A DNA stretch of 46,411 nt from Acidimicrobiaceae bacterium (lineage in GTDB: Bacteria; Actinomycetota; Acidimicrobiia; Acidimicrobiales; Aldehydirespiratoraceae): the NCBI GenBank assembly GCA_009843915.1, contig VYCM01000070.1, positions 1 to 46,411 of the forward strand, given 5' to 3'. The notes under the pieces were generated by a model. The model ran no database searches, was not told the DNA's origin, and saw only the letters and a list, made by a program, of their open reading frames with translations. Numbering within the stretch: position 1 is the stretch's first letter; each line of letters opens with the position of its first letter. The position numbers and the translations under genes are program-made. Shown here piece after piece: positions 1 to 46,411 of this stretch.

Positions 1-1422
1 AACCAGCTGCCGATGTTCGAGGAGTTCACCAAGTACCAGGGCCACGTCAACAACGAGCACCGCATGGCCGAGCTCACCGCCCGCTGCTTCGACCGGGCCC
101 TGTCGGAGATGGGCCCCACCCAGCTCAACATCCCCCGCGACCGCTTCTACGGCGACATCGACGTAGAGATCCCCCGACCCCAGCGCCTCGACCGCGGCCC
201 GGGCGGGGATCGCACTCTCAACGAGGCGGCCGAGCTGCTGGCCGGAGCCGCCTTCCCGGTGATGATCTCAGGCGGTGGGGTGGTGATGGGCGACGCCATG
301 GCAGCCGCGGTGGCGCTGGCCGAGCGCCTGGGGTGCCCGGTGGTGAACAGCTACCTGCACAACGACTCGTTCCCGGCGTCGCATCCGCTGTGGTGCGGGC
401 CACTCGGCTACCAGGGCTCCAAGGCGGCCATGCGGCTCATCTCCCGGGCCGACGTGGTGCTGGCGCTGGGTACCCGCCTCGGCCCCTTCGGCACCCTGCC
501 CCAGCACGGACTCGACTACTGGCCGACGGAGGCGAAGGTCATCCAGGTGGACGCCGACGCCAAGATGCTCGGGCTGGTCAAGCGCATAGACGTGGGCATC
601 TGCGGCGACGCCGGCGCAGCCGCGGACGCGCTGACCGCCAGGCTGGGAGGCCGGGAGCTGGCCTGCGACGCCAGCCGCGTGCAGCGGGCCGCGGACATCG
701 CCACAGAGAAGGCCGGATGGGAGGCCGAGCTCGACGACTGGACCGAGGAGACCGACGACTTCAGCGTGGACATGATCAAGCAGGCCGCAGCCGAGGCCGA
801 AGACTGGATGCACCCCCGCCAGGTGCTGCGTGAGCTCGAGAAGGCCATGCCGGAGCGGGTGATGGTGTCAACCGACATCGGCAACATCAACTCGGTGGCC
901 AACAGCTACCTGCGCTTCGAGGAGCCCCGGTCGTTCTTCGCCGCCATGAGCTGGGGCAACTGCGGCTACGCGCTGCCCACCGTCATCGGGGCCAAGAAGG
1001 CCGCTCCCGACCGCCCCGCGGTGGCCTACGCCGGCGACGGGGCCTGGGCCATGAGCATGGTGGAGATCATGACGGCGGTGCGCCATGACATCCCGGTCAC
1101 CGCGGTGGTGTTCCACAACCGCCAGTGGGGCGCCGAGAAGAAGAACCAGGTCGACTTCTACGGGCAGCGCTTCGTGGCGGGCGAGCTTGAGGGCGGGGAG
1201 GACTGGTCGGAGGTGGCCCGGGCCATGGGCGCCGACGGCGTGCGGGTCCACCAGCTCGAGGATGTCGGCCCGGCCCTGACAGCGGCCGTCGACGCTCAGA
1301 TGAACGGGGGACGCACCACCGTCATCGAGGCCATGTGCACCAAGGAGCTCGGCGACCCGTTCCGTAAGGACGCCCTGAAGCGCCCGACCCGCCACCTGGA
1401 GAAGTACCAGGACTACACCTGA
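1..1422 (+). CDS. xsc: Sulfoacetaldehyde acetyltransferase, 3' part (5' end outside window)
   Basis: ThDP-dependent enzyme that converts sulfoacetaldehyde and phosphate to acetyl phosphate and sulfite, the desulfonation step of taurine and related C2-sulfonate catabolism in the cytoplasm. The frame is open from base 1, so about 120 N-terminal residues of the usual roughly 590 are missing. The visible part opens with FEEFTKYQGHVNNEHRMAE, typical of Xsc. It then has the central ThDP-enzyme domain and a C-terminal pyrophosphate-binding motif GDGAW followed by HNRQWGAEKKNQVDFYGQ, again characteristic of Xsc rather than acetolactate synthase. The first ATG (base 13) is internal, not a start. No sulfonate transporter or phosphotransacetylase lies downstream; any partners would be to the left. 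It converges with the next gene across a hairpin. Confidence 0.9.
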   Translation, partial: NQLPMFEEFTKYQGHVNNEHRMAELTARCFDRALSEMGPTQLNIPRDRFYGDIDVEIPRPQRLDRGPGGDRTLNEAAELLAGAAFPVMISGGGVVMGDAMAAAVALAERLGCPVVNSYLHNDSFPASHPLWCGPLGYQGSKAAMRLISRADVVLALGTRLGPFGTLPQHGLDYWPTEAKVIQVDADAKMLGLVKRIDVGICGDAGAAADALTARLGGRELACDASRVQRAADIATEKAGWEAELDDWTEETDDFSVDMIKQAAAEAEDWMHPRQVLRELEKAMPERVMVSTDIGNINSVANSYLRFEEPRSFFAAMSWGNCGYALPTVIGAKKAAPDRPAVAYAGDGAWAMSMVEIMTAVRHDIPVTAVVFHNRQWGAEKKNQVDFYGQRFVAGELEGGEDWSEVARAMGADGVRVHQLEDVGPALTAAVDAQMNGGRTTVIEAMCTKELGDPFRKDALKRPTRHLEKYQDYT

Positions 1423-1459
1423 CGCCTGCAGCCCGGCTCGGGGGCCGGACCGCAGGCGT
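1422..1459. terminator. Hairpin between convergent genes, probable bidirectional terminator
   Basis: ACGCCTGC (1422-1429) pairs with GCAGGCGT (1452-1459), and the GC-rich loop can fold further (CCCGGC/GCCGG). It fills the 49-bp gap between the stops of xsc and the 5'-nucleotidase gene. There is no clear U-tract on either strand, so strength is uncertain. Confidence 0.5.
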
Positions 1460-1471
1460 ACAGGTTGGGTT

Positions 1472-3427
1472 TCAGTTGGCGGGCAGCTCCAGCACCCAGC
1501 CGATCTGGATCAGGTGCGGGTTGCGCAGAGCGCGGCCGTCGGGCTGGACCCGGCCCCGGTTGAGGTCGAAGATCTCCGGCCAGCGGTCACCCGAGCCGAG
1601 GTGGATCCGAGCGATCCTCCAGAGGCTGTCGCCCCGCTTGACGGTGACCGTGACCGGCTCGGGCTCGGCCTCCACCGCAACGATGCGGTTGTCGCCGCCC
1701 TCGGGATAGTCCGCGGCGGTGATCGTGCCGCCCAGGTCCTCCGCGATGTAGTTGGCTAGGGCCTGCTGGTAGCTGACACCCAGCTTGGTGAACTCGATGT
1801 CGGCCAGCGGGTAGCAGTCGCCGCCGTTGGCCAGGAAGTCGATGGTGACCAGCACCACCGGATCGCCCGGCACCACCGCGCCGTCGCGCACGATGGCGGT
1901 GCCGTCGTCGAGGGTCACGTCGCGGATCCTCGACCCCGGATCGCCAGCCAGCGAGCAGTCACCGGCCCGGTCGGTCTCGCGGGCCGGAGCCGACGGGTCG
2001 TAGCTGAAGGTGAAGCCCGAGACCTGCGGGAACTGGCCCCCGGCACCGGGGATCCGGTCCACGGCCTGCTCGAGCAGCACATGGAAGGTCTCGCGGGGAA
2101 CCTCGGCCACCACCACGAAGTTGCGGAACGGGGCGATGTCCCAGGTGTCGCCGGCGGTGATCGGTCCGGCCGGGATCACGGCGTCGTTGCGGATCCCGCC
2201 GCCGTTCTGGATGGCGACATCGGGCATCGGAGTGCCGAAGTCCGCGGCCAGGTTGGCGGCGGTCGCCCGCAGGGCGTCGGCGTGCAGGTTGCCCTGGTTG
2301 GAGGAGCCGGTGCGCACGCTCGCCCGGCGCCCGTCCAGGTCGACCTCGCTGGTGCCGATCACGTCGGCGTCGATCTCAGCCACCGCCGCGGCCAGAGGCT
2401 CGATGACGCTCGACTGGACCGCCGGATCGGGCGTTGTTGCGAAGCTCACGCCGACGGAGCGGCCCGAATGGCTGACGATGCTGCCGTTCCCGTCGAAGAC
2501 AACGGTCAGCGCGCCGATGCAGCGGTAGCCGCCGGGCGCGGTGATCACCGGCACGTCGGTGCCGGTCGAGTCGGCCACCAGCATCGGGTAGGGGCCGGCC
2601 GGATCGTCGTCGGGCATGCACGTGTCGCCCTCGTTGCGCAGGAGGTCGTCGCCGCCGCCGGCGATGACCACGTCCACGCCGGCCAGGTCGGCCACCAGGG
2701 CCACCTCCTCGGACACCCCCTGGAGGTGGCTGACCAGGATGATCTTGTTGACCCCGGCTTCGGTCAGCGACGCGACCTCGGCCTGCACCGCGGCCAGAAC
2801 GCCGGAGACCACAACGTTGCGCGGCGTCGAGATGTTGCGAAGCTGGGGCGTGACCGCCCCGATCACGCCGACCTGCTGCCCGCCGGTCTCCACGACCGTG
2901 CTGCCGGCCAGCACACCGGAGTCGACCAGCGCCTGCAGCACGGGCTCGCCGGAGAAGTCGGTGTTGGCCGACAGGAACGTCACGGCCGGGTCGAACCCCT
3001 CAATGAATCGGGCCGTCACATCCGGGCCCAGGTCGAAGTCGTGGTTGCCCAGGGCCATCGCGTCGTACAGGCCGCTGAGCGCGATCGAGTCATAGAGGGC
3101 GCCCTCGCGGGACAGCGAGACGTTCAGTTCCTGGGAGGCCAAGAAGTTGTCGCCCGAGGTGAGGGTGACCACCCCGGCGTCGGCGGCCGCCGCCTGCAAC
3201 TCCTTCATCTGCGTGGCGAAGCGGGCCACACCGGGAAAGCCGGCGTCCTCGTCGGGCAGCAGCTTCGACTCGCCGTCGTTGTTGTGGAGGATGGTGAGGG
3301 AGAACGTGTCTGCGCTGATGGGCACCGGCGTCTGTGCACCTGCTGCCGGGACCAGCGCCGCGGTCGCGGCAAGAAGTGCCACCGCGGCAAGAGCAAGAAC
3401 GGACTTCCGGGGGATCGAGATCGTCAC
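1472..3427 (-). CDS. Secreted 5'-nucleotidase/UshA-family metallophosphatase with C-terminal LysM domain
   Basis: 651 aa, GTG start preceded by AAGGAGG. Residues 1-31 form a Sec signal peptide ending AGA-QT. The metallophosphoesterase domain follows: LTILHNNDGES near residue 44, GNHDFD, SHLQG. The substrate-binding 5'-nucleotidase C domain comes next, with NGGGIRND, FRNF and a final FLANGGDCY. Residues about 594-651 are a LysM-type module (VKRGDSLWRIA, then LNRG and IQIGWVLELP), expected to bind peptidoglycan. The family releases phosphate from extracellular nucleotides and related esters. Oddities: the usual NDxH ligand motif reads NDGE, and the usual GHxH/GHxQ ligand motif is replaced by AGGGDD, so the metal centre differs from E. 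coli UshA. Substrate is therefore uncertain. The gene stands alone, divergent from the SDR gene. Confidence 0.8.
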   Translation of the reverse strand: MTISIPRKSVLALAAVALLAATAALVPAAGAQTPVPISADTFSLTILHNNDGESKLLPDEDAGFPGVARFATQMKELQAAAADAGVVTLTSGDNFLASQELNVSLSREGALYDSIALSGLYDAMALGNHDFDLGPDVTARFIEGFDPAVTFLSANTDFSGEPVLQALVDSGVLAGSTVVETGGQQVGVIGAVTPQLRNISTPRNVVVSGVLAAVQAEVASLTEAGVNKIILVSHLQGVSEEVALVADLAGVDVVIAGGGDDLLRNEGDTCMPDDDPAGPYPMLVADSTGTDVPVITAPGGYRCIGALTVVFDGNGSIVSHSGRSVGVSFATTPDPAVQSSVIEPLAAAVAEIDADVIGTSEVDLDGRRASVRTGSSNQGNLHADALRATAANLAADFGTPMPDVAIQNGGGIRNDAVIPAGPITAGDTWDIAPFRNFVVVAEVPRETFHVLLEQAVDRIPGAGGQFPQVSGFTFSYDPSAPARETDRAGDCSLAGDPGSRIRDVTLDDGTAIVRDGAVVPGDPVVLVTIDFLANGGDCYPLADIEFTKLGVSYQQALANYIAEDLGGTITAADYPEGGDNRIVAVEAEPEPVTVTVKRGDSLWRIARIHLGSGDRWPEIFDLNRGRVQPDGRALRNPHLIQIGWVLELPAN

Positions 3428-3522
3428 TGAGCGCCTCCTTGGGCTTGGTAGAGCGGGCGAAACCTACCCGTCGGGGAGTGACCTCACACCCGCTGTCGCG
3501 GGCTCTTCTCGGCCGCTTGCCA

Positions 3523-3528
3523 TCTAAT
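3523..3528 (+). promoter_or_regulatory. -10 box for a leaderless transcript (SDR gene at 3537)
   Basis: TCTAAT lies 8 nt before the GTG start at 3537, where no Shine-Dalgarno sequence is visible. No convincing -35 is seen. The spacing puts the transcription start at or next to the start codon. Confidence 0.45.
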
Positions 3529-3536
3529 GTCGGAGT

Positions 3537-4253
3537 GTGATCGCACACAAGCCCCGTACTGCCCTGGTTACCGGTGCTGGATCGGGGATCGGCGCAGAGT
3601 GCGCGGAGTGGCTCCTGGCTCGTGGCCACCGGGTGGTTGCGGTCGACTTGCGGTCGGGACGGATGGCTTCACGGGCCGGTGAGCTGCACGCCGTTGTTGA
3701 ACTCGACGTCAGCGACGCCGCCGCGGTCGACGCCGTCGACGGCATCGACGAAGTCGACATCGTCGTGCAGTGCGCCGCCATCGGAGGGCCCAGCGCGCCG
3801 CTGACCGAACTGCCCATCGACGACTGGGACCGCATCATGGCCGTCAACGTCACCGGCGTGGCCAACGTGATGAGGGCTGCGCTGCCGGGGATGGTGAGGC
3901 GGGGCTGGGGCCGGGTGGTGAACGTTGCCAGCATCGCCGGCAAGGAGGGCGACCCGTACTTGTCGGCCTACTCGGCCAGCAAAGGGGCGGTGATCGCTCT
4001 CACCAAGGCGGTGGCCAAGGAGCTGGCCACGACCGGCGTGCTCGTCAACTGTGTGGCTCCCACCGTGACCGACACGCCGATGATTGCGGGGGCGCCCCAG
4101 GGAGTGCTCGACCGTCTGGTGACCAAGATCCCGATGGGCCGGATATGCCAGCCCGCTGAGGTTGCCGCGCTGGTCGGCTGGCTGTGCTCGGAGGACTGCT
4201 CGTTCAGCACCGGCGCCTGCTACGACATCACCGGAGGCCGGGCCACCTACTGA
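3537..4253 (+). CDS. SDR-family oxidoreductase (copy 1 of a duplicated pair)
   Basis: 238 aa classical short-chain dehydrogenase. N-terminal NAD(P)-binding TGAGSGIGAEC, acidic residue after beta-2 (VAVDLRSG, suggesting NAD), catalytic Ser in VNVASIAG, and YSASK with catalytic Tyr and Lys. The C-terminus ends GGRATY. GTG start; a -10-like box 8 nt upstream suggests a leaderless transcript. It is strikingly similar to the SDR at 7817-8530: the stretch GWLCSEDCSFSTGACYDI is identical in both. It is followed after 23 bp by an epimerase-type gene. A sugar-acid or hydroxyacyl dehydrogenase role is plausible; the substrate cannot be read from sequence. Confidence 0.88.
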   Translation: MIAHKPRTALVTGAGSGIGAECAEWLLARGHRVVAVDLRSGRMASRAGELHAVVELDVSDAAAVDAVDGIDEVDIVVQCAAIGGPSAPLTELPIDDWDRIMAVNVTGVANVMRAALPGMVRRGWGRVVNVASIAGKEGDPYLSAYSASKGAVIALTKAVAKELATTGVLVNCVAPTVTDTPMIAGAPQGVLDRLVTKIPMGRICQPAEVAALVGWLCSEDCSFSTGACYDITGGRATY

Positions 4254-4263
4254 GATACCTTCC

Positions 4264-4269
4264 TAGAGT
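4264..4269 (+). promoter_or_regulatory. -10 box for a leaderless transcript (epimerase gene at 4277)
   Basis: TAGAGT sits 7 nt before the ATG at 4277, with no Shine-Dalgarno sequence. The identical hexamer sits 7 nt before the DUF2277 start on the other strand. Confidence 0.5.
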
Positions 4270-4276
4270 GGCCGCC

Positions 4277-5386
4277 ATGAAGGTCCTGGTGATGGGCGGT
4301 ACGCAGTTCAACGGCCGGGCCCTCGTCGGTGAGCTGGTGCGGGCCGGACACGATGTCTCGATCTGCAACCGGGGTCGAACGCCGGCGGAGCTGCCGGAGG
4401 GAGTGAGCCGCCTGATCGCCGACCGCACGGACCACCAGTCGCTGCGCGACGCGCTGGCCGGCACCGACTGGGACTGCGTCTACGACCTCACCGCCTACCA
4501 CCCGCCCGACGTCGAGATCATGCTCGAGCTGCTCGACGGCCGCACCGGCCACTACGTCTTCGCCAGCTCCACCGTCATCTATGCGGCCTCCGATGTGCTG
4601 CCGGTCGCTGAGGACGGCGGCGACGAGCGCGGGCCGGACCAGAACGAGTACGGCCTCCACAAGCTGCTGTGCGAGGACCTGCTGCTGGCGGCCCACGCCG
4701 AGCGCGGCTTCCCGGCCACCACCGTGGCGTTCTCGATGGTGTTCGGTCCCCACAACACTCTCTACGACCGCGAGCAGCGGATGTTCGCCCGCCTGCTGGC
4801 CGGCCGTCCGGTACTCGTGCCCGGCGACGGCACCACCCTGCTGCAGTTGGGCCATGTCGACGATCAGGCCCGGGCGCTCGAGCAGATGATGGGGCGGCCG
4901 GTCACTATCGGTCGTCGTTACAACCTCACCGGTCGCCAAGCCGTCACCCGGAACGGATACGTCGATCTGGCCGAGCAGACGACCGGTTGCCGCGCACAGC
5001 GGGTGACCATCCCGGCCGAGACGATGGAACGGCTGTGGACCGGCGAGCTGCAGGTCGGGTTGGGAGCAGCGAGCCTGGGGATGGACATCCGGCCCTCCGC
5101 CGGGTCGGAGCGTTCGGCTCGCAACCCCAGAGCCGACATGCTGCGGCGGCGGTTCCAGGTGGCGCAGCTAATACAACACCTGGCGCCCAACATCTGGTGG
5201 TGGAACCGCAGCACCGTGTTCAGCATCGACCGGCTGCGCTCCGACATCGGGTGGGAGCCGCAGCACGATCTCGTGTCGATGTTCGAGCACACCTACGAGT
5301 GGTACCGGCGCTCGGGCCGGGCCGAGGCCGATGAGAGCCGCTTCGACTGGTCCTTCGAGGACGCTCTACTGAGCGAGCTCCGCTAG
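4277..5386 (+). CDS. NAD-dependent epimerase/dehydratase (extended SDR)
   Basis: 369 aa. The Rossmann motif is at the very N-terminus (MKVLVMGGTQFNG), a variant of the extended-SDR GxxGxxG. A Ser-rich strand FASSTVIY and a YGLHK (YxxxK) catalytic pair follow. The GGTQFNGR-type N-terminus resembles the group that includes plant CSP41-like and sugar epimerase-like proteins. ATG 4277 is chosen because the Rossmann strand begins there and a -10 box lies 7 nt upstream; a longer reading into the preceding SDR gene would be a shadow. Reaction and substrate are not determined. It ends 15 bp from the convergent desaturase gene. Confidence 0.82.
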   Translation: MKVLVMGGTQFNGRALVGELVRAGHDVSICNRGRTPAELPEGVSRLIADRTDHQSLRDALAGTDWDCVYDLTAYHPPDVEIMLELLDGRTGHYVFASSTVIYAASDVLPVAEDGGDERGPDQNEYGLHKLLCEDLLLAAHAERGFPATTVAFSMVFGPHNTLYDREQRMFARLLAGRPVLVPGDGTTLLQLGHVDDQARALEQMMGRPVTIGRRYNLTGRQAVTRNGYVDLAEQTTGCRAQRVTIPAETMERLWTGELQVGLGAASLGMDIRPSAGSERSARNPRADMLRRRFQVAQLIQHLAPNIWWWNRSTVFSIDRLRSDIGWEPQHDLVSMFEHTYEWYRRSGRAEADESRFDWSFEDALLSELR

Positions 5387-5401
5387 CCCTTCATCGTGGC
5401 G

Positions 5402-6397
5402 TCAGGACTCGGCTCGTCGAGACGCCGACAGGCGGCTGAGCCGCTCGGTGACCATCTGGTCGCCCTCGGCGGTCCCGTCGTGGAATGCGCCGATCATCTC
5501 GTCGAGGGGTGACTCGAGGCCGCCGTAGTTGCACTCGATGAAGCGGTGGTGCAACTGGTGATGGAAGTCGCCGAGCTCGAAGCGCTGGCGTGCCGGAAGC
5601 TGGACCGCGTCGTAGCCGGTGTGGCTCATCGGCGCGCCCATGGTGTGGTGCATGAGCGCGAACAGCATGTGCACGCCGCTCGACGGCAGGATCAACAACA
5701 GCACCAGGTCGCTGTAGAGGATCACCTGCTCCAACGGATGCATCGACAGGCCCGACCAGGGGCCGATGTTCATGTTGCGGTGGTGCCAGGAGTGGACGTG
5801 CTTGTACATCAGCCGCCGATGGAGCAGCCAGTGGCCGGCCCCGAAGTAGAGAACCGACCAGATGGGGACGAGGCCCAGCAGCACCACGAACCACACCGGA
5901 TTGTCGCTGAAGGACCAGTGCCGGATGATCCCGTTGGCGTAGGCCCACCAGCCCAGGGACTCCCACACCGTTGCGGCCGCCATCGCGGGCAGCAGGGTCA
6001 GGAACATGTTGTCCTTGACCTGGTCGTTGAACAGGAACAGGTTCTTGTTCTTGGTAAGCGGCCTGCTGTCGTAGCGCAGGCCGTCGCCCTGCACCCGCTG
6101 GCGCTGCAGGAACAGGTGGAGCCCACCGGCCACAACGGTGACCAGCACGACGTTGCGGATCCAGATCTCCAGGATCCAACCCAATCGCAGTGATTCGGCC
6201 TCGGCCAACGACGGCCTGAACCACTCCCATAGAGCGAAGGCCACTACCAGCATCACCACTCGTGAAGTGAGAGGCCTCCAGGTCTTGACGAGATGGCGCG
6301 CGATAGCGACCGGCCTCAAGGGCCAATGCAGGAACGGGGCCGACCGCAGCGGCAGATCGGGTGTGTAGTTCCAGGCTTGCCGCTTCCTGGCGGTCAC
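5402..6397 (-). CDS. Sterol desaturase/fatty acid hydroxylase family membrane protein
   Basis: 331 aa with several hydrophobic segments and the His clusters of the non-haem di-iron membrane hydroxylases: HWLLHR, HSWHHRNMN and HHQLHHRF. Family members hydroxylate or desaturate sterols, carotenoids or fatty acids at the membrane with O2 and an electron donor. GTG 6397 (MTARKRQAW) is preferred because TACGCT lies 7 nt upstream as a leaderless -10. An alternative GTG at 6439 would extend the protein by 14 residues and would begin 12 bp after the VOC gene stop. The substrate is unknown; no carotenoid or hopanoid genes are nearby. Confidence 0.85.
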   Translation of the reverse strand: MTARKRQAWNYTPDLPLRSAPFLHWPLRPVAIARHLVKTWRPLTSRVVMLVVAFALWEWFRPSLAEAESLRLGWILEIWIRNVVLVTVVAGGLHLFLQRQRVQGDGLRYDSRPLTKNKNLFLFNDQVKDNMFLTLLPAMAAATVWESLGWWAYANGIIRHWSFSDNPVWFVVLLGLVPIWSVLYFGAGHWLLHRRLMYKHVHSWHHRNMNIGPWSGLSMHPLEQVILYSDLVLLLILPSSGVHMLFALMHHTMGAPMSHTGYDAVQLPARQRFELGDFHHQLHHRFIECNYGGLESPLDEMIGAFHDGTAEGDQMVTERLSRLSASRRAES

Positions 6398-6404
6398 AGC
6401 GCGC

Positions 6405-6410
6405 AGCGTA
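6405..6410 (-). promoter_or_regulatory. -10 box for the desaturase-type gene
   Basis: TACGCT on the minus strand, 7 nt before GTG 6397. This supports the shorter start and separate transcription from the upstream VOC gene. Confidence 0.4.
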
Positions 6411-6451
6411 GCTGTGCGATCAACCAACCGGAAGCACACAGAGCCCCGGGA

Positions 6452-6859
6452 TCAGGCCACTTGGATGAACTCCACCCAGTTGCCGTCGGGATCCTCCACC
6501 ATGGCGATAGTCACGCCGGGACGGACCTCCAGCGGGGGCCACACGATGGGTCGGCCGGCGGCCTCGCAGTCGGCCACCGCGGCCGCGATGTCGTCCACCG
6601 TGATGGTGAAGTAGCGCATGCCGGTGCTGCCCTCCAGGCCGCCGCCCACCCCGGCCGGCACCTCGCCCATCGTCGTGACGAGTTTCAGGACGCTGTCGTT
6701 GCAGCGCAGCCGGTCCATCCGGGAGATCCCGACCGCCTCCAACTTCATCGTGGCCTCGAACTCAAGTCCCACGACGTCCCGGTAGAACTCGAGCATCGCA
6801 TCGCCGTTGTTGGTGACGATCCCGAGGTCGAGTCCCGGTTTGGCAATGGTGCGGCCCAT
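6452..6859 (-). CDS. VOC (glyoxalase/dioxygenase) superfamily protein
   Basis: 135 aa single VOC unit of two beta-alpha-beta-beta-beta modules: GLDLGIVTNNGDAMLEFYRD at the N-terminus, then MRYFTITVDDI and EDPDGNWVEFIQ at the C-terminus. The final Glu in WVEF is a typical metal ligand. Members include glyoxalase I, extradiol dioxygenases, methylmalonyl-CoA epimerase and resistance proteins; nothing here decides which. The ATG is preceded by GGAGGA at good spacing. It begins 24 bp after the frameshifted epimerase gene and is probably cotranscribed with it and the SDR. Confidence 0.85.
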   Translation of the reverse strand: MGRTIAKPGLDLGIVTNNGDAMLEFYRDVVGLEFEATMKLEAVGISRMDRLRCNDSVLKLVTTMGEVPAGVGGGLEGSTGMRYFTITVDDIAAAVADCEAAGRPIVWPPLEVRPGVTIAMVEDPDGNWVEFIQVA

Positions 6860-6883
6860 GCCGTTCCTCCATTCGGTAGCTGG

Positions 6884-7817
6884 CTAGAGGGCGGTGGACA
6901 GGATGCGGGCTGTCTCCGCTATGGCGTTGTCCAGCGGGGTGGGCTCCATGCGGCCCAGCAACTCCTCCAGGCCCGCGGTGGACAGGGCGTGGGCGAAGGG
7001 CAGCGGCTCGGTGCCGACACCCAGGTCGTCGAAGCCGGTAATGCGGCGGACCCGGTCCACGAAGTCATCCACCGATGTCACGTGGCCCCTCAGATTCACC
7101 GCCGGCGCCGCAGGCGAGTCGAGGTCAACCCGGGCGGCGGCGATGAACGCCCGGGCCACGTCGGGCGCGTAGTGGAAGTCGGTCACGCCGCCGTACCCCA
7201 CCCGGTACGGCTCGCCACGCACCGCGCTGTAGATGGCGGCGGTGGGCTGGGAGGTGACGCCCTGATCGCGGCCGGCTCCGTACACGGTGAAGGGCCGCAG
7301 CCCCACCGAAGTCAGCCCGTGGTCGGCCGCGTACACCGCGGCCGTCTGCTCGTTGGCCACCTTGTAGGCGCCGTACAGGGTGGCCGGCATGGGGCGCGCG
7401 TCCGGCCCGAGCACGGGCTCGGGGTAGAGGTCGACGGGTCCGAACACCGCGGCGCTCGAGGCGTAGGCCACCGGCGAGCCGCCGTGCTCCACAGCCGCCT
7501 CGAACACGTTCACCGTGCCCTGGACGTTGACCGCCGCGCCCCCGCTGGGATCGGCCCTGCAGAACGGGACCTTGCAGCGCGGCGAGATGGACGACCCGGT
7601 CGGCTCCGGCCATGGCGTCGACCACCTCGGCCCGGTCGGTGATATCGCCTATCACCCGGCGGAAGTTGAAGGGGGCACCCTCAGCGACGAGCCGGTGGCG
7701 GCTGTCGTTGGCACCGACGTCGAAGGCGGTGACCTCCGCTCCCTCGTCGAGCAGCAGGCGCACCGTCCACGCGCCGACGCAACCGTCGGCCCCGGTCACA
7801 AGGAAGTGCTCGGTCAT
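6884..7817 (-). pseudogene. NAD-dependent epimerase/dehydratase, interrupted by one frameshift
   Basis: Read as one gene this is an extended SDR of about 310 aa: MTEHFLVTGADGCVGAW (NAD site), VVHLAALQ, then YASSAAVFG and YGAYK (catalytic Tyr and Lys). The reading frame changes within CTGCAAGG (minus strand, about 7570-7577). Removing one A restores LQVPFCRADPSG and joins the halves without loss. Both halves keep good family sequence, so a sequencing or assembly error or a very recent mutation is more likely than an old pseudogene. The start overlaps the upstream SDR stop as TGATG, indicating translational coupling. The substrate is unknown, and it is not a close copy of the epimerase at 4277. 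Confidence 0.8.
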
Positions 7818-8530
7818 CAGTAAGTGGCCCTCCCTCCGGAGATGTCGTAGCAGGCTCCGGTGCTGAAGGAGCAGTCCTCGGAGCACAGCCAGCCCACCAG
7901 CGCGGCCACCTCGGAGGTCTCGCCGAGCCGTCCCATGGGGATCTTCGACAGCATGTACTCGAGGACCTCCGGGGCGGTCTCGAGATTCATCGGTGTGGCG
8001 ATCACCGCCGGCGCGATCGAGTTGGCCAGCACGCCGGTGGTAGCGAGTTCCTTGGCCACCGACTTGGTGAGGGCGATGACCGCGCCCTTGCTGGCCGAGT
8101 AGGCGCTCAGGTTCGGGTTGCCCTCCTTGCCCGCGATGCTGGCGATGTTGACGACCCGGCCCCAGCCCCGCTCCACCATCCCGCCCAGGGTGGCCTGCAT
8201 CACGTTGAAGATCCCGGTGACGTTCACATCGAACGTGCGCGCCCAGCCGTCCAGCGGCGTCTCCAGCAGCGGCACGTTCGGCCCGACGACACCGGCGGAC
8301 TGCACCACTATGTCCATCTGGTCGATGTCGTCGATGGCTCGCACCGCGGCGGCGTCGGTGACGTCGACCTCGCAGACGGCGTCCAGCTTGTCGGCCCGGT
8401 CGGCCATGTCACCGGCGTGCAGGTCCACCGCAGTCACCCGGCAGCCCTGGGCCAGCAGCCGGTCGACACACGCCGCGCCGATGCCCGACCCGGCCCCGGT
8501 GACCAGAGCCCTGCGTCCAGAAGAAGTCAT
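7817..8530 (-). CDS. SDR-family oxidoreductase (copy 2 of a duplicated pair)
   Basis: 237 aa classical SDR: TGAGSGIGAAC, VNIASIAG, YSASK, and a C-terminus ending GGRATY. It aligns with the SDR at 3537-4253 along its whole length, most closely in the C-terminal third, so the two arose by duplication and now lie inverted about 3.5 kb apart. ATG 8530 is preferred over an in-frame start at 8599. The extension would read through the 48-bp hairpin repeat, and TACCAT stands 8 nt before ATG 8530. It leads a minus-strand group with the epimerase and VOC genes. The substrate is not known. Confidence 0.88.
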   Translation of the reverse strand: MTSSGRRALVTGAGSGIGAACVDRLLAQGCRVTAVDLHAGDMADRADKLDAVCEVDVTDAAAVRAIDDIDQMDIVVQSAGVVGPNVPLLETPLDGWARTFDVNVTGIFNVMQATLGGMVERGWGRVVNIASIAGKEGNPNLSAYSASKGAVIALTKSVAKELATTGVLANSIAPAVIATPMNLETAPEVLEYMLSKIPMGRLGETSEVAALVGWLCSEDCSFSTGACYDISGGRATY

Positions 8531-8538
8531 GAGCCGAC

Positions 8539-8544
8539 ATGGTA
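8539..8544 (-). promoter_or_regulatory. -10 box for the second SDR gene
   Basis: TACCAT on the minus strand, 8 nt before ATG 8530, with no Shine-Dalgarno sequence. Consistent with a leaderless transcript. Confidence 0.45.
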
Positions 8545-8566
8545 GGCACGAGTCGGTGCCGCTTTG

Positions 8567-8613
8567 GAATCGGCAGCGTTGTGCACGGTATGTGTGCATT
8601 CTGCTGCCAGTTC
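8567..8613 (+). repeat. Dispersed hairpin element, copy A (47 bp)
   Basis: Starts GAATCGGCAGC and ends GCTGCCAGTTC, the outer stem of the family. The inner stem is TGCAC/GTGCA. It is one base shorter than the other copies and its outer stem carries one mismatch. It lies in the divergent gap between the SDR (minus) and the livH-like gene (plus). Confidence 0.85.
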
Positions 8614-8749
8614 GGCGTCGCAGGGCCGCGGCGCTGGCGTAGTTCTATAGGACTGGCCCGCACGTAGGGGTGACAATGGCTCTCGGGCCGCTGGGCGCGG
8701 CCGGGCCCCCCAAAGTACGTTCAGCGCGGGCCAGTGCTTGGAGGGCTAG

Positions 8750-9826
8750 TTGACCGCGCACGCCGTCGACGAGCGGGAACTTCAGCTCAGGCGGCCGTTC
8801 GTGCTGCCGCGATGGGTGTCGCGTGCCGCGGTGTGGGTGCCGGTGGCCGCCGCGGCCCTGTGGGTTCTCGTCCTGGCTCGCAACACATCGGCCGGCCCGG
8901 CCATCCGGGAGCCCGGCGAGTTCGTGGTCACGCTGCTGGACGGCGTCACCTTCGCGGGGCTGCTGTTCGTGGTGGCGTCCGGGTTCACCCTGATCTTCGG
9001 CCTGATGCGCACGGTCAACATGGCCCACGGGTCGCTGTTCCTCGGCGCCGCCTATGTCGCCCACGAGATCCAGACCAACATGGTCGGCAAGGACGCCAAC
9101 ATCGACGCCCGCGACGTGAGTCTGCTGGCCTGGATCCTGCCGCTGCTCGCGGCCGGAGCCGTCGTCGCCCTCCTCGGCCTGCTCATGCAGCAGCTGCTGC
9201 TGCGCTGGAACCAGGGCCAGGACCTGCGCCAGGCCCTCATCACGCTGGCCATCTCGGTGATCGCGGCCGACCAGCTGCTAGCCCATTTCGGCGGCGTGGC
9301 CCAGCCGCTGAAGTGGCCCGGCGCCGTCACCCACTTCTTCGAGATCGTGGGCGAGCGCTACGCCACCAGCCGGCTGTTCATGCTGGGGGTGGCGCTGCTG
9401 GTGGGCGCGCTGCTCTGGCTGTGGCTCAACCGCACCCGCATGGGCATGGTCATTCGGGCCGGCGTGGACGATCAGGAGATGGTCCGGGCCCTGGGCATCA
9501 ACATCACGTTGGTGTTCGCGATCACGTTCGTGGTCGGGTCGTTCCTGGCGGGGGTCGGCGGCGTGCTGGGCGGGTCGTTCGCCGGCTCGGTGGCGCCGGG
9601 AGTTGACGGTGCCTGGCTGCTCAATTCGCTGGTGGTGGTGATCATCGGCGGGCTCGGGTCGGTGAAGGGGGCGGTGGCCGGGTCGCTGCTGTACGGCATG
9701 GTGGTGGCCCTCTCGCCCGCGTACCTGCCCGCCGGGTACACCTACTACTCGGTCATATTCACGTTCGCCCTGCTGGCGGTGGTGCTGGCGGTGCGGCCCG
9801 CAGGCCTCTACGGACGGGCCGAATGA
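8750..9826 (+). CDS. livH: Branched-chain amino acid-type ABC transporter permease (LivH family)
   Basis: 358 aa, TTG start with GGAGGG 4 nt upstream. Multiple hydrophobic helices. Family motifs include LFVVASGFTLIFGLMRTVNM, which fits the LivH N-terminal region, and GLGSVKGAVAGSLLYGMVVA near the C-terminus. It forms one half of the membrane channel of a HAAT-family importer, with the LivM-type partner encoded immediately downstream (ATGA overlap). Relatives carry branched-chain amino acids, urea, short amides or aromatic acids, so the LivH name describes family, not substrate. Confidence 0.9.
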   Translation: MTAHAVDERELQLRRPFVLPRWVSRAAVWVPVAAAALWVLVLARNTSAGPAIREPGEFVVTLLDGVTFAGLLFVVASGFTLIFGLMRTVNMAHGSLFLGAAYVAHEIQTNMVGKDANIDARDVSLLAWILPLLAAGAVVALLGLLMQQLLLRWNQGQDLRQALITLAISVIAADQLLAHFGGVAQPLKWPGAVTHFFEIVGERYATSRLFMLGVALLVGALLWLWLNRTRMGMVIRAGVDDQEMVRALGINITLVFAITFVVGSFLAGVGGVLGGSFAGSVAPGVDGAWLLNSLVVVIIGGLGSVKGAVAGSLLYGMVVALSPAYLPAGYTYYSVIFTFALLAVVLAVRPAGLYGRAE

Positions 9827-10923
9827 GCCCGACAGGCGCCGCGCCCGGGCGGGTCCAATCGCGCCGCACCCTCCGGCGACTGCTGTCGGCCCGCAACGTG
9901 GTGGTGGCCGCGGCCACCGCGCTGGCCCTGCTGCTGCCCCTGTTCGGCTCGAACTTCTTCGTCGAGTTCGTGATGACCCGGACCATGATCCTCGGGATCG
10001 CGGCAGCCACCATCGTGTTCCTGGCGGCCTACGGCGGCATGGTCTCGCTGGCCCAGTACCTGCTGGCGGGTGTGGCCGGCTTCATGGTCGGCAACGCCGT
10101 CGTCGCCCAGGACGCCTGGTCGAAGGGTCTCAAGCTCGGCTGGAACCCGTGGGTGGCGGTGCTGTTCGCCCTGGCGGTCACCACCGCCGTCGCCTTCGTG
10201 CTGGGCGCGCTGGCGTCTCGCACCACCGGCATCTACTTCCTGATGATCACCCTCACCTACGCGGTGATCGGCTACTACGTGTTCGGGTCGATCACCCCGC
10301 TGTCGGGCTTCGGCGGGATCACCGGCATCGACCCGCCCGGCCTGTTCGAGGACCACCCGCAGCGCATGTACCTCGCGCTGGTGGTGCTCTCGGTGCTGGT
10401 CTACGTCGCCTTCCGGGTGCTGGCCGTCACCCCGTTCGGCCTGGCCCTTCAGGGCATCCGCGACGACCCGGTGCGTATGGCCTCGCTGGGCTTCAACGTG
10501 TCGCTGCACCGCACTCTGGCGTTCACCCTGGCCGGCTTCACCGCCGGTCTGGCCGGCGTGTTCAACGTCTGGTGGAACGGCCAGATCGACCCCACGTCGA
10601 TATCGATCGGCCCCACCCTCGACCTGCTGATCGTGGCCGTCATCGGCGGCACCCTCAGCCTCGAGGGCGCCTGGCTGGGTGCCTTCGTGTTCGTGGCGGC
10701 CAACAACTACCTGCGCAACCTCCCCCTCGTCGACCACATCGGCATCACCGAGGCCCGGTTCAACACCATCGTCGGGGTGCTGGTGCTGCTCATCATGATC
10801 CTTTCGCCCGACGGCCTGGCCGGGATCATCGATCGCATCCGCCTGGGCCTGCGCCGTCTGGTCCAGCTGTCGCGGGGATCCGGAGCCGGCCCGGCCGAAG
10901 CCGCGGCCGGTTCGGCGCCATGA
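9823..10923 (+). CDS. livM: Branched-chain amino acid-type ABC transporter permease (LivM family)
   Basis: 366 aa integral membrane protein. The start overlaps the livH stop in ATGA, so translation is coupled. LivM-type features include GGMVSLAQYLLAGVAGFMVG, the cytoplasmic loop LALQGIRDDPVRMASLG (the EAA-like ATPase-contact loop) and a C-terminal VLVLLIMILSPDGLAGI. It pairs with LivH to form the translocation pore. It is followed by a short gap holding a hairpin and then the receptor gene. Confidence 0.9.
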   Translation: MSPTGAAPGRVQSRRTLRRLLSARNVVVAAATALALLLPLFGSNFFVEFVMTRTMILGIAAATIVFLAAYGGMVSLAQYLLAGVAGFMVGNAVVAQDAWSKGLKLGWNPWVAVLFALAVTTAVAFVLGALASRTTGIYFLMITLTYAVIGYYVFGSITPLSGFGGITGIDPPGLFEDHPQRMYLALVVLSVLVYVAFRVLAVTPFGLALQGIRDDPVRMASLGFNVSLHRTLAFTLAGFTAGLAGVFNVWWNGQIDPTSISIGPTLDLLIVAVIGGTLSLEGAWLGAFVFVAANNYLRNLPLVDHIGITEARFNTIVGVLVLLIMILSPDGLAGIIDRIRLGLRRLVQLSRGSGAGPAEAAAGSAP

Positions 10924-10963
10924 ACGCATTCACCAAGTTCGCGACCGTCACGTGCGGTCCGAA

Positions 10964-10979
10964 GCGGACGCATGTCCGC
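10964..10979 (+). promoter_or_regulatory. Hairpin between permease and receptor genes
   Basis: GCGGAC-GCAT-GTCCGC, 6-bp stem with a 4-nt loop, in the 100-bp gap before the receptor gene. It could stabilise or punctuate the mRNA so that the receptor is made at a different level. There is no U-tract, so it is not a clear terminator. Confidence 0.4.
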
Positions 10980-11023
10980 CCCCTAATGGAGGGGATTCAG
11001 CCCATGAGAGAAAGGACCACTCC

Positions 11024-12571
11024 ATGAGATACAAGCCAACCTTCCGAAGGCTCCTGAGCCTTGTCGGCATCGTTGCCGTGTTCGCGTTGCTCGCCGCCTC
11101 CTGCGGCGACGACGACGACGGCGACGCTGCGCCGGCGACAACGGCCGCCCCGGCGGAGCCCGAGGCCCCGGCCGAGCCGGAGGCCGAACCCGAGGCGGAG
11201 CCTGAGGCCGAGCCCGAGGCAGAGCCGATGGAAGAGATGGACGACCACGCGCACGTGCACCTCGGCATCCTCGGCGAGTGCGAGGGCGCCTTCGGCGCGT
11301 TCCACGAGGACGTCGTGGCCGGTGCGTCGCTGCCGTTCATCACCTTCGCGGGCGGGACATCGAACTCGCCCACCAGCGCGCTGGAGGGATTCAGCGGCGC
11401 CGTGGTCGCCGGCGTGCCCATCGAGGTCGTCGGCATCGGCTGCGGTGACGACACCCCCGACCGCATCATCCAGGAGGTCCGCAAGATCGTCGAGCAGGAC
11501 GGCGCCAACGTGGTGATCGGGCCGCTCTCGGGTGACGAGAGCATCGCGATCGCCAACTACGCGAAGGACCATCCCGAGGTGACCTTCCTCAACGGGATCG
11601 CCGGTGCCCAGGAGACCACCATGGTCGTCCAGGCCCCGAACTTCTTCCGGTTCAACGGTGACGGCGCCCAGTGGAACGCTGGTCTCGGAGACATCCTCCA
11701 CAACGAGGCCGGCTGGGACACTGCGGCCGTGATCGCCGATGACTACAGCTTCGGCTGGACCTCGACGGCGGGCTTCATCGCCGAGTTCTGCGCGGTCGGC
11801 GGCGACGTCATATCGAGGGTGTTCCCACCCCTGGGAACCACCGACTACTCGTCGTTCGTCCAGCAGCTTCCCGACCCGGACGAGGTTGACGGCTACTTCT
11901 GGGCCGTCGGCGGCTCGGGCACCAACGCCTCGCTGGAGGCCTTCCTCGCGGCCAAGGGCGACCTGACCGGCGACCAGCACGCGGGCAACCTGTTCTTCAG
12001 CCCGGCGCTGGCCGCAGCTCTGGGGACCGACATCGCGGGGGCCTACGTGGGCGGCTTCGCCACCCTGCCCGGCGACGTCTCCAGCCCGGCCATCCAGGAG
12101 TACCTGGCGTCGGCGGACGCCGCGTGGGACTCGTTGGTAAGCCCCATGTCCGGCATGGAGCCCGGTTCGCCCGCGGCTGCCGCCGGATTCGGGTTCTTCT
12201 ACGGCTTCTACAGCTCGGCCCTGGCCTTCATCATGGCCCTCGAGCAGGTCGGCGGAGACCTGTCCGACAACCACGCCGCGCTGCGCGACGCCCTGGCCAA
12301 CATCCAGATCGACGGGCCCTACGGCACCATCACCCTCGACGACAACCGTCAGGCCATCGTCGACACGTCCGTCCAGCAGCTCGTGCTGAACGACGCCGGC
12401 GAGGTGGTGTCGCAGACCGTTGCCCTGATCCCGGCCGTGGACCAGAGCTTCGGCGGGACGTTCAGCCCGACCACGCCGCCACCGGACCGTGAGAACCCGG
12501 TGTGTGAGACGCGCGACCTGCCCTGGGCCGGCAACGCCATCCCAGTGGTCGACGGCGTTCCGCAAGGCTGA
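11024..12571 (+). CDS. Substrate-binding lipoprotein of the ABC transporter (LivK/type 1 periplasmic fold)
   Basis: 515 aa. ATG 11024 follows AGAGAAAGGA. The signal peptide ends in the lipobox LAASC (Cys27), so the mature protein is a lipid-anchored receptor. An acidic, Pro/Glu repeat linker (EPEAEPEA type, about residues 45-70) leads to the ligand-binding domains, recognisable by VVIGPLSGDESIAIANYA and the ABC-receptor pattern DDYSFGWTSTAGF. It is longer than typical LivK (about 370 aa), mostly through the linker and a C-terminal extension. It delivers substrate to the LivHM permease; the ligand is not predictable from sequence alone. Confidence 0.87.
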   Translation: MRYKPTFRRLLSLVGIVAVFALLAASCGDDDDGDAAPATTAAPAEPEAPAEPEAEPEAEPEAEPEAEPMEEMDDHAHVHLGILGECEGAFGAFHEDVVAGASLPFITFAGGTSNSPTSALEGFSGAVVAGVPIEVVGIGCGDDTPDRIIQEVRKIVEQDGANVVIGPLSGDESIAIANYAKDHPEVTFLNGIAGAQETTMVVQAPNFFRFNGDGAQWNAGLGDILHNEAGWDTAAVIADDYSFGWTSTAGFIAEFCAVGGDVISRVFPPLGTTDYSSFVQQLPDPDEVDGYFWAVGGSGTNASLEAFLAAKGDLTGDQHAGNLFFSPALAAALGTDIAGAYVGGFATLPGDVSSPAIQEYLASADAAWDSLVSPMSGMEPGSPAAAAGFGFFYGFYSSALAFIMALEQVGGDLSDNHAALRDALANIQIDGPYGTITLDDNRQAIVDTSVQQLVLNDAGEVVSQTVALIPAVDQSFGGTFSPTTPPPDRENPVCETRDLPWAGNAIPVVDGVPQG

Positions 12572-12624
12572 GCGAACCGTCTGCCAACCGACTGAGCGGT
12601 TCAATCACCTGAGCTGAGTCACCG

Positions 12625-13428
12625 ATGAACACCGACGCTGCCACCGCCGCCTCCGCCGAGAGGTCTGGTTCCCTCCTGAACCTGGAGGCGGTGGTGGTGG
12701 CGTTCGGTGGCCTGCAAGCCCTCGGAGGCGTGGACCTCAAGGTCTGGAAGGGCGACCGCCTGGCGCTGCTCGGACCGAACGGCGCCGGTAAGACGACCCT
12801 GTTCAACGTGATCGCGGGCGACATCAAGCCGACGTCGGGGCGAGTGATCATCAAGGGGATCGACTGCACGGAACTGCCGGCACGGTTCCGTCCCCGCCTG
12901 GGAGTGGCTCGCACCTACCAGAAGACCCGGCTGTTCCGGGGATTGACGGTGGAGGACAACCTCTACCTCGCCCAGACCGGGCGCTCGGGCCGGCACCTGG
13001 CGCTGCTGCGTTCGGGTGTCGACGCCGAGTTCCGGGAGAGGGCCCGAGCCATGGCCGAGACGGTCTGGCTCGCCGACGTCGTCGGCGTCACTGCCGGCGA
13101 CTTGTCGCACGGTCAGCAGCGCCAACTCGAGATCGGCATGGCCCTGGTGACCGGGCCGGAATTCGTCATGCTCGACGAGCCGGCCTCGGGGCTGTCGCGG
13201 GGAGAGAGGGAGCGCCTGGTGCAGCTGCTGCTGAGCTTGGACGCCGACATCACTCTGCTGCTGATCGAGCACGACATGGACGTCGCCTTGCGCGCCGCCC
13301 AGCGGGTGATGGTGATGAACGAGGGAGAGACTGTGGCCAGCGGCACGCCCGACGAGATACGGGTCGACCCGCTGGTGCACTCCATCTACCTCGGAAGCGA
13401 GGCAGGCCTGGGAGGGGCGGACCCGTGA
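12625..13428 (+). CDS. livG: ABC transporter ATP-binding protein (LivG family)
   Basis: 267 aa ATPase. Walker A GPNGAGKTT, signature LSHGQQRQLEIGMAL (LSHGQ variant of LSGGQ), Walker B FVMLDEPASGL, switch His in LIEHDMD. A Leu/Arg-rich insert before the signature is usual for LivG. It powers import with LivF as a heterodimer on the LivHM permease. It lies 53 bp after the receptor gene; its end overlaps the LivF start by 4 bp (GTGA). Confidence 0.9.
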   Translation: MNTDAATAASAERSGSLLNLEAVVVAFGGLQALGGVDLKVWKGDRLALLGPNGAGKTTLFNVIAGDIKPTSGRVIIKGIDCTELPARFRPRLGVARTYQKTRLFRGLTVEDNLYLAQTGRSGRHLALLRSGVDAEFRERARAMAETVWLADVVGVTAGDLSHGQQRQLEIGMALVTGPEFVMLDEPASGLSRGERERLVQLLLSLDADITLLLIEHDMDVALRAAQRVMVMNEGETVASGTPDEIRVDPLVHSIYLGSEAGLGGADP

Positions 13429-14141
13429 CCGCGGCGGACTCTCTGCTGACCGTGGAGGATCTCCAGGCCGGCTACGGCACCTCGCAGGTGCTGGACGGCT
13501 TGACCTTCTCCATGGGCACCGAGGCGGTCTGCATCCTCGGGCGCAACGGCATGGGCAAGTCCACGCTGTGCAAGACGATCATGGGGATGGTGGCGCCCAC
13601 CGCGGGTGCCATCACCTTCTCGGGCCGCCGCATCGACGGCCTCGCTCCCGAGAAGGTGGCCCGCTCCGGGATCGCCTACGTGCCCCAGGGGCGCCGCCTC
13701 TTCCCGTCACTCACGGTAGAGGAGCATCTGGCCATGCTGGCGCCCGAATCGCGAGGCAAGCGCTGGACGCCGGCGGCCGTCTACGAGTTGTTCCCCCGCT
13801 TGGCCGACCGCCGAAGAAACGGGGGAGCGGAGCTCTCCGGGGGTGAGCAGCAGATGCTGGCCGTGGGCCGGGCCCTGCTGCTCAACACCCCTCTCATCGT
13901 GATGGACGAGCCGTCGGAGGGGCTAGCCCCGAGCATCGTGGACGACCTGATCGACGTGGTGCACCAGCTCGTGTCCGAGGGCGTGGCGGTGCTGGTGGTG
14001 GAGCAGAACCTGCGGGCGGCCACCGCCATGTCGCCCCGTCAGCTGGTGATGACCTCCGGTCGTATCGAGATCGAGTTGACCGCCTCGGAGCTCCTGGAAT
14101 CGACGGAGCTCCAGAGCACCCATCTGGGCGTGGACGCCTGA
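13425..14141 (+). CDS. livF: ABC transporter ATP-binding protein (LivF family)
   Basis: 238 aa ATPase. Walker A GRNGMGKST, signature LSGGEQQML, Walker B PLIVMDEPSEGLAPSIVDD, followed by VLVVEQN in which Gln occupies the switch-His position, as is normal for LivF. GTG start overlapping livG. Last transporter gene; the two-component genes follow after about 120 bp that carry a palindrome and a promoter-like sequence. Confidence 0.9.
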   Translation: MTAADSLLTVEDLQAGYGTSQVLDGLTFSMGTEAVCILGRNGMGKSTLCKTIMGMVAPTAGAITFSGRRIDGLAPEKVARSGIAYVPQGRRLFPSLTVEEHLAMLAPESRGKRWTPAAVYELFPRLADRRRNGGAELSGGEQQMLAVGRALLLNTPLIVMDEPSEGLAPSIVDDLIDVVHQLVSEGVAVLVVEQNLRAATAMSPRQLVMTSGRIEIELTASELLESTELQSTHLGVDA

Positions 14142-14147
14142 GACAAC

Positions 14148-14170
14148 TTTGACAGGGACACCTGTACAAA
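14148..14170. promoter_or_regulatory. Imperfect palindrome between livF and the sensor kinase gene, possible operator
   Basis: TTTG-A-CAGG-GACA-CCTG-TA-CAAA: outer arms TTTG/CAAA and inner arms CAGG/CCTG around a GACA centre. It contains TTGACA, but no -10 stands at 16-18 bp from that hexamer. The location upstream of a transcription start candidate suggests a regulator site; none has been shown. Confidence 0.4.
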
Positions 14171-14221
14171 TGCCAGATCCGACCCTTACCGATATGGCGG
14201 CGCGCGTGAGCGCGCCGGCTG

Positions 14222-14250
14222 CCGACAGGCGTTCCAGCGACGGCTATGAT
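14222..14250 (+). promoter_or_regulatory. Promoter for the two-component pair (leaderless)
   Basis: CCGACA (14222-14227) and TATGAT (14245-14250) are separated by 17 bp, matching a sigma70-type promoter with a strong -10. The -10 ends 9 nt before ATG 14260. Confidence 0.5.
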
Positions 14251-14259
14251 CGCGGCGGC

Positions 14260-15987
14260 ATGGCCTCCGTCGGCGCCCTCTCGCTCTATGCCGCCATGTT
14301 GCGGGGCGAGTTGGAGGGCGACGAGGCGCTTCAGGCCAGCCAGCACATCTTCGAGCTCGTGCTCAACAGCGTGCACCACGCCATCTGGTGGAAGGACGCG
14401 AACTCGAGGTTCCTGGGCTGCAACCGCAAGCTCGCTGAGTACGCGGGGGTCGGTCATCCGAGCGAGCTGGTCGGCAAGACGGACGCCGACTGCGCCTGGG
14501 GCAATGCCGAGCTTCCCCGCAGCGGAACGCCCTGGTTCCAGGATCACGACCGCATGGTGATGGAGACGGGTGAACCGCTCATCGGCTTGCGCGAGCAGGT
14601 CCGCATCGCTGACGGGCGGGTGATCTGGGTCGAGACCAACAAGGTGCCGCTGACCGATTTCGACGGCAAGGTCGTGGGCACCCTGGGCACGTTCACCGAC
14701 ATCACGTCCAGGATCGAGGCCGAGGCCGAGCTGCAGAGCACCCTTGAGGACCTCGACGAGCGGGTGCGGGAGCGCACCTCCGAGCTGTCGCGGGCCAACC
14801 AGACGCTGAGGCGGGAGGTTGAGGAGCGGGTCAGGCTCGAGGCCCAGGAGCGGGCCCAGCGCAGCCACGCCGAGGCATTGCGCGACACCGCAGCTGCGGT
14901 TGCCCGCTCGTTGCAGCTCGACGACGTGATCGAGCAGGTGCTCATCGGTGTCGAGCGGCTCTGCGACCACGAGCGCAGCTACGTCGCCTTCTACGACAAC
15001 GAGGGAGTGCTCGAACTGGCCGGCGAGCGCCATCCGGGCCGACCCGACCGCGGCGCTCCCGAGCCCCACACCCGCGTCACCGACCCTCTCGGTGGATGGT
15101 CTCCACCCGAGGAGACCAAAGAGGACGGCAGTTCTAGTGCCGCCGCGGGCGGCCGCGCCGCCATGTCGAAGGTGAACGGGGCCGTGGTGCTGCCGCTGGA
15201 GGCGGCGGAGAGGGCGCTCGGCTGCCTCGTGATCGAGCCCCGCCCGGGTCGGGACCTGAGCGACTCCGACGTCGATCGCCTGGCCATCCTGGCCGATCAG
15301 GCGTCCTCGGCCATTTCCAACAGCCGCTCGCTGGTGATGGCCCGCTCGCTGGCCGCGCTGGAGGAGCGCCAGAGCCTGGCCAACGACCTTCACGACTCGG
15401 TCAGCCAGACACTGTGGACGGCGACCCTGCTGGCCGAGACTCTGGCCCGGGCGTCCGATCTCAGCGCCGAGCAGCGCGACCGGGCCGGCAGGTTGCATGC
15501 TCTGACCGCCGGAGCCCTGTCGGAGATGCGCACCCTGCTGCTGGAGCTGCGTCCCTCGGTCATCGAGGAGACTCCGTTCGCGGACCTGGTCCACCAGCTG
15601 GTGTCGGCCTTCGAGAGCCGGCGGCGGGCCAAGTGCGAAGTTCACCTCGATCGCGAGGTGGAGCCGCTGCCGACCGTCAAGGTGGCGCTCTACCGAATAC
15701 TGCAGGAGTCGCTCAACAATGTCTCCCGGCACGCCGACGCCGAGGGCGTGCATATTTCCGTAGAGGTGACGCGCGACGTTCTCGAGATGCGGGTGAGAGA
15801 CGACGGCGAGGGCTTCGAGATGGGATCGGCCTTGGAGCACTTCGGACTGCGCATCATGGCTGAGCGGGCCGAGGCCATCGGCGCGTCACTGCATGTCGAC
15901 AGCCGCCTGGGGGAGGGGACGACGGTGTCGGTGTCGGTCCCCGAAGTGATGGAGTTGCTTGTGCGACCCCCGGAGCAGTCGCCATGA
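14260..15987 (+). CDS. NarL-type sensor histidine kinase with PAS and GAF domains
   Basis: 575 aa, soluble: no transmembrane helix is seen. A PAS domain (about residues 30-150; NSVHHAIWWKDANSRFLGCN, ending GTFTDIT) leads into a coiled-coil linker rich in Glu and Arg. A GAF domain (about 200-345) follows, then the HisKA_3 dimerisation helix with LANDLHDSVSQT (phospho-acceptor His378) and an HATPase domain (ILQESLNNVSRHA, DDGEGF, GLRIMAERAE). ATG 14260 is preferred for the promoter just upstream and because codons between 14170 and 14260 are less GC-rich at third positions. ATG 14170 or TTG 14149 would add 30-37 residues. Its stop overlaps the response regulator start. The signal is unknown but cytoplasmic. 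Confidence 0.88.
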   Translation: MASVGALSLYAAMLRGELEGDEALQASQHIFELVLNSVHHAIWWKDANSRFLGCNRKLAEYAGVGHPSELVGKTDADCAWGNAELPRSGTPWFQDHDRMVMETGEPLIGLREQVRIADGRVIWVETNKVPLTDFDGKVVGTLGTFTDITSRIEAEAELQSTLEDLDERVRERTSELSRANQTLRREVEERVRLEAQERAQRSHAEALRDTAAAVARSLQLDDVIEQVLIGVERLCDHERSYVAFYDNEGVLELAGERHPGRPDRGAPEPHTRVTDPLGGWSPPEETKEDGSSSAAAGGRAAMSKVNGAVVLPLEAAERALGCLVIEPRPGRDLSDSDVDRLAILADQASSAISNSRSLVMARSLAALEERQSLANDLHDSVSQTLWTATLLAETLARASDLSAEQRDRAGRLHALTAGALSEMRTLLLELRPSVIEETPFADLVHQLVSAFESRRRAKCEVHLDREVEPLPTVKVALYRILQESLNNVSRHADAEGVHISVEVTRDVLEMRVRDDGEGFEMGSALEHFGLRIMAERAEAIGASLHVDSRLGEGTTVSVSVPEVMELLVRPPEQSP

Positions 15988-16643
15988 GCGCCGCATCCGG
16001 CGGAGCGATCAGGGTGGTAGTGGTGGACGATCATGACCTGCTGCGCGAGGGGGTGACCGCTTGCCTCGACGGCTACGACGACATCGAGGTGGTGGGCACG
16101 GCCCACAACGGCGTCGTTGCCGTGGACCGGGTGGTGGAGATGCACCCCGACGTCGTGGTGATGGACCTGATAATGCCGGGAGGTGGGGGAGTGGAGGCCA
16201 TCGCCGAGATCGCCCGCCGGGCTCCCGATACGAGGGTCCTCGCCCTGACCAGCTTCACCGACGGGACGCTGCTGCGCTCTGCTCTCGAAGCTGGCGCCAC
16301 CAGCTTCCAGCTCAAGAGCGTCACGGGCGACGATCTGGCCGCGTCCATCCGCTTCACCGCCGCGGGGCAGTCGGCCATGGACTCGTCGGTCACCCGCCTG
16401 ATCGCCTCCGACCATGACGTTCTGCGGGACCTGACCGACCGTGAGCGCGAGGTGGCCGATCTGCTGGCCACGGGCCTGTCCAATGCCGAGATCGCCGAGC
16501 GCCTCTATCTGAGCATCTACACGGTCAAGAACCACGTGAGCAACATTCTGATGAAGTTCAACGTGCAATCGCGCACCGAACTGGTGGCCATGATCCTCAA
16601 CGCCCGCTACCAGGACCGCCCCAAGCTCCCACCCCGCCCGTAG
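15984..16643 (+). CDS. NarL/LuxR-family response regulator
   Basis: 219 aa. Receiver domain with acidic pair Asp15-Asp16, phosphorylation site Asp61 (VVVMDLIMPG) and conserved Lys111. The C-terminal LuxR-type helix-turn-helix is visible as LTDREREVADLLATGLSNAEI and VKNHVSNIL. ATGA overlap with the kinase gene makes it the cognate partner. It lies between the transporter and the molybdenum-hydroxylase genes on the same strand, so control of one or both is a reasonable inference. Confidence 0.92.
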   Translation: MSAASGGAIRVVVVDDHDLLREGVTACLDGYDDIEVVGTAHNGVVAVDRVVEMHPDVVVMDLIMPGGGGVEAIAEIARRAPDTRVLALTSFTDGTLLRSALEAGATSFQLKSVTGDDLAASIRFTAAGQSAMDSSVTRLIASDHDVLRDLTDREREVADLLATGLSNAEIAERLYLSIYTVKNHVSNILMKFNVQSRTELVAMILNARYQDRPKLPPRP

Positions 16644-16675
16644 ACCATCGGAGCGCTGATTGTGCGACTAGTGCT

Positions 16676-16690
16676 TAGGAGCCACTCCTA
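16676..16690. promoter_or_regulatory. Inverted repeat upstream of the molybdenum hydroxylase genes
   Basis: TAGGAG-CCA-CTCCTA, perfect 6-bp arms around 3 nt, in the 175-bp gap between the response regulator and the hydroxylase genes. It is short enough for a NarL-type dimer site. Functional role is inferred from position only. Confidence 0.4.
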
Positions 16691-16818
16691 TGGGGGTGGG
16701 CAGGTTGCTCCGCTGGTGCCTGTTGCACGCTGCCGGGGTCAACTTGAATCCGAGGACAGCGCTAACGGTGCCGGTCGGCCTGTCGCGGGCGGGCGCGGAG
16801 CACCACCAGGAGGTTGCC

Positions 16819-17607
16819 ATGACATCTACGGCTGCGGTGAGCATGCCGTCCTCCGAGGCTGAGGCGGTGGCCGCCGTAACGGAGCAGCCGTTCGCGACGG
16901 TGCTCGCGGGCGGCACGCTGCTGGTGCCCCAGCACACTCTCGGCCAGGTCGCGGTGGAGCGGGCGGTATGGCTCGGCCGGGCCGAGATGGACGGGATCTC
17001 AAGGTCGAACGGACGCATGACGGTCGGCGCGGCAGCCCCCCTCGCGGCGTGCACGAGGCTGGATGCTCCCATCGGTCCGTGCGCGGCCAACATCGGAGAC
17101 AACGAGGTGAAGGCCCAAGCCACCATCGGCGGCAACATCTGCTCGCCCGCTCCCTACGGCGACCTGCGCGGACCGCTGCTGGCGCTCGGCGCGATCCTGC
17201 GCTGGGCCGATCCCGACGGCACCCACACCGGCGGCATAGCCGACTTCGCAGCCTCGGGCGGGGCCCGGCCCGGGGTGCTGATTCTGGACGTCGCCTTCGC
17301 GGTTCCCGAGGCGGGTTCGTTCGTGGCGCTGCGACGCCACCACACCCAGTCGTTGACCGCCATGTCGGTGAGCGCGGTCCGTGGTGCGAACGGTGCCGTG
17401 ACCATCGCGGCCACGGGGGCGGCTCCGGATGCCTGCCGGCTGTACGCGGCCGAGGCTGTTCTGGCCGACGGCGGTTCGATCGCCGACGCAGCGGCCGCTT
17501 CCGCGTCCGACGCCGATCCCTACGACGACGTTCTGGCGTCGGCGGCGTACCGCAGCCGGGTTCTTCCCGTCTACGTCGGCCGGGCCCTCGAGCAGCTTGG
17601 AGAGTGA
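16819..17607 (+). CDS. Molybdenum hydroxylase, FAD-binding subunit (CoxM/XdhB type)
   Basis: 262 aa. FAD-binding motifs VLAGGTLLVPQ near residue 28 (family AGGT) and ATIGGNICSPAPYGD near residue 105, followed by the CO-dehydrogenase flavoprotein C-terminal domain. It passes electrons from the iron-sulfur subunit to an acceptor. ATG 16819 is chosen over an in-frame ATG at 16690 because AGGAGG (16808-16813) is ideally spaced. It is somewhat short for the family (about 280-290). First gene of a four-gene hydroxylase operon. Confidence 0.87.
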   Translation: MTSTAAVSMPSSEAEAVAAVTEQPFATVLAGGTLLVPQHTLGQVAVERAVWLGRAEMDGISRSNGRMTVGAAAPLAACTRLDAPIGPCAANIGDNEVKAQATIGGNICSPAPYGDLRGPLLALGAILRWADPDGTHTGGIADFAASGGARPGVLILDVAFAVPEAGSFVALRRHHTQSLTAMSVSAVRGANGAVTIAATGAAPDACRLYAAEAVLADGGSIADAAAASASDADPYDDVLASAAYRSRVLPVYVGRALEQLGE

Positions 17608-17608
17608 C

Positions 17609-18130
17609 ATGGAACTGACCGTCAATTCCGTTTCCTGCACGGTGCAGTCGCCGCCGCTGACCTCGCTGCTGACCGTGCTGCGAGAAGAGCTCGATATCAC
17701 CAGCCCCAAGGCGGGCTGCGAATCTGGAGGTTGCGGGGCCTGCACAGTGCTGGTGGACGGCCAGCCCCGCCGATCCTGCCTGACCGCGCTCTGCACCCTG
17801 GACGGCTCAGAAGTCACCACCGTGGAGGGGCTGGGCACGCCCGAGGACCTGTCCAGGGTCCAGCAGGCCTTCATCCACCACTACGCCGCCCAGTGCGGCT
17901 TCTGCACCGACGGCCTGATCGTGGCGGCCACCGCCTACGTCGGCGGGGGAGGGTCGGCCGACACCGGCGACATCGGCGAGGCCCTGGCCGGGCACTACTG
18001 CCGCTGCACCGGGTACGTGAAGATCCTTGAGGCCGTGGCCGCCGTCGCCCGGGGCGACACCTTCGACACGGCGTCCACGGCGTCCAGCGCCAACAACACC
18101 TACGTGACCATCGCGGGGGCCGAGTCGTGA
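17609..18130 (+). CDS. Molybdenum hydroxylase, 2Fe-2S subunit (CoxS/XdhC-like small subunit)
   Basis: 173 aa. N-terminal plant-type ferredoxin cluster ligands Cys37, Cys42, Cys45, Cys57 (CESGGCGACTVLVDG) and C-terminal cluster ligands Cys96, Cys99, Cys131, Cys133 (CGFC and CRCTG). Both [2Fe-2S] sites are complete. It relays electrons from the Mo cofactor subunit to the FAD subunit. ATG 17609 begins 1 nt after the FAD subunit stop, so the two are tightly coupled. Confidence 0.93.
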   Translation: MELTVNSVSCTVQSPPLTSLLTVLREELDITSPKAGCESGGCGACTVLVDGQPRRSCLTALCTLDGSEVTTVEGLGTPEDLSRVQQAFIHHYAAQCGFCTDGLIVAATAYVGGGGSADTGDIGEALAGHYCRCTGYVKILEAVAAVARGDTFDTASTASSANNTYVTIAGAES

Positions 18131-18167
18131 GAGCCGCCGACCGCATGACACACCGAGGAGGTCAGAC

Positions 18168-19541
18168 ATGAAGGTCGTAGGAGCTCGCCTGCCGCGCTAC
18201 GACGGAGTGGGCCATGTGACCGGTCGCACCACCTACGTGGACGACGTGCGGGTACCGGGCATGCTGCACGCAGCCGCCCTGCGCTCCCCGCACCACAACG
18301 CCCGGATCACCCGTCTCGACATCGGCGCGGCCGCTGCCATGGCCGGCGTGCACGCCGTGGTCACCCACGCCGACGTGCCCCTGCTGGTGTACGGCCACCT
18401 CTCCGGCGCGGGCATCCCCGGCGACGAGCCCCTGCTGGCCAAGGACCACGTGCGCTACCGGGGCCAGCCGATCGCGCTGGTGGCCGCCGACACCGTGGAC
18501 ATCGCCCGGGCCGCGTGCGCCGCCATCGAAGTGGACTACGAGGAGTTGCCCGCGCTGTTCGATGTCCGCCTCGGCTTCGACGGCGACGCACCGGTGATCA
18601 ACGACACCTTCGGCAACTGGTACGACCAGTACGAGGGCAACCTCGACGTCCGTCAGATCCGCAAGGGCGACATCGATGCGGCCATGGACGCGGCCGACCT
18701 CATCGTGTCGGGCGTCTACCGGACCCAGTCCGTGGAGCAGGTCCCCCTGGAGACCCAGGTTTGCGTGGCCATTCCCGAGCCTGACGGGCGCCTCACCATC
18801 CACACCTGCACCCAGGCCATGTACTTCTCGCTGGGCGTGGTGTGCTCGCACCTCCAGCTGCCCATGAGCCAGGTCAAGATGGTGGGCGGCACCGTCGGCG
18901 GCGGCTTCGGCGGCAAGGTTGACACCGCCTCGGACACGCTGACCGCGCTGGCCGCGCGGAAGTCGGGGCAGCCCGTCAAGTGGCGCTGGACCCGAGAGGA
19001 GGAGATGCTCGCCTCGGGCAACCGCGGTCCCTGGCACATGGAGATCATCGACGCGGTCACGAGCGACGGGTGGATCCTGGGCCGCAAGATGCTCACCATC
19101 CACGACGCCGGCGCCTACGGACGTTTCTCGGTGTACGGCCTGACCAAGCACAGCTTCCACCACACCGGCGCATACAGCATCCCCAACCTGCACTTCGACG
19201 GCTACGTGGTGTTCACCAACAAGATCCCCACCACGGCCATGCGGGGCTACGGCGTCACCGGCCTGTCCACCGCCATCGAGGTGCACGCCGAGCGGGTCGC
19301 CAGGGAGCTGGGCATGGACCCCTACGAGTTCCGGCTCAAGAACGCCAACCGGGTCAACGACACCTCGCCCAACCGCATCGCCTACGAGGATCCCAGCACG
19401 GTGGAGGTGCTCCAGTCCCTGGCGGCCGCCACCGGCGTCGAGTTGGGCGACGGCCTGCGGGCGATGACCAGGGAGCAGCGCTCGGGCGACATGCTGCCGG
19501 ACCACCTGGTGGCCCAGATCGGATCAGGAGGAGGTCACTGA
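18168..19541 (+). CDS. Molybdenum hydroxylase, molybdopterin-binding subunit, N-terminal portion
   Basis: 457 aa, covering the small a/b hammerhead domain and the first molybdopterin-binding domain of the xanthine dehydrogenase family. Seen are GARLPRYDGVGHVTGRTTY at the N-terminus, HADVPLL, YRGQPIALVAADT, and the Mo-cofactor loop GGTVGGGFGGK near residue 240. Family large subunits are usually one chain of about 750-800 aa; here the chain ends at a TGA that overlaps the next ATG. The stop is not a frameshift scar, because a strong Shine-Dalgarno sequence precedes the next start. ATG follows GAGGAGGT. Substrate unknown. Confidence 0.88.
   Translation: MKVVGARLPRYDGVGHVTGRTTYVDDVRVPGMLHAAALRSPHHNARITRLDIGAAAAMAGVHAVVTHADVPLLVYGHLSGAGIPGDEPLLAKDHVRYRGQPIALVAADTVDIARAACAAIEVDYEELPALFDVRLGFDGDAPVINDTFGNWYDQYEGNLDVRQIRKGDIDAAMDAADLIVSGVYRTQSVEQVPLETQVCVAIPEPDGRLTIHTCTQAMYFSLGVVCSHLQLPMSQVKMVGGTVGGGFGGKVDTASDTLTALAARKSGQPVKWRWTREEEMLASGNRGPWHMEIIDAVTSDGWILGRKMLTIHDAGAYGRFSVYGLTKHSFHHTGAYSIPNLHFDGYVVFTNKIPTTAMRGYGVTGLSTAIEVHAERVARELGMDPYEFRLKNANRVNDTSPNRIAYEDPSTVEVLQSLAAATGVELGDGLRAMTREQRSGDMLPDHLVAQIGSGGGH
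19526..19535 (+). promoter_or_regulatory. Ribosome binding site for the second Mo-subunit gene
   Basis: AGGAGGAGGT ends 5 nt before ATG 19541, inside the 3' end of the preceding gene. This strong site shows that the C-terminal portion is meant to be initiated separately. Confidence 0.75.
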
Positions 19542-20641
19542 TGGCTGTGCATCGAGGCAAGGGCCTCGCCACTGTCGAGTACCCGACGGGCATGAACCAG
19601 AACGGCGATCCGTCGCAGGCCTGGATCAAGGTCAAGCCCGACGGCCGGGTGGACGTGTTCTCGGGCACGGCCGACATCGGCAACGGCTCCAAGACCGTCC
19701 AGTCGCAGATCGTGGCCGAGACGATCGGCGTGCCCTACGACTGGGTCACCTACGACAACTCCAACACCGACTCCTCGCCCATGTGCACCGGGACCTTCGC
19801 CTCGCGGGCCACCTTCGTGGCCGGCAACGCGGTGCTCAAAGCGGCCCGCCAGGTGCGTGAGCGCATCCTGGCGGTGGCGTCGCGCGAACTGGAGATCGAC
19901 CCGGCCGACCTTGAGGTGGCCGACGGCTCGGTGTCGGTCAAGGGCACGCCCGCCAAGTCGATGGGCGTGGACGAGGTGGCCGGGGCGGCCACCTTCGTGC
20001 ACGGTGAGCTGCTCACCGGCGACGGCGCCCACCTCAACCCGGGCGCGGCCATCATCGACCCCACCACCGGGGAGGTGGACAAGCCGCCCCACGCAGCCAT
20101 CTCCTACGCGGCCTGCACGGCCGAAGTCGAGGTGGACGACGAGACCGGGGACGTGCGGGTGCTGAGCCTCACCCAGGCCTACGACATCGGCCGGGCCATG
20201 AACCCCACCCTGGTTGAGGGCCAGATCGACGGCGGCGCGGTCATGGGCCTGGGTTTCGGTCTGCTGGAGGACTGCTACCCCTACTATCCGACCGCCGAGC
20301 ATCGGGGCGACGGCATGAACACCTACCACGTGCCGACCATGGCCGAGCTCCCCGAGATCAAGAACGTGCTGATGGAGAACCCGTCCTCGGGCGGCCCCTA
20401 CGGGGCCAAGGGCATCGGCGAGATGTCCAACAACGCCCAGCCCGCCGCCATCGCCAACGCCATCCACGACGCTGTGGGGGTGTGGGTCACGGAGTTCCCC
20501 ATCACCCCCGAGCGGGTGCTGGCCGCCCTCGACGCCAAGAGCGAGGGCCGCAGCGAGCCCCGCCGCGAGGGCCGGGTGGTGGCTTTCGACGAGGAGCTGT
20601 CGATCAACAGCTTCACGTCGGCCAAGACCTGGGGGGCGTGA
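19541..20641 (+). CDS. Molybdenum hydroxylase, molybdopterin-binding subunit, C-terminal portion
   Basis: 366 aa. The start overlaps the preceding stop as TGATG. Sequence begins GKGLATVEYPTGMNQNG and continues through the second Mo-binding domain: FSGTADIGNGSKTVQSQIVAE (family QG-type loop), EVDDETGDVRVL, GQIDGGAVMGLGFGL, and PYGAKGIGEM with Glu294 in the place of the family's catalytic glutamate. Together with the preceding gene it gives about 820 aa, the size of one standard large subunit. Nicotinate dehydrogenase of Eubacterium barkeri (NdhL/NdhM) is a known precedent for a two-gene Mo subunit. Confidence 0.88.
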   Translation: MAVHRGKGLATVEYPTGMNQNGDPSQAWIKVKPDGRVDVFSGTADIGNGSKTVQSQIVAETIGVPYDWVTYDNSNTDSSPMCTGTFASRATFVAGNAVLKAARQVRERILAVASRELEIDPADLEVADGSVSVKGTPAKSMGVDEVAGAATFVHGELLTGDGAHLNPGAAIIDPTTGEVDKPPHAAISYAACTAEVEVDDETGDVRVLSLTQAYDIGRAMNPTLVEGQIDGGAVMGLGFGLLEDCYPYYPTAEHRGDGMNTYHVPTMAELPEIKNVLMENPSSGGPYGAKGIGEMSNNAQPAAIANAIHDAVGVWVTEFPITPERVLAALDAKSEGRSEPRREGRVVAFDEELSINSFTSAKTWGA

Positions 20642-20684
20642 CGTCTCGACACATTCTTCCAAACCGCTAACAGGAGGCTGAACA

Positions 20685-21596
20685 ATGACCCTGCGCGCCA
20701 ATGACGACAGATTCTGGGGGCTCGTTGACCGGGACGCCGCGGTCGAGGTGATCGGCAGCGGCTTCACCTTCACCGAGGGTCCGATCTGGCATCCCCGGGA
20801 CCACTACCTGTTGTTCTCCGACATGCCCGGCGACGTGCGTCGCCGCTGGCAGGACGGCGAGGTGACCGAGGTTCTTCGACCGGCCGACAAGTGCAACGGC
20901 ATGACCTACGACGCGGACCTGAACCTGATCGTGTGCGAGCACTCCACCTCCAAGGTGATGCGCGAGCGCCCCGACGGCAGCCGCGAGACGGTGGCCTCGC
21001 ACTTCGAGGGAGTGGAGCTGAACAGCCCCAACGATGTGGTTGTCCGGGCCGACGGCACGATCTACTTCTCCGACCCGTGGTACGGCCGCATGCCGGGCTT
21101 CGGCTTGGAGCGTCCCCGCGAGCTGGGCTGGCAGGGCGTGTTCCGGGTGGCGCCCGGCGCCGACGGCACCACGCAGCTCTGCGTGGATCAGGACACCTTC
21201 GACCAGCCCAACGGCCTGTGCTTCTCGCCCGACGAGTCGCTGCTGTACATCAACGACACGACGCACGCGCTGGTGCGGGTCTACAGCGTTAACGCCGACG
21301 GCTCCCTCGACGGCGGCGACGTGTTCGTCGATGGGCTGTCGGACGACGACGTGGCCGGCGTGCCCGACGGCATGAAGTGCGACGAGCAGGGCAACATCTG
21401 GGTGACGGGCCCGGGCGGCGTGTGGGTGTTCGACTCCGACGCCAACCATCTGGGCGTCGTCGAGATCGACGAGGTGGTGGCCAACCTGCACTGGGGAGGA
21501 CCCGACTTCCACACCCTGTTCTTCGCGTCGTCCACTTCCGTGCGCTCGCTGCCGACCATCGTCGGCCCCCACATCGAGGGGTTCATGCGGGCCTGA
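20685..21596 (+). CDS. SMP-30/gluconolactonase-family lactonase
   Basis: 303 aa six-bladed propeller hydrolase. Candidate metal ligands are the Glu of FTFTEGPIWHP, the Asn of NGLCFSPDESLLYIND and the Asp of VPDGMKCDEQGNIWVTG. Members open lactones after oxidation of a sugar or ring substrate. AGGAGG (20672-20677) is 7 nt before the ATG. It follows the hydroxylase by 43 bp, so a role on a lactone or cyclic product of that enzyme is a reasonable inference. Confidence 0.87.
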   Translation: MTLRANDDRFWGLVDRDAAVEVIGSGFTFTEGPIWHPRDHYLLFSDMPGDVRRRWQDGEVTEVLRPADKCNGMTYDADLNLIVCEHSTSKVMRERPDGSRETVASHFEGVELNSPNDVVVRADGTIYFSDPWYGRMPGFGLERPRELGWQGVFRVAPGADGTTQLCVDQDTFDQPNGLCFSPDESLLYINDTTHALVRVYSVNADGSLDGGDVFVDGLSDDDVAGVPDGMKCDEQGNIWVTGPGGVWVFDSDANHLGVVEIDEVVANLHWGGPDFHTLFFASSTSVRSLPTIVGPHIEGFMRA

Positions 21597-21630
21597 CGGT
21601 CCGTCCACCACTCAACCCGAAGGAGATCCC

Positions 21631-22239
21631 ATGGCACTGGAACTAGACCCCGGACGCTGCGCCCTGATCATCCAGGACATGCAGAACGCGTCCCTCACCG
21701 AGGGCGGCGCGTTCTCGACGCCCGAGTCCCGCGCCCACCACGCCGAGCAGAACCTCGAAGCCAACATCAACCGGCTCGCCGACCGCTGCCGGGAGCTCGG
21801 CATCCCCGTGCTGCACGTCTGGTTCATCGTGGAGCCGGGCTCGCCGGGCTTCAAGGTGAACGCGGGCCTCTTCGAGGCGGTGGCCTCGTCGGGCAGCCTC
21901 GACCGCGGCTCATGGGGGGCGGAGCCGTCCGCGGCGACGGCCCCGAAGGAAGGCGACTTCATCATCGAGAAGATGCGCATGAGCGCGTTCCATGGCACCA
22001 AGCTCGACACCATGATGAAGGGCTTCGGGCGGGACACGCTGATCCTGAGCGGCGTGCTGACCAACATGGCCATGTCCCACACGGCCCGCACCGGCGCCGA
22101 CCTCGGGTACTACGTCGTGTTCCCGGAGGACGCAGCCGGCTCGTTCGACGGCGAGTGGCACCGGGTGGCGGTCGACTACGCCCTCCAGAACGTCTCCACC
22201 GTCACCGACACCGACACAGTCCTGGCCGCTCTCGCCTGA
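21631..22239 (+). CDS. Isochorismatase-like hydrolase lacking the nucleophilic cysteine
   Basis: 202 aa. The fold is clear: catalytic-type Asp16 in ALIIQDMQN, Lys114 in IIEKMRMSAFHGT, and the strand-turn LSGVLTNMAMSHTARTGADLG. In cysteine hydrolases of this superfamily (nicotinamidase, carbamoylsarcosine amidase, maleamate amidase) the last motif carries Cys where this protein has Ala147. True isochorismatases such as EntB also lack that Cys. AAGGAG lies upstream of the ATG. It is the last gene of the plus-strand catabolic block. Either it hydrolyses an enol-ether-like bond without covalent catalysis, or it binds rather than cleaves an amide. Confidence 0.83.
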   Translation: MALELDPGRCALIIQDMQNASLTEGGAFSTPESRAHHAEQNLEANINRLADRCRELGIPVLHVWFIVEPGSPGFKVNAGLFEAVASSGSLDRGSWGAEPSAATAPKEGDFIIEKMRMSAFHGTKLDTMMKGFGRDTLILSGVLTNMAMSHTARTGADLGYYVVFPEDAAGSFDGEWHRVAVDYALQNVSTVTDTDTVLAALA

Positions 22240-22284
22240 ATCGGCAACCCTCCGCGTGGCGCTCCGCCAGGGGCGTGGCACGCT

Positions 22285-22632
22285 ATGGCGGTGACCGCGG
22301 CCGCCGAACCAGACACTTCGCACCCCGGCGCGTCGCCCCAAGTCCCGGCCGAGCGGGTCTTCAGCACTTCGGTGGTGGTGTCGGGGGTGCGCTGCTTCCT
22401 GTTCTACGTGCTGTTCCCGTGGCTGCTGCCCGCGGCCGGCATCGCCTCGGGGGTGGGCTCGGGCATCGGCCTGGCCATCGGCGGGGTGGCCATCGTGTTC
22501 AACGTCCTGAGCATCCGCCGCTTCCAGCGCACCAGGCACCGCTACCGGTGGCTGATCTCCGCGCTCAACGCGGCGATCATCGTGCTGCTGACGGTCCTGA
22601 TGGTGATCGACCTCAACGACCTCCTCGCCTGA
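22285..22632 (+). CDS. Small multi-pass membrane protein, function unknown
   Basis: 115 aa with about three hydrophobic segments (near residues 30-50, 55-75 and 90-110) separated by a basic loop SIRRFQRTRHRYRW. The N-terminus is Ala/Pro rich. It resembles small actinobacterial membrane proteins of no assigned function. It ends 3 bp before the mutase GTG start and is therefore likely cotranscribed with it. Confidence 0.7.
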   Translation: MAVTAAAEPDTSHPGASPQVPAERVFSTSVVVSGVRCFLFYVLFPWLLPAAGIASGVGSGIGLAIGGVAIVFNVLSIRRFQRTRHRYRWLISALNAAIIVLLTVLMVIDLNDLLA

Positions 22633-22635
22633 GCC

Positions 22636-24798
22636 GTGACCACGATCCCGGACTTCTCGCTGATCGAGCTGCACGACGGTGACGCTGCCGGCCAACCGCC
22701 GGCCGCCGCCATCGACCCGGTGCCGTTCGAGACGCCCGAGGGCATCGGTGTCCCGCCCCTGGCCGGCCCCGACGACATCGAGGGCGCCGACTTCGTGGCC
22801 AGCTACCCGGGTCTGCCGCCGTTCGTCCGCGGGCCCTACCCCACGATGTACGCGTCCCGACCCTGGACGATCCGACAGTACGCGGGGTTCTCCACCGCCG
22901 AGGAGTCCAACGCCTTCTACCGCCGCAACCTGGCCGCGGGCCAGCGGGGCCTGTCGGTCGCCTTCGACCTCCCCACCCACCGGGGCTACGACTCCGACAT
23001 CCCCCGGGTGGCCGGCGACGTCGGCATGGCCGGGGTGGCCATCGACTCGATCCTCGACATGCGGATCCTGTTCGACGGCATCCCGCTGGACAGGATGACG
23101 GTGTCGATGACCATGAACGGCGCGGTGCTGCCGGTGCTCGCCCTCTACGTGGTGGCCGCGGAGGAGCAGGGCGTGGCCCCCGAGCAGCTCGCCGGGACCA
23201 TCCAGAACGACATCCTCAAGGAGTTCATGGTCCGCAACACGTTCATCTACCCGCCGGCACCGTCGATGAGGATCGTGGCCGACATCATCGCCTTCACCGC
23301 CGAGCGGATGCGGAGGTTCAACTCGATCTCGGTCTCCGGCTACCACATGCAGGAGGCGGGAGCGACCCTCGACATCGAACTGGCCTACACCCTCGCCAAC
23401 GGGGTGGAGTACACCCGGGCCGGGCTCGCCGCGGGGTTGGACATCGACGAGTTCGCCCCCCGACTCAGCTTCTTCTGGTGCGTGGGCATGAACTTCTTCA
23501 TGGAGGTGGCCAAGCTGCGGGCGGCCCGGTTGCTGTGGACCCGGCTGATGAGCCAGTTCGAGCCCCAGGATCCACGCTCGCAGTGCCTGCGGACCCACTG
23601 CCAGACCAGCGGTTGGAGCCTCACCGCCCAGGATCCCTACAACAACGTGGTCCGGACCTGCGTCGAGGCCATGGCGGCCACCCAGGGTCACACGCAGTCG
23701 CTGCACACCAACGCATTCGACGAGGCGCTGGCCCTGCCGTCCGACTTCTCGGCCCGCATTGCCCGCAACACGCAGCTGTTCCTCCAGCACGAGTCGGGCA
23801 TCACCCGCACCGTCGACCCCTGGGGCGGCAGCTACCACGTGGAGCGGCTCACCAAGCTGCTGGCCGAGCGGGCCTGGGCCCACATCTGCGAGGTCGAGGA
23901 GCTTGGGGGGATGGCCGCGGCGATCTCCACCGGCCTTCCCAAGCTCCGGATCGAGGAGGCCGCCGCCCGTACCCAGGCCCGCATCGACTCGGGCCGCCAG
24001 GCCGTGGTCGGCGTGAACCGCTACCGCGTCGAAGACGGTGGGAGCACTTCGGTGGAGGTCCGCCGGATCGACAACGCCGAGGTGCGCCGGCGGCAGATCG
24101 CCCGGCTCGAGCAGCTGCGGGCCGGGCGCGACGCCGCACGCCTGCGGGCCGCTCTGGACGCCTTGACGGCGGCTGCCCGCACCGGTGAGGGGAACCTTCT
24201 GGCGCTGTCGATCGACGCGGCCCGGGCCCACGCGACGGTCGGGGAGATCAGCGACGCCCTCGAAACCGTCTACGGTCGTCATGTGGCCGAGATCAGATCG
24301 GTGGAGGGCGTGTACCGCGAGGAGGCGCGACCGGCGGACTCCGGTGCGGGCGACCGCGGTACCGGCATCGATGCTGTGAGAGCACGGGTGGACGAGTTCG
24401 CCGACCGGCACGGCCGCCGCCCCCGGATCCTGGTGGCGAAGGTGGGGCAGGACGGTCACGACCGGGGCCAGAAGGTGATCGCCACCGCCTTCGCAGATCT
24501 CGGTTTCGACGTGGACGTGGGCCCGCTGTTCGCCACACCCGCCGAGGTCGCCCGCCAGGCGGTGGAGGCCGACGTGCACGTGGTCGGGGTGTCGACGCTG
24601 GCCGCGGGCCATCTCACCCTCGTGCCCCAGCTGCGCGACGAGCTAGAGGAGCTGGGCCGGGACGACATTGCCATCGTGGTGGGCGGGGTCGTCCCCGCCG
24701 CCGACGTCGACGAACTGCTGGCCGCCGGCGCGGTCGCGGTCTACCCGCCGGGCACAGTGATCTCAGAGGCCGCCGCCGAACTGCTGGAGCACCTCTAG
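22636..24798 (+). CDS. Methylmalonyl-CoA mutase, single-chain type
   Basis: 720 aa. Interconverts (R)-methylmalonyl-CoA and succinyl-CoA with adenosylcobalamin, linking propionate, odd-chain and branched substrates to the TCA cycle. The catalytic barrel includes [18 protein letters not shown] (Tyr72, equivalent to the active-site Tyr that isobutyryl-type mutases replace), [18 protein letters not shown] and [13 protein letters not shown]. The C-terminal B12 domain carries GQDGHDRG with the cobalt-ligating His608. The residue between TMYA and RPW is Ser74, where bacterial and human mutases I recall have Phe. GTG start. meaB follows after 2 bp. Confidence 0.93.
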
Positions 24799-24800
24799 GC

Positions 24801-25760
24801 ATGGAAGACCTCGTCGCCGGCGTGCTGGCGGGGGACCGCACCTCGCTAGGTCGCGCCATCACCCTGGTGGAGTCGACCCGGCCCGACGACCGCCGCGATG
24901 CCCAGGAGCTGCTCGCGCAGCTCCTGCCCCACGCGGGCGGAGCCCACCGGGTGGGCATCAGCGGCGTGCCCGGCGCGGGCAAGTCGACGCTCATCGACTC
25001 CCTGGGCACCCGGCTCACCCGCGCCGGCCACCGGGTGGGCGTGCTGGCCGTTGATCCCTCGAGCATGGTCACCGGCGGATCGATCCTTGGCGACAAGACC
25101 CGCATGGCCACCCTGGCGGCCGACGAGAACGCATTCATCCGGCCTTCACCGTCGGCGGGGACGCTCGGCGGCGTGACCAGCACCACCCCTCACGCGATCA
25201 CCGTGCTGGAAGCGGCCGGCTACCACGTGGTGCTGGTCGAGACGATGGGTGTCGGCCAGTCGGAGGCGGCCGTGCACGCGTCGGTCGACTGTCTCTGTGT
25301 GTTGGTGCTGGCCGGTGCCGGCGACGAGTTGCAGACGGTCAAGAGGGGCCTGCTGGAGCTGGCCGATGTCCTTGCGGTCAACAAGGCCGACGGCGACAAC
25401 GAGCAGGCGGCCCGGCTGGCCGCGGCCGAGTTCCGGCGGGCGCTGCCCCTGCTGGCGCCGACGAGCGGGGAGGGTCCTCCACCGGTGATGGCGGTCTCGG
25501 CCGCGACCGGAGCAGGCGTGGACGAGCTGTGGGACTGCATTGTCGAGCACCGCCGCACGCTCGAAGCCTCCGGTGCCCTGGCTGCACGGAGAGCCCGGGG
25601 CCGTCTGGCCTGGATGCGAGTGCTGCTGGAACGCCGCCTGCTCGAGCATTTCGAGGCCCAGCCCGGCCTGGCGGAGCGCCGAGCCGAGCTCGAACACGCT
25701 GTCGAGCAGGACCAGATCACTCCAGAGGCCGCCGTCGAGCAACTCCTCTCGGTGCCCTGA
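24801..25760 (+). CDS. meaB: Methylmalonyl-CoA mutase-associated GTPase MeaB
   Basis: 319 aa G3E-family P-loop GTPase that protects and reloads cobalamin in the mutase. N-terminal helices, then Walker A GVPGAGKST (residues 55-63), a Mg-binding VDPSS, GDKTRM, VETMGVGQSE (G3 region) and NKAD (G4). The C-terminal helical dimerisation region is complete. ATG immediately follows the mutase stop, a textbook pairing that supports the mutase assignment. Confidence 0.95.
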   Translation: MEDLVAGVLAGDRTSLGRAITLVESTRPDDRRDAQELLAQLLPHAGGAHRVGISGVPGAGKSTLIDSLGTRLTRAGHRVGVLAVDPSSMVTGGSILGDKTRMATLAADENAFIRPSPSAGTLGGVTSTTPHAITVLEAAGYHVVLVETMGVGQSEAAVHASVDCLCVLVLAGAGDELQTVKRGLLELADVLAVNKADGDNEQAARLAAAEFRRALPLLAPTSGEGPPPVMAVSAATGAGVDELWDCIVEHRRTLEASGALAARRARGRLAWMRVLLERRLLEHFEAQPGLAERRAELEHAVEQDQITPEAAVEQLLSVP

Positions 25761-25782
25761 GCCCGGTCGCCTCGCCTCCGGG

Positions 25783-26493
25783 CTAGCGGGCGCGGAGGGT
25801 GAGGTTCTTGCGGTTGGTGATCTTGTAGTGGCGGTGGTCGTGGGTTATCCAGCCCAGCCGGACGAAGGCGTGGATCGCCTTGTTGACCCGCTCGCGGCTG
25901 GCTCCCACCATGGAGGCGAGCTCCTCCTGGGTGAGGGGCATCTCGAACTCGTCTCTGTCGCCGGCCATCTCCAGCAGACGCTTGGCGGTACGTCCCATCA
26001 CGTCCAGGAACACGGTGTCGGACAGCGCCTGGTCGGTTGCCCTCAGCCTCCGGGCCAGGAGTTGCACCGCGCTCCACAGCGCCGTCGGATGATTCTCGTA
26101 GAGCAGCCGCAGTTCGGCGTAGGGCACCACCAGCACGTCGGACTCCTCCAGGGCGCGGGCCTGTGCCGAACGGTTGTGGCCGTCGAGGAATCCCATCTCG
26201 CCGAACAGCTCACCGGGACCCAGCACCGCCAGGAGCGACTCCCGCCCGTCGTCGGACTCCTGGGCGATGGCCACCCGGCCCGACAGCACCAAGTAGAACT
26301 CGCCGGGCTCGTCTCCCTCCTCGAACAGGACCACGTTCCGCTGTAGTGACTGCACGTTGCCGGCGGCCGCGATGTGATCGAGCTGCCCGTCGTCGAGTTC
26401 GGCGAAGAGAATCGTCTCCCGCAGAGCCCCCCGCAGCGCGTCCGGGGAGGCCTCGATGGCCGTATCGGTAGCCGCGGAGGTGGTGTCGGACAT
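25783..26493 (-). CDS. Crp/Fnr-family transcriptional regulator
   Basis: 236 aa. N-terminal cyclic-nucleotide-binding domain (VVLFEEGDEPGEFYLVLSG, LGPGELFGEMGFLDG, then RSAQARALEESDVLVV), a long dimerisation helix, and a C-terminal winged helix with LTQEELASMVGASRERVNK. The phosphate-cassette GELFGEMGFLDG with Arg-Ser two residues later fits a cAMP-type pocket. ATG 26493 is preferred over GTG 26508. The start codons of this gene and divergent ispD are only 23 bp apart, so binding here would affect both. Confidence 0.9.
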   Translation of the reverse strand: MSDTTSAATDTAIEASPDALRGALRETILFAELDDGQLDHIAAAGNVQSLQRNVVLFEEGDEPGEFYLVLSGRVAIAQESDDGRESLLAVLGPGELFGEMGFLDGHNRSAQARALEESDVLVVPYAELRLLYENHPTALWSAVQLLARRLRATDQALSDTVFLDVMGRTAKRLLEMAGDRDEFEMPLTQEELASMVGASRERVNKAIHAFVRLGWITHDHRHYKITNRKNLTLRAR

Positions 26494-26503
26494 AGCAACG
26501 GCC

Positions 26504-26510
26504 CACACTA
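26504..26510. promoter_or_regulatory. Overlapping divergent -10 boxes
   Basis: On the minus strand TAGTGT (26505-26510) is 11 nt before the Crp-family ATG; on the plus strand CACACT (26504-26509) is 7 nt before the ispD GTG. The 23-bp gap has no Shine-Dalgarno for either gene. The plus-strand box is weak. Confidence 0.35.
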
Positions 26511-26516
26511 GTAGCG

Positions 26517-27245
26517 GTGAGTAAGAGTGATCGTGAGCGACGCGGCCAATCTGGTGCGGGGGTTTGGACCATCGTGGCCGCAGCCGGGGAGGGCAACCGT
26601 TTCGGCGGGGCCAAGCAGTTCAGCCGTCTCGGGAACCGGTGCGTGATCGACTGGACAGTGCAGCGAGCCGCCCGCTGGTCCGAAGGTGTCGTGGTCGTGT
26701 TGCCCGAGGCACGCGCAGTCGGAGCGGACGCATGGCAGCCGTCGGACCCCGACGGCGACTGCGCCGGACAGGTTGTCGCGGTGGCCGGCGGGGTGCTGCG
26801 CTCTGACTCGGTGCGCCGCGGGCTCAGCCGGGTTCCCGACGACGCCGAGATCGTGCTGGTGCACGACGGCGCCCGCCCTCTGGCCACCGACGGCGTGTTC
26901 GAGCGAGTGATCCAGGCGGTGCGCGCCGGCGCCGACGCGGCCATCCCGGTGATCGACCTGACCGACACGATCCGCTGGCGAGGCGGGGGAACTGCCGATC
27001 GCCGCAAGCTGGCCGCAGTGCAGACACCCCAAGCTTTTCGAGCCGGCGCGCTGCGGGCCGCCCACGCCGCCGGTGCCGACGCGACCGATGACGCCACCCT
27101 GGTGGAGGCAGCCGGTGCGACCGTGGTCACGGTGGACGGCGACAGCCGCAATCTCAAGATCACCGAACCCCACGACCTCGTGACCGCCGAAGCGCTGCTG
27201 GAGAGTTGCTCCGGGAGCGGTCACGCCGGTGAGAGCCATGGCTGA
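26517..27245 (+). CDS. ispD: 2-C-methyl-D-erythritol 4-phosphate cytidylyltransferase
   Basis: 242 aa. Third step of the MEP isoprenoid pathway: MEP plus CTP to CDP-ME. N-terminal nucleotide-binding motif AAGEGNRFGGAKQF (the canonical Pro before Lys-Gln is Ala here), VLVHDGARPL with the substrate-binding region, then VQTPQAF and TDDATLVEAAG. GTG start without Shine-Dalgarno. It overlaps ispF by 8 bp, the usual actinobacterial pairing. Confidence 0.93.
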   Translation: MSKSDRERRGQSGAGVWTIVAAAGEGNRFGGAKQFSRLGNRCVIDWTVQRAARWSEGVVVVLPEARAVGADAWQPSDPDGDCAGQVVAVAGGVLRSDSVRRGLSRVPDDAEIVLVHDGARPLATDGVFERVIQAVRAGADAAIPVIDLTDTIRWRGGGTADRRKLAAVQTPQAFRAGALRAAHAAGADATDDATLVEAAGATVVTVDGDSRNLKITEPHDLVTAEALLESCSGSGHAGESHG

Positions 27246-27762
27246 GGTCGGAATGCGGGTCGGGCAGGGCTTCGACGTACACCGCTACAGCGACGATCCC
27301 GAGCGGGCGCTCGTTCTAGGCGGGGTGCGCTTCGACGGCGAGCGTGGCCTGCACGGCCACTCCGATGCCGACGTGGTGGCCCACGCCTGCATCGATGCGC
27401 TGCTGGCCGGAGCAGGCCTTCCCGACATCGGCCAGATGTTCAGCGACCGCGATCCGGCCTGGGCCGGCGCCGACAGCGTCGACTTGCTTCGTCGAGCCGC
27501 CGATGCGGTACGGGAGGCGGGATGGGATCCTGTGAACCTCTCGTGCACCGTCGTGCTCGACTCGCCCAGGCTGGCGCCTCACCGCGAGGTCATGCAGCAG
27601 CGCCTCAGTGCCGCCGCCGGTGCGCCCGTGACCGTCACCGGCCGCAGCACCGAGGGAGTGGGGGCGTTGGGCCGCGGCGAAGGAGTGGCCGCCATGGCGG
27701 TGGCGCTAGTGGCTCGACGGTCCGACGATCCCGAGGGGACCGGAGCCGGTGGGCCGCCCTAA
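27238..27762 (+). CDS. ispF: 2-C-methyl-D-erythritol 2,4-cyclodiphosphate synthase
   Basis: 174 aa. Cyclises CDP-ME-2-phosphate with loss of CMP in the MEP pathway. Metal site GFDVHRY at the N-terminus, GHSDADVVAHACIDALLAGA, GLPDIGQMFSDRDP, and the C-terminal STEGVGALGRGEGVAAMA. ATG 27238 is chosen; an in-frame GTG at 27229 adds three residues. Its end overlaps the methyltransferase start by 14 bp. Confidence 0.95.
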   Translation: MAEVGMRVGQGFDVHRYSDDPERALVLGGVRFDGERGLHGHSDADVVAHACIDALLAGAGLPDIGQMFSDRDPAWAGADSVDLLRRAADAVREAGWDPVNLSCTVVLDSPRLAPHREVMQQRLSAAAGAPVTVTGRSTEGVGALGRGEGVAAMAVALVARRSDDPEGTGAGGPP

Positions 27763-28627
27763 CCGCTCGAACCGCCCCCGCCCTGGACAAGCACGGCGTT
27801 CGCGTGCGCCCGCCGGCCGGCCCCGCGCCGCCAAGCCGGCGGGACGGGACCGCAGCAGTTTGGGCGGGGAACAGGTGGAGGGTCGCCAGGCGGTCCGGGA
27901 GCTGTTGCTGGCGGGCCGGCGGCGGACTCGCAGCGTCATGATCGCCAAGGGCCTCGATCCCGCCCCCATCGTCGAGCACATTGTCGAGCTGGCCCGCGAG
28001 CAGCGGGCCGCGATCCGCGAGGTCAGCCGTACCGAGCTCGATGCCACTGCGCGGACCGAATCACCCCAGGGCGTCGTTGCCGTTGCCGATCCGCTGCCCG
28101 AAGTAGAGGTGTCCGAACTGGCTGCGGCACCACGGGAAGGTGCCGTCGGCCGTGACGGTCGTCCGGCGAGCGCGCCCTTCCTGCTGGCTCTGGACGGCAT
28201 CACCGATCCCGGCAACTTCGGTGCGGTGCTGCGCACCGCCGAGTGTGCCGGAGTGACCGGCGTCGTGCTGCCGCGCCATCGCTCCGCCCGGATCACTCCC
28301 ACGGTGGCCAAGGCGGCCGCCGGCGCGGTGGAGCACCTGAGGTTCGCAGTGGTGCCCGGCATCCCGTCAGCGTTGCGCACGCTTAGCAGCCACGACGTCT
28401 GGACGGTCGGACTCGATGCGGCCGGTCCCCGTCCCCTCCACGATCTCGATCTGGCGGGCGAGGCGGTGGCCCTGGTTCTGGGCTCCGAGGGCAGGGGACT
28501 GTCACGGCTGGTCGCCCAGCGCTGCGACGTGCTGGCCTCCATCCCGCTGCGCGGCACGCTGGGCTCTCTCAACGTCGCCGCCGCGGCCGCGGTGGCCTGC
28601 TTCGAGATCGCCCGCCGCCGGCCCTAG
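27749..28627 (+). CDS. rlmB: TrmH/SpoU-family 2'-O-ribose RNA methyltransferase, RlmB-like
   Basis: 292 aa. An Arg/Pro-rich basic N-terminus (about 40 residues), a substrate-binding domain starting EGRQAVRELLLAG, and the SPOUT catalytic domain: LDGITDPGNFGAVLRTAE (motif 1), LVLGSEGRGLS (motif 2) and IPLRGTLGSLNVAAAAAVA (motif 3). It most likely methylates a guanosine of 23S rRNA. GTG start inside the ispF end. Its stop TAG shares CTAG with the stop of the convergent GDPD gene. Confidence 0.9.
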   Translation: MGRPNRSNRPRPGQARRSRAPAGRPRAAKPAGRDRSSLGGEQVEGRQAVRELLLAGRRRTRSVMIAKGLDPAPIVEHIVELAREQRAAIREVSRTELDATARTESPQGVVAVADPLPEVEVSELAAAPREGAVGRDGRPASAPFLLALDGITDPGNFGAVLRTAECAGVTGVVLPRHRSARITPTVAKAAAGAVEHLRFAVVPGIPSALRTLSSHDVWTVGLDAAGPRPLHDLDLAGEAVALVLGSEGRGLSRLVAQRCDVLASIPLRGTLGSLNVAAAAAVACFEIARRRP

Positions 28628-29877
28628 CCCCCGATGTCGGCAAGGGCCGCCATGGCCTCGGCGGGGCGGCCTGCGATCACGCCGTCCACACCCAGGGCGA
28701 ACAGTTCGGCGTAGAACTCCCGGGTCTCCACCACGTCGGTCCCGCTCAGCCACACCCACACTTCGCGCCCCTCGTCGTGGACCCGGGCCACCGTGTCGGC
28801 AGTCACCACCGGGATCCCCTGGTAGGTGAAGGGAACCTGCACAACCGAGATCCGGTCGTCAAGAGCCGAGCCGCCCGTGAACCAGCCCAGCAGTGCCGCC
28901 TCACCCGGGGTGGTCGCAACCGACGGCGCTATGCGGTTGAAAGTCTCCAGCACCTCGTCGTTGAAGCAGGCCACGATCACCGAGTCCTCCCGACCGAGGT
29001 CGGCGATCTCGGCCGCCAGCACCTCGGCCGCGGCTAGGCCGGTGGAGAGGTCCTCCTGGCCGTCGGGGCCCCGTTGGAGCTTGATCTCCACATCCAGGAC
29101 GTGATGGGGGAACCGCTCAGCCACCTCGCGGAAAGTAGCCACCCGGAAGTCGTCGGGTTCGAAGCCCTCAGGCGGCTCGACCGCCCCGGTGCGCACGCCC
29201 CGGAACACGTAGTCCTCGGCGGGCCGGGTCTGGTCTCCCCAGAAGCCCGCCACGAACCAGTGGGCGTTGTCAAGGGCCTGGATCTCGGCGAGCGTCAGTT
29301 CGTTGACCGGTCCGGAGGCCTCCGTGGTGCGGTCGACGGTGTCGTCGTGCTGGACGATCAGGGCCCCGTCGGCGGTCAGCATCACGTCGAGCTCGAGGAT
29401 GTCGGAACCGGCCGCCGCCGACTGGGTGTACGCGTACAGGGTGGAATGGGGGTAGTCCTGGTCGCCGGCCGCGTGGGCGATCACCAGCGGGCGCTCCAGC
29501 GCGATCAGTCCTGCGACCGTGGAGGCCTCCGGCTGCGGCACCGCCACGGTGGTGGTCGTCGGCGGGGGCACGGTGGTGGTCGTGGAGACGGTTGTCGTGG
29601 TCGACGTAGTGGTTGTGGCAGCCGTTGTCGTGGTGACTGCTGTAGTGGAGGTCGGTGCCGTGGTCGGCGGGGCCGTCGTGGTCGAGACCGGGGCCGCGAC
29701 AGTCGAGGTGGTCGACTCCGACGGGGCCGGAGCGGCCTCCTGCGGCTCCCCGCCGTCGCCGGAGCCTCCGCCGCAGGCCGCGGCGAGGAGGGCCGCAACC
29801 GCGGTGAGGCTGGCCGCGCGCGCTACGCCCGGGCCTCGTTTCCGAGCCGCGGCCGCCGTCCGACGAGTCAGTGCCAT
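28624..29877 (-). CDS. GDPD-family phosphodiesterase lipoprotein with Thr-rich linker
   Basis: 417 aa. Lipobox LAAAC (Cys35), then a long Thr/Pro/Ser linker (about residues 50-125) that probably spans the wall, then the glycerophosphodiester phosphodiesterase barrel: VIAHAAGDQDYPHST, LELDVMLTADG (metal Glu/Asp), VQHDDTVDRTT and VEIKL. The family cleaves glycerophosphodiesters. The usual HRG is HAA here and PENT is PHST, so the phosphate-binding Arg is missing, while the metal-ligand motifs remain. ATG 29877 is fixed by the lipoprotein signal; the frame stays open upstream only through the tandem repeats. TAGCGT 8 nt upstream suggests a leaderless transcript. Confidence 0.85.
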   Translation of the reverse strand: MALTRRTAAAARKRGPGVARAASLTAVAALLAAACGGGSGDGGEPQEAAPAPSESTTSTVAAPVSTTTAPPTTAPTSTTAVTTTTAATTTTSTTTTVSTTTTVPPPTTTTVAVPQPEASTVAGLIALERPLVIAHAAGDQDYPHSTLYAYTQSAAAGSDILELDVMLTADGALIVQHDDTVDRTTEASGPVNELTLAEIQALDNAHWFVAGFWGDQTRPAEDYVFRGVRTGAVEPPEGFEPDDFRVATFREVAERFPHHVLDVEIKLQRGPDGQEDLSTGLAAAEVLAAEIADLGREDSVIVACFNDEVLETFNRIAPSVATTPGEAALLGWFTGGSALDDRISVVQVPFTYQGIPVVTADTVARVHDEGREVWVWLSGTDVVETREFYAELFALGVDGVIAGRPAEAMAALADIGG

Positions 29878-29885
29878 CGTGGCTG

Positions 29886-29891
29886 ACGCTA
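29886..29891 (-). promoter_or_regulatory. -10 box for the GDPD lipoprotein gene
   Basis: TAGCGT on the minus strand, 8 nt before ATG 29877, no Shine-Dalgarno. The upstream promoter sequence would run into repeat copy B. Confidence 0.45.
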
Positions 29892-29910
29892 GCTGGTCGT
29901 GCTTCGCCGG

Positions 29911-29958
29911 GAATTGGCAGCGTTTTGCCCCGTATGGGTTGCATTGTGCTGCCAGTTC
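29911..29958 (+). repeat. Dispersed hairpin element, copy B (tandem array unit 1)
   Basis: 48 bp, GAATTGGCAGC ... GCTGCCAGTTC. Inner stem TGC-CCC / GGG-TT-GCA around a GTAT loop. The 16 nt before it (GGTCGTGCTTCGCCGG) recur before copy D with one change. Confidence 0.9.
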
Positions 29959-29981
29959 GGCTGGGTAGGGGTCGCGGTCGG

Positions 29982-30029
29982 GAATTGGCAGCGTCTTGCC
30001 CCGTATGGGTTGCATTGTGCTGCCAGTTC
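29982..30029 (+). repeat. Dispersed hairpin element, copy C (tandem array unit 2)
   Basis: 48 bp, differs from copy B by one base (GTCT for GTTT in the left internal loop). It starts 71 bp after copy B. Confidence 0.9.
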
Positions 30030-30053
30030 GGGAGTGGGGTCGTGCGTCGCCGG

Positions 30054-30101
30054 GAATTGGCAGCGTTTTGCCCCGTATGGGTTGCGTTGTGCTGCCAGTT
30101 C
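30054..30101 (+). repeat. Dispersed hairpin element, copy D (tandem array unit 3)
   Basis: 48 bp, differs from copy B by one base (GCG for GCA near the inner stem end). It starts 72 bp after copy C. Confidence 0.9.
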
Positions 30102-30200
30102 GCGAGGTCTGGGGCCGCCACGGTGCGTGGGACTCGTCTTCGTCTGCCAAGATGACCGCTCAGCGCGCCCTTCCCGCCGACTGCTGGAGGAACCCGAGAC

Positions 30201-30998
30201 ATGTCGATGAACGTCGATCGCTTGACTGAGCTGTTCGGCCTGGACGGCAGGACGGCTGTCGTCACCGGGGGGAGCCGCGGTATCGGCCGCATGATCGCTG
30301 GCGGGCTGCTCGACGCCGGCTGCCGGGTGATCGTCTCGGCCCGCAAGGCCGACCAGCTCGCCGCGGCCGCCGAGGAACTGTCCGCGCTGGGCCCGTGCGA
30401 GGCCGTGCAGGCCGACCTAGCCACTCTCGAGGGCTGCCAGGCGCTTGCCACCGAGGTGGCGAAGCGGTGGGAGTCGTTGGACATCCTCGTCAACAACGCC
30501 GGCGCCAGCTGGGGCGCCCGGCTGGACGAGTTCCCGGTGGACGGTTGGAACAAGGTGATCGACACCAACCTGCGGGGACCGTTCCTCCTCACCCAGAAGC
30601 TGCTTGACCTGCTGCGGGCCGCGGCCCGCCCGGAGGTGCCAGCCCGCGTGATCAACGTGGCCTCCGTCGACGGTCTGAAGGTGCCCGACATGGAGACCTA
30701 CTCGTACTCGGCGTCGAAGGCCGGGATCATCCACCTCACCCGCCATCTCGCTAAGCGACTCGCCCGCGAGCACATCACCGTCAACGCCATCGCTCCGGGT
30801 CCGTTTGACTCGAAGATGATGGCGTTCATCCTCGACGATCCGAAGGCCCGGGCCGAGTTGGCGGGCATGGTCCCGCTGGGCAGGATCGGTCAGCCCGACG
30901 ACATGGCGGGAGCCGCGGTCTACCTGGCCTCGCGGGCCGGCTCCTACCTGACCGGCGCGACGGTGGCCGTAGGAGGCGGCATCGGCTTCGCCGACTGA
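30201..30998 (+). CDS. SDR-family oxidoreductase
   Basis: 265 aa classical SDR: VVTGGSRGIGR (cofactor site), an Arg after beta-2 (VSARKADQL) suggesting NADPH, NNAG, VINVASVDG with catalytic Ser, YSYSASKAG with Tyr and Lys, and a C-terminal YLTGATVAVGGGIGF. The length and the SRGIGR/YSYSASK pattern resemble RhlG- or gluconate-dehydrogenase-like members. It is not one of the duplicated pair. ATG with upstream GGAGG. Confidence 0.87.
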   Translation: MSMNVDRLTELFGLDGRTAVVTGGSRGIGRMIAGGLLDAGCRVIVSARKADQLAAAAEELSALGPCEAVQADLATLEGCQALATEVAKRWESLDILVNNAGASWGARLDEFPVDGWNKVIDTNLRGPFLLTQKLLDLLRAAARPEVPARVINVASVDGLKVPDMETYSYSASKAGIIHLTRHLAKRLAREHITVNAIAPGPFDSKMMAFILDDPKARAELAGMVPLGRIGQPDDMAGAAVYLASRAGSYLTGATVAVGGGIGFAD

Positions 30999-31011
30999 CC
31001 CCCGCCGTGTG

Positions 31012-31059
31012 GAATTGGCAGCGGTGGGTGCCGGTTTGGGCGCTGTGGGCTGCCAGTTC
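31012..31059 (+). repeat. Dispersed hairpin element, copy E
   Basis: 48 bp. Both outer arms are identical to copy B, but the centre is different: inner stem GTGCC/GGCGC. It starts 14 bp after the SDR stop, in a gap between convergent genes. Confidence 0.85.
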
Positions 31060-31084
31060 GCTGCTGGCTGGTCCCCGCCGTGCG

Positions 31085-31096
31085 GGATTGGCAGCG
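31085..31096 (+). repeat. Fragment of the hairpin element (left arm only), copy F
   Basis: GGATTGGCAGCG matches the left arm with one change. The preceding CCCGCCGTG (31074-31082) matches 31001-31009 before copy E, so this is a truncated tandem unit offset by 73 bp. It ends 11 bp before the P450 stop. Confidence 0.6.
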
Positions 31097-31107
31097 GGTT
31101 CGGCTGT

Positions 31108-32310
31108 TCAGGCGAGGCGGACGGGCAGCGACTTGAGCGCGTTGTTGAGGTTCGAGCGCTGCCGCCGGGGCAGGCCCGCGAGCTCTATGTGCTCGTAGCG
31201 GGTCAAGAGCTCCTCGAAGAACACCCTGCCTTCGAGCCGGGCGAGATGCACGCCGAGGCAGAAGTGGGTGCCGATGCCGAACGACAGGTGATGATTGGGG
31301 TTCCGGGCGATGTCGAAGGACTGCGGATCGTCGAACACAGCCTCGTCCCGGTTGGCTGACGTGTAGATCATCGCCACCTTGTCGCCCGCCGCGATCGGCT
31401 GGCCCGCGATCTCGGTGTCGACCATCGCAGTGCGGCGGAAGTAGTGCAGCGGGTTGGACCAGCGCAGCACCTCCTCCACCATGGCCGGTATCGCGTCTGC
31501 GCTCCGGCGCACATGTTCCATCTGATCGGGGTGCTGCAGCAGGGCCAGCAGGCCGCTCGACAGCAACGTGCGAGTGGTGTCGTTGCCGGCCGTCACGAGC
31601 TGCACGAAGAAGCGGCCGAAGTCCACATCGGTCATCAGGCATCCGTCGAAATGGCTGCTGAGCAGCACGTCGGTCAGATCCCGCTGGGGCGGCATGGCGC
31701 GCCGCCGGGCTGCGAACCCCATGGCGTACACGGCCATCTCCATGCTGGAAGAGCCCCGCTCAGCCGGATCCGCGATGTCGGGGTCCTGGCCGCCGGAGTT
31801 GCGCTCGGCCAGGGCGTGGATGTCGGGCCAGTCCTCGCGGGGCAGCCCGAGCAGCTGGCCGACCACCTCGCTGGGCAGATGGGCGCACACGTCGTGGACG
31901 AACTCCACTTCGCCGGCGGTGCTGGTCCGGTCGAGTATCCCGACCGTGATGGTCCGGATCTGGTCTTCCATCCTGCCGATCACCCGCGCCTTGAACTCGG
32001 GCGACACCGGTTTGCGGTAGGCGGTGTGGCGGGGCGGGTCCATGGCCAGGAGCATGTCCCGCATGGCTTCGAGGCTGGCCGGCTCGAGGTCCTCGATGAC
32101 CACCCCGCCCTCAGAGGCCGAGAACACCTCTGGGTGGCGAGCGACATGAACCACGTCGGCGTGGCGCAGAACAGCCCAGTAGCCGGCCTGTTCGGGCACC
32201 TGCTGCCAGCACACCGGGCGCTCGCGGCGCAGGCGGGTGAAGAGATCGTGCGGTGGGCCGGCGACATAGGCGTCCGGCGAGTAGATGTCCACGGCGGCGG
32301 TGTCGGGCAT
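31108..32310 (-). CDS. Cytochrome P450
   Basis: 400 aa soluble bacterial P450. I-helix oxygen-activation motif AGNDTTR, K-helix EVLRW (ExxR), and haem loop FGIGTHFCLGVHLARLE with the thiolate Cys351. ATG 32310 follows AGGAG; reading further upstream would enter the promoter of the neighbouring gene. Bacterial P450s of this general type hydroxylate terpenes, fatty acids or sterol side chains. No ferredoxin or reductase gene is adjacent, so the electron donor is elsewhere. Confidence 0.92.
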   Translation of the reverse strand: MPDTAAVDIYSPDAYVAGPPHDLFTRLRRERPVCWQQVPEQAGYWAVLRHADVVHVARHPEVFSASEGGVVIEDLEPASLEAMRDMLLAMDPPRHTAYRKPVSPEFKARVIGRMEDQIRTITVGILDRTSTAGEVEFVHDVCAHLPSEVVGQLLGLPREDWPDIHALAERNSGGQDPDIADPAERGSSSMEMAVYAMGFAARRRAMPPQRDLTDVLLSSHFDGCLMTDVDFGRFFVQLVTAGNDTTRTLLSSGLLALLQHPDQMEHVRRSADAIPAMVEEVLRWSNPLHYFRRTAMVDTEIAGQPIAAGDKVAMIYTSANRDEAVFDDPQSFDIARNPNHHLSFGIGTHFCLGVHLARLEGRVFFEELLTRYEHIELAGLPRRQRSNLNNALKSLPVRLA

Positions 32311-32487
32311 TGGCGGCTCCTGCCGCGGGGAATGCGCGGCGTGCGCGGCGACGGGGTCGGGGATCCGAATGGCAATGGCCTGTCCGGCCGGGAGCCGGAG
32401 ATGGAATTGGCCCCCGATCCGTCTACCCTCGTATACCGGCCCTCGCCAGAGCAAGGAGCCGACGAACACTCACGGAGGCTGATCCCA

Positions 32488-32778
32488 GTGGCAACCGGAC
32501 GATCTAGCTTCGCAAAGCGTCAAAGGGACATGGCCAAGAAGGCCCGCGCCGAGGCCAAGCGCCAGAAGCGTCTCGGGCGGGGCGAGCTCTACGAGCTGGA
32601 GCACGCCCATCGCAACGAGGAGAGCGCCGAGGCGGCTCCGCAGGGTCCTTCCCTCAGCAACGACGAGATCATGGCCAAGGTGGAGGAACTGCATCGCCGC
32701 TATGACGACGGGCAGCTGGACCTCGAGGCCTTCGACGAGCAGCGGGCCACGCTGATGGCCCAGATCTCCGTCGACTGA
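32488..32778 (+). CDS. Small basic/coiled protein, SHOCT-like C-terminus
   Basis: 96 aa. GTG 32488 with CGGAGG (32473-32478) upstream. The N-terminus is strongly basic (SSFAKRQRDMAKKARAEAKR), the middle acidic, and the C-terminus EELHRRYDDGQLDLEAFDEQ resembles the short SHOCT-type helical hairpin. Similar small proteins with a KRxRExxKKxKAxAKR N-terminus occur widely without known function; nucleic-acid or ribosome contact is only a guess. A longer open frame beginning at 31444 is antisense to the P450 gene and not real. Confidence 0.7.
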   Translation: MATGRSSFAKRQRDMAKKARAEAKRQKRLGRGELYELEHAHRNEESAEAAPQGPSLSNDEIMAKVEELHRRYDDGQLDLEAFDEQRATLMAQISVD

Positions 32779-32793
32779 CCGGCCGAACCGGTC
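32777..32793 (+). terminator. Hairpin at the end of the small basic protein gene
   Basis: GACCGG-CCGAA-CCGGTC: 6-bp perfect stem and 5-nt loop beginning at the stop codon. No U-tract follows, so it is a weak terminator candidate. Confidence 0.4.
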
Positions 32794-32826
32794 CACGAAT
32801 CCCTGGTCCCGCGTCGGCGCGTCTTG

Positions 32827-32832
32827 TAGCTT
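32827..32832 (+). promoter_or_regulatory. -10 box for the IMPDH/GMPR-family gene
   Basis: TAGCTT is 10 nt before ATG 32843 and no Shine-Dalgarno is visible. It supports ATG 32843 over the in-frame TTG at 32831. Confidence 0.4.
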
Positions 32833-32842
32833 GGCGTCACCT

Positions 32843-33904
32843 ATGGGGCTTCCTGAACTGCGCACGGGGCTGACCTTCGACGATGTCCTGATCGTCCCCC
32901 GGCGATCGTCGATCCGGTCCCGCCAGGACGTCTCGGTGCGGACACGGCTGTCGCGTCGCGTCGAGCTGGACCTGCCGGTTGTGGCGGCCAACATGGACAC
33001 CGTCTGCGAGCACGAGATGGCCATCGCCATGGCCCGGCTGGGCGGCATCGGCATCGTTCACCGCTTCATGCCGGCCGACACCCAGGCCGACGAGATCTAC
33101 AGGGTGAAGGACGCAGGCGGGAACCTCCTGGTAGGCGCGGCGGTGGGCACGGACCGCGACATGGTCGAGCGGGCCAAGGCGCTGGTGGCGGCCGGGGTCG
33201 ACGTGCTGGTCCTGGACATCGCCCACGGCCACTCCGAACACGCCCTGGACGGTGTGCGCAAGCTCAAGGACCACTTCGCGGACATCGACGTGCTGGCCGG
33301 CAACATCGCCACGATGGACGGCGCCACCGACCTGGTGGAGGCGGGAGCCGATGCGGTGAAGGTGGGTGTGGGGCCCGGCGGCGTGTGTACCACCCGCACC
33401 GTGGCCGGCGTGGGGGTGCCCCAGCTGACCGCCATCGCCGACGTCGCCGGGATAGGCGTGCCGGTGATTGCCGACGGAGGCATCCGCGGCTCCGGTGACA
33501 TCGCCAAGGCCTTGGCCGCTGGCGCGTCCACGGTGATGGTCGGCAGCATGCTGGCCGGCACCAAGGAGAGTCCCGGCGAGGTGGAGCAGGGGCCGAAGGG
33601 CCTCCAGAAGCGCATCCGCGGCATGGCCAGCTTCGAGGCGGTCCAGGCCCGCGCCGACCGGGCCGGCGAGGACCTCGACGAGGAGTACCTGTCGTACCGG
33701 GCCCCCGAGGGCGTCGAGGGCACCGTCCCCTATAAGGGGGAGGTCTCCAAGCTGGTGCTGAACCTGATGGCGGGCCTGCGCAGCGCCATGAGCTACACCG
33801 ACGCCAGCACGCTCGAGGAGTTCACCGAGCTGGCCCAGTTCATAGCGGTGACCCCGCAGGGCGTCATCGAGAGCCTGCCCCACGCCACGCTCGGCCCTCG
33901 CTAG
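32843..33904 (+). CDS. IMP dehydrogenase/GMP reductase family enzyme without CBS domains
   Basis: 353 aa TIM barrel. Start region [19 protein letters not shown], then [15 protein letters not shown], the catalytic loop [18 protein letters not shown] with the thioimidate Cys, [27 protein letters not shown], and [15 protein letters not shown]. The PEGVEG-VPYKG segment looks like IMPDH, but the mobile-flap RYFQ motif is absent and there is no CBS insert between the barrel halves. Length is nearer to GMP reductase. IMP to XMP or GMP to IMP conversion cannot be separated confidently. Confidence 0.85.
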
Positions 33905-33932
33905 AGGCTGACGGGAAGGGAACGCGCCGGGT

Positions 33933-34964
33933 CTAGCCGGCCAGTTCGGCGAAGCGCTCCAGGGTGGCCGGGTCGCCGCTGATCAGCAGCGTGGTCACGA
34001 CCGATGAACGCCACGCCTCCAGGTCCTCCGCGATCTTGGCCCACGGGCCGATCAGCGCGATCTCCTCACACATCTGCGTGGTGACCGCCGCGGTGGCGGC
34101 GGCCTTGTCGCCGGCCAGGTACAGGTCCTGGATGGTGTCGCACTGGGCCTCGTAGCCCATGCGGTCGAACACGGCCCGGTGGAAGTTGGCCCCCTTGGCG
34201 CCCATGCCTCCCACATACAGCGAGATCACCGGCCGCACGAAATCGGCGCAGGCGTCCACGTCATCGCCGGGGACCAGGATGGTGGACGCCACCACCTCGA
34301 AGTCTTCGGGGGAGCGGCGGGCACCGGGACAGCCGAAGCCCTCTGCCAGGAAGCCGCGGTACATGGCGTCGTGGCGGGGCGAGAACAGCCAGGCCAGCCA
34401 GCCGTCGCAGATCTCGGCCGCCAGGGCGACGTTCTTCGGGCCCTCAGCGCCCAGGTAGATCGGGATGTCCCGCCGCAGCGGATGCACCGTGCTCTTGAGG
34501 GCCTTCCCCAACCCTGTGCTGCCCTGCCCGGTGTAGGGGAGCTGGTAGAACTCCCCGTCGTAGGCGACGGGGCCGGCCCGGTCGATCACCTGGCGCACGA
34601 TTTCCACGTACTCGCGGGTACGGGCCAGCGGCCGGGAGTAGGGCCGCCCGTACCAGCCCTCCACCACCTGCGGACCGGATGCGCCCACGCCCAGCACGAA
34701 GCGGCCGCCCGACAGGTGGTCGAGGCTCATGGCGGCCATGGCCGTGGCGGCCGGGGTGCGGGCCGACATCTGCGTGATGGACGTGCCGAGCCGTACCCGC
34801 TCGGTGGCTGCCCCCCACCAGGCCAGAGGCGTGAAGCAGTCCGACCCGTAGGCCTCGGCGGTCCAGATCGAGTCGAACCCGAGCCGGTCCGCCGCCGCGA
34901 TCTGCTCGGTCACCCCCTTGGGCGGCCCCGCCGACCAGTATCCGGTGTTCAGTCCCAGCTTCAT
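33933..34964 (-). CDS. LLM-class (luciferase-like) F420-dependent oxidoreductase
   Basis: 343 aa. N-terminal MKLGLNTGYW and FDSIWTAEAYGSDCFTPLAW are typical of mycobacterial F420-linked luciferase-like proteins, as is GGRFVLGVGASGPQVVEGWY. ATG 34964 follows AGGAGA; an in-frame ATG at 35048 would extend it into the divergent promoter region. Reaction unknown; such enzymes oxidise or reduce alcohols, ketones or lipids with F420. Divergent from the acyl-CoA dehydrogenase gene. Confidence 0.87.
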   Translation of the reverse strand: MKLGLNTGYWSAGPPKGVTEQIAAADRLGFDSIWTAEAYGSDCFTPLAWWGAATERVRLGTSITQMSARTPAATAMAAMSLDHLSGGRFVLGVGASGPQVVEGWYGRPYSRPLARTREYVEIVRQVIDRAGPVAYDGEFYQLPYTGQGSTGLGKALKSTVHPLRRDIPIYLGAEGPKNVALAAEICDGWLAWLFSPRHDAMYRGFLAEGFGCPGARRSPEDFEVVASTILVPGDDVDACADFVRPVISLYVGGMGAKGANFHRAVFDRMGYEAQCDTIQDLYLAGDKAAATAAVTTQMCEEIALIGPWAKIAEDLEAWRSSVVTTLLISGDPATLERFAELAG

Positions 34965-35099
34965 TGCCGTCTCCTGTCTCATCGGGTGTTGCCGGGCAGG
35001 CCAGCCGAGCAGCCGCACCGTATCGGCCTTCCACACCGGATCGATCAACCGCTTGGCGTCGGTTGCGAGCGCGCTCCGGCGGGGCGAGAGTGATGGCGA

Positions 35100-36332
35100 G
35101 TGGACTTCGATCTACCCCCCGACGACGATCCCCGCCGAACCGAGGTGCGGCGCTGGATTGTGGAGCACCCGAATCCCACCGGGAAGCAGCTGGCCGAGGC
35201 CGGGTACGTGGTTCCCCACTGGCCCCGGCCGTGGGGGTTGGAGGCCGACGGGCTGCACCAGCTCGTCATCGACGAGGAGCTGGCGGCTGCGGGAGTCAAG
35301 CGGCCCGACAACCTGATCGGGATCGGCTGGGCCGCGCCCACCATCCTGGCCGCCGGCACGCCGGAGCAGAAGGACCGCTACCTGTGGCCCATCTTCAGCG
35401 GCGAGGAGTACTGGTGCCAGCTCTTCAGCGAGCCCGACTCCGGGTCGGACCTGGCCTCGCTGTCCACCCGGGCGGTGCGCGACGGCGACACGTACATCGT
35501 GAACGGCTCCAAGATCTGGTCCAGCGGGGCCCACCACAGCAAGTTCGGGATCCTCATCGCTCGGACCAACCCGGACGTGCCCAAGCACAAGGGCATCTCC
35601 TACTTCATCTGCCCCATGGACGCCCCGGGCGTGACCATGCAGCCCATCGTGGACATGACCACCGCCCACTCCTTCAACCAGGTGTTCTTCGACGACGTGC
35701 GGCTGCCGGCCGGCCTGCGTGTGGGCGACGAGGGCGATGGCTGGCGCCTGGCCAAGGTGACGCTGGCCAACGAGAGGGTCGGTCTGTCCTCGGGCGGGGT
35801 GCTGTGGAGCCTGGGCCCCACCGCCCAGAAGCTGATCGAACTCGTCAAGAGCAACGGAGGTGTGTCCGACCCCGTGATGCGCGACCGGCTGGCCTCGGTG
35901 TACTGCGAGGCTGAGGTGCTCCGGCTCAACCAGTTGCGCACCCTCAGCGCCCGCCTGGCCGGACGGACACCGGGACCCGAGGCGTCGATCCAGAAGATCA
36001 TGTCCGACGACCACGGTCAGAGAGTGATGGAGGCGGCCGCGGCCACGGTCGGCGCGGCCGGCCTGCTCACCGGCTCGGGTCCGGTCGGCGAGATCCCCAA
36101 GGGGATGCAGACCGGCGCCACCGAAGTCAACTTCCCCCGCGGCGGCGGCCAGTTCCCCGACGTCGACCCCATCTGGCACTACGGCCTGCTTTTCTCGCCG
36201 GCACTGACGCTGGGGGGCGGCACGTTCGCGGTGCAGCGCAACATCGTGGCCGAGCACGTTCTGGGCCTTCCCCGCGAGCCGAACGTGGAAGCCGGCCTCA
36301 CCTGGAGCGAATCCCAGCGAAGGCGCGCCTAG
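35100..36332 (+). CDS. Acyl-CoA dehydrogenase family protein
   Basis: 410 aa flavoprotein. N-terminal helical domain (WPRPWGLEADG), middle beta domain with QLFSEPDSGSDLASL and GSKIWSSGAHHS, and C-terminal helical domain including ANERVGLSSGG and an FAD-contact region near PEASIQKIMSDDHGQ. GTG start. It resembles the actinobacterial FadE enzymes that act on unusual or bulky acyl-CoAs (sterol side chains or branched chains); the exact substrate is unknown. The next gene follows after 45 bp. Confidence 0.88.
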   Translation: MDFDLPPDDDPRRTEVRRWIVEHPNPTGKQLAEAGYVVPHWPRPWGLEADGLHQLVIDEELAAAGVKRPDNLIGIGWAAPTILAAGTPEQKDRYLWPIFSGEEYWCQLFSEPDSGSDLASLSTRAVRDGDTYIVNGSKIWSSGAHHSKFGILIARTNPDVPKHKGISYFICPMDAPGVTMQPIVDMTTAHSFNQVFFDDVRLPAGLRVGDEGDGWRLAKVTLANERVGLSSGGVLWSLGPTAQKLIELVKSNGGVSDPVMRDRLASVYCEAEVLRLNQLRTLSARLAGRTPGPEASIQKIMSDDHGQRVMEAAAATVGAAGLLTGSGPVGEIPKGMQTGATEVNFPRGGGQFPDVDPIWHYGLLFSPALTLGGGTFAVQRNIVAEHVLGLPREPNVEAGLTWSESQRRRA

Positions 36333-36377
36333 CGTGGGGACTGGTCTCACCTTCATACAGACGCAGAGGAGGCGGAT

Positions 36378-37523
36378 GTGAGGACCCGCATCACCGAAAT
36401 GCTGGGGATCGAGTTCCCGATCGTCGCCTTCAGCCATTGCCGCGACGTGGTGGCCGCGGTGTCCAAGGCCGGTGGGATGGGAGTGCTCGGAGCGGTGGCC
36501 CACTCGCCCGAGAGTCTCGATATCGACCTGGACTGGATCGAGGCGGAGGTCGGTGACAAGCCGTACGGGGTGGACGTGATCATCCCCGCCAGGCTTTCCG
36601 GCGGTCCCGACGGGGGATTCACACTCGACGACATCCGCCAGCTCATCCCGGCCACCCACGTGGACTTCGTCGACGAGATACTGGCCCGCTACGACGTGCC
36701 GCCGCTGCCCGCCGACGACAGCTCGGAGTCGCTCATCTCCTTCGGCAGTCTGGGCGACACCACGCCGTTCTCGGCCGACGCGGCCGGCGCCCAGCTGGAG
36801 ATCGCACTGGCCCACCGGGGCGCGTTCGTGGCCAACGCGCTGGGCCCGCCGCCGCAGTACATGATCGATGCGGCCAAGGACGCCGGCAAGCTGGTCGGCG
36901 CCCTGGCGGGCCGGGCGGTGCACGCCGAGCGCCATCAGGCTGCCGGTGTGGACATCATCATCGCCCAGGGATATGAGGCCGGCGGCCACACCGGGGAGAT
37001 CGGCTCGATGGTGCTGATTCCCGAGATCGTCGACGCGGTGGACGTGCCCGTGCTCGGGGCGGGAGGCATCGGCCGGGGCCGGCAGATGGCCGCGGCCATG
37101 GCCCTTGGCGCCGACGGCGTGTGGTGCGGGTCGGTGTGGCTCACCACCGTCGAGGCCGAGACCCATCCAGTGGTGAAGGACAAGATGCTGACGGCCACGT
37201 CGTCCGACACGATCCGCTCGCGCTCCCTCACCGGCAAGCCGGCCCGGATGCTCAAGTCGGCGTGGACCGACGAATGGGATCGGGACGACACGCCGGACCC
37301 GCTGGGAATGCCGCTCCAGCCGGTGCTGACCCGCACCGCCCAGCGCCGCATCGAGCGGGCGGCCCACGCCGCCGGTTCGGGTGCCGAGAAGCTGGCCAAC
37401 TACTTTGTCGGCCAGATCGTGGGCACCATGAACCAATCCAAGACCAGCGCCCAGGTGGTGTATGAGATCATCGAGGAGTTCATCGACTCGGTGGAGTCCC
37501 TGGCCGGACAGCTGGAGGCCTGA
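36378..37523 (+). CDS. Nitronate monooxygenase/2-nitropropane dioxygenase-like flavoprotein
   Basis: 381 aa FMN-binding TIM barrel. N-terminal RTRITEMLGIEFPIV, the FMN-site AAGVDIIIAQGYEAGGHTGE, then VPVLGAGGIGRGRQMAAAMA and GADGVWCGSVWL. This is the Pfam NMO family; many actinobacterial members sit next to acyl-CoA dehydrogenases and may be enoyl-reductase-like. GTG start after GAGGAGG. About 30 bp separate it from the aminotransferase gene. Confidence 0.87.
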   Translation: MRTRITEMLGIEFPIVAFSHCRDVVAAVSKAGGMGVLGAVAHSPESLDIDLDWIEAEVGDKPYGVDVIIPARLSGGPDGGFTLDDIRQLIPATHVDFVDEILARYDVPPLPADDSSESLISFGSLGDTTPFSADAAGAQLEIALAHRGAFVANALGPPPQYMIDAAKDAGKLVGALAGRAVHAERHQAAGVDIIIAQGYEAGGHTGEIGSMVLIPEIVDAVDVPVLGAGGIGRGRQMAAAMALGADGVWCGSVWLTTVEAETHPVVKDKMLTATSSDTIRSRSLTGKPARMLKSAWTDEWDRDDTPDPLGMPLQPVLTRTAQRRIERAAHAAGSGAEKLANYFVGQIVGTMNQSKTSAQVVYEIIEEFIDSVESLAGQLEA

Positions 37524-37553
37524 GCACAGCAGCTCGCGTCGACGTTCGGGGAT

Positions 37554-38756
37554 GTGACAGTGACTGCAGGACCACGCGGGGTGGGGGGCCGGTACTTCGT
37601 CCAGAACCCCGGGCCCACCAACATCCCCGACCGGGTGCTGGAGGCATTCCGGCGCCCGGCCATCGACTTCTCCGACCCCGACTTCATCGCGCTGGCCGAC
37701 AGCGTCTGGACCGAGTTGCCCGAGGTGTTCGGCGGGGCCGACGAGATTGTGGTGCTGACCACGGTGGGCCACGGCGCCTGGGAGTCGGCCTTGACCAATA
37801 CCCTCGATCCCGGCGACGCGGTGCTGATTCCCGACTGCGGGCTGTTCGGCAAGCGGTGGGCGATGATGGCCCGGGACCTGGGCTACGAGGTGGTGTCCAC
37901 GTCGGAGCACCTGCGGAGCCCCACCGACCCCGCCGAGATCGCCGACATCCTGGCGGCCGACACGTCCCATCGCATCCGCAACGTGTGCATCGTTCACACC
38001 GAGACGTCCACCGGCTCGGTCACCGACCTGGCCGCCATGCGGGCCGCCATCGACGCGGCCGGCCATCCGGCGCTGTTCGTGGTGGACGGGGTGTGCTCGC
38101 TGGGCATCGAGCCGCTGCGGATGCGCGACTGGGGGATCGACGTGGTGGTGGCCGCGGCCCAGAAGGGCCTGATGATGCCGCCCGGCCTGGCCTTCTGCGC
38201 GCTGAGCGAGCGGGCGGTCGAGCGCAACCACTCTGCGTCCACCCCCCGGTTCCATCTGGCCTGGGCGCCCCGCTTCGAGAGGGGCCACATCTACATGCGT
38301 TTCGGCGGCACCCCGCCTATCCAGCACATGTTCGCTCTTCGGGCCGCGCTCGACATGATCGCTGAGAACGGCGGGATCGACGCCTCGGTGGCCCGTCACC
38401 GCCGCTGGGCTGCTGCGGTGCACGCCGCGGTGGACGGATGGTCGTCGGGGGGCCCCTGGGAGATCAACATCGCCGAGCCCAAGCACCGCACCGCGGCCAT
38501 GACCTGCGTGCGGACCGGCGACATCCCCGCCGGCCCGCTGATCGACATGGCCCGGGACCGCTTCAGGGTGAGTGTCGGGTCGGGGATGATGAGTTCGCTG
38601 GAGGGCCGGACCTTCCGTATCGGTCACCTCGGCGACCTCAACGAGCCGATGCTGCTCGGCGCCCTTGGCGGCCTGGAGACGGCCATGACGGTGCTCGGGC
38701 TGCCCCACGGCCACGGCCTGCCCGCCGCGGTCGCGTCCTTGGCCTCCACCGCCTAG
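37554..38756 (+). CDS. Class V aminotransferase (serine/alanine-glyoxylate type)
   Basis: 400 aa PLP enzyme. N-terminal NPGPTNIPDRVLEAF, TTVGHGAWESALTN, HTETSTGSV, the Asp of FVVDGVCSLGIEPL and the PLP Lys in AAAQKGLMMPPGL, a sequence typical of serine-glyoxylate and pyridoxamine-pyruvate aminotransferases. The C-terminal FRIGHLGDLNEPMLLGAL is also characteristic. GTG start. Amino donor is not certain. Last of three closely spaced plus-strand genes. Confidence 0.9.
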   Translation: MTVTAGPRGVGGRYFVQNPGPTNIPDRVLEAFRRPAIDFSDPDFIALADSVWTELPEVFGGADEIVVLTTVGHGAWESALTNTLDPGDAVLIPDCGLFGKRWAMMARDLGYEVVSTSEHLRSPTDPAEIADILAADTSHRIRNVCIVHTETSTGSVTDLAAMRAAIDAAGHPALFVVDGVCSLGIEPLRMRDWGIDVVVAAAQKGLMMPPGLAFCALSERAVERNHSASTPRFHLAWAPRFERGHIYMRFGGTPPIQHMFALRAALDMIAENGGIDASVARHRRWAAAVHAAVDGWSSGGPWEINIAEPKHRTAAMTCVRTGDIPAGPLIDMARDRFRVSVGSGMMSSLEGRTFRIGHLGDLNEPMLLGALGGLETAMTVLGLPHGHGLPAAVASLASTA

Positions 38757-38769
38757 CCCGCCTCCCTGC

Positions 38770-38817
38770 GAATTGGCAGCGTACGGTGCCCTATAGGGCA
38801 CTAACTGCTGCCAGTTC
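38770..38817 (+). repeat. Dispersed hairpin element, copy G
   Basis: 48 bp. The inner stem is perfect, GTGCCC-TATA-GGGCAC, though it differs in sequence from copies B-D. It starts 13 bp after the aminotransferase stop and ends 8 bp before the convergent engB stop, so it could act as a bidirectional terminator here. Confidence 0.9.
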
Positions 38818-38825
38818 CCGCGCCC

Positions 38826-39419
38826 CTAGGCCTGAAGCAGCGTGGCCACCAGCGCCCGAAGCTCAGTGATGCCGGTGCCCTTGGTGGAGCTGGTCCAGTG
38901 GACGGTGCCCCGGTCGGTGCCGAGCTTGGCCGCGAGTTCGCTCCGGCGGTTGCCGCGGCGGGACGGGCGTACCTTGTCGGCCTTGGTGGCCACGTAGGTC
39001 ACGGGGAGTCCCAGCCCGTCCAGCCATTCGACGGTCTGGAGGTCGAGGCCGGTGGGACCGATCTCGCCGTCGATGAGGTGCAGCACGCCCCGAAGCGGCT
39101 CCCGGTGGGCGAGGTAGCCCTCAGCCATGGCGCTCCAGCGACCCTGCTCGGCCTTGGACGCCTTGGCGTACCCGTAGCCGGGCAGGTCTACCAGCCACAG
39201 TCCCGAGCCTTCGGCGCCCAGTTCGAAGGCGTTGATCAGCCGGGTGGCGCCGGGAGTCTTGGACGTGCGGGCCAGCTTCTTGCGCTGGGCCAGCGCGTTG
39301 AGCAGCGACGACTTGCCCACGTTGGACCTCCCCACCAGAGCGATCTCGGCCACCGTGGCCGGCATCTGGCGAGCGTGGGGGAAAGACGACACGAATCGCA
39401 GCGCCAGTGGCCCAGCCAT
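38826..39419 (-). CDS. engB: Ribosome biogenesis GTP-binding protein EngB/YsxC
   Basis: 197 aa single G domain. G1 GRSNVGKSSLLNAL, G2 region KTPGATRLINAF, G3 DLPGYGYAKASK, G4 TKADK. Needed for 50S subunit assembly in other bacteria. TAGCCT 6 nt upstream of ATG 39419 suggests a leaderless transcript. It lies 48 bp downstream of the Fpg-like gene. Confidence 0.95.
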   Translation of the reverse strand: MAGPLALRFVSSFPHARQMPATVAEIALVGRSNVGKSSLLNALAQRKKLARTSKTPGATRLINAFELGAEGSGLWLVDLPGYGYAKASKAEQGRWSAMAEGYLAHREPLRGVLHLIDGEIGPTGLDLQTVEWLDGLGLPVTYVATKADKVRPSRRGNRRSELAAKLGTDRGTVHWTSSTKGTGITELRALVATLLQA

Positions 39420-39425
39420 CCGATC

Positions 39426-39431
39426 AGGCTA
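39426..39431 (-). promoter_or_regulatory. -10 box for engB
   Basis: TAGCCT on the minus strand, 6 nt before ATG 39419, no Shine-Dalgarno. The same hexamer, with the same 6-nt spacing, precedes the threonine aldolase start. Confidence 0.5.
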
Positions 39432-39467
39432 CGTGTGTGGTTGTAGCTGGGGGTTGCAGCCGCGGTG

Positions 39468-40247
39468 TCAGGTCTGGTGGTCGGGGCACCAGTAGGTGGT
39501 GCGGCCGCCCACCTGTTCGCGGCGCAGAGCCGCCCCGTCGCGGGGGCAGCCGCCACCCCGCTCCCGACCCGGCTGGAGGTCGCCCGTGTGGGAGCCGCCC
39601 CGCTCGCCGAGGACGGCCAGCGTGCGGCGAACGTTGCGATGCAGCCGGGCCGTCTCCCGGGCATCCAGGGATCGGGCCTCCCGGACGGGGGACAGGCCGG
39701 CCCGCCACAACGCCTCGTCGACCAGCAGGTTGCCGAGCCCGGCCACCCGCCGCTGGTCGAGCAGCCGGGCCTTGAGCGCCACCGTCGAGTCGCCGAGCGC
39801 CTTGCGCAACTGGCCGAGTGTGAGCGACAGCGCGTCCGGGCCCAACTTGCTCTCGTCCGGCTCGAGCTGAACGCCGCCCAACCGCCGAGGGTCACGCAGC
39901 ACCATGGCGCCCCCGCCCTCAAACTCCAGCCCAAACCGGTCCCAGGCCGGCTCGTGGCGGGGGCTGTCGTACAGCAGATGGTCGATGGGCATGGCCCCGT
40001 CCACCACGATCTTGCCGGTCATGCCGAACCGCAGCCCCAGCCGCGGGCCGTCGGTGTCGACGATGACGAGCTTGCCGATGCGGCGGGCCTCCTCGATGCG
40101 GGCTCCGGTCAGCTCGGAGCGCAGGGCGTCGGTGGTGGTGCCGCCCTTGGCGAACCACTCATCCGGAGCGTGGACGCTGGCGATCGTGCGCCCCTCAGTG
40201 GCCGAGATGGCCCTGCGGTAGGCCTCCACCTCGATGATCTCAGGCAC
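39468..40247 (-). CDS. Fpg/Nei-family DNA glycosylase with variant zinc finger
   Basis: 259 aa. N-terminal Pro2-Glu3 of the bifunctional glycosylase/AP-lyase family (MPEIIEVEAYRRAI), a conserved-type Lys in RRIGKLVIVD, a helix-two-turn-helix region (LDQRRVAGLGNLLVDEALW) and a C-terminal zinc-finger remnant. The normal CxxC...CxxC finger reads CPRD...CPDH, so two ligands are Asp and His. The usual HLGMTG reads RFGMTG. It should still excise oxidised bases, but specificity is uncertain between Fpg and Nei. GTG start 8 bp after the membrane protein gene stop. Confidence 0.85.
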   Translation of the reverse strand: MPEIIEVEAYRRAISATEGRTIASVHAPDEWFAKGGTTTDALRSELTGARIEEARRIGKLVIVDTDGPRLGLRFGMTGKIVVDGAMPIDHLLYDSPRHEPAWDRFGLEFEGGGAMVLRDPRRLGGVQLEPDESKLGPDALSLTLGQLRKALGDSTVALKARLLDQRRVAGLGNLLVDEALWRAGLSPVREARSLDARETARLHRNVRRTLAVLGERGGSHTGDLQPGRERGGGCPRDGAALRREQVGGRTTYWCPDHQT

Positions 40248-40255
40248 AGCCAGCC

Positions 40256-40750
40256 CTACGACGACAGGGCCGCGAGGAGTTCGTCGGTCCGCTCGGTGGT
40301 GACAGTCAGCTTGCGGGTCTGACCCTTGCGTCGGTACTCCACGGTGACGGCCTTCTTGCCTCCGAGCGAGTAGAGCAGGTCGGGTCGCTTGCCCTTGAGG
40401 CCCCAGCCGCCGTAGTCCCTCATGGGGTCGACCTCTCGGGTGTAGACCTCTCTGATCTCCCGTCTAGGAACATGCGACTTGAACGGCCACGGCCACAGTC
40501 GGACGCTGTAGAGGCGGTCGTCGACCCGCACCCGCAACTGCATCGTCCACAGAATCGCCGGAAGGATCCCGCCGGCCAGAACGACCAGTCCGATGAGGCC
40601 GATCCATTCCCACGGCGAACTGGGGCTCTCCTGGCTGAGGACGAGCGACATCACGAGGATGAGGATCACGGCCTCGAAGGCAGCCAGAGGCTTCAGCCAC
40701 CGGCCCACGTCCTTCGATACTCGCTGTTTCTCGACGAACCGGATTGGCAT
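40256..40750 (-). CDS. Small membrane protein, function unknown
   Basis: 164 aa. A basic N-terminus (PIRFVEKQRVSKDVGRWLK), two hydrophobic helices (about residues 22-40 and 50-69) joined by SQESPSSPWEW, and a soluble C-terminal region with a PH-like beta pattern (LRVRVDDRLYSVRLWPWPF, KKAVTVEYRRKGQTRKLTV). Not recognised as a named family. It sits between the dehalogenase and glycosylase genes on the same strand. Confidence 0.75.
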   Translation of the reverse strand: MPIRFVEKQRVSKDVGRWLKPLAAFEAVILILVMSLVLSQESPSSPWEWIGLIGLVVLAGGILPAILWTMQLRVRVDDRLYSVRLWPWPFKSHVPRREIREVYTREVDPMRDYGGWGLKGKRPDLLYSLGGKKAVTVEYRRKGQTRKLTVTTERTDELLAALSS

Positions 40751-40792
40751 AGGGACTTTCTCGCAGGGTCGTGGGCGTAGGGACCCTGCCGG

Positions 40793-41738
40793 TCAGCCGG
40801 CGGCGAGCCAGGCGTTGATGGCCTCGGCCAGAGCCGGGCCCTGGTCCTCCTGGATAAAGTGGCTGGCCGGCTCGAACTGGGCGTGGGGCTGGCCGGCCGC
40901 GCCCGGGATCCGCTCGGTCATGAAGGGCTGCAGGCCGCCCAGCACCGGGTCGCCGGGCGCCCACAGGGTGAGCACCGGCTTGGTCCACTGCTCCAGGACC
41001 GTCCAGGCGGCCTTGTTGGCGGGCACGGCCGGGTCGTCGGGCGAGACCGGCACCAGCAGCGGGAACTGGCGGGCACCGGCCATGTACAGCTCTTCGGGGA
41101 ACGGCGCCCGGTAGGCGTCGAGGGCGGCCTCGCTCAACTCGTTGGCGGTTGCGTTCTCGACCAGCCGGCCGCAGTCCAGGAAGGGACGTCCTGGCTGAAC
41201 TGCCGCCAGAAGTCGAGGCCGCGCCGGGGGAGTCGCCCACCGGGAGCGCGGTGTTGGCCAGGATCAGCCAGCCGACTAGGTCGGGGTTCTCCGCGGCCAG
41301 CCGCAGGCCGATCAGGCCGCCCCAGTCCTGGCCGAACAGGTGCAGCGGCCCGTCGCCCCGCTCGACCGCGGTCGCCTCCAGGAAGTCGCGCATCCACTCG
41401 ACGTGTCCCGCATAGGTGTAGGCCGAACGCTCGACTGGCTTGTCGGACCGGCCGAAGCCGATCAGATCCGGCACGAGCACCCGGTGCCCGGCACCGGCAA
41501 GCACCGGGATCATCTTGCGGTACAAGTAGCCCCAGGTCGGCTCGCCGTGCAGCAGCAGGATGGTGTCCGTGTCGCTGTCCGATGAATCCGGGCCGGCGAT
41601 CACATACGCCATTCGCAGTCCGTCCACGGTGACGTGCCGCGGCTCGTAGGGGTAGTCGTCGATGGCGGCGAAACGATCTTCGGGCGTGCGGACGTAGGCG
41701 ATGCCGCTCGGCGTGGTCAGAGTCTCCGTGTCGGTCAT
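40793..41738 (-). pseudogene. Haloalkane dehalogenase, interrupted by two frameshifts
   Basis: Joined across three frames this is an alpha/beta hydrolase of about 314 aa, closest to the DhmA-like haloalkane dehalogenases: HGEPTWGYLYRKMIP, DLIGFGRSDKP, nucleophile Asp138 and halide-binding Trp139 in LFGQDWGGLIGL, acid Asp in APGDPVLGG, and base His in ASHFIQED. One base appears missing near 41213-41220 (between DSPG and RGLDFWRQF) and one near 41182-41187 (between SQDV and FLDCGRLVE). Both fall in short C/G or CCTTCC runs. All catalytic residues survive in the joined product, so sequencing error or very recent loss is likely. ATG overlaps the guanine deaminase stop as ATGA. Confidence 0.85.
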
Positions 41739-43078
41739 GGCTTCACGCTAGAGCCGTCCACCCAGACGTGGCTGATGTCGTCGGCGGTGGCCAGGCGGAC
41801 GACCTTCTCGAAGGCTCGGGCCTCGTCGTCGATGCCGTCCCACAGCCGGATAGCGCCACCGGGCCGGTCGGTCCGCACTGCCATGGCGTCGAAGCAACGG
41901 CCCGGCTCGATCAGCCCCACGGGCAAGTCGACTACCGCGGCACCCCCTGCGGTCGCCAGCCAGAAGGCGGTCATGGTGTCGATGCGAGACTCGGGCACGC
42001 CCCTATCCGTCGCGCCGAGCGCCGGGTCGACGCCGTCCTCCAGCATGCGGGAGACGGTGACCGCGTCCTGACAGACCCCCAGCAGGCCGGGGCGGGCACC
42101 GCCGGCGATGTCGCTGCCCAGCCCGACGCCCACACCGGCGGCCAGCGCTTGCCGCACCCCGAACACCGCGTTGGCGAAGTAGGCGTTGGACAGCGGGCAG
42201 TGGGCCACGCCCGCACCCCGTCCAGCCACTAGGACAGCCTCCTCCGGGGTTAGGTGGTCGCTGTGGGCCAGCACGGTGCGCGGGCGGACGAGGCCGAAGC
42301 GGTTGAGGGCGGTCGAGTCACTCACGCCGAAGCGGTCGAGGGCGTAGTCGCAGTGCCAGTCCGATTCCGCGCAGTGCGTCTGCACCCGCACGCCGGTAGC
42401 CGCGGCCAGCTCTCCCAGTCCCTCGAGCAGGGCGTCGGTGCAGGCCGGCGTAAAGCGGGGCGTGATGATCGGCTCGACCCGCGGGCTGCCCACGGCTGTC
42501 ACGGCCTCTATGGACGCGGCCGACGCCTCGACGCCCGCGCTGGCGGTCGCGTCCCGGTACCACTCGGGTGTACCAACGGGGTGGTCCATGGCCACCCGAC
42601 CCACCAGGGCCCGCTGCCCGTGACGGGCGCACGCCCGGGCCAAGGCGGTGGTGGCCTCCAGGTGGTTCGACGAGAAGTAAACGGCGGTGGTGGTGCCCAT
42701 GGCCAGCAGCGACGGCACTAGGTCGTCCCACACCGTGGCGGCGAACCCGGCGTCGGCGTAGCGAGCCTCGAGCGGGAAGGTGTAGTCGAACAGCCAGCGC
42801 TCCAACGGCAGATCGAGTCCCGTGCCGAGCTGGGGCCATTGGGGCGCATGGATGTGAAGGTCCACCAGCCCGGGTATCAGGAACGTGCCCTCGGCCAGGT
42901 CCACTCGTTCGTCAGCCGAGTCAAGCGCGGCCCGGCCCGAAGCCGCTCCCTCCGAGGTGGACTGGTCGTGCACCGCGGCGACCCTTCCGGCGTCGTCGAC
43001 CTCGACCACTGCGTCCATCACCGTCAGGCGGTCGGGCGCCGGTGTCTGCATCAGCGTTCCAGCCACGGCCAGCGTCAC
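41735..43078 (-). CDS. guaD: Guanine deaminase
   Basis: 447 aa amidohydrolase that converts guanine to xanthine and ammonia. Zn ligands in GLVDLHIHAPQW, family signature GLDLPLERWLFDYTFPLEAR, MDHP, TPRFTPACTD, the Zn His in QTHCAESDW, LAHSDHL, and the Asp of GLGSDIAGG. The IHAPQW...TFPLE pattern separates it from chlorohydrolase-like relatives. GTG start. Its stop overlaps the dehalogenase ATG, coupling the two. Purine salvage or catabolism is the expected role. Confidence 0.92.
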   Translation of the reverse strand: MTLAVAGTLMQTPAPDRLTVMDAVVEVDDAGRVAAVHDQSTSEGAASGRAALDSADERVDLAEGTFLIPGLVDLHIHAPQWPQLGTGLDLPLERWLFDYTFPLEARYADAGFAATVWDDLVPSLLAMGTTTAVYFSSNHLEATTALARACARHGQRALVGRVAMDHPVGTPEWYRDATASAGVEASAASIEAVTAVGSPRVEPIITPRFTPACTDALLEGLGELAAATGVRVQTHCAESDWHCDYALDRFGVSDSTALNRFGLVRPRTVLAHSDHLTPEEAVLVAGRGAGVAHCPLSNAYFANAVFGVRQALAAGVGVGLGSDIAGGARPGLLGVCQDAVTVSRMLEDGVDPALGATDRGVPESRIDTMTAFWLATAGGAAVVDLPVGLIEPGRCFDAMAVRTDRPGGAIRLWDGIDDEARAFEKVVRLATADDISHVWVDGSSVKP

Positions 43079-43104
43079 GGCGCCACCGTACTCGTCTCGG
43101 GATT

Positions 43105-44118
43105 TCAGGCCAGCAGCTCGGTGAAGGCGTCGACAGCGATCTCCACGTCTTCGGCGGAGACGTCCAGATGGGTGACCAGCCGGGACTGTGGGCCGTCCCA
43201 GCGGGTGAGGACACCGCGGTCGGCGAGCGCTTTGCTCAGGTCCGGGCTATTGCCTCCCGCTTCATCGTCGAGGCGGATGAACACCATGTTGGTGGCGCAC
43301 GAGTCGATCTTCACGCCGTCGATGGCGGCCAGGCCCTGGGCCAGACGGGCAGCGTTGGCGTGATCGTCGGCCAGGCGCTCGATGTGATGCTCCAGCGCGT
43401 AGAGGCCGGCGGCCGCCACGATGCCGGCCTGGCGCATCCCGCCCCCGAGCATCTTGCGCCACTTATGGGCCTCGTCGATGAGATCCGCCGGCCCGACCAG
43501 CACCGATCCCACCGGCGTACCCAGACCCTTCGATAGGCAAACCGACACCGAGTCGAACGGCGCGGCCGCCGCCGCCGGTGAGACCCCCAGCGCCACCGCC
43601 GCGTTCCACAGCCGGGCCCCGTCGAGGTGGTGGGACAGGCCGTGGCGTGCGGCCACCTCAGCCGAGTCCTCCATCTGGGTCAGGGTGAGCACCTTGCCGT
43701 CGTTAGTGTTCTCCAGGCACAGCAGGCGCGTGCGGGCGAAGTGGTGGTCGGGGGCCTTCACCGCCGCCTCGGCCGCGGCGAGGTCGATCATGCCGTCGTC
43801 ACCGGTGGGCACGGGCTGGGGTTGGATGGAGCCGAGCACCGCTGCGCCACCGCCCTCGTACATATAGGTGTGAGCATGGTTGCCGACGATGTACTCGTCG
43901 CCGCGCCCGCAGTGGGCGAGCAGCCCGCAGAGGTTGCCCTGCGTACCGCTGGTCACGAACAGGGCGGCCTCCTTGCCGAGCAGCGCCGCGGTGGTCTCCT
44001 GCAACTCGTTGACGGTGGGGTCCTCGCCGTGCACGTCGTCGCCCACGGCCGCTGATGCCATAGCCGCCCGCATGGCTGCCGTGGGCTTGGTAACGGTGTC
44101 GGAGCGAAGGTCGATCAC
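43105..44118 (-). CDS. ltaE: Low-specificity threonine aldolase
   Basis: 337 aa PLP enzyme cleaving threonine or allo-threonine to glycine and acetaldehyde. N-terminal [33 protein letters not shown], then [25 protein letters not shown] and the PLP Lys in [19 protein letters not shown] start with TAGCCT 6 nt upstream, so probably leaderless. It precedes guaD by 26 bp on the same strand. Confidence 0.95.
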
Positions 44119-44124
44119 GCCCTC

Positions 44125-44130
44125 AGGCTA
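44125..44130 (-). promoter_or_regulatory. -10 box for the threonine aldolase gene
   Basis: TAGCCT on the minus strand, 6 nt before GTG 44118, no Shine-Dalgarno. Confidence 0.5.
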
Positions 44131-44153
44131 CGGCCCCCCGACCGGCTCGCCCA

Positions 44154-44201
44154 GAATTGGCAGCGTCTTGCCCCCTAGGGGGTGCGTTCTGCTGCCAGTT
44201 C
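44154..44201 (+). repeat. Dispersed hairpin element, copy H
   Basis: 48 bp. Outer arms identical to copy B; inner stem built on GCCCCC/GGGGGTGC around TA. It lies between two minus-strand genes, just upstream of the threonine aldolase -10 box. Confidence 0.9.
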
Positions 44202-44231
44202 ATCAGCAGGGGATGGCCAGGGCTAGACGTC

Positions 44232-45149
44232 TCATAGCTCGGTGACGCCTATGGCGTGTTCGCCTGAGGCGGCGTAGAACAGCCAGCGCCGATCACCGAC
44301 GTCAAGCAGGCACGGGTCGCGCAGGCCGTTCTGGGGCGACGCCGCCAAGCCTCTCGCCACCGGCTTGAGCGGCTCGTCGGCACCCTCCCACGGCTCGGTG
44401 GGCCGCAGGACCTCGTCGACCGGTCCGGGTTTCCAGTCGCGCCAGTCCCGTGACGTGTCGATCACCGTGCGGTAGATCCGCTCCGGCGCCTCATAGCAGC
44501 GGGTGAACAGCAACTCCAGTTCTTGGTGCTCCGGCCGGTACGACACGCAGCTGTGGCGGATCTCGTCGTCGTCGAACAGCATCGGCCCGTACTCGAAGCC
44601 GCTCAGGCCGTCGGCCGAGCGCACCACCTGAGACGGCATGGCCACGCCGTACCAGGCGTCGCCGGCGTGGAACATTCGCAGGTAGCTGGGGGACACTCCC
44701 ACCACCGGCTCGACCAGCGCGAAGTGACGGCCGGTGCCCGAGGTGGCCACCGTGGTCTTCTGGTTCAACGAGGGGTAGACGTTCCAGCAAGGGAGGTGGC
44801 CGCCGACCGACTCAGGGACCATCCCGTGGAAGTACATGACGAAGCGCTGCCGCTGGTGGTCGGCGTGGACGTCGGGCGAGGCGATGTGGGGCTGGCGGTC
44901 CGACGGGGTGTCTCCCACGTTGAGCACGTCGGGCTCGACCGTGCGCCACGGCCCGGTTGGCTCGTCGGCGGCGGCCAGGCGGATCGACTGGCCGACGTGG
45001 TGCGCGAAGTACATGAGATAGCGGCCCGGCCGGTCGGGCATCCATTCGGGTGCAGCCAGCACCGACGGCCCGTTCAGGTTGAGGCGGCCGTGATCGCGGG
45101 GGATGCCGGGGGTATCGGCGTCGAGCACGCAGACGCGGGTCGGTGTCAT
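44232..45149 (-). CDS. Glycosidase-like five-bladed beta-propeller protein
   Basis: 305 aa, no signal peptide. Propeller-like repeats: [64 protein letters not shown], and a terminal [20 protein letters not shown]. The PSV...YLMYFAHH and LRDPCLL patterns resemble GH43/GH130-like folds. No catalytic assignment can be made safely. Confidence 0.7.
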
Positions 45150-45174
45150 CGACGACTCATCGGCGGTCGAGGGG

Positions 45175-45864
45175 TCACTTTCTGCCGGGAAAACCGTGGG
45201 TCCCGATGAGCGGCACGAAGCGGACGGGCGTGAGACGCTCCTCGCGGTACTCCTCGCCCGGCGAGCCGTTACCGCCGCTGTGCGTGTCCTGCTGGCCGCG
45301 CCGCGTGTAGCGCATGAGGTGCTGGTGACCGTACCGCGGACCGATCGGTATCACCAGGCGCCCGCCCGGCGCGAGCTGCTCCAGCAGGGGAGTCGGGGGC
45401 GCCGGACCGGCCGCAGTGACGACGATGGCGTCATAGGGCGCTTCTTCGGGCCATCCCAGCGTGCCGTCGCCGACCACGACCGTCACGTCTCCCAGTCCAT
45501 GCCCTTCTAGTGCAGCCTGGGCCTTCTCCGCCAGTGCCGGTCGCCGTTCGATGGTCACCACCCGGCCGGCCAGGGCCCGCAGCACCAGCGCTCCGTACCC
45601 GGAGCCAGCCCCGACCTCGAGCACGCAGTCGTGGGGGCTCAACCGAGCTGCCTCGGCCATCATGGCCACCATGGCGGGCTGGCTGATGGTTTGGCCCTCG
45701 CCTATGGGCAGCGGACCGTCGTCGTAGGCGGCCAACGCGAACCGGCGGGGGACGAACTGCTGGCGCGGCACCCGGCCGATCGCCTCAAGCACGGCCTCGT
45801 CGCGCACCCCGTAACGGCGCGCCTGGTCGACGAGGTCGGACAGCTGCCGCGTCGAACCTCGCAT
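45175..45864 (-). CDS. pcm: Protein-L-isoaspartate O-methyltransferase
   Basis: 229 aa SAM-dependent repair enzyme. VPRQQFVP and YDDGPLPIGEGQTISQPAMVA are family hallmarks, followed by SAM motif I LEVGAGSGYGALVLRALAG, VTIERRP, and LAPGGRLVIPIG. ATG 45864 (MRGSTRQLSDLVDQ) is preferred over an in-frame upstream start because the extension overlaps the DUF2277 coding region. It starts 7 bp after the DUF2277 stop; the two are likely cotranscribed. Confidence 0.92.
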   Translation of the reverse strand: MRGSTRQLSDLVDQARRYGVRDEAVLEAIGRVPRQQFVPRRFALAAYDDGPLPIGEGQTISQPAMVAMMAEAARLSPHDCVLEVGAGSGYGALVLRALAGRVVTIERRPALAEKAQAALEGHGLGDVTVVVGDGTLGWPEEAPYDAIVVTAAGPAPPTPLLEQLAPGGRLVIPIGPRYGHQHLMRYTRRGQQDTHSGGNGSPGEEYREERLTPVRFVPLIGTHGFPGRK

Positions 45865-45871
45865 GCAATTC

Positions 45872-46138
45872 TCAGGGAGCGCTTCCGGCCGCAGTCGAGG
45901 CCAGTCGCCGCAGCGGGGGTTCGCTGCGCGGCGGCGTCCGGCGGGGCGGCAGCGTAGCCAGCAGGTCGGCGGTGGCATCGGCGACGAGGGCTACAGCCTG
46001 CTCGAAGGCCGCTTCGGTGGCGGCCGATGTCTTCTGCACGCCGCTGACCTTTCGGACGTACTGCCGGGCGGCGGCCTCGACCTCCTCGGTCGTCGCTGGC
46101 GGGGCCAGGCCTCGCAGGGTCGTGATGTTGCGGCACAT
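45872..46138 (-). CDS. DUF2277 family protein
   Basis: 88 aa. The N-terminus MCRNITTLRGLAPPATTEEV and the segment AARQYVRKVSG are hallmarks of DUF2277, small proteins common in Actinobacteria with no known function. The C-terminus is Arg/Pro-rich. ATG 46138 is chosen over GTG 46144 because TAGAGT lies 7 nt upstream and family proteins begin MCRNI. Confidence 0.82.
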   Translation of the reverse strand: MCRNITTLRGLAPPATTEEVEAAARQYVRKVSGVQKTSAATEAAFEQAVALVADATADLLATLPPRRTPPRSEPPLRRLASTAAGSAP

Positions 46139-46145
46139 GGCCACG

Positions 46146-46151
46146 ACTCTA
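46146..46151 (-). promoter_or_regulatory. -10 box for the DUF2277/pcm operon
   Basis: TAGAGT on the minus strand, 7 nt before ATG 46138, matching hexamer and spacing of the epimerase start at 4277. Confidence 0.5.
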
Positions 46152-46184
46152 CGCCGCCGGTCCAGCCTCCATCAGTCGCGGAAT

Positions 46185-46211
46185 GCGAGCCGTCCCGCCG
46201 GGACGGCTCGC
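46185..46211. promoter_or_regulatory. Perfect 12-bp inverted repeat between divergent genes
   Basis: GCGAGCCGTCCC (46185-46196) and GGGACGGCTCGC (46200-46211) around GCC. It lies in the 146-bp gap between divergent DUF2277 and the mycothiol dehydrogenase gene, so it is not placed as a terminator. It could be an operator or an mRNA leader hairpin. It is not a member of the 48-bp family. Confidence 0.6.
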
Positions 46212-46284
46212 TACTTGATGGAAAACTCCAGCGCGGTAGTGTGCCGGGGTCGCCCGGAAGCACCGGCGGGAGGAGGACCGAGAC

Positions 46285-46411
46285 ATGCCCCAGACCGTGC
46301 AAGGAGTGGTGTCGATGGCGGTGGGCGAGCCCGTCGCGATCACCGATGTCGTGATACCCGACCCCGGTCCGGGAGAGGCGGTGGTGGCCATCCAGGCTTG
46401 CGGCGTGTGCC
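46285..46411 (+). CDS. S-(hydroxymethyl)mycothiol dehydrogenase, 5' end (3' part outside window)
   Basis: The first 42 residues of a zinc-dependent alcohol dehydrogenase are visible: MPQTVQGVVSM, then VVIPDPGPGEAVV and QACGVC, where the Cys of GVC is the catalytic Zn ligand. This N-terminus closely matches the actinobacterial mycothiol-dependent formaldehyde dehydrogenase (MscR/AdhE2 type). It oxidises the formaldehyde-mycothiol adduct. Strong AGGAGGA upstream of ATG 46285. The rest lies beyond the window, so other Zn-ADHs are not fully excluded. Confidence 0.8.
   Translation, partial: MPQTVQGVVSMAVGEPVAITDVVIPDPGPGEAVVAIQACGVC

Follow-up and report, generated by a model that had tools for sequence, protein, structure and literature searches.

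A family of short hairpin repeats, 47 or 48 nt long with conserved ends of 11 nt, occurs in a single genus of Acidimicrobiia, and all seven copies in the 46,411-nt stretch of contig VYCM01000070.1 analysed here (the window) belong to it. Both the repeat family and its conserved hairpin are genuine. Tentatively, and with a probability of about 0.45, we regard the element as a REP-like, non-autonomous hairpin repeat of one clade that is moved as single-stranded DNA by a putative enzyme, no Y1/RAYT transposase having been detected. The first-pass annotation had listed the same seven copies, and their positions, ends and lengths were all confirmed (Table 1); the additional fragment which it mentioned is present as a left-arm relic, read here as the beginning of a second unit that has been lost. 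Allowing up to four mismatches over both ends combined, a scan recovered exactly seven copies from the window, and reading the window backwards gave none. A search for half-sites returned 22 matches, namely 14 element arms, the relic and seven two-mismatch matches elsewhere, with about nine expected by chance in all; the many solitary half-sites that would mark a DNA uptake sequence were not found. The window also lacks any match to Rfam 15 at gathering score, in line with the earlier statement that no named family with this sequence is known.

Table 1. Hairpin elements and associated features of the window
Feature	Length (nt)	Position	Strand	Context	Score
Copy A	47	8567..8613	+	between divergent genes: SDR (-), BPD_transp_2 permease (+)	57.9 bits
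Copy B	48	29911..29958	+	first of three-copy group upstream of SDR gene 30201-30998	65.6 bits
Spacer B/C	23	29959..29981	.
Copy C	48	29982..30029	+		63.4 bits
Spacer C/D	24	30030..30053	.
Copy D	48	30054..30101	+		64.5 bits
Segment with SDR gene 30201-30998		30108..31004	+	flanked by element sites; inverted in relatives G380, G396, G399, G404
Copy E	48	31012..31059	+	13 nt past SDR stop codon; convergent genes SDR, P450	61.2 bits
Relic, left arm GGATTGGCAGC		31085..31095	+	25 nt behind copy E (31012-31059)	1 mismatch
Copy G	48	38770..38817	+	13 nt past aminotransferase stop; convergent with GTPase gene	61.9 bits
Copy H	48	44154..44201	+	between two - strand genes	64.4 bits

The pattern GAATTGGCAGC-N24..27-GCTGCCAGTTC matched 29 times in the parent genome and not at all in the reversed control. 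Copy counts rest on 150 candidates scored per genome and are therefore minimum values: at least 55 copies at 39 or more sites in the parent genome, and at least 84 at 58 or more sites in its relative G380. Thirteen of the 16 genus genomes carry the family, against none of 35 other genomes of the taxonomic family. Twelve element-rich species cluster as one group; the element was not detected in three genomes of the genus, and a fourth has a single site. A pattern match in another genus (G409) is not an element, since none was found in its locus L152 and it does not match the model. A Ktedonobacteraceae match (L043) has a centre unrelated to the family; it was retained among the 143 sequences used for exact-end, folding and flank-composition counts, and excluded from the counts on group orientation, contig skew, rearrangement, gene context, spacing, flank identity and dissimilar neighbours. 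A viral vehicle was rejected, as viral_contigs contained no exact match to the element.

The uniform 11-bp outer stem with one U-G pair that had been described does not hold for copy A, which has a C.A mismatch in addition to the T.G pair because its left arm is GAATCGGCAGC. The proposed inner stems do appear in the folds, but their covariation is far below that claimed and amounts to one or two pairs per class. In the pooled set (66 sequences, 63 distinct), 69 doubly changed cells were counted versus 36.0 ± 5.4 after shuffling, and most of this signal is difference between subtypes. Within the two length classes (74 and 106 copies, thinned to at least four differences and compared with shuffles that ignore relatedness), the totals equalled expectation (553 v 552.9 and 703 v 704.7), which argues against wide covariation. 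Pair 16-33 covaried clearly in the 48-nt class (z 7.8); in the 47-nt class clear covariation was seen only at pairs 16-32 (z 4.6) and 21-27 (z 5.5). In the 48-nt class, pairing below expectation at 13-36, 14-35 and 15-34 (z -5.0, -2.6 and -2.5, respectively) indicates an open internal loop; part of this under-pairing may be owed to two subtypes with different letters there. As for the suggestion of a structure-dependent mobile or recombination element, the element is probably a mobile one that depends on structure, whereas the argument from compensatory change is weakened within length classes.

Copies often stand in groups with a fixed gap. Among 110 gaps of less than 60 nt between tandem copies, 105 measured 23–25 nt and 81 exactly 24 nt, the spacers of different sites being unrelated in sequence; the 23–25-nt gap was also kept in 11 of 13 neighbour pairs with cores less than 70% identical. 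In 8-kb loci, 58 of 61 groups were uniform in orientation and three were mixed. CRISPR arrays, too, have near-identical palindromic repeats around unrelated spacers of fixed length, but the element forms small groups at dozens of sites, and CRISPR-like adaptation was rejected because Cas1 does not track it: Cas1 was found in seven of the 16 genomes, including the element-free G395 and G324, and not in the window's own genome.

What disperses seems to be just the 47/48-mer, as no clear common flank and no target duplication were observed. In total, 151 near-identical pairs, involving 90 of 330 copies, lie at unrelated loci of one genome, and the pairs without a neighbouring copy (46 on the right side, 54 on the left) had flanks that were not clearly more identical than those of dissimilar pairs, so that a mobile unit carrying its flanks is not supported. 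Direct repeats in the flanks were about as frequent as by chance (k=2, 30 v 28.1 expected; k=3, 6 v 7.6; k=4, 4 v 1.8), with none of k≥5 at 170 copies, which speaks against a classical MITE of the DDE type. Among 157 matches (52 copies) in other genomes lacking the element at the junction, there was only one clean empty site; this filled/empty pair (G380 v G399) shows no target duplication and lies 24 nt from a common copy. Alternatively, replication slippage and template switching might have spread and homogenised a chance palindrome, no dedicated enzyme being involved. Such a process would account for the repetition of the beginning of the right flank on group expansion (L019, L126, L170), for the homogenisation of neighbouring copies (core identity 0.86 v 0.65) and for the failure to find an enzyme; we nevertheless deem it improbable, because it accounts neither for the spread of exact units among unrelated loci nor for a constant gap across spacers of unlike sequence, and because repair by template switching would close the internal loop, which is open.

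Only two of 174 element sites fall within called genes, as is typical of the short, high-copy intergenic palindromes of the REP/BIME type. The median distance to a facing stop codon is 15 nt (183 distances), elements at tandem sites are closer to the stop than to the start at 74 of 97, and 43 of 162 element sites, v 93 of 730 background regions, lie between convergent genes. This location, together with the better folding of the + strand (inner part, 98 v 38 of 143), would suit a putative hairpin in the 3'-UTR by which transcripts are stabilised or ended, a role that has been proposed for REPs. An RNA element nevertheless appears quite unlikely, given that the element is antisense to both neighbours at 38 of the 97 tandem sites, that 22 sites lie between divergent genes, and that orientation follows GC skew even without any gene direction. 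The excess of G.T over A.C in the inner stem (120:45) equals the compositional expectation (137:55) and hence is no proof of RNA. Nor does the hairpin resemble an intrinsic terminator: its right flank is G-rich and has no T run (T at 12, 13, 23, 32, 29 and 32 of 170 copies at +1 to +6). Apart from a preference for G at +1 and +3, no tetranucleotide is conserved in the flanks of these 170 copies, either at -4..-1 or at +1..+4, and no position exceeds 0.34 bits.

Element orientation tracks the GC skew of the region rather than the direction of genes. At 132 of 174 sites the element lies on the G-rich strand, and at 122 of 174 it still does so after masking 1 kb around every element, so that the polarity is not an artefact of G-rich flanks. 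Agreement extends over convergent (34/43), divergent (17/22) and tandem (71/97) sites, and in a logistic fit (n=142) the skew (z 5.5) outweighed regional gene strand (1.9) and neighbouring genes (0.6). In G380, 43 of 49 sites are on the majority strand of their contig (33.5 expected); in G401 polarity was not significant (14/19, P 0.18), and 3 of 8 site pairs less than 20 kb apart agree. Orientation was mixed at 5 of 13 8-kb loci having two or more sites. A mere imprint of regional mutation is unlikely, because contig skews are at most 0.037 while 78% of the loop letters are G or T, a proportion that is partly by construction since the same columns help define orientation. If the G-rich strand is the leading strand, as we assume, the polarity may reflect replication direction; third-position skew (84/151, p 0.19) and regional gene strand (91/174, p 0.6) fail to match orientation, and the origin was not located.

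Polarity along the chromosome, the location behind genes, the gap that stays fixed even between dissimilar neighbours, and the agreement in orientation between the orthologous sites compared (a single G399 copy is ambiguous) could also point to a site with a host function, i. e., a hairpin or duplex under selection as a putative polar binding site for a chromosome-organising protein such as gyrase, a nucleoid or a segregation factor; the 24-nt spacing would then arise because two bound units must fit. We consider this reading unlikely in view of the genomes of the genus with no detected copy or one site, the copy number of 0 to 3 at orthologous sites, and the 130 of 330 copies without a neighbour within 60 nt, which indicate that pairing is not required.

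Regions with elements are rearranged more often than others overall (128/550 v 152/1213, OR 2.1). In four relatives the 0.9-kb segment that separates elements of the window is inverted, G380 has three copies at the site of copy G, and the site at 44154, which holds one copy in G000, reads E-E-[322-aa ORF]-E (E denoting an element) in G380 with the same outer flanks. Integron attC sites have conserved ends and variable folded centres, as does the element, and genes were gained or lost beside some copies; attC-like folded sites for insertion, excision and inversion of single genes would therefore be conceivable, but we rate this weak rival as very improbable. The elements are dispersed rather than clustered, and every exact-end copy reads GTT then C (fixed by the search pattern itself), a misfit to the attC core RYYYAAC/GTTRRRY. 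Deletion can be explained by homologous recombination between 48-bp direct repeats, and the rearrangement excess was not significant when flanks were at least 90% identical (16/140 v 21/265, p 0.28). A tyrosine recombinase partner was rejected, since PF00589 proteins do not track the element: the element-free G404 has 11 matches and the element-rich G405 two, and two matches above 110 bits, which we take to be XerC/XerD, are present in 13 genomes of the 16, some element-bearing and some not.

For palindromes of the REP type, RAYT transposases provide the explanation. The associated RAYT/Y1 transposase that the first-pass annotation had proposed to look for was not found: PF01797 (Y1_Tnp) gave no match in the 16 genus genomes (84–96% complete), while a control search of 14 named genomes detected it in 5. 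IS200/IS605 elements, which resemble the element in causing no target duplication, likewise rely on a Y1 transposase. Y1 (HuH) transposases act on the end hairpins of these elements on the lagging-strand template (PMC6006769). REP/BIME elements are described as short, many-copy intergenic palindromes, mostly downstream of genes and between convergent or tandem ones, with G.T stem pairs and partly unpaired stems, and as single, paired or grouped (PMC3733652, PMC2817692). The Acidimicrobiia element shares all these habits, but it lacks the GTAG (or CGTC) tag that is conserved at the base of the REP stem, and its groups are mostly uniform where those of REP/BIME alternate in orientation. According to PMC3116915, REPINs of Pseudomonas fluorescens SBW25 are two inverted REPs whose clusters adjoin RAYT genes, and tandem REP arrays point forward over one part of the chromosome and backward over the opposite part, a likeness to the polarity seen here. 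These systems and the element also have in common a discrete dispersing unit and tandem units whose flanks are repeated in part, separated by a stretch that is not repeated, the REPIN being an inverted pair and the element a series of single hairpins in direct order.

Under the preferred reading of a REP-like repeat moved as single-stranded DNA, the G/T-rich, best-folding strand would be the leading strand and would thus be exposed in single-stranded form on the lagging-strand template. A putative enzyme cutting single-stranded DNA might recognise the unit by its paired ends and its open internal loop, copy or move it without target duplication, and favour positions at 24 nt from a copy already present; groups would grow and shrink by recombination, which may also delete or invert adjacent segments. 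That the element represents an altogether new class of single-stranded mobile hairpin, independent of RAYT, acquired once by the clade and inserted along the replication direction by a putative enzyme with a 24-nt ruler, is a more doubtful proposition. The combination of REP-like habits, a gap of about 24 nt and polarity with no detectable Y1 gene in 16 genomes suggests that either another enzyme acting on single-stranded DNA is needed, or that spread and polarity are possible without one. Because the clade boundary separates 12 element-rich species from four close relatives that have a single site or none, such an enzyme could feasibly be sought by gene presence and absence.

All seven full copies of the hairpin repeat that the first-pass annotation had claimed for the window were confirmed in place, and an end-based scan detected precisely those seven, with none in the reversed window. 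In the genome of origin (3.24 Mb in 151 contigs, 87.8% complete), the exact-end pattern occurred 29 times and the reversed pattern not at all. A covariance model built from 66 element copies gave 108 matches in this genome at E≤0.01, both strands of near-palindromes included; with copies ≤400 nt apart merged into one site, and 150 of 2227 candidates scored, it holds at least 55 full copies at at least 39 sites.

The first loci yielded 209 exact-end occurrences, many from overlapping loci, which after merging by flank, window included, left 176 copies with 143 distinct sequences of 48 nt (80), 47 nt (61) or 46 nt (2). In 185 of 270 distinct oriented copies, position 4 of the 11-bp outer stem is a T.G pair. 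This stem encloses a roughly 3x3 loop, an inner stem of some 5–7 bp and a 4–5-nt loop. The in-register inner stem exceeded that of shuffled centres in length (4.65 versus 2.67), and five or more inner-stem pairs were formed by 43% of the copies but by only 9% of the shuffled centres. Pooled covariation was clear in the count of doubly changed cells (69 versus 36.0) and in the score (0.167 versus 0.092; slid controls ≤0.063), while pairs with double change (7 versus 6.2) and pair types (22 versus 21.5) were at expectation. Inside length classes, the signal was carried by pair 16-33 (or 16-32), plus 21-27 in the 47-nt class, and in the 48-nt class, three facing positions paired less often than expected. 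Taken together, these tests support a hairpin whose internal loop is open, but give no support to wide compensatory change.

Copies in groups are separated by a fixed gap. Among 98 groups, 105 of 110 gaps <60 nt measured 23–25 nt (81 exactly 24), and a second count, of gaps <400 nt, gave 105 of 120; those in the window are 23 and 24 nt, with 25 nt to the relic. Most start-to-start distances were 71 or 72, which fits a constant gap rather than a constant period, and the 23–25-nt gap was kept between neighbours with cores <70% (11/13) or 70–80% identical (6/6). Spacers of different groups were unrelated (mean aligned identity 0.55), whereas those within one group were alike (0.82, n=12); 13 of 94 resembled the right flank and 8 of 94 the left. 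A change in copy number can duplicate the start of the right flank, with a new junction (loci L019, L126, L170), and PMC3116915 describes this for SBW25 REPIN clusters.

Coordinates of elements, rearranged segments and associated ORFs in the window and in loci of related genomes
Feature	Location	Observation
Relic	window 31085	left arm, probably of a lost second unit
Element site	window 38770	copy number: genome of origin 1, G380 3, G397 2 (47-nt type), G388 and G401 0
386-aa ORF	L216:6781-7941 (G405)	AAA_14 + DUF4143; beside element at site orthologous to 38770; similar insert absent from other relatives compared there
Element site	window 44154	E-E-[322-aa ORF]-E (E, one copy) in G380, outer flanks as in the window
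322-aa ORF	L201:18708-19676 (G380)	N-terminus matches AbiEi_4 (28.1 bits, cut-off 25); C-terminal REase-family match weak, under cut-off (19.7 of 38.2); L205 (G399) holds a gene that looks similar by eye
SDR gene segment	window 30108-31004	inverted in G380, G396, G399 and G404

Where both neighbours were called (162 sites), 43 sites were convergent and 22 divergent; for intergenic regions of 70–600 nt in the same loci, the figures were 93 and 201 of 730. Genes were called by a simple purpose-built codon model. The median distance from a facing stop codon to the element was 15 nt (183 distances). At the orthologous places compared, orientation was constant between species, one G399 copy being ambiguous, while copy number and subtype differed.

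On contigs of the relative G380 with at least two sites, 43 of 49 sites shared the majority strand of their contig, with 33.5 expected and 0 of 20,000 draws as high; the corresponding values were 14/15 for the genome of origin (P 0.0135) and 14/19 for G401 (P 0.18). The element strand was the G-rich strand of the locus at 132 of 174 distinct sites, and at 122 of 174 after masking of 1 kb around every element; unmasked agreement was 34/43 in convergent, 17/22 in divergent and 71/97 in tandem contexts. A logistic fit (142 sites) gave z values of 5.5 for skew, 1.9 for regional gene strand and 0.6 for neighbouring genes. The element has a polarity along the chromosome, both in G380 and on average, and we infer that this polarity reflects the direction of replication. 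Counting against a simple replication reading, orientation shows no agreement with third-position skew (84/151) or regional gene strand (91/174), and is mixed in five of the 13 8-kb loci that carry more than one site; gene strand did agree with it when the 8-kb loci were taken by themselves (77/125).

A pattern scan of genome contigs matched at least 110 stretches, and among the matches listed all except L043 came from Acidimicrobiaceae/Acidimicrobiia MAG records. Exact-end copies occurred in three of 395 sampled genomes of the class, all in the window's genus, and a covariance-model search with stricter filters detected the element in 13/16 genomes of the genus versus 0/35 from other genera of the family. 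When a tree was built from four gene segments, with G395/G324 as the root, the 12 copy-rich species clustered together, separated by a branch with support 95 from G395, G324 and G404, which have none, and G403, which has one site and whose own placement had support of only 53. Because the stretch holding the G403 copy is 93–97% identical to G388, as against 78–91% for the other compared stretches, this copy probably came in with neighbouring DNA, without multiplying there. At loci L114/L180 (G403, second cob locus copy) and at L215, between gD and gE, a ~140-bp insertion with CTCAG on either side interrupts an element; it starts AGGCCGAGCGAATAGGTGAGCGA and finishes with a near inverted copy. 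Similar sequence lies between other G403 genes and partly in G388, and may represent a second family, of MITEs that make TSDs.

The 330 copies for which flanks were available included 151 near-identical pairs (90 copies) at unrelated loci of one genome. Flank identity showed no clear excess in near-identical versus dissimilar pairs (46 right-side and 54 left-side pairs without a neighbouring copy), and direct repeats in the flanks were at about chance level. Matches spanning the joined junction numbered 779, including 157 (52 copies) in another genome without the element there. Two of the 157 reached ≥75% identity with ≤6 gap columns around the junction: a noisy match beside another copy, and the one clean filled/empty comparison, where G380 (L166) carries a 48-mer and three additional bases that are absent from G399 (L120); they lie 24 nt upstream of another copy, which both genomes have. 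In most of the other present/absent pairs (94 with flanks ≥86%, 14 listed), the short intergenic stretch is replaced, so that they decide nothing.

Over 1763 comparisons, 19 classed as 'far' being excluded, rearrangement was seen in 128/550 with and 152/1213 without the element (OR 2.1); with flanks ≥90% identical, the counts were 16/140 and 21/265 (p 0.28). We read the rearrangements at elements as ordinary recombination at repeats. Around the inverted SDR segment, nearby DNA of the relatives is 94–98% identical and breakpoints lie beside or within elements, a truncated one being retained at the breakpoint in G396. Since four G406 contigs (C58, C102, C126, C130) start 4–13 bases ahead of an element, it probably breaks assemblies of such MAGs.

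REP palindromes resemble the element in habitat, G.T pairs and position behind genes. Orientation alternates in BIMEs (PMC2817692), tandem REP arrays of SBW25 have a forward orientation in one part of the chromosome and the reverse orientation in the part opposite to it (PMC3116915), and Y1 enzymes act on the lagging-strand template (PMC6006769). No REP-type tag was found at the element, and the associated RAYT/Y1 transposase suggested in the first-pass annotation was not detected in the 16 genomes of the genus. That annotation had assigned the repeat to no named family, and the literature searched, most subscription papers being outside its reach, yielded no published description. The element is a real REP-like family, undescribed as far as these searches reach, and it is unusual in having no known mobiliser, a fixed gap, a mostly head-to-tail order and a chromosomal polarity.
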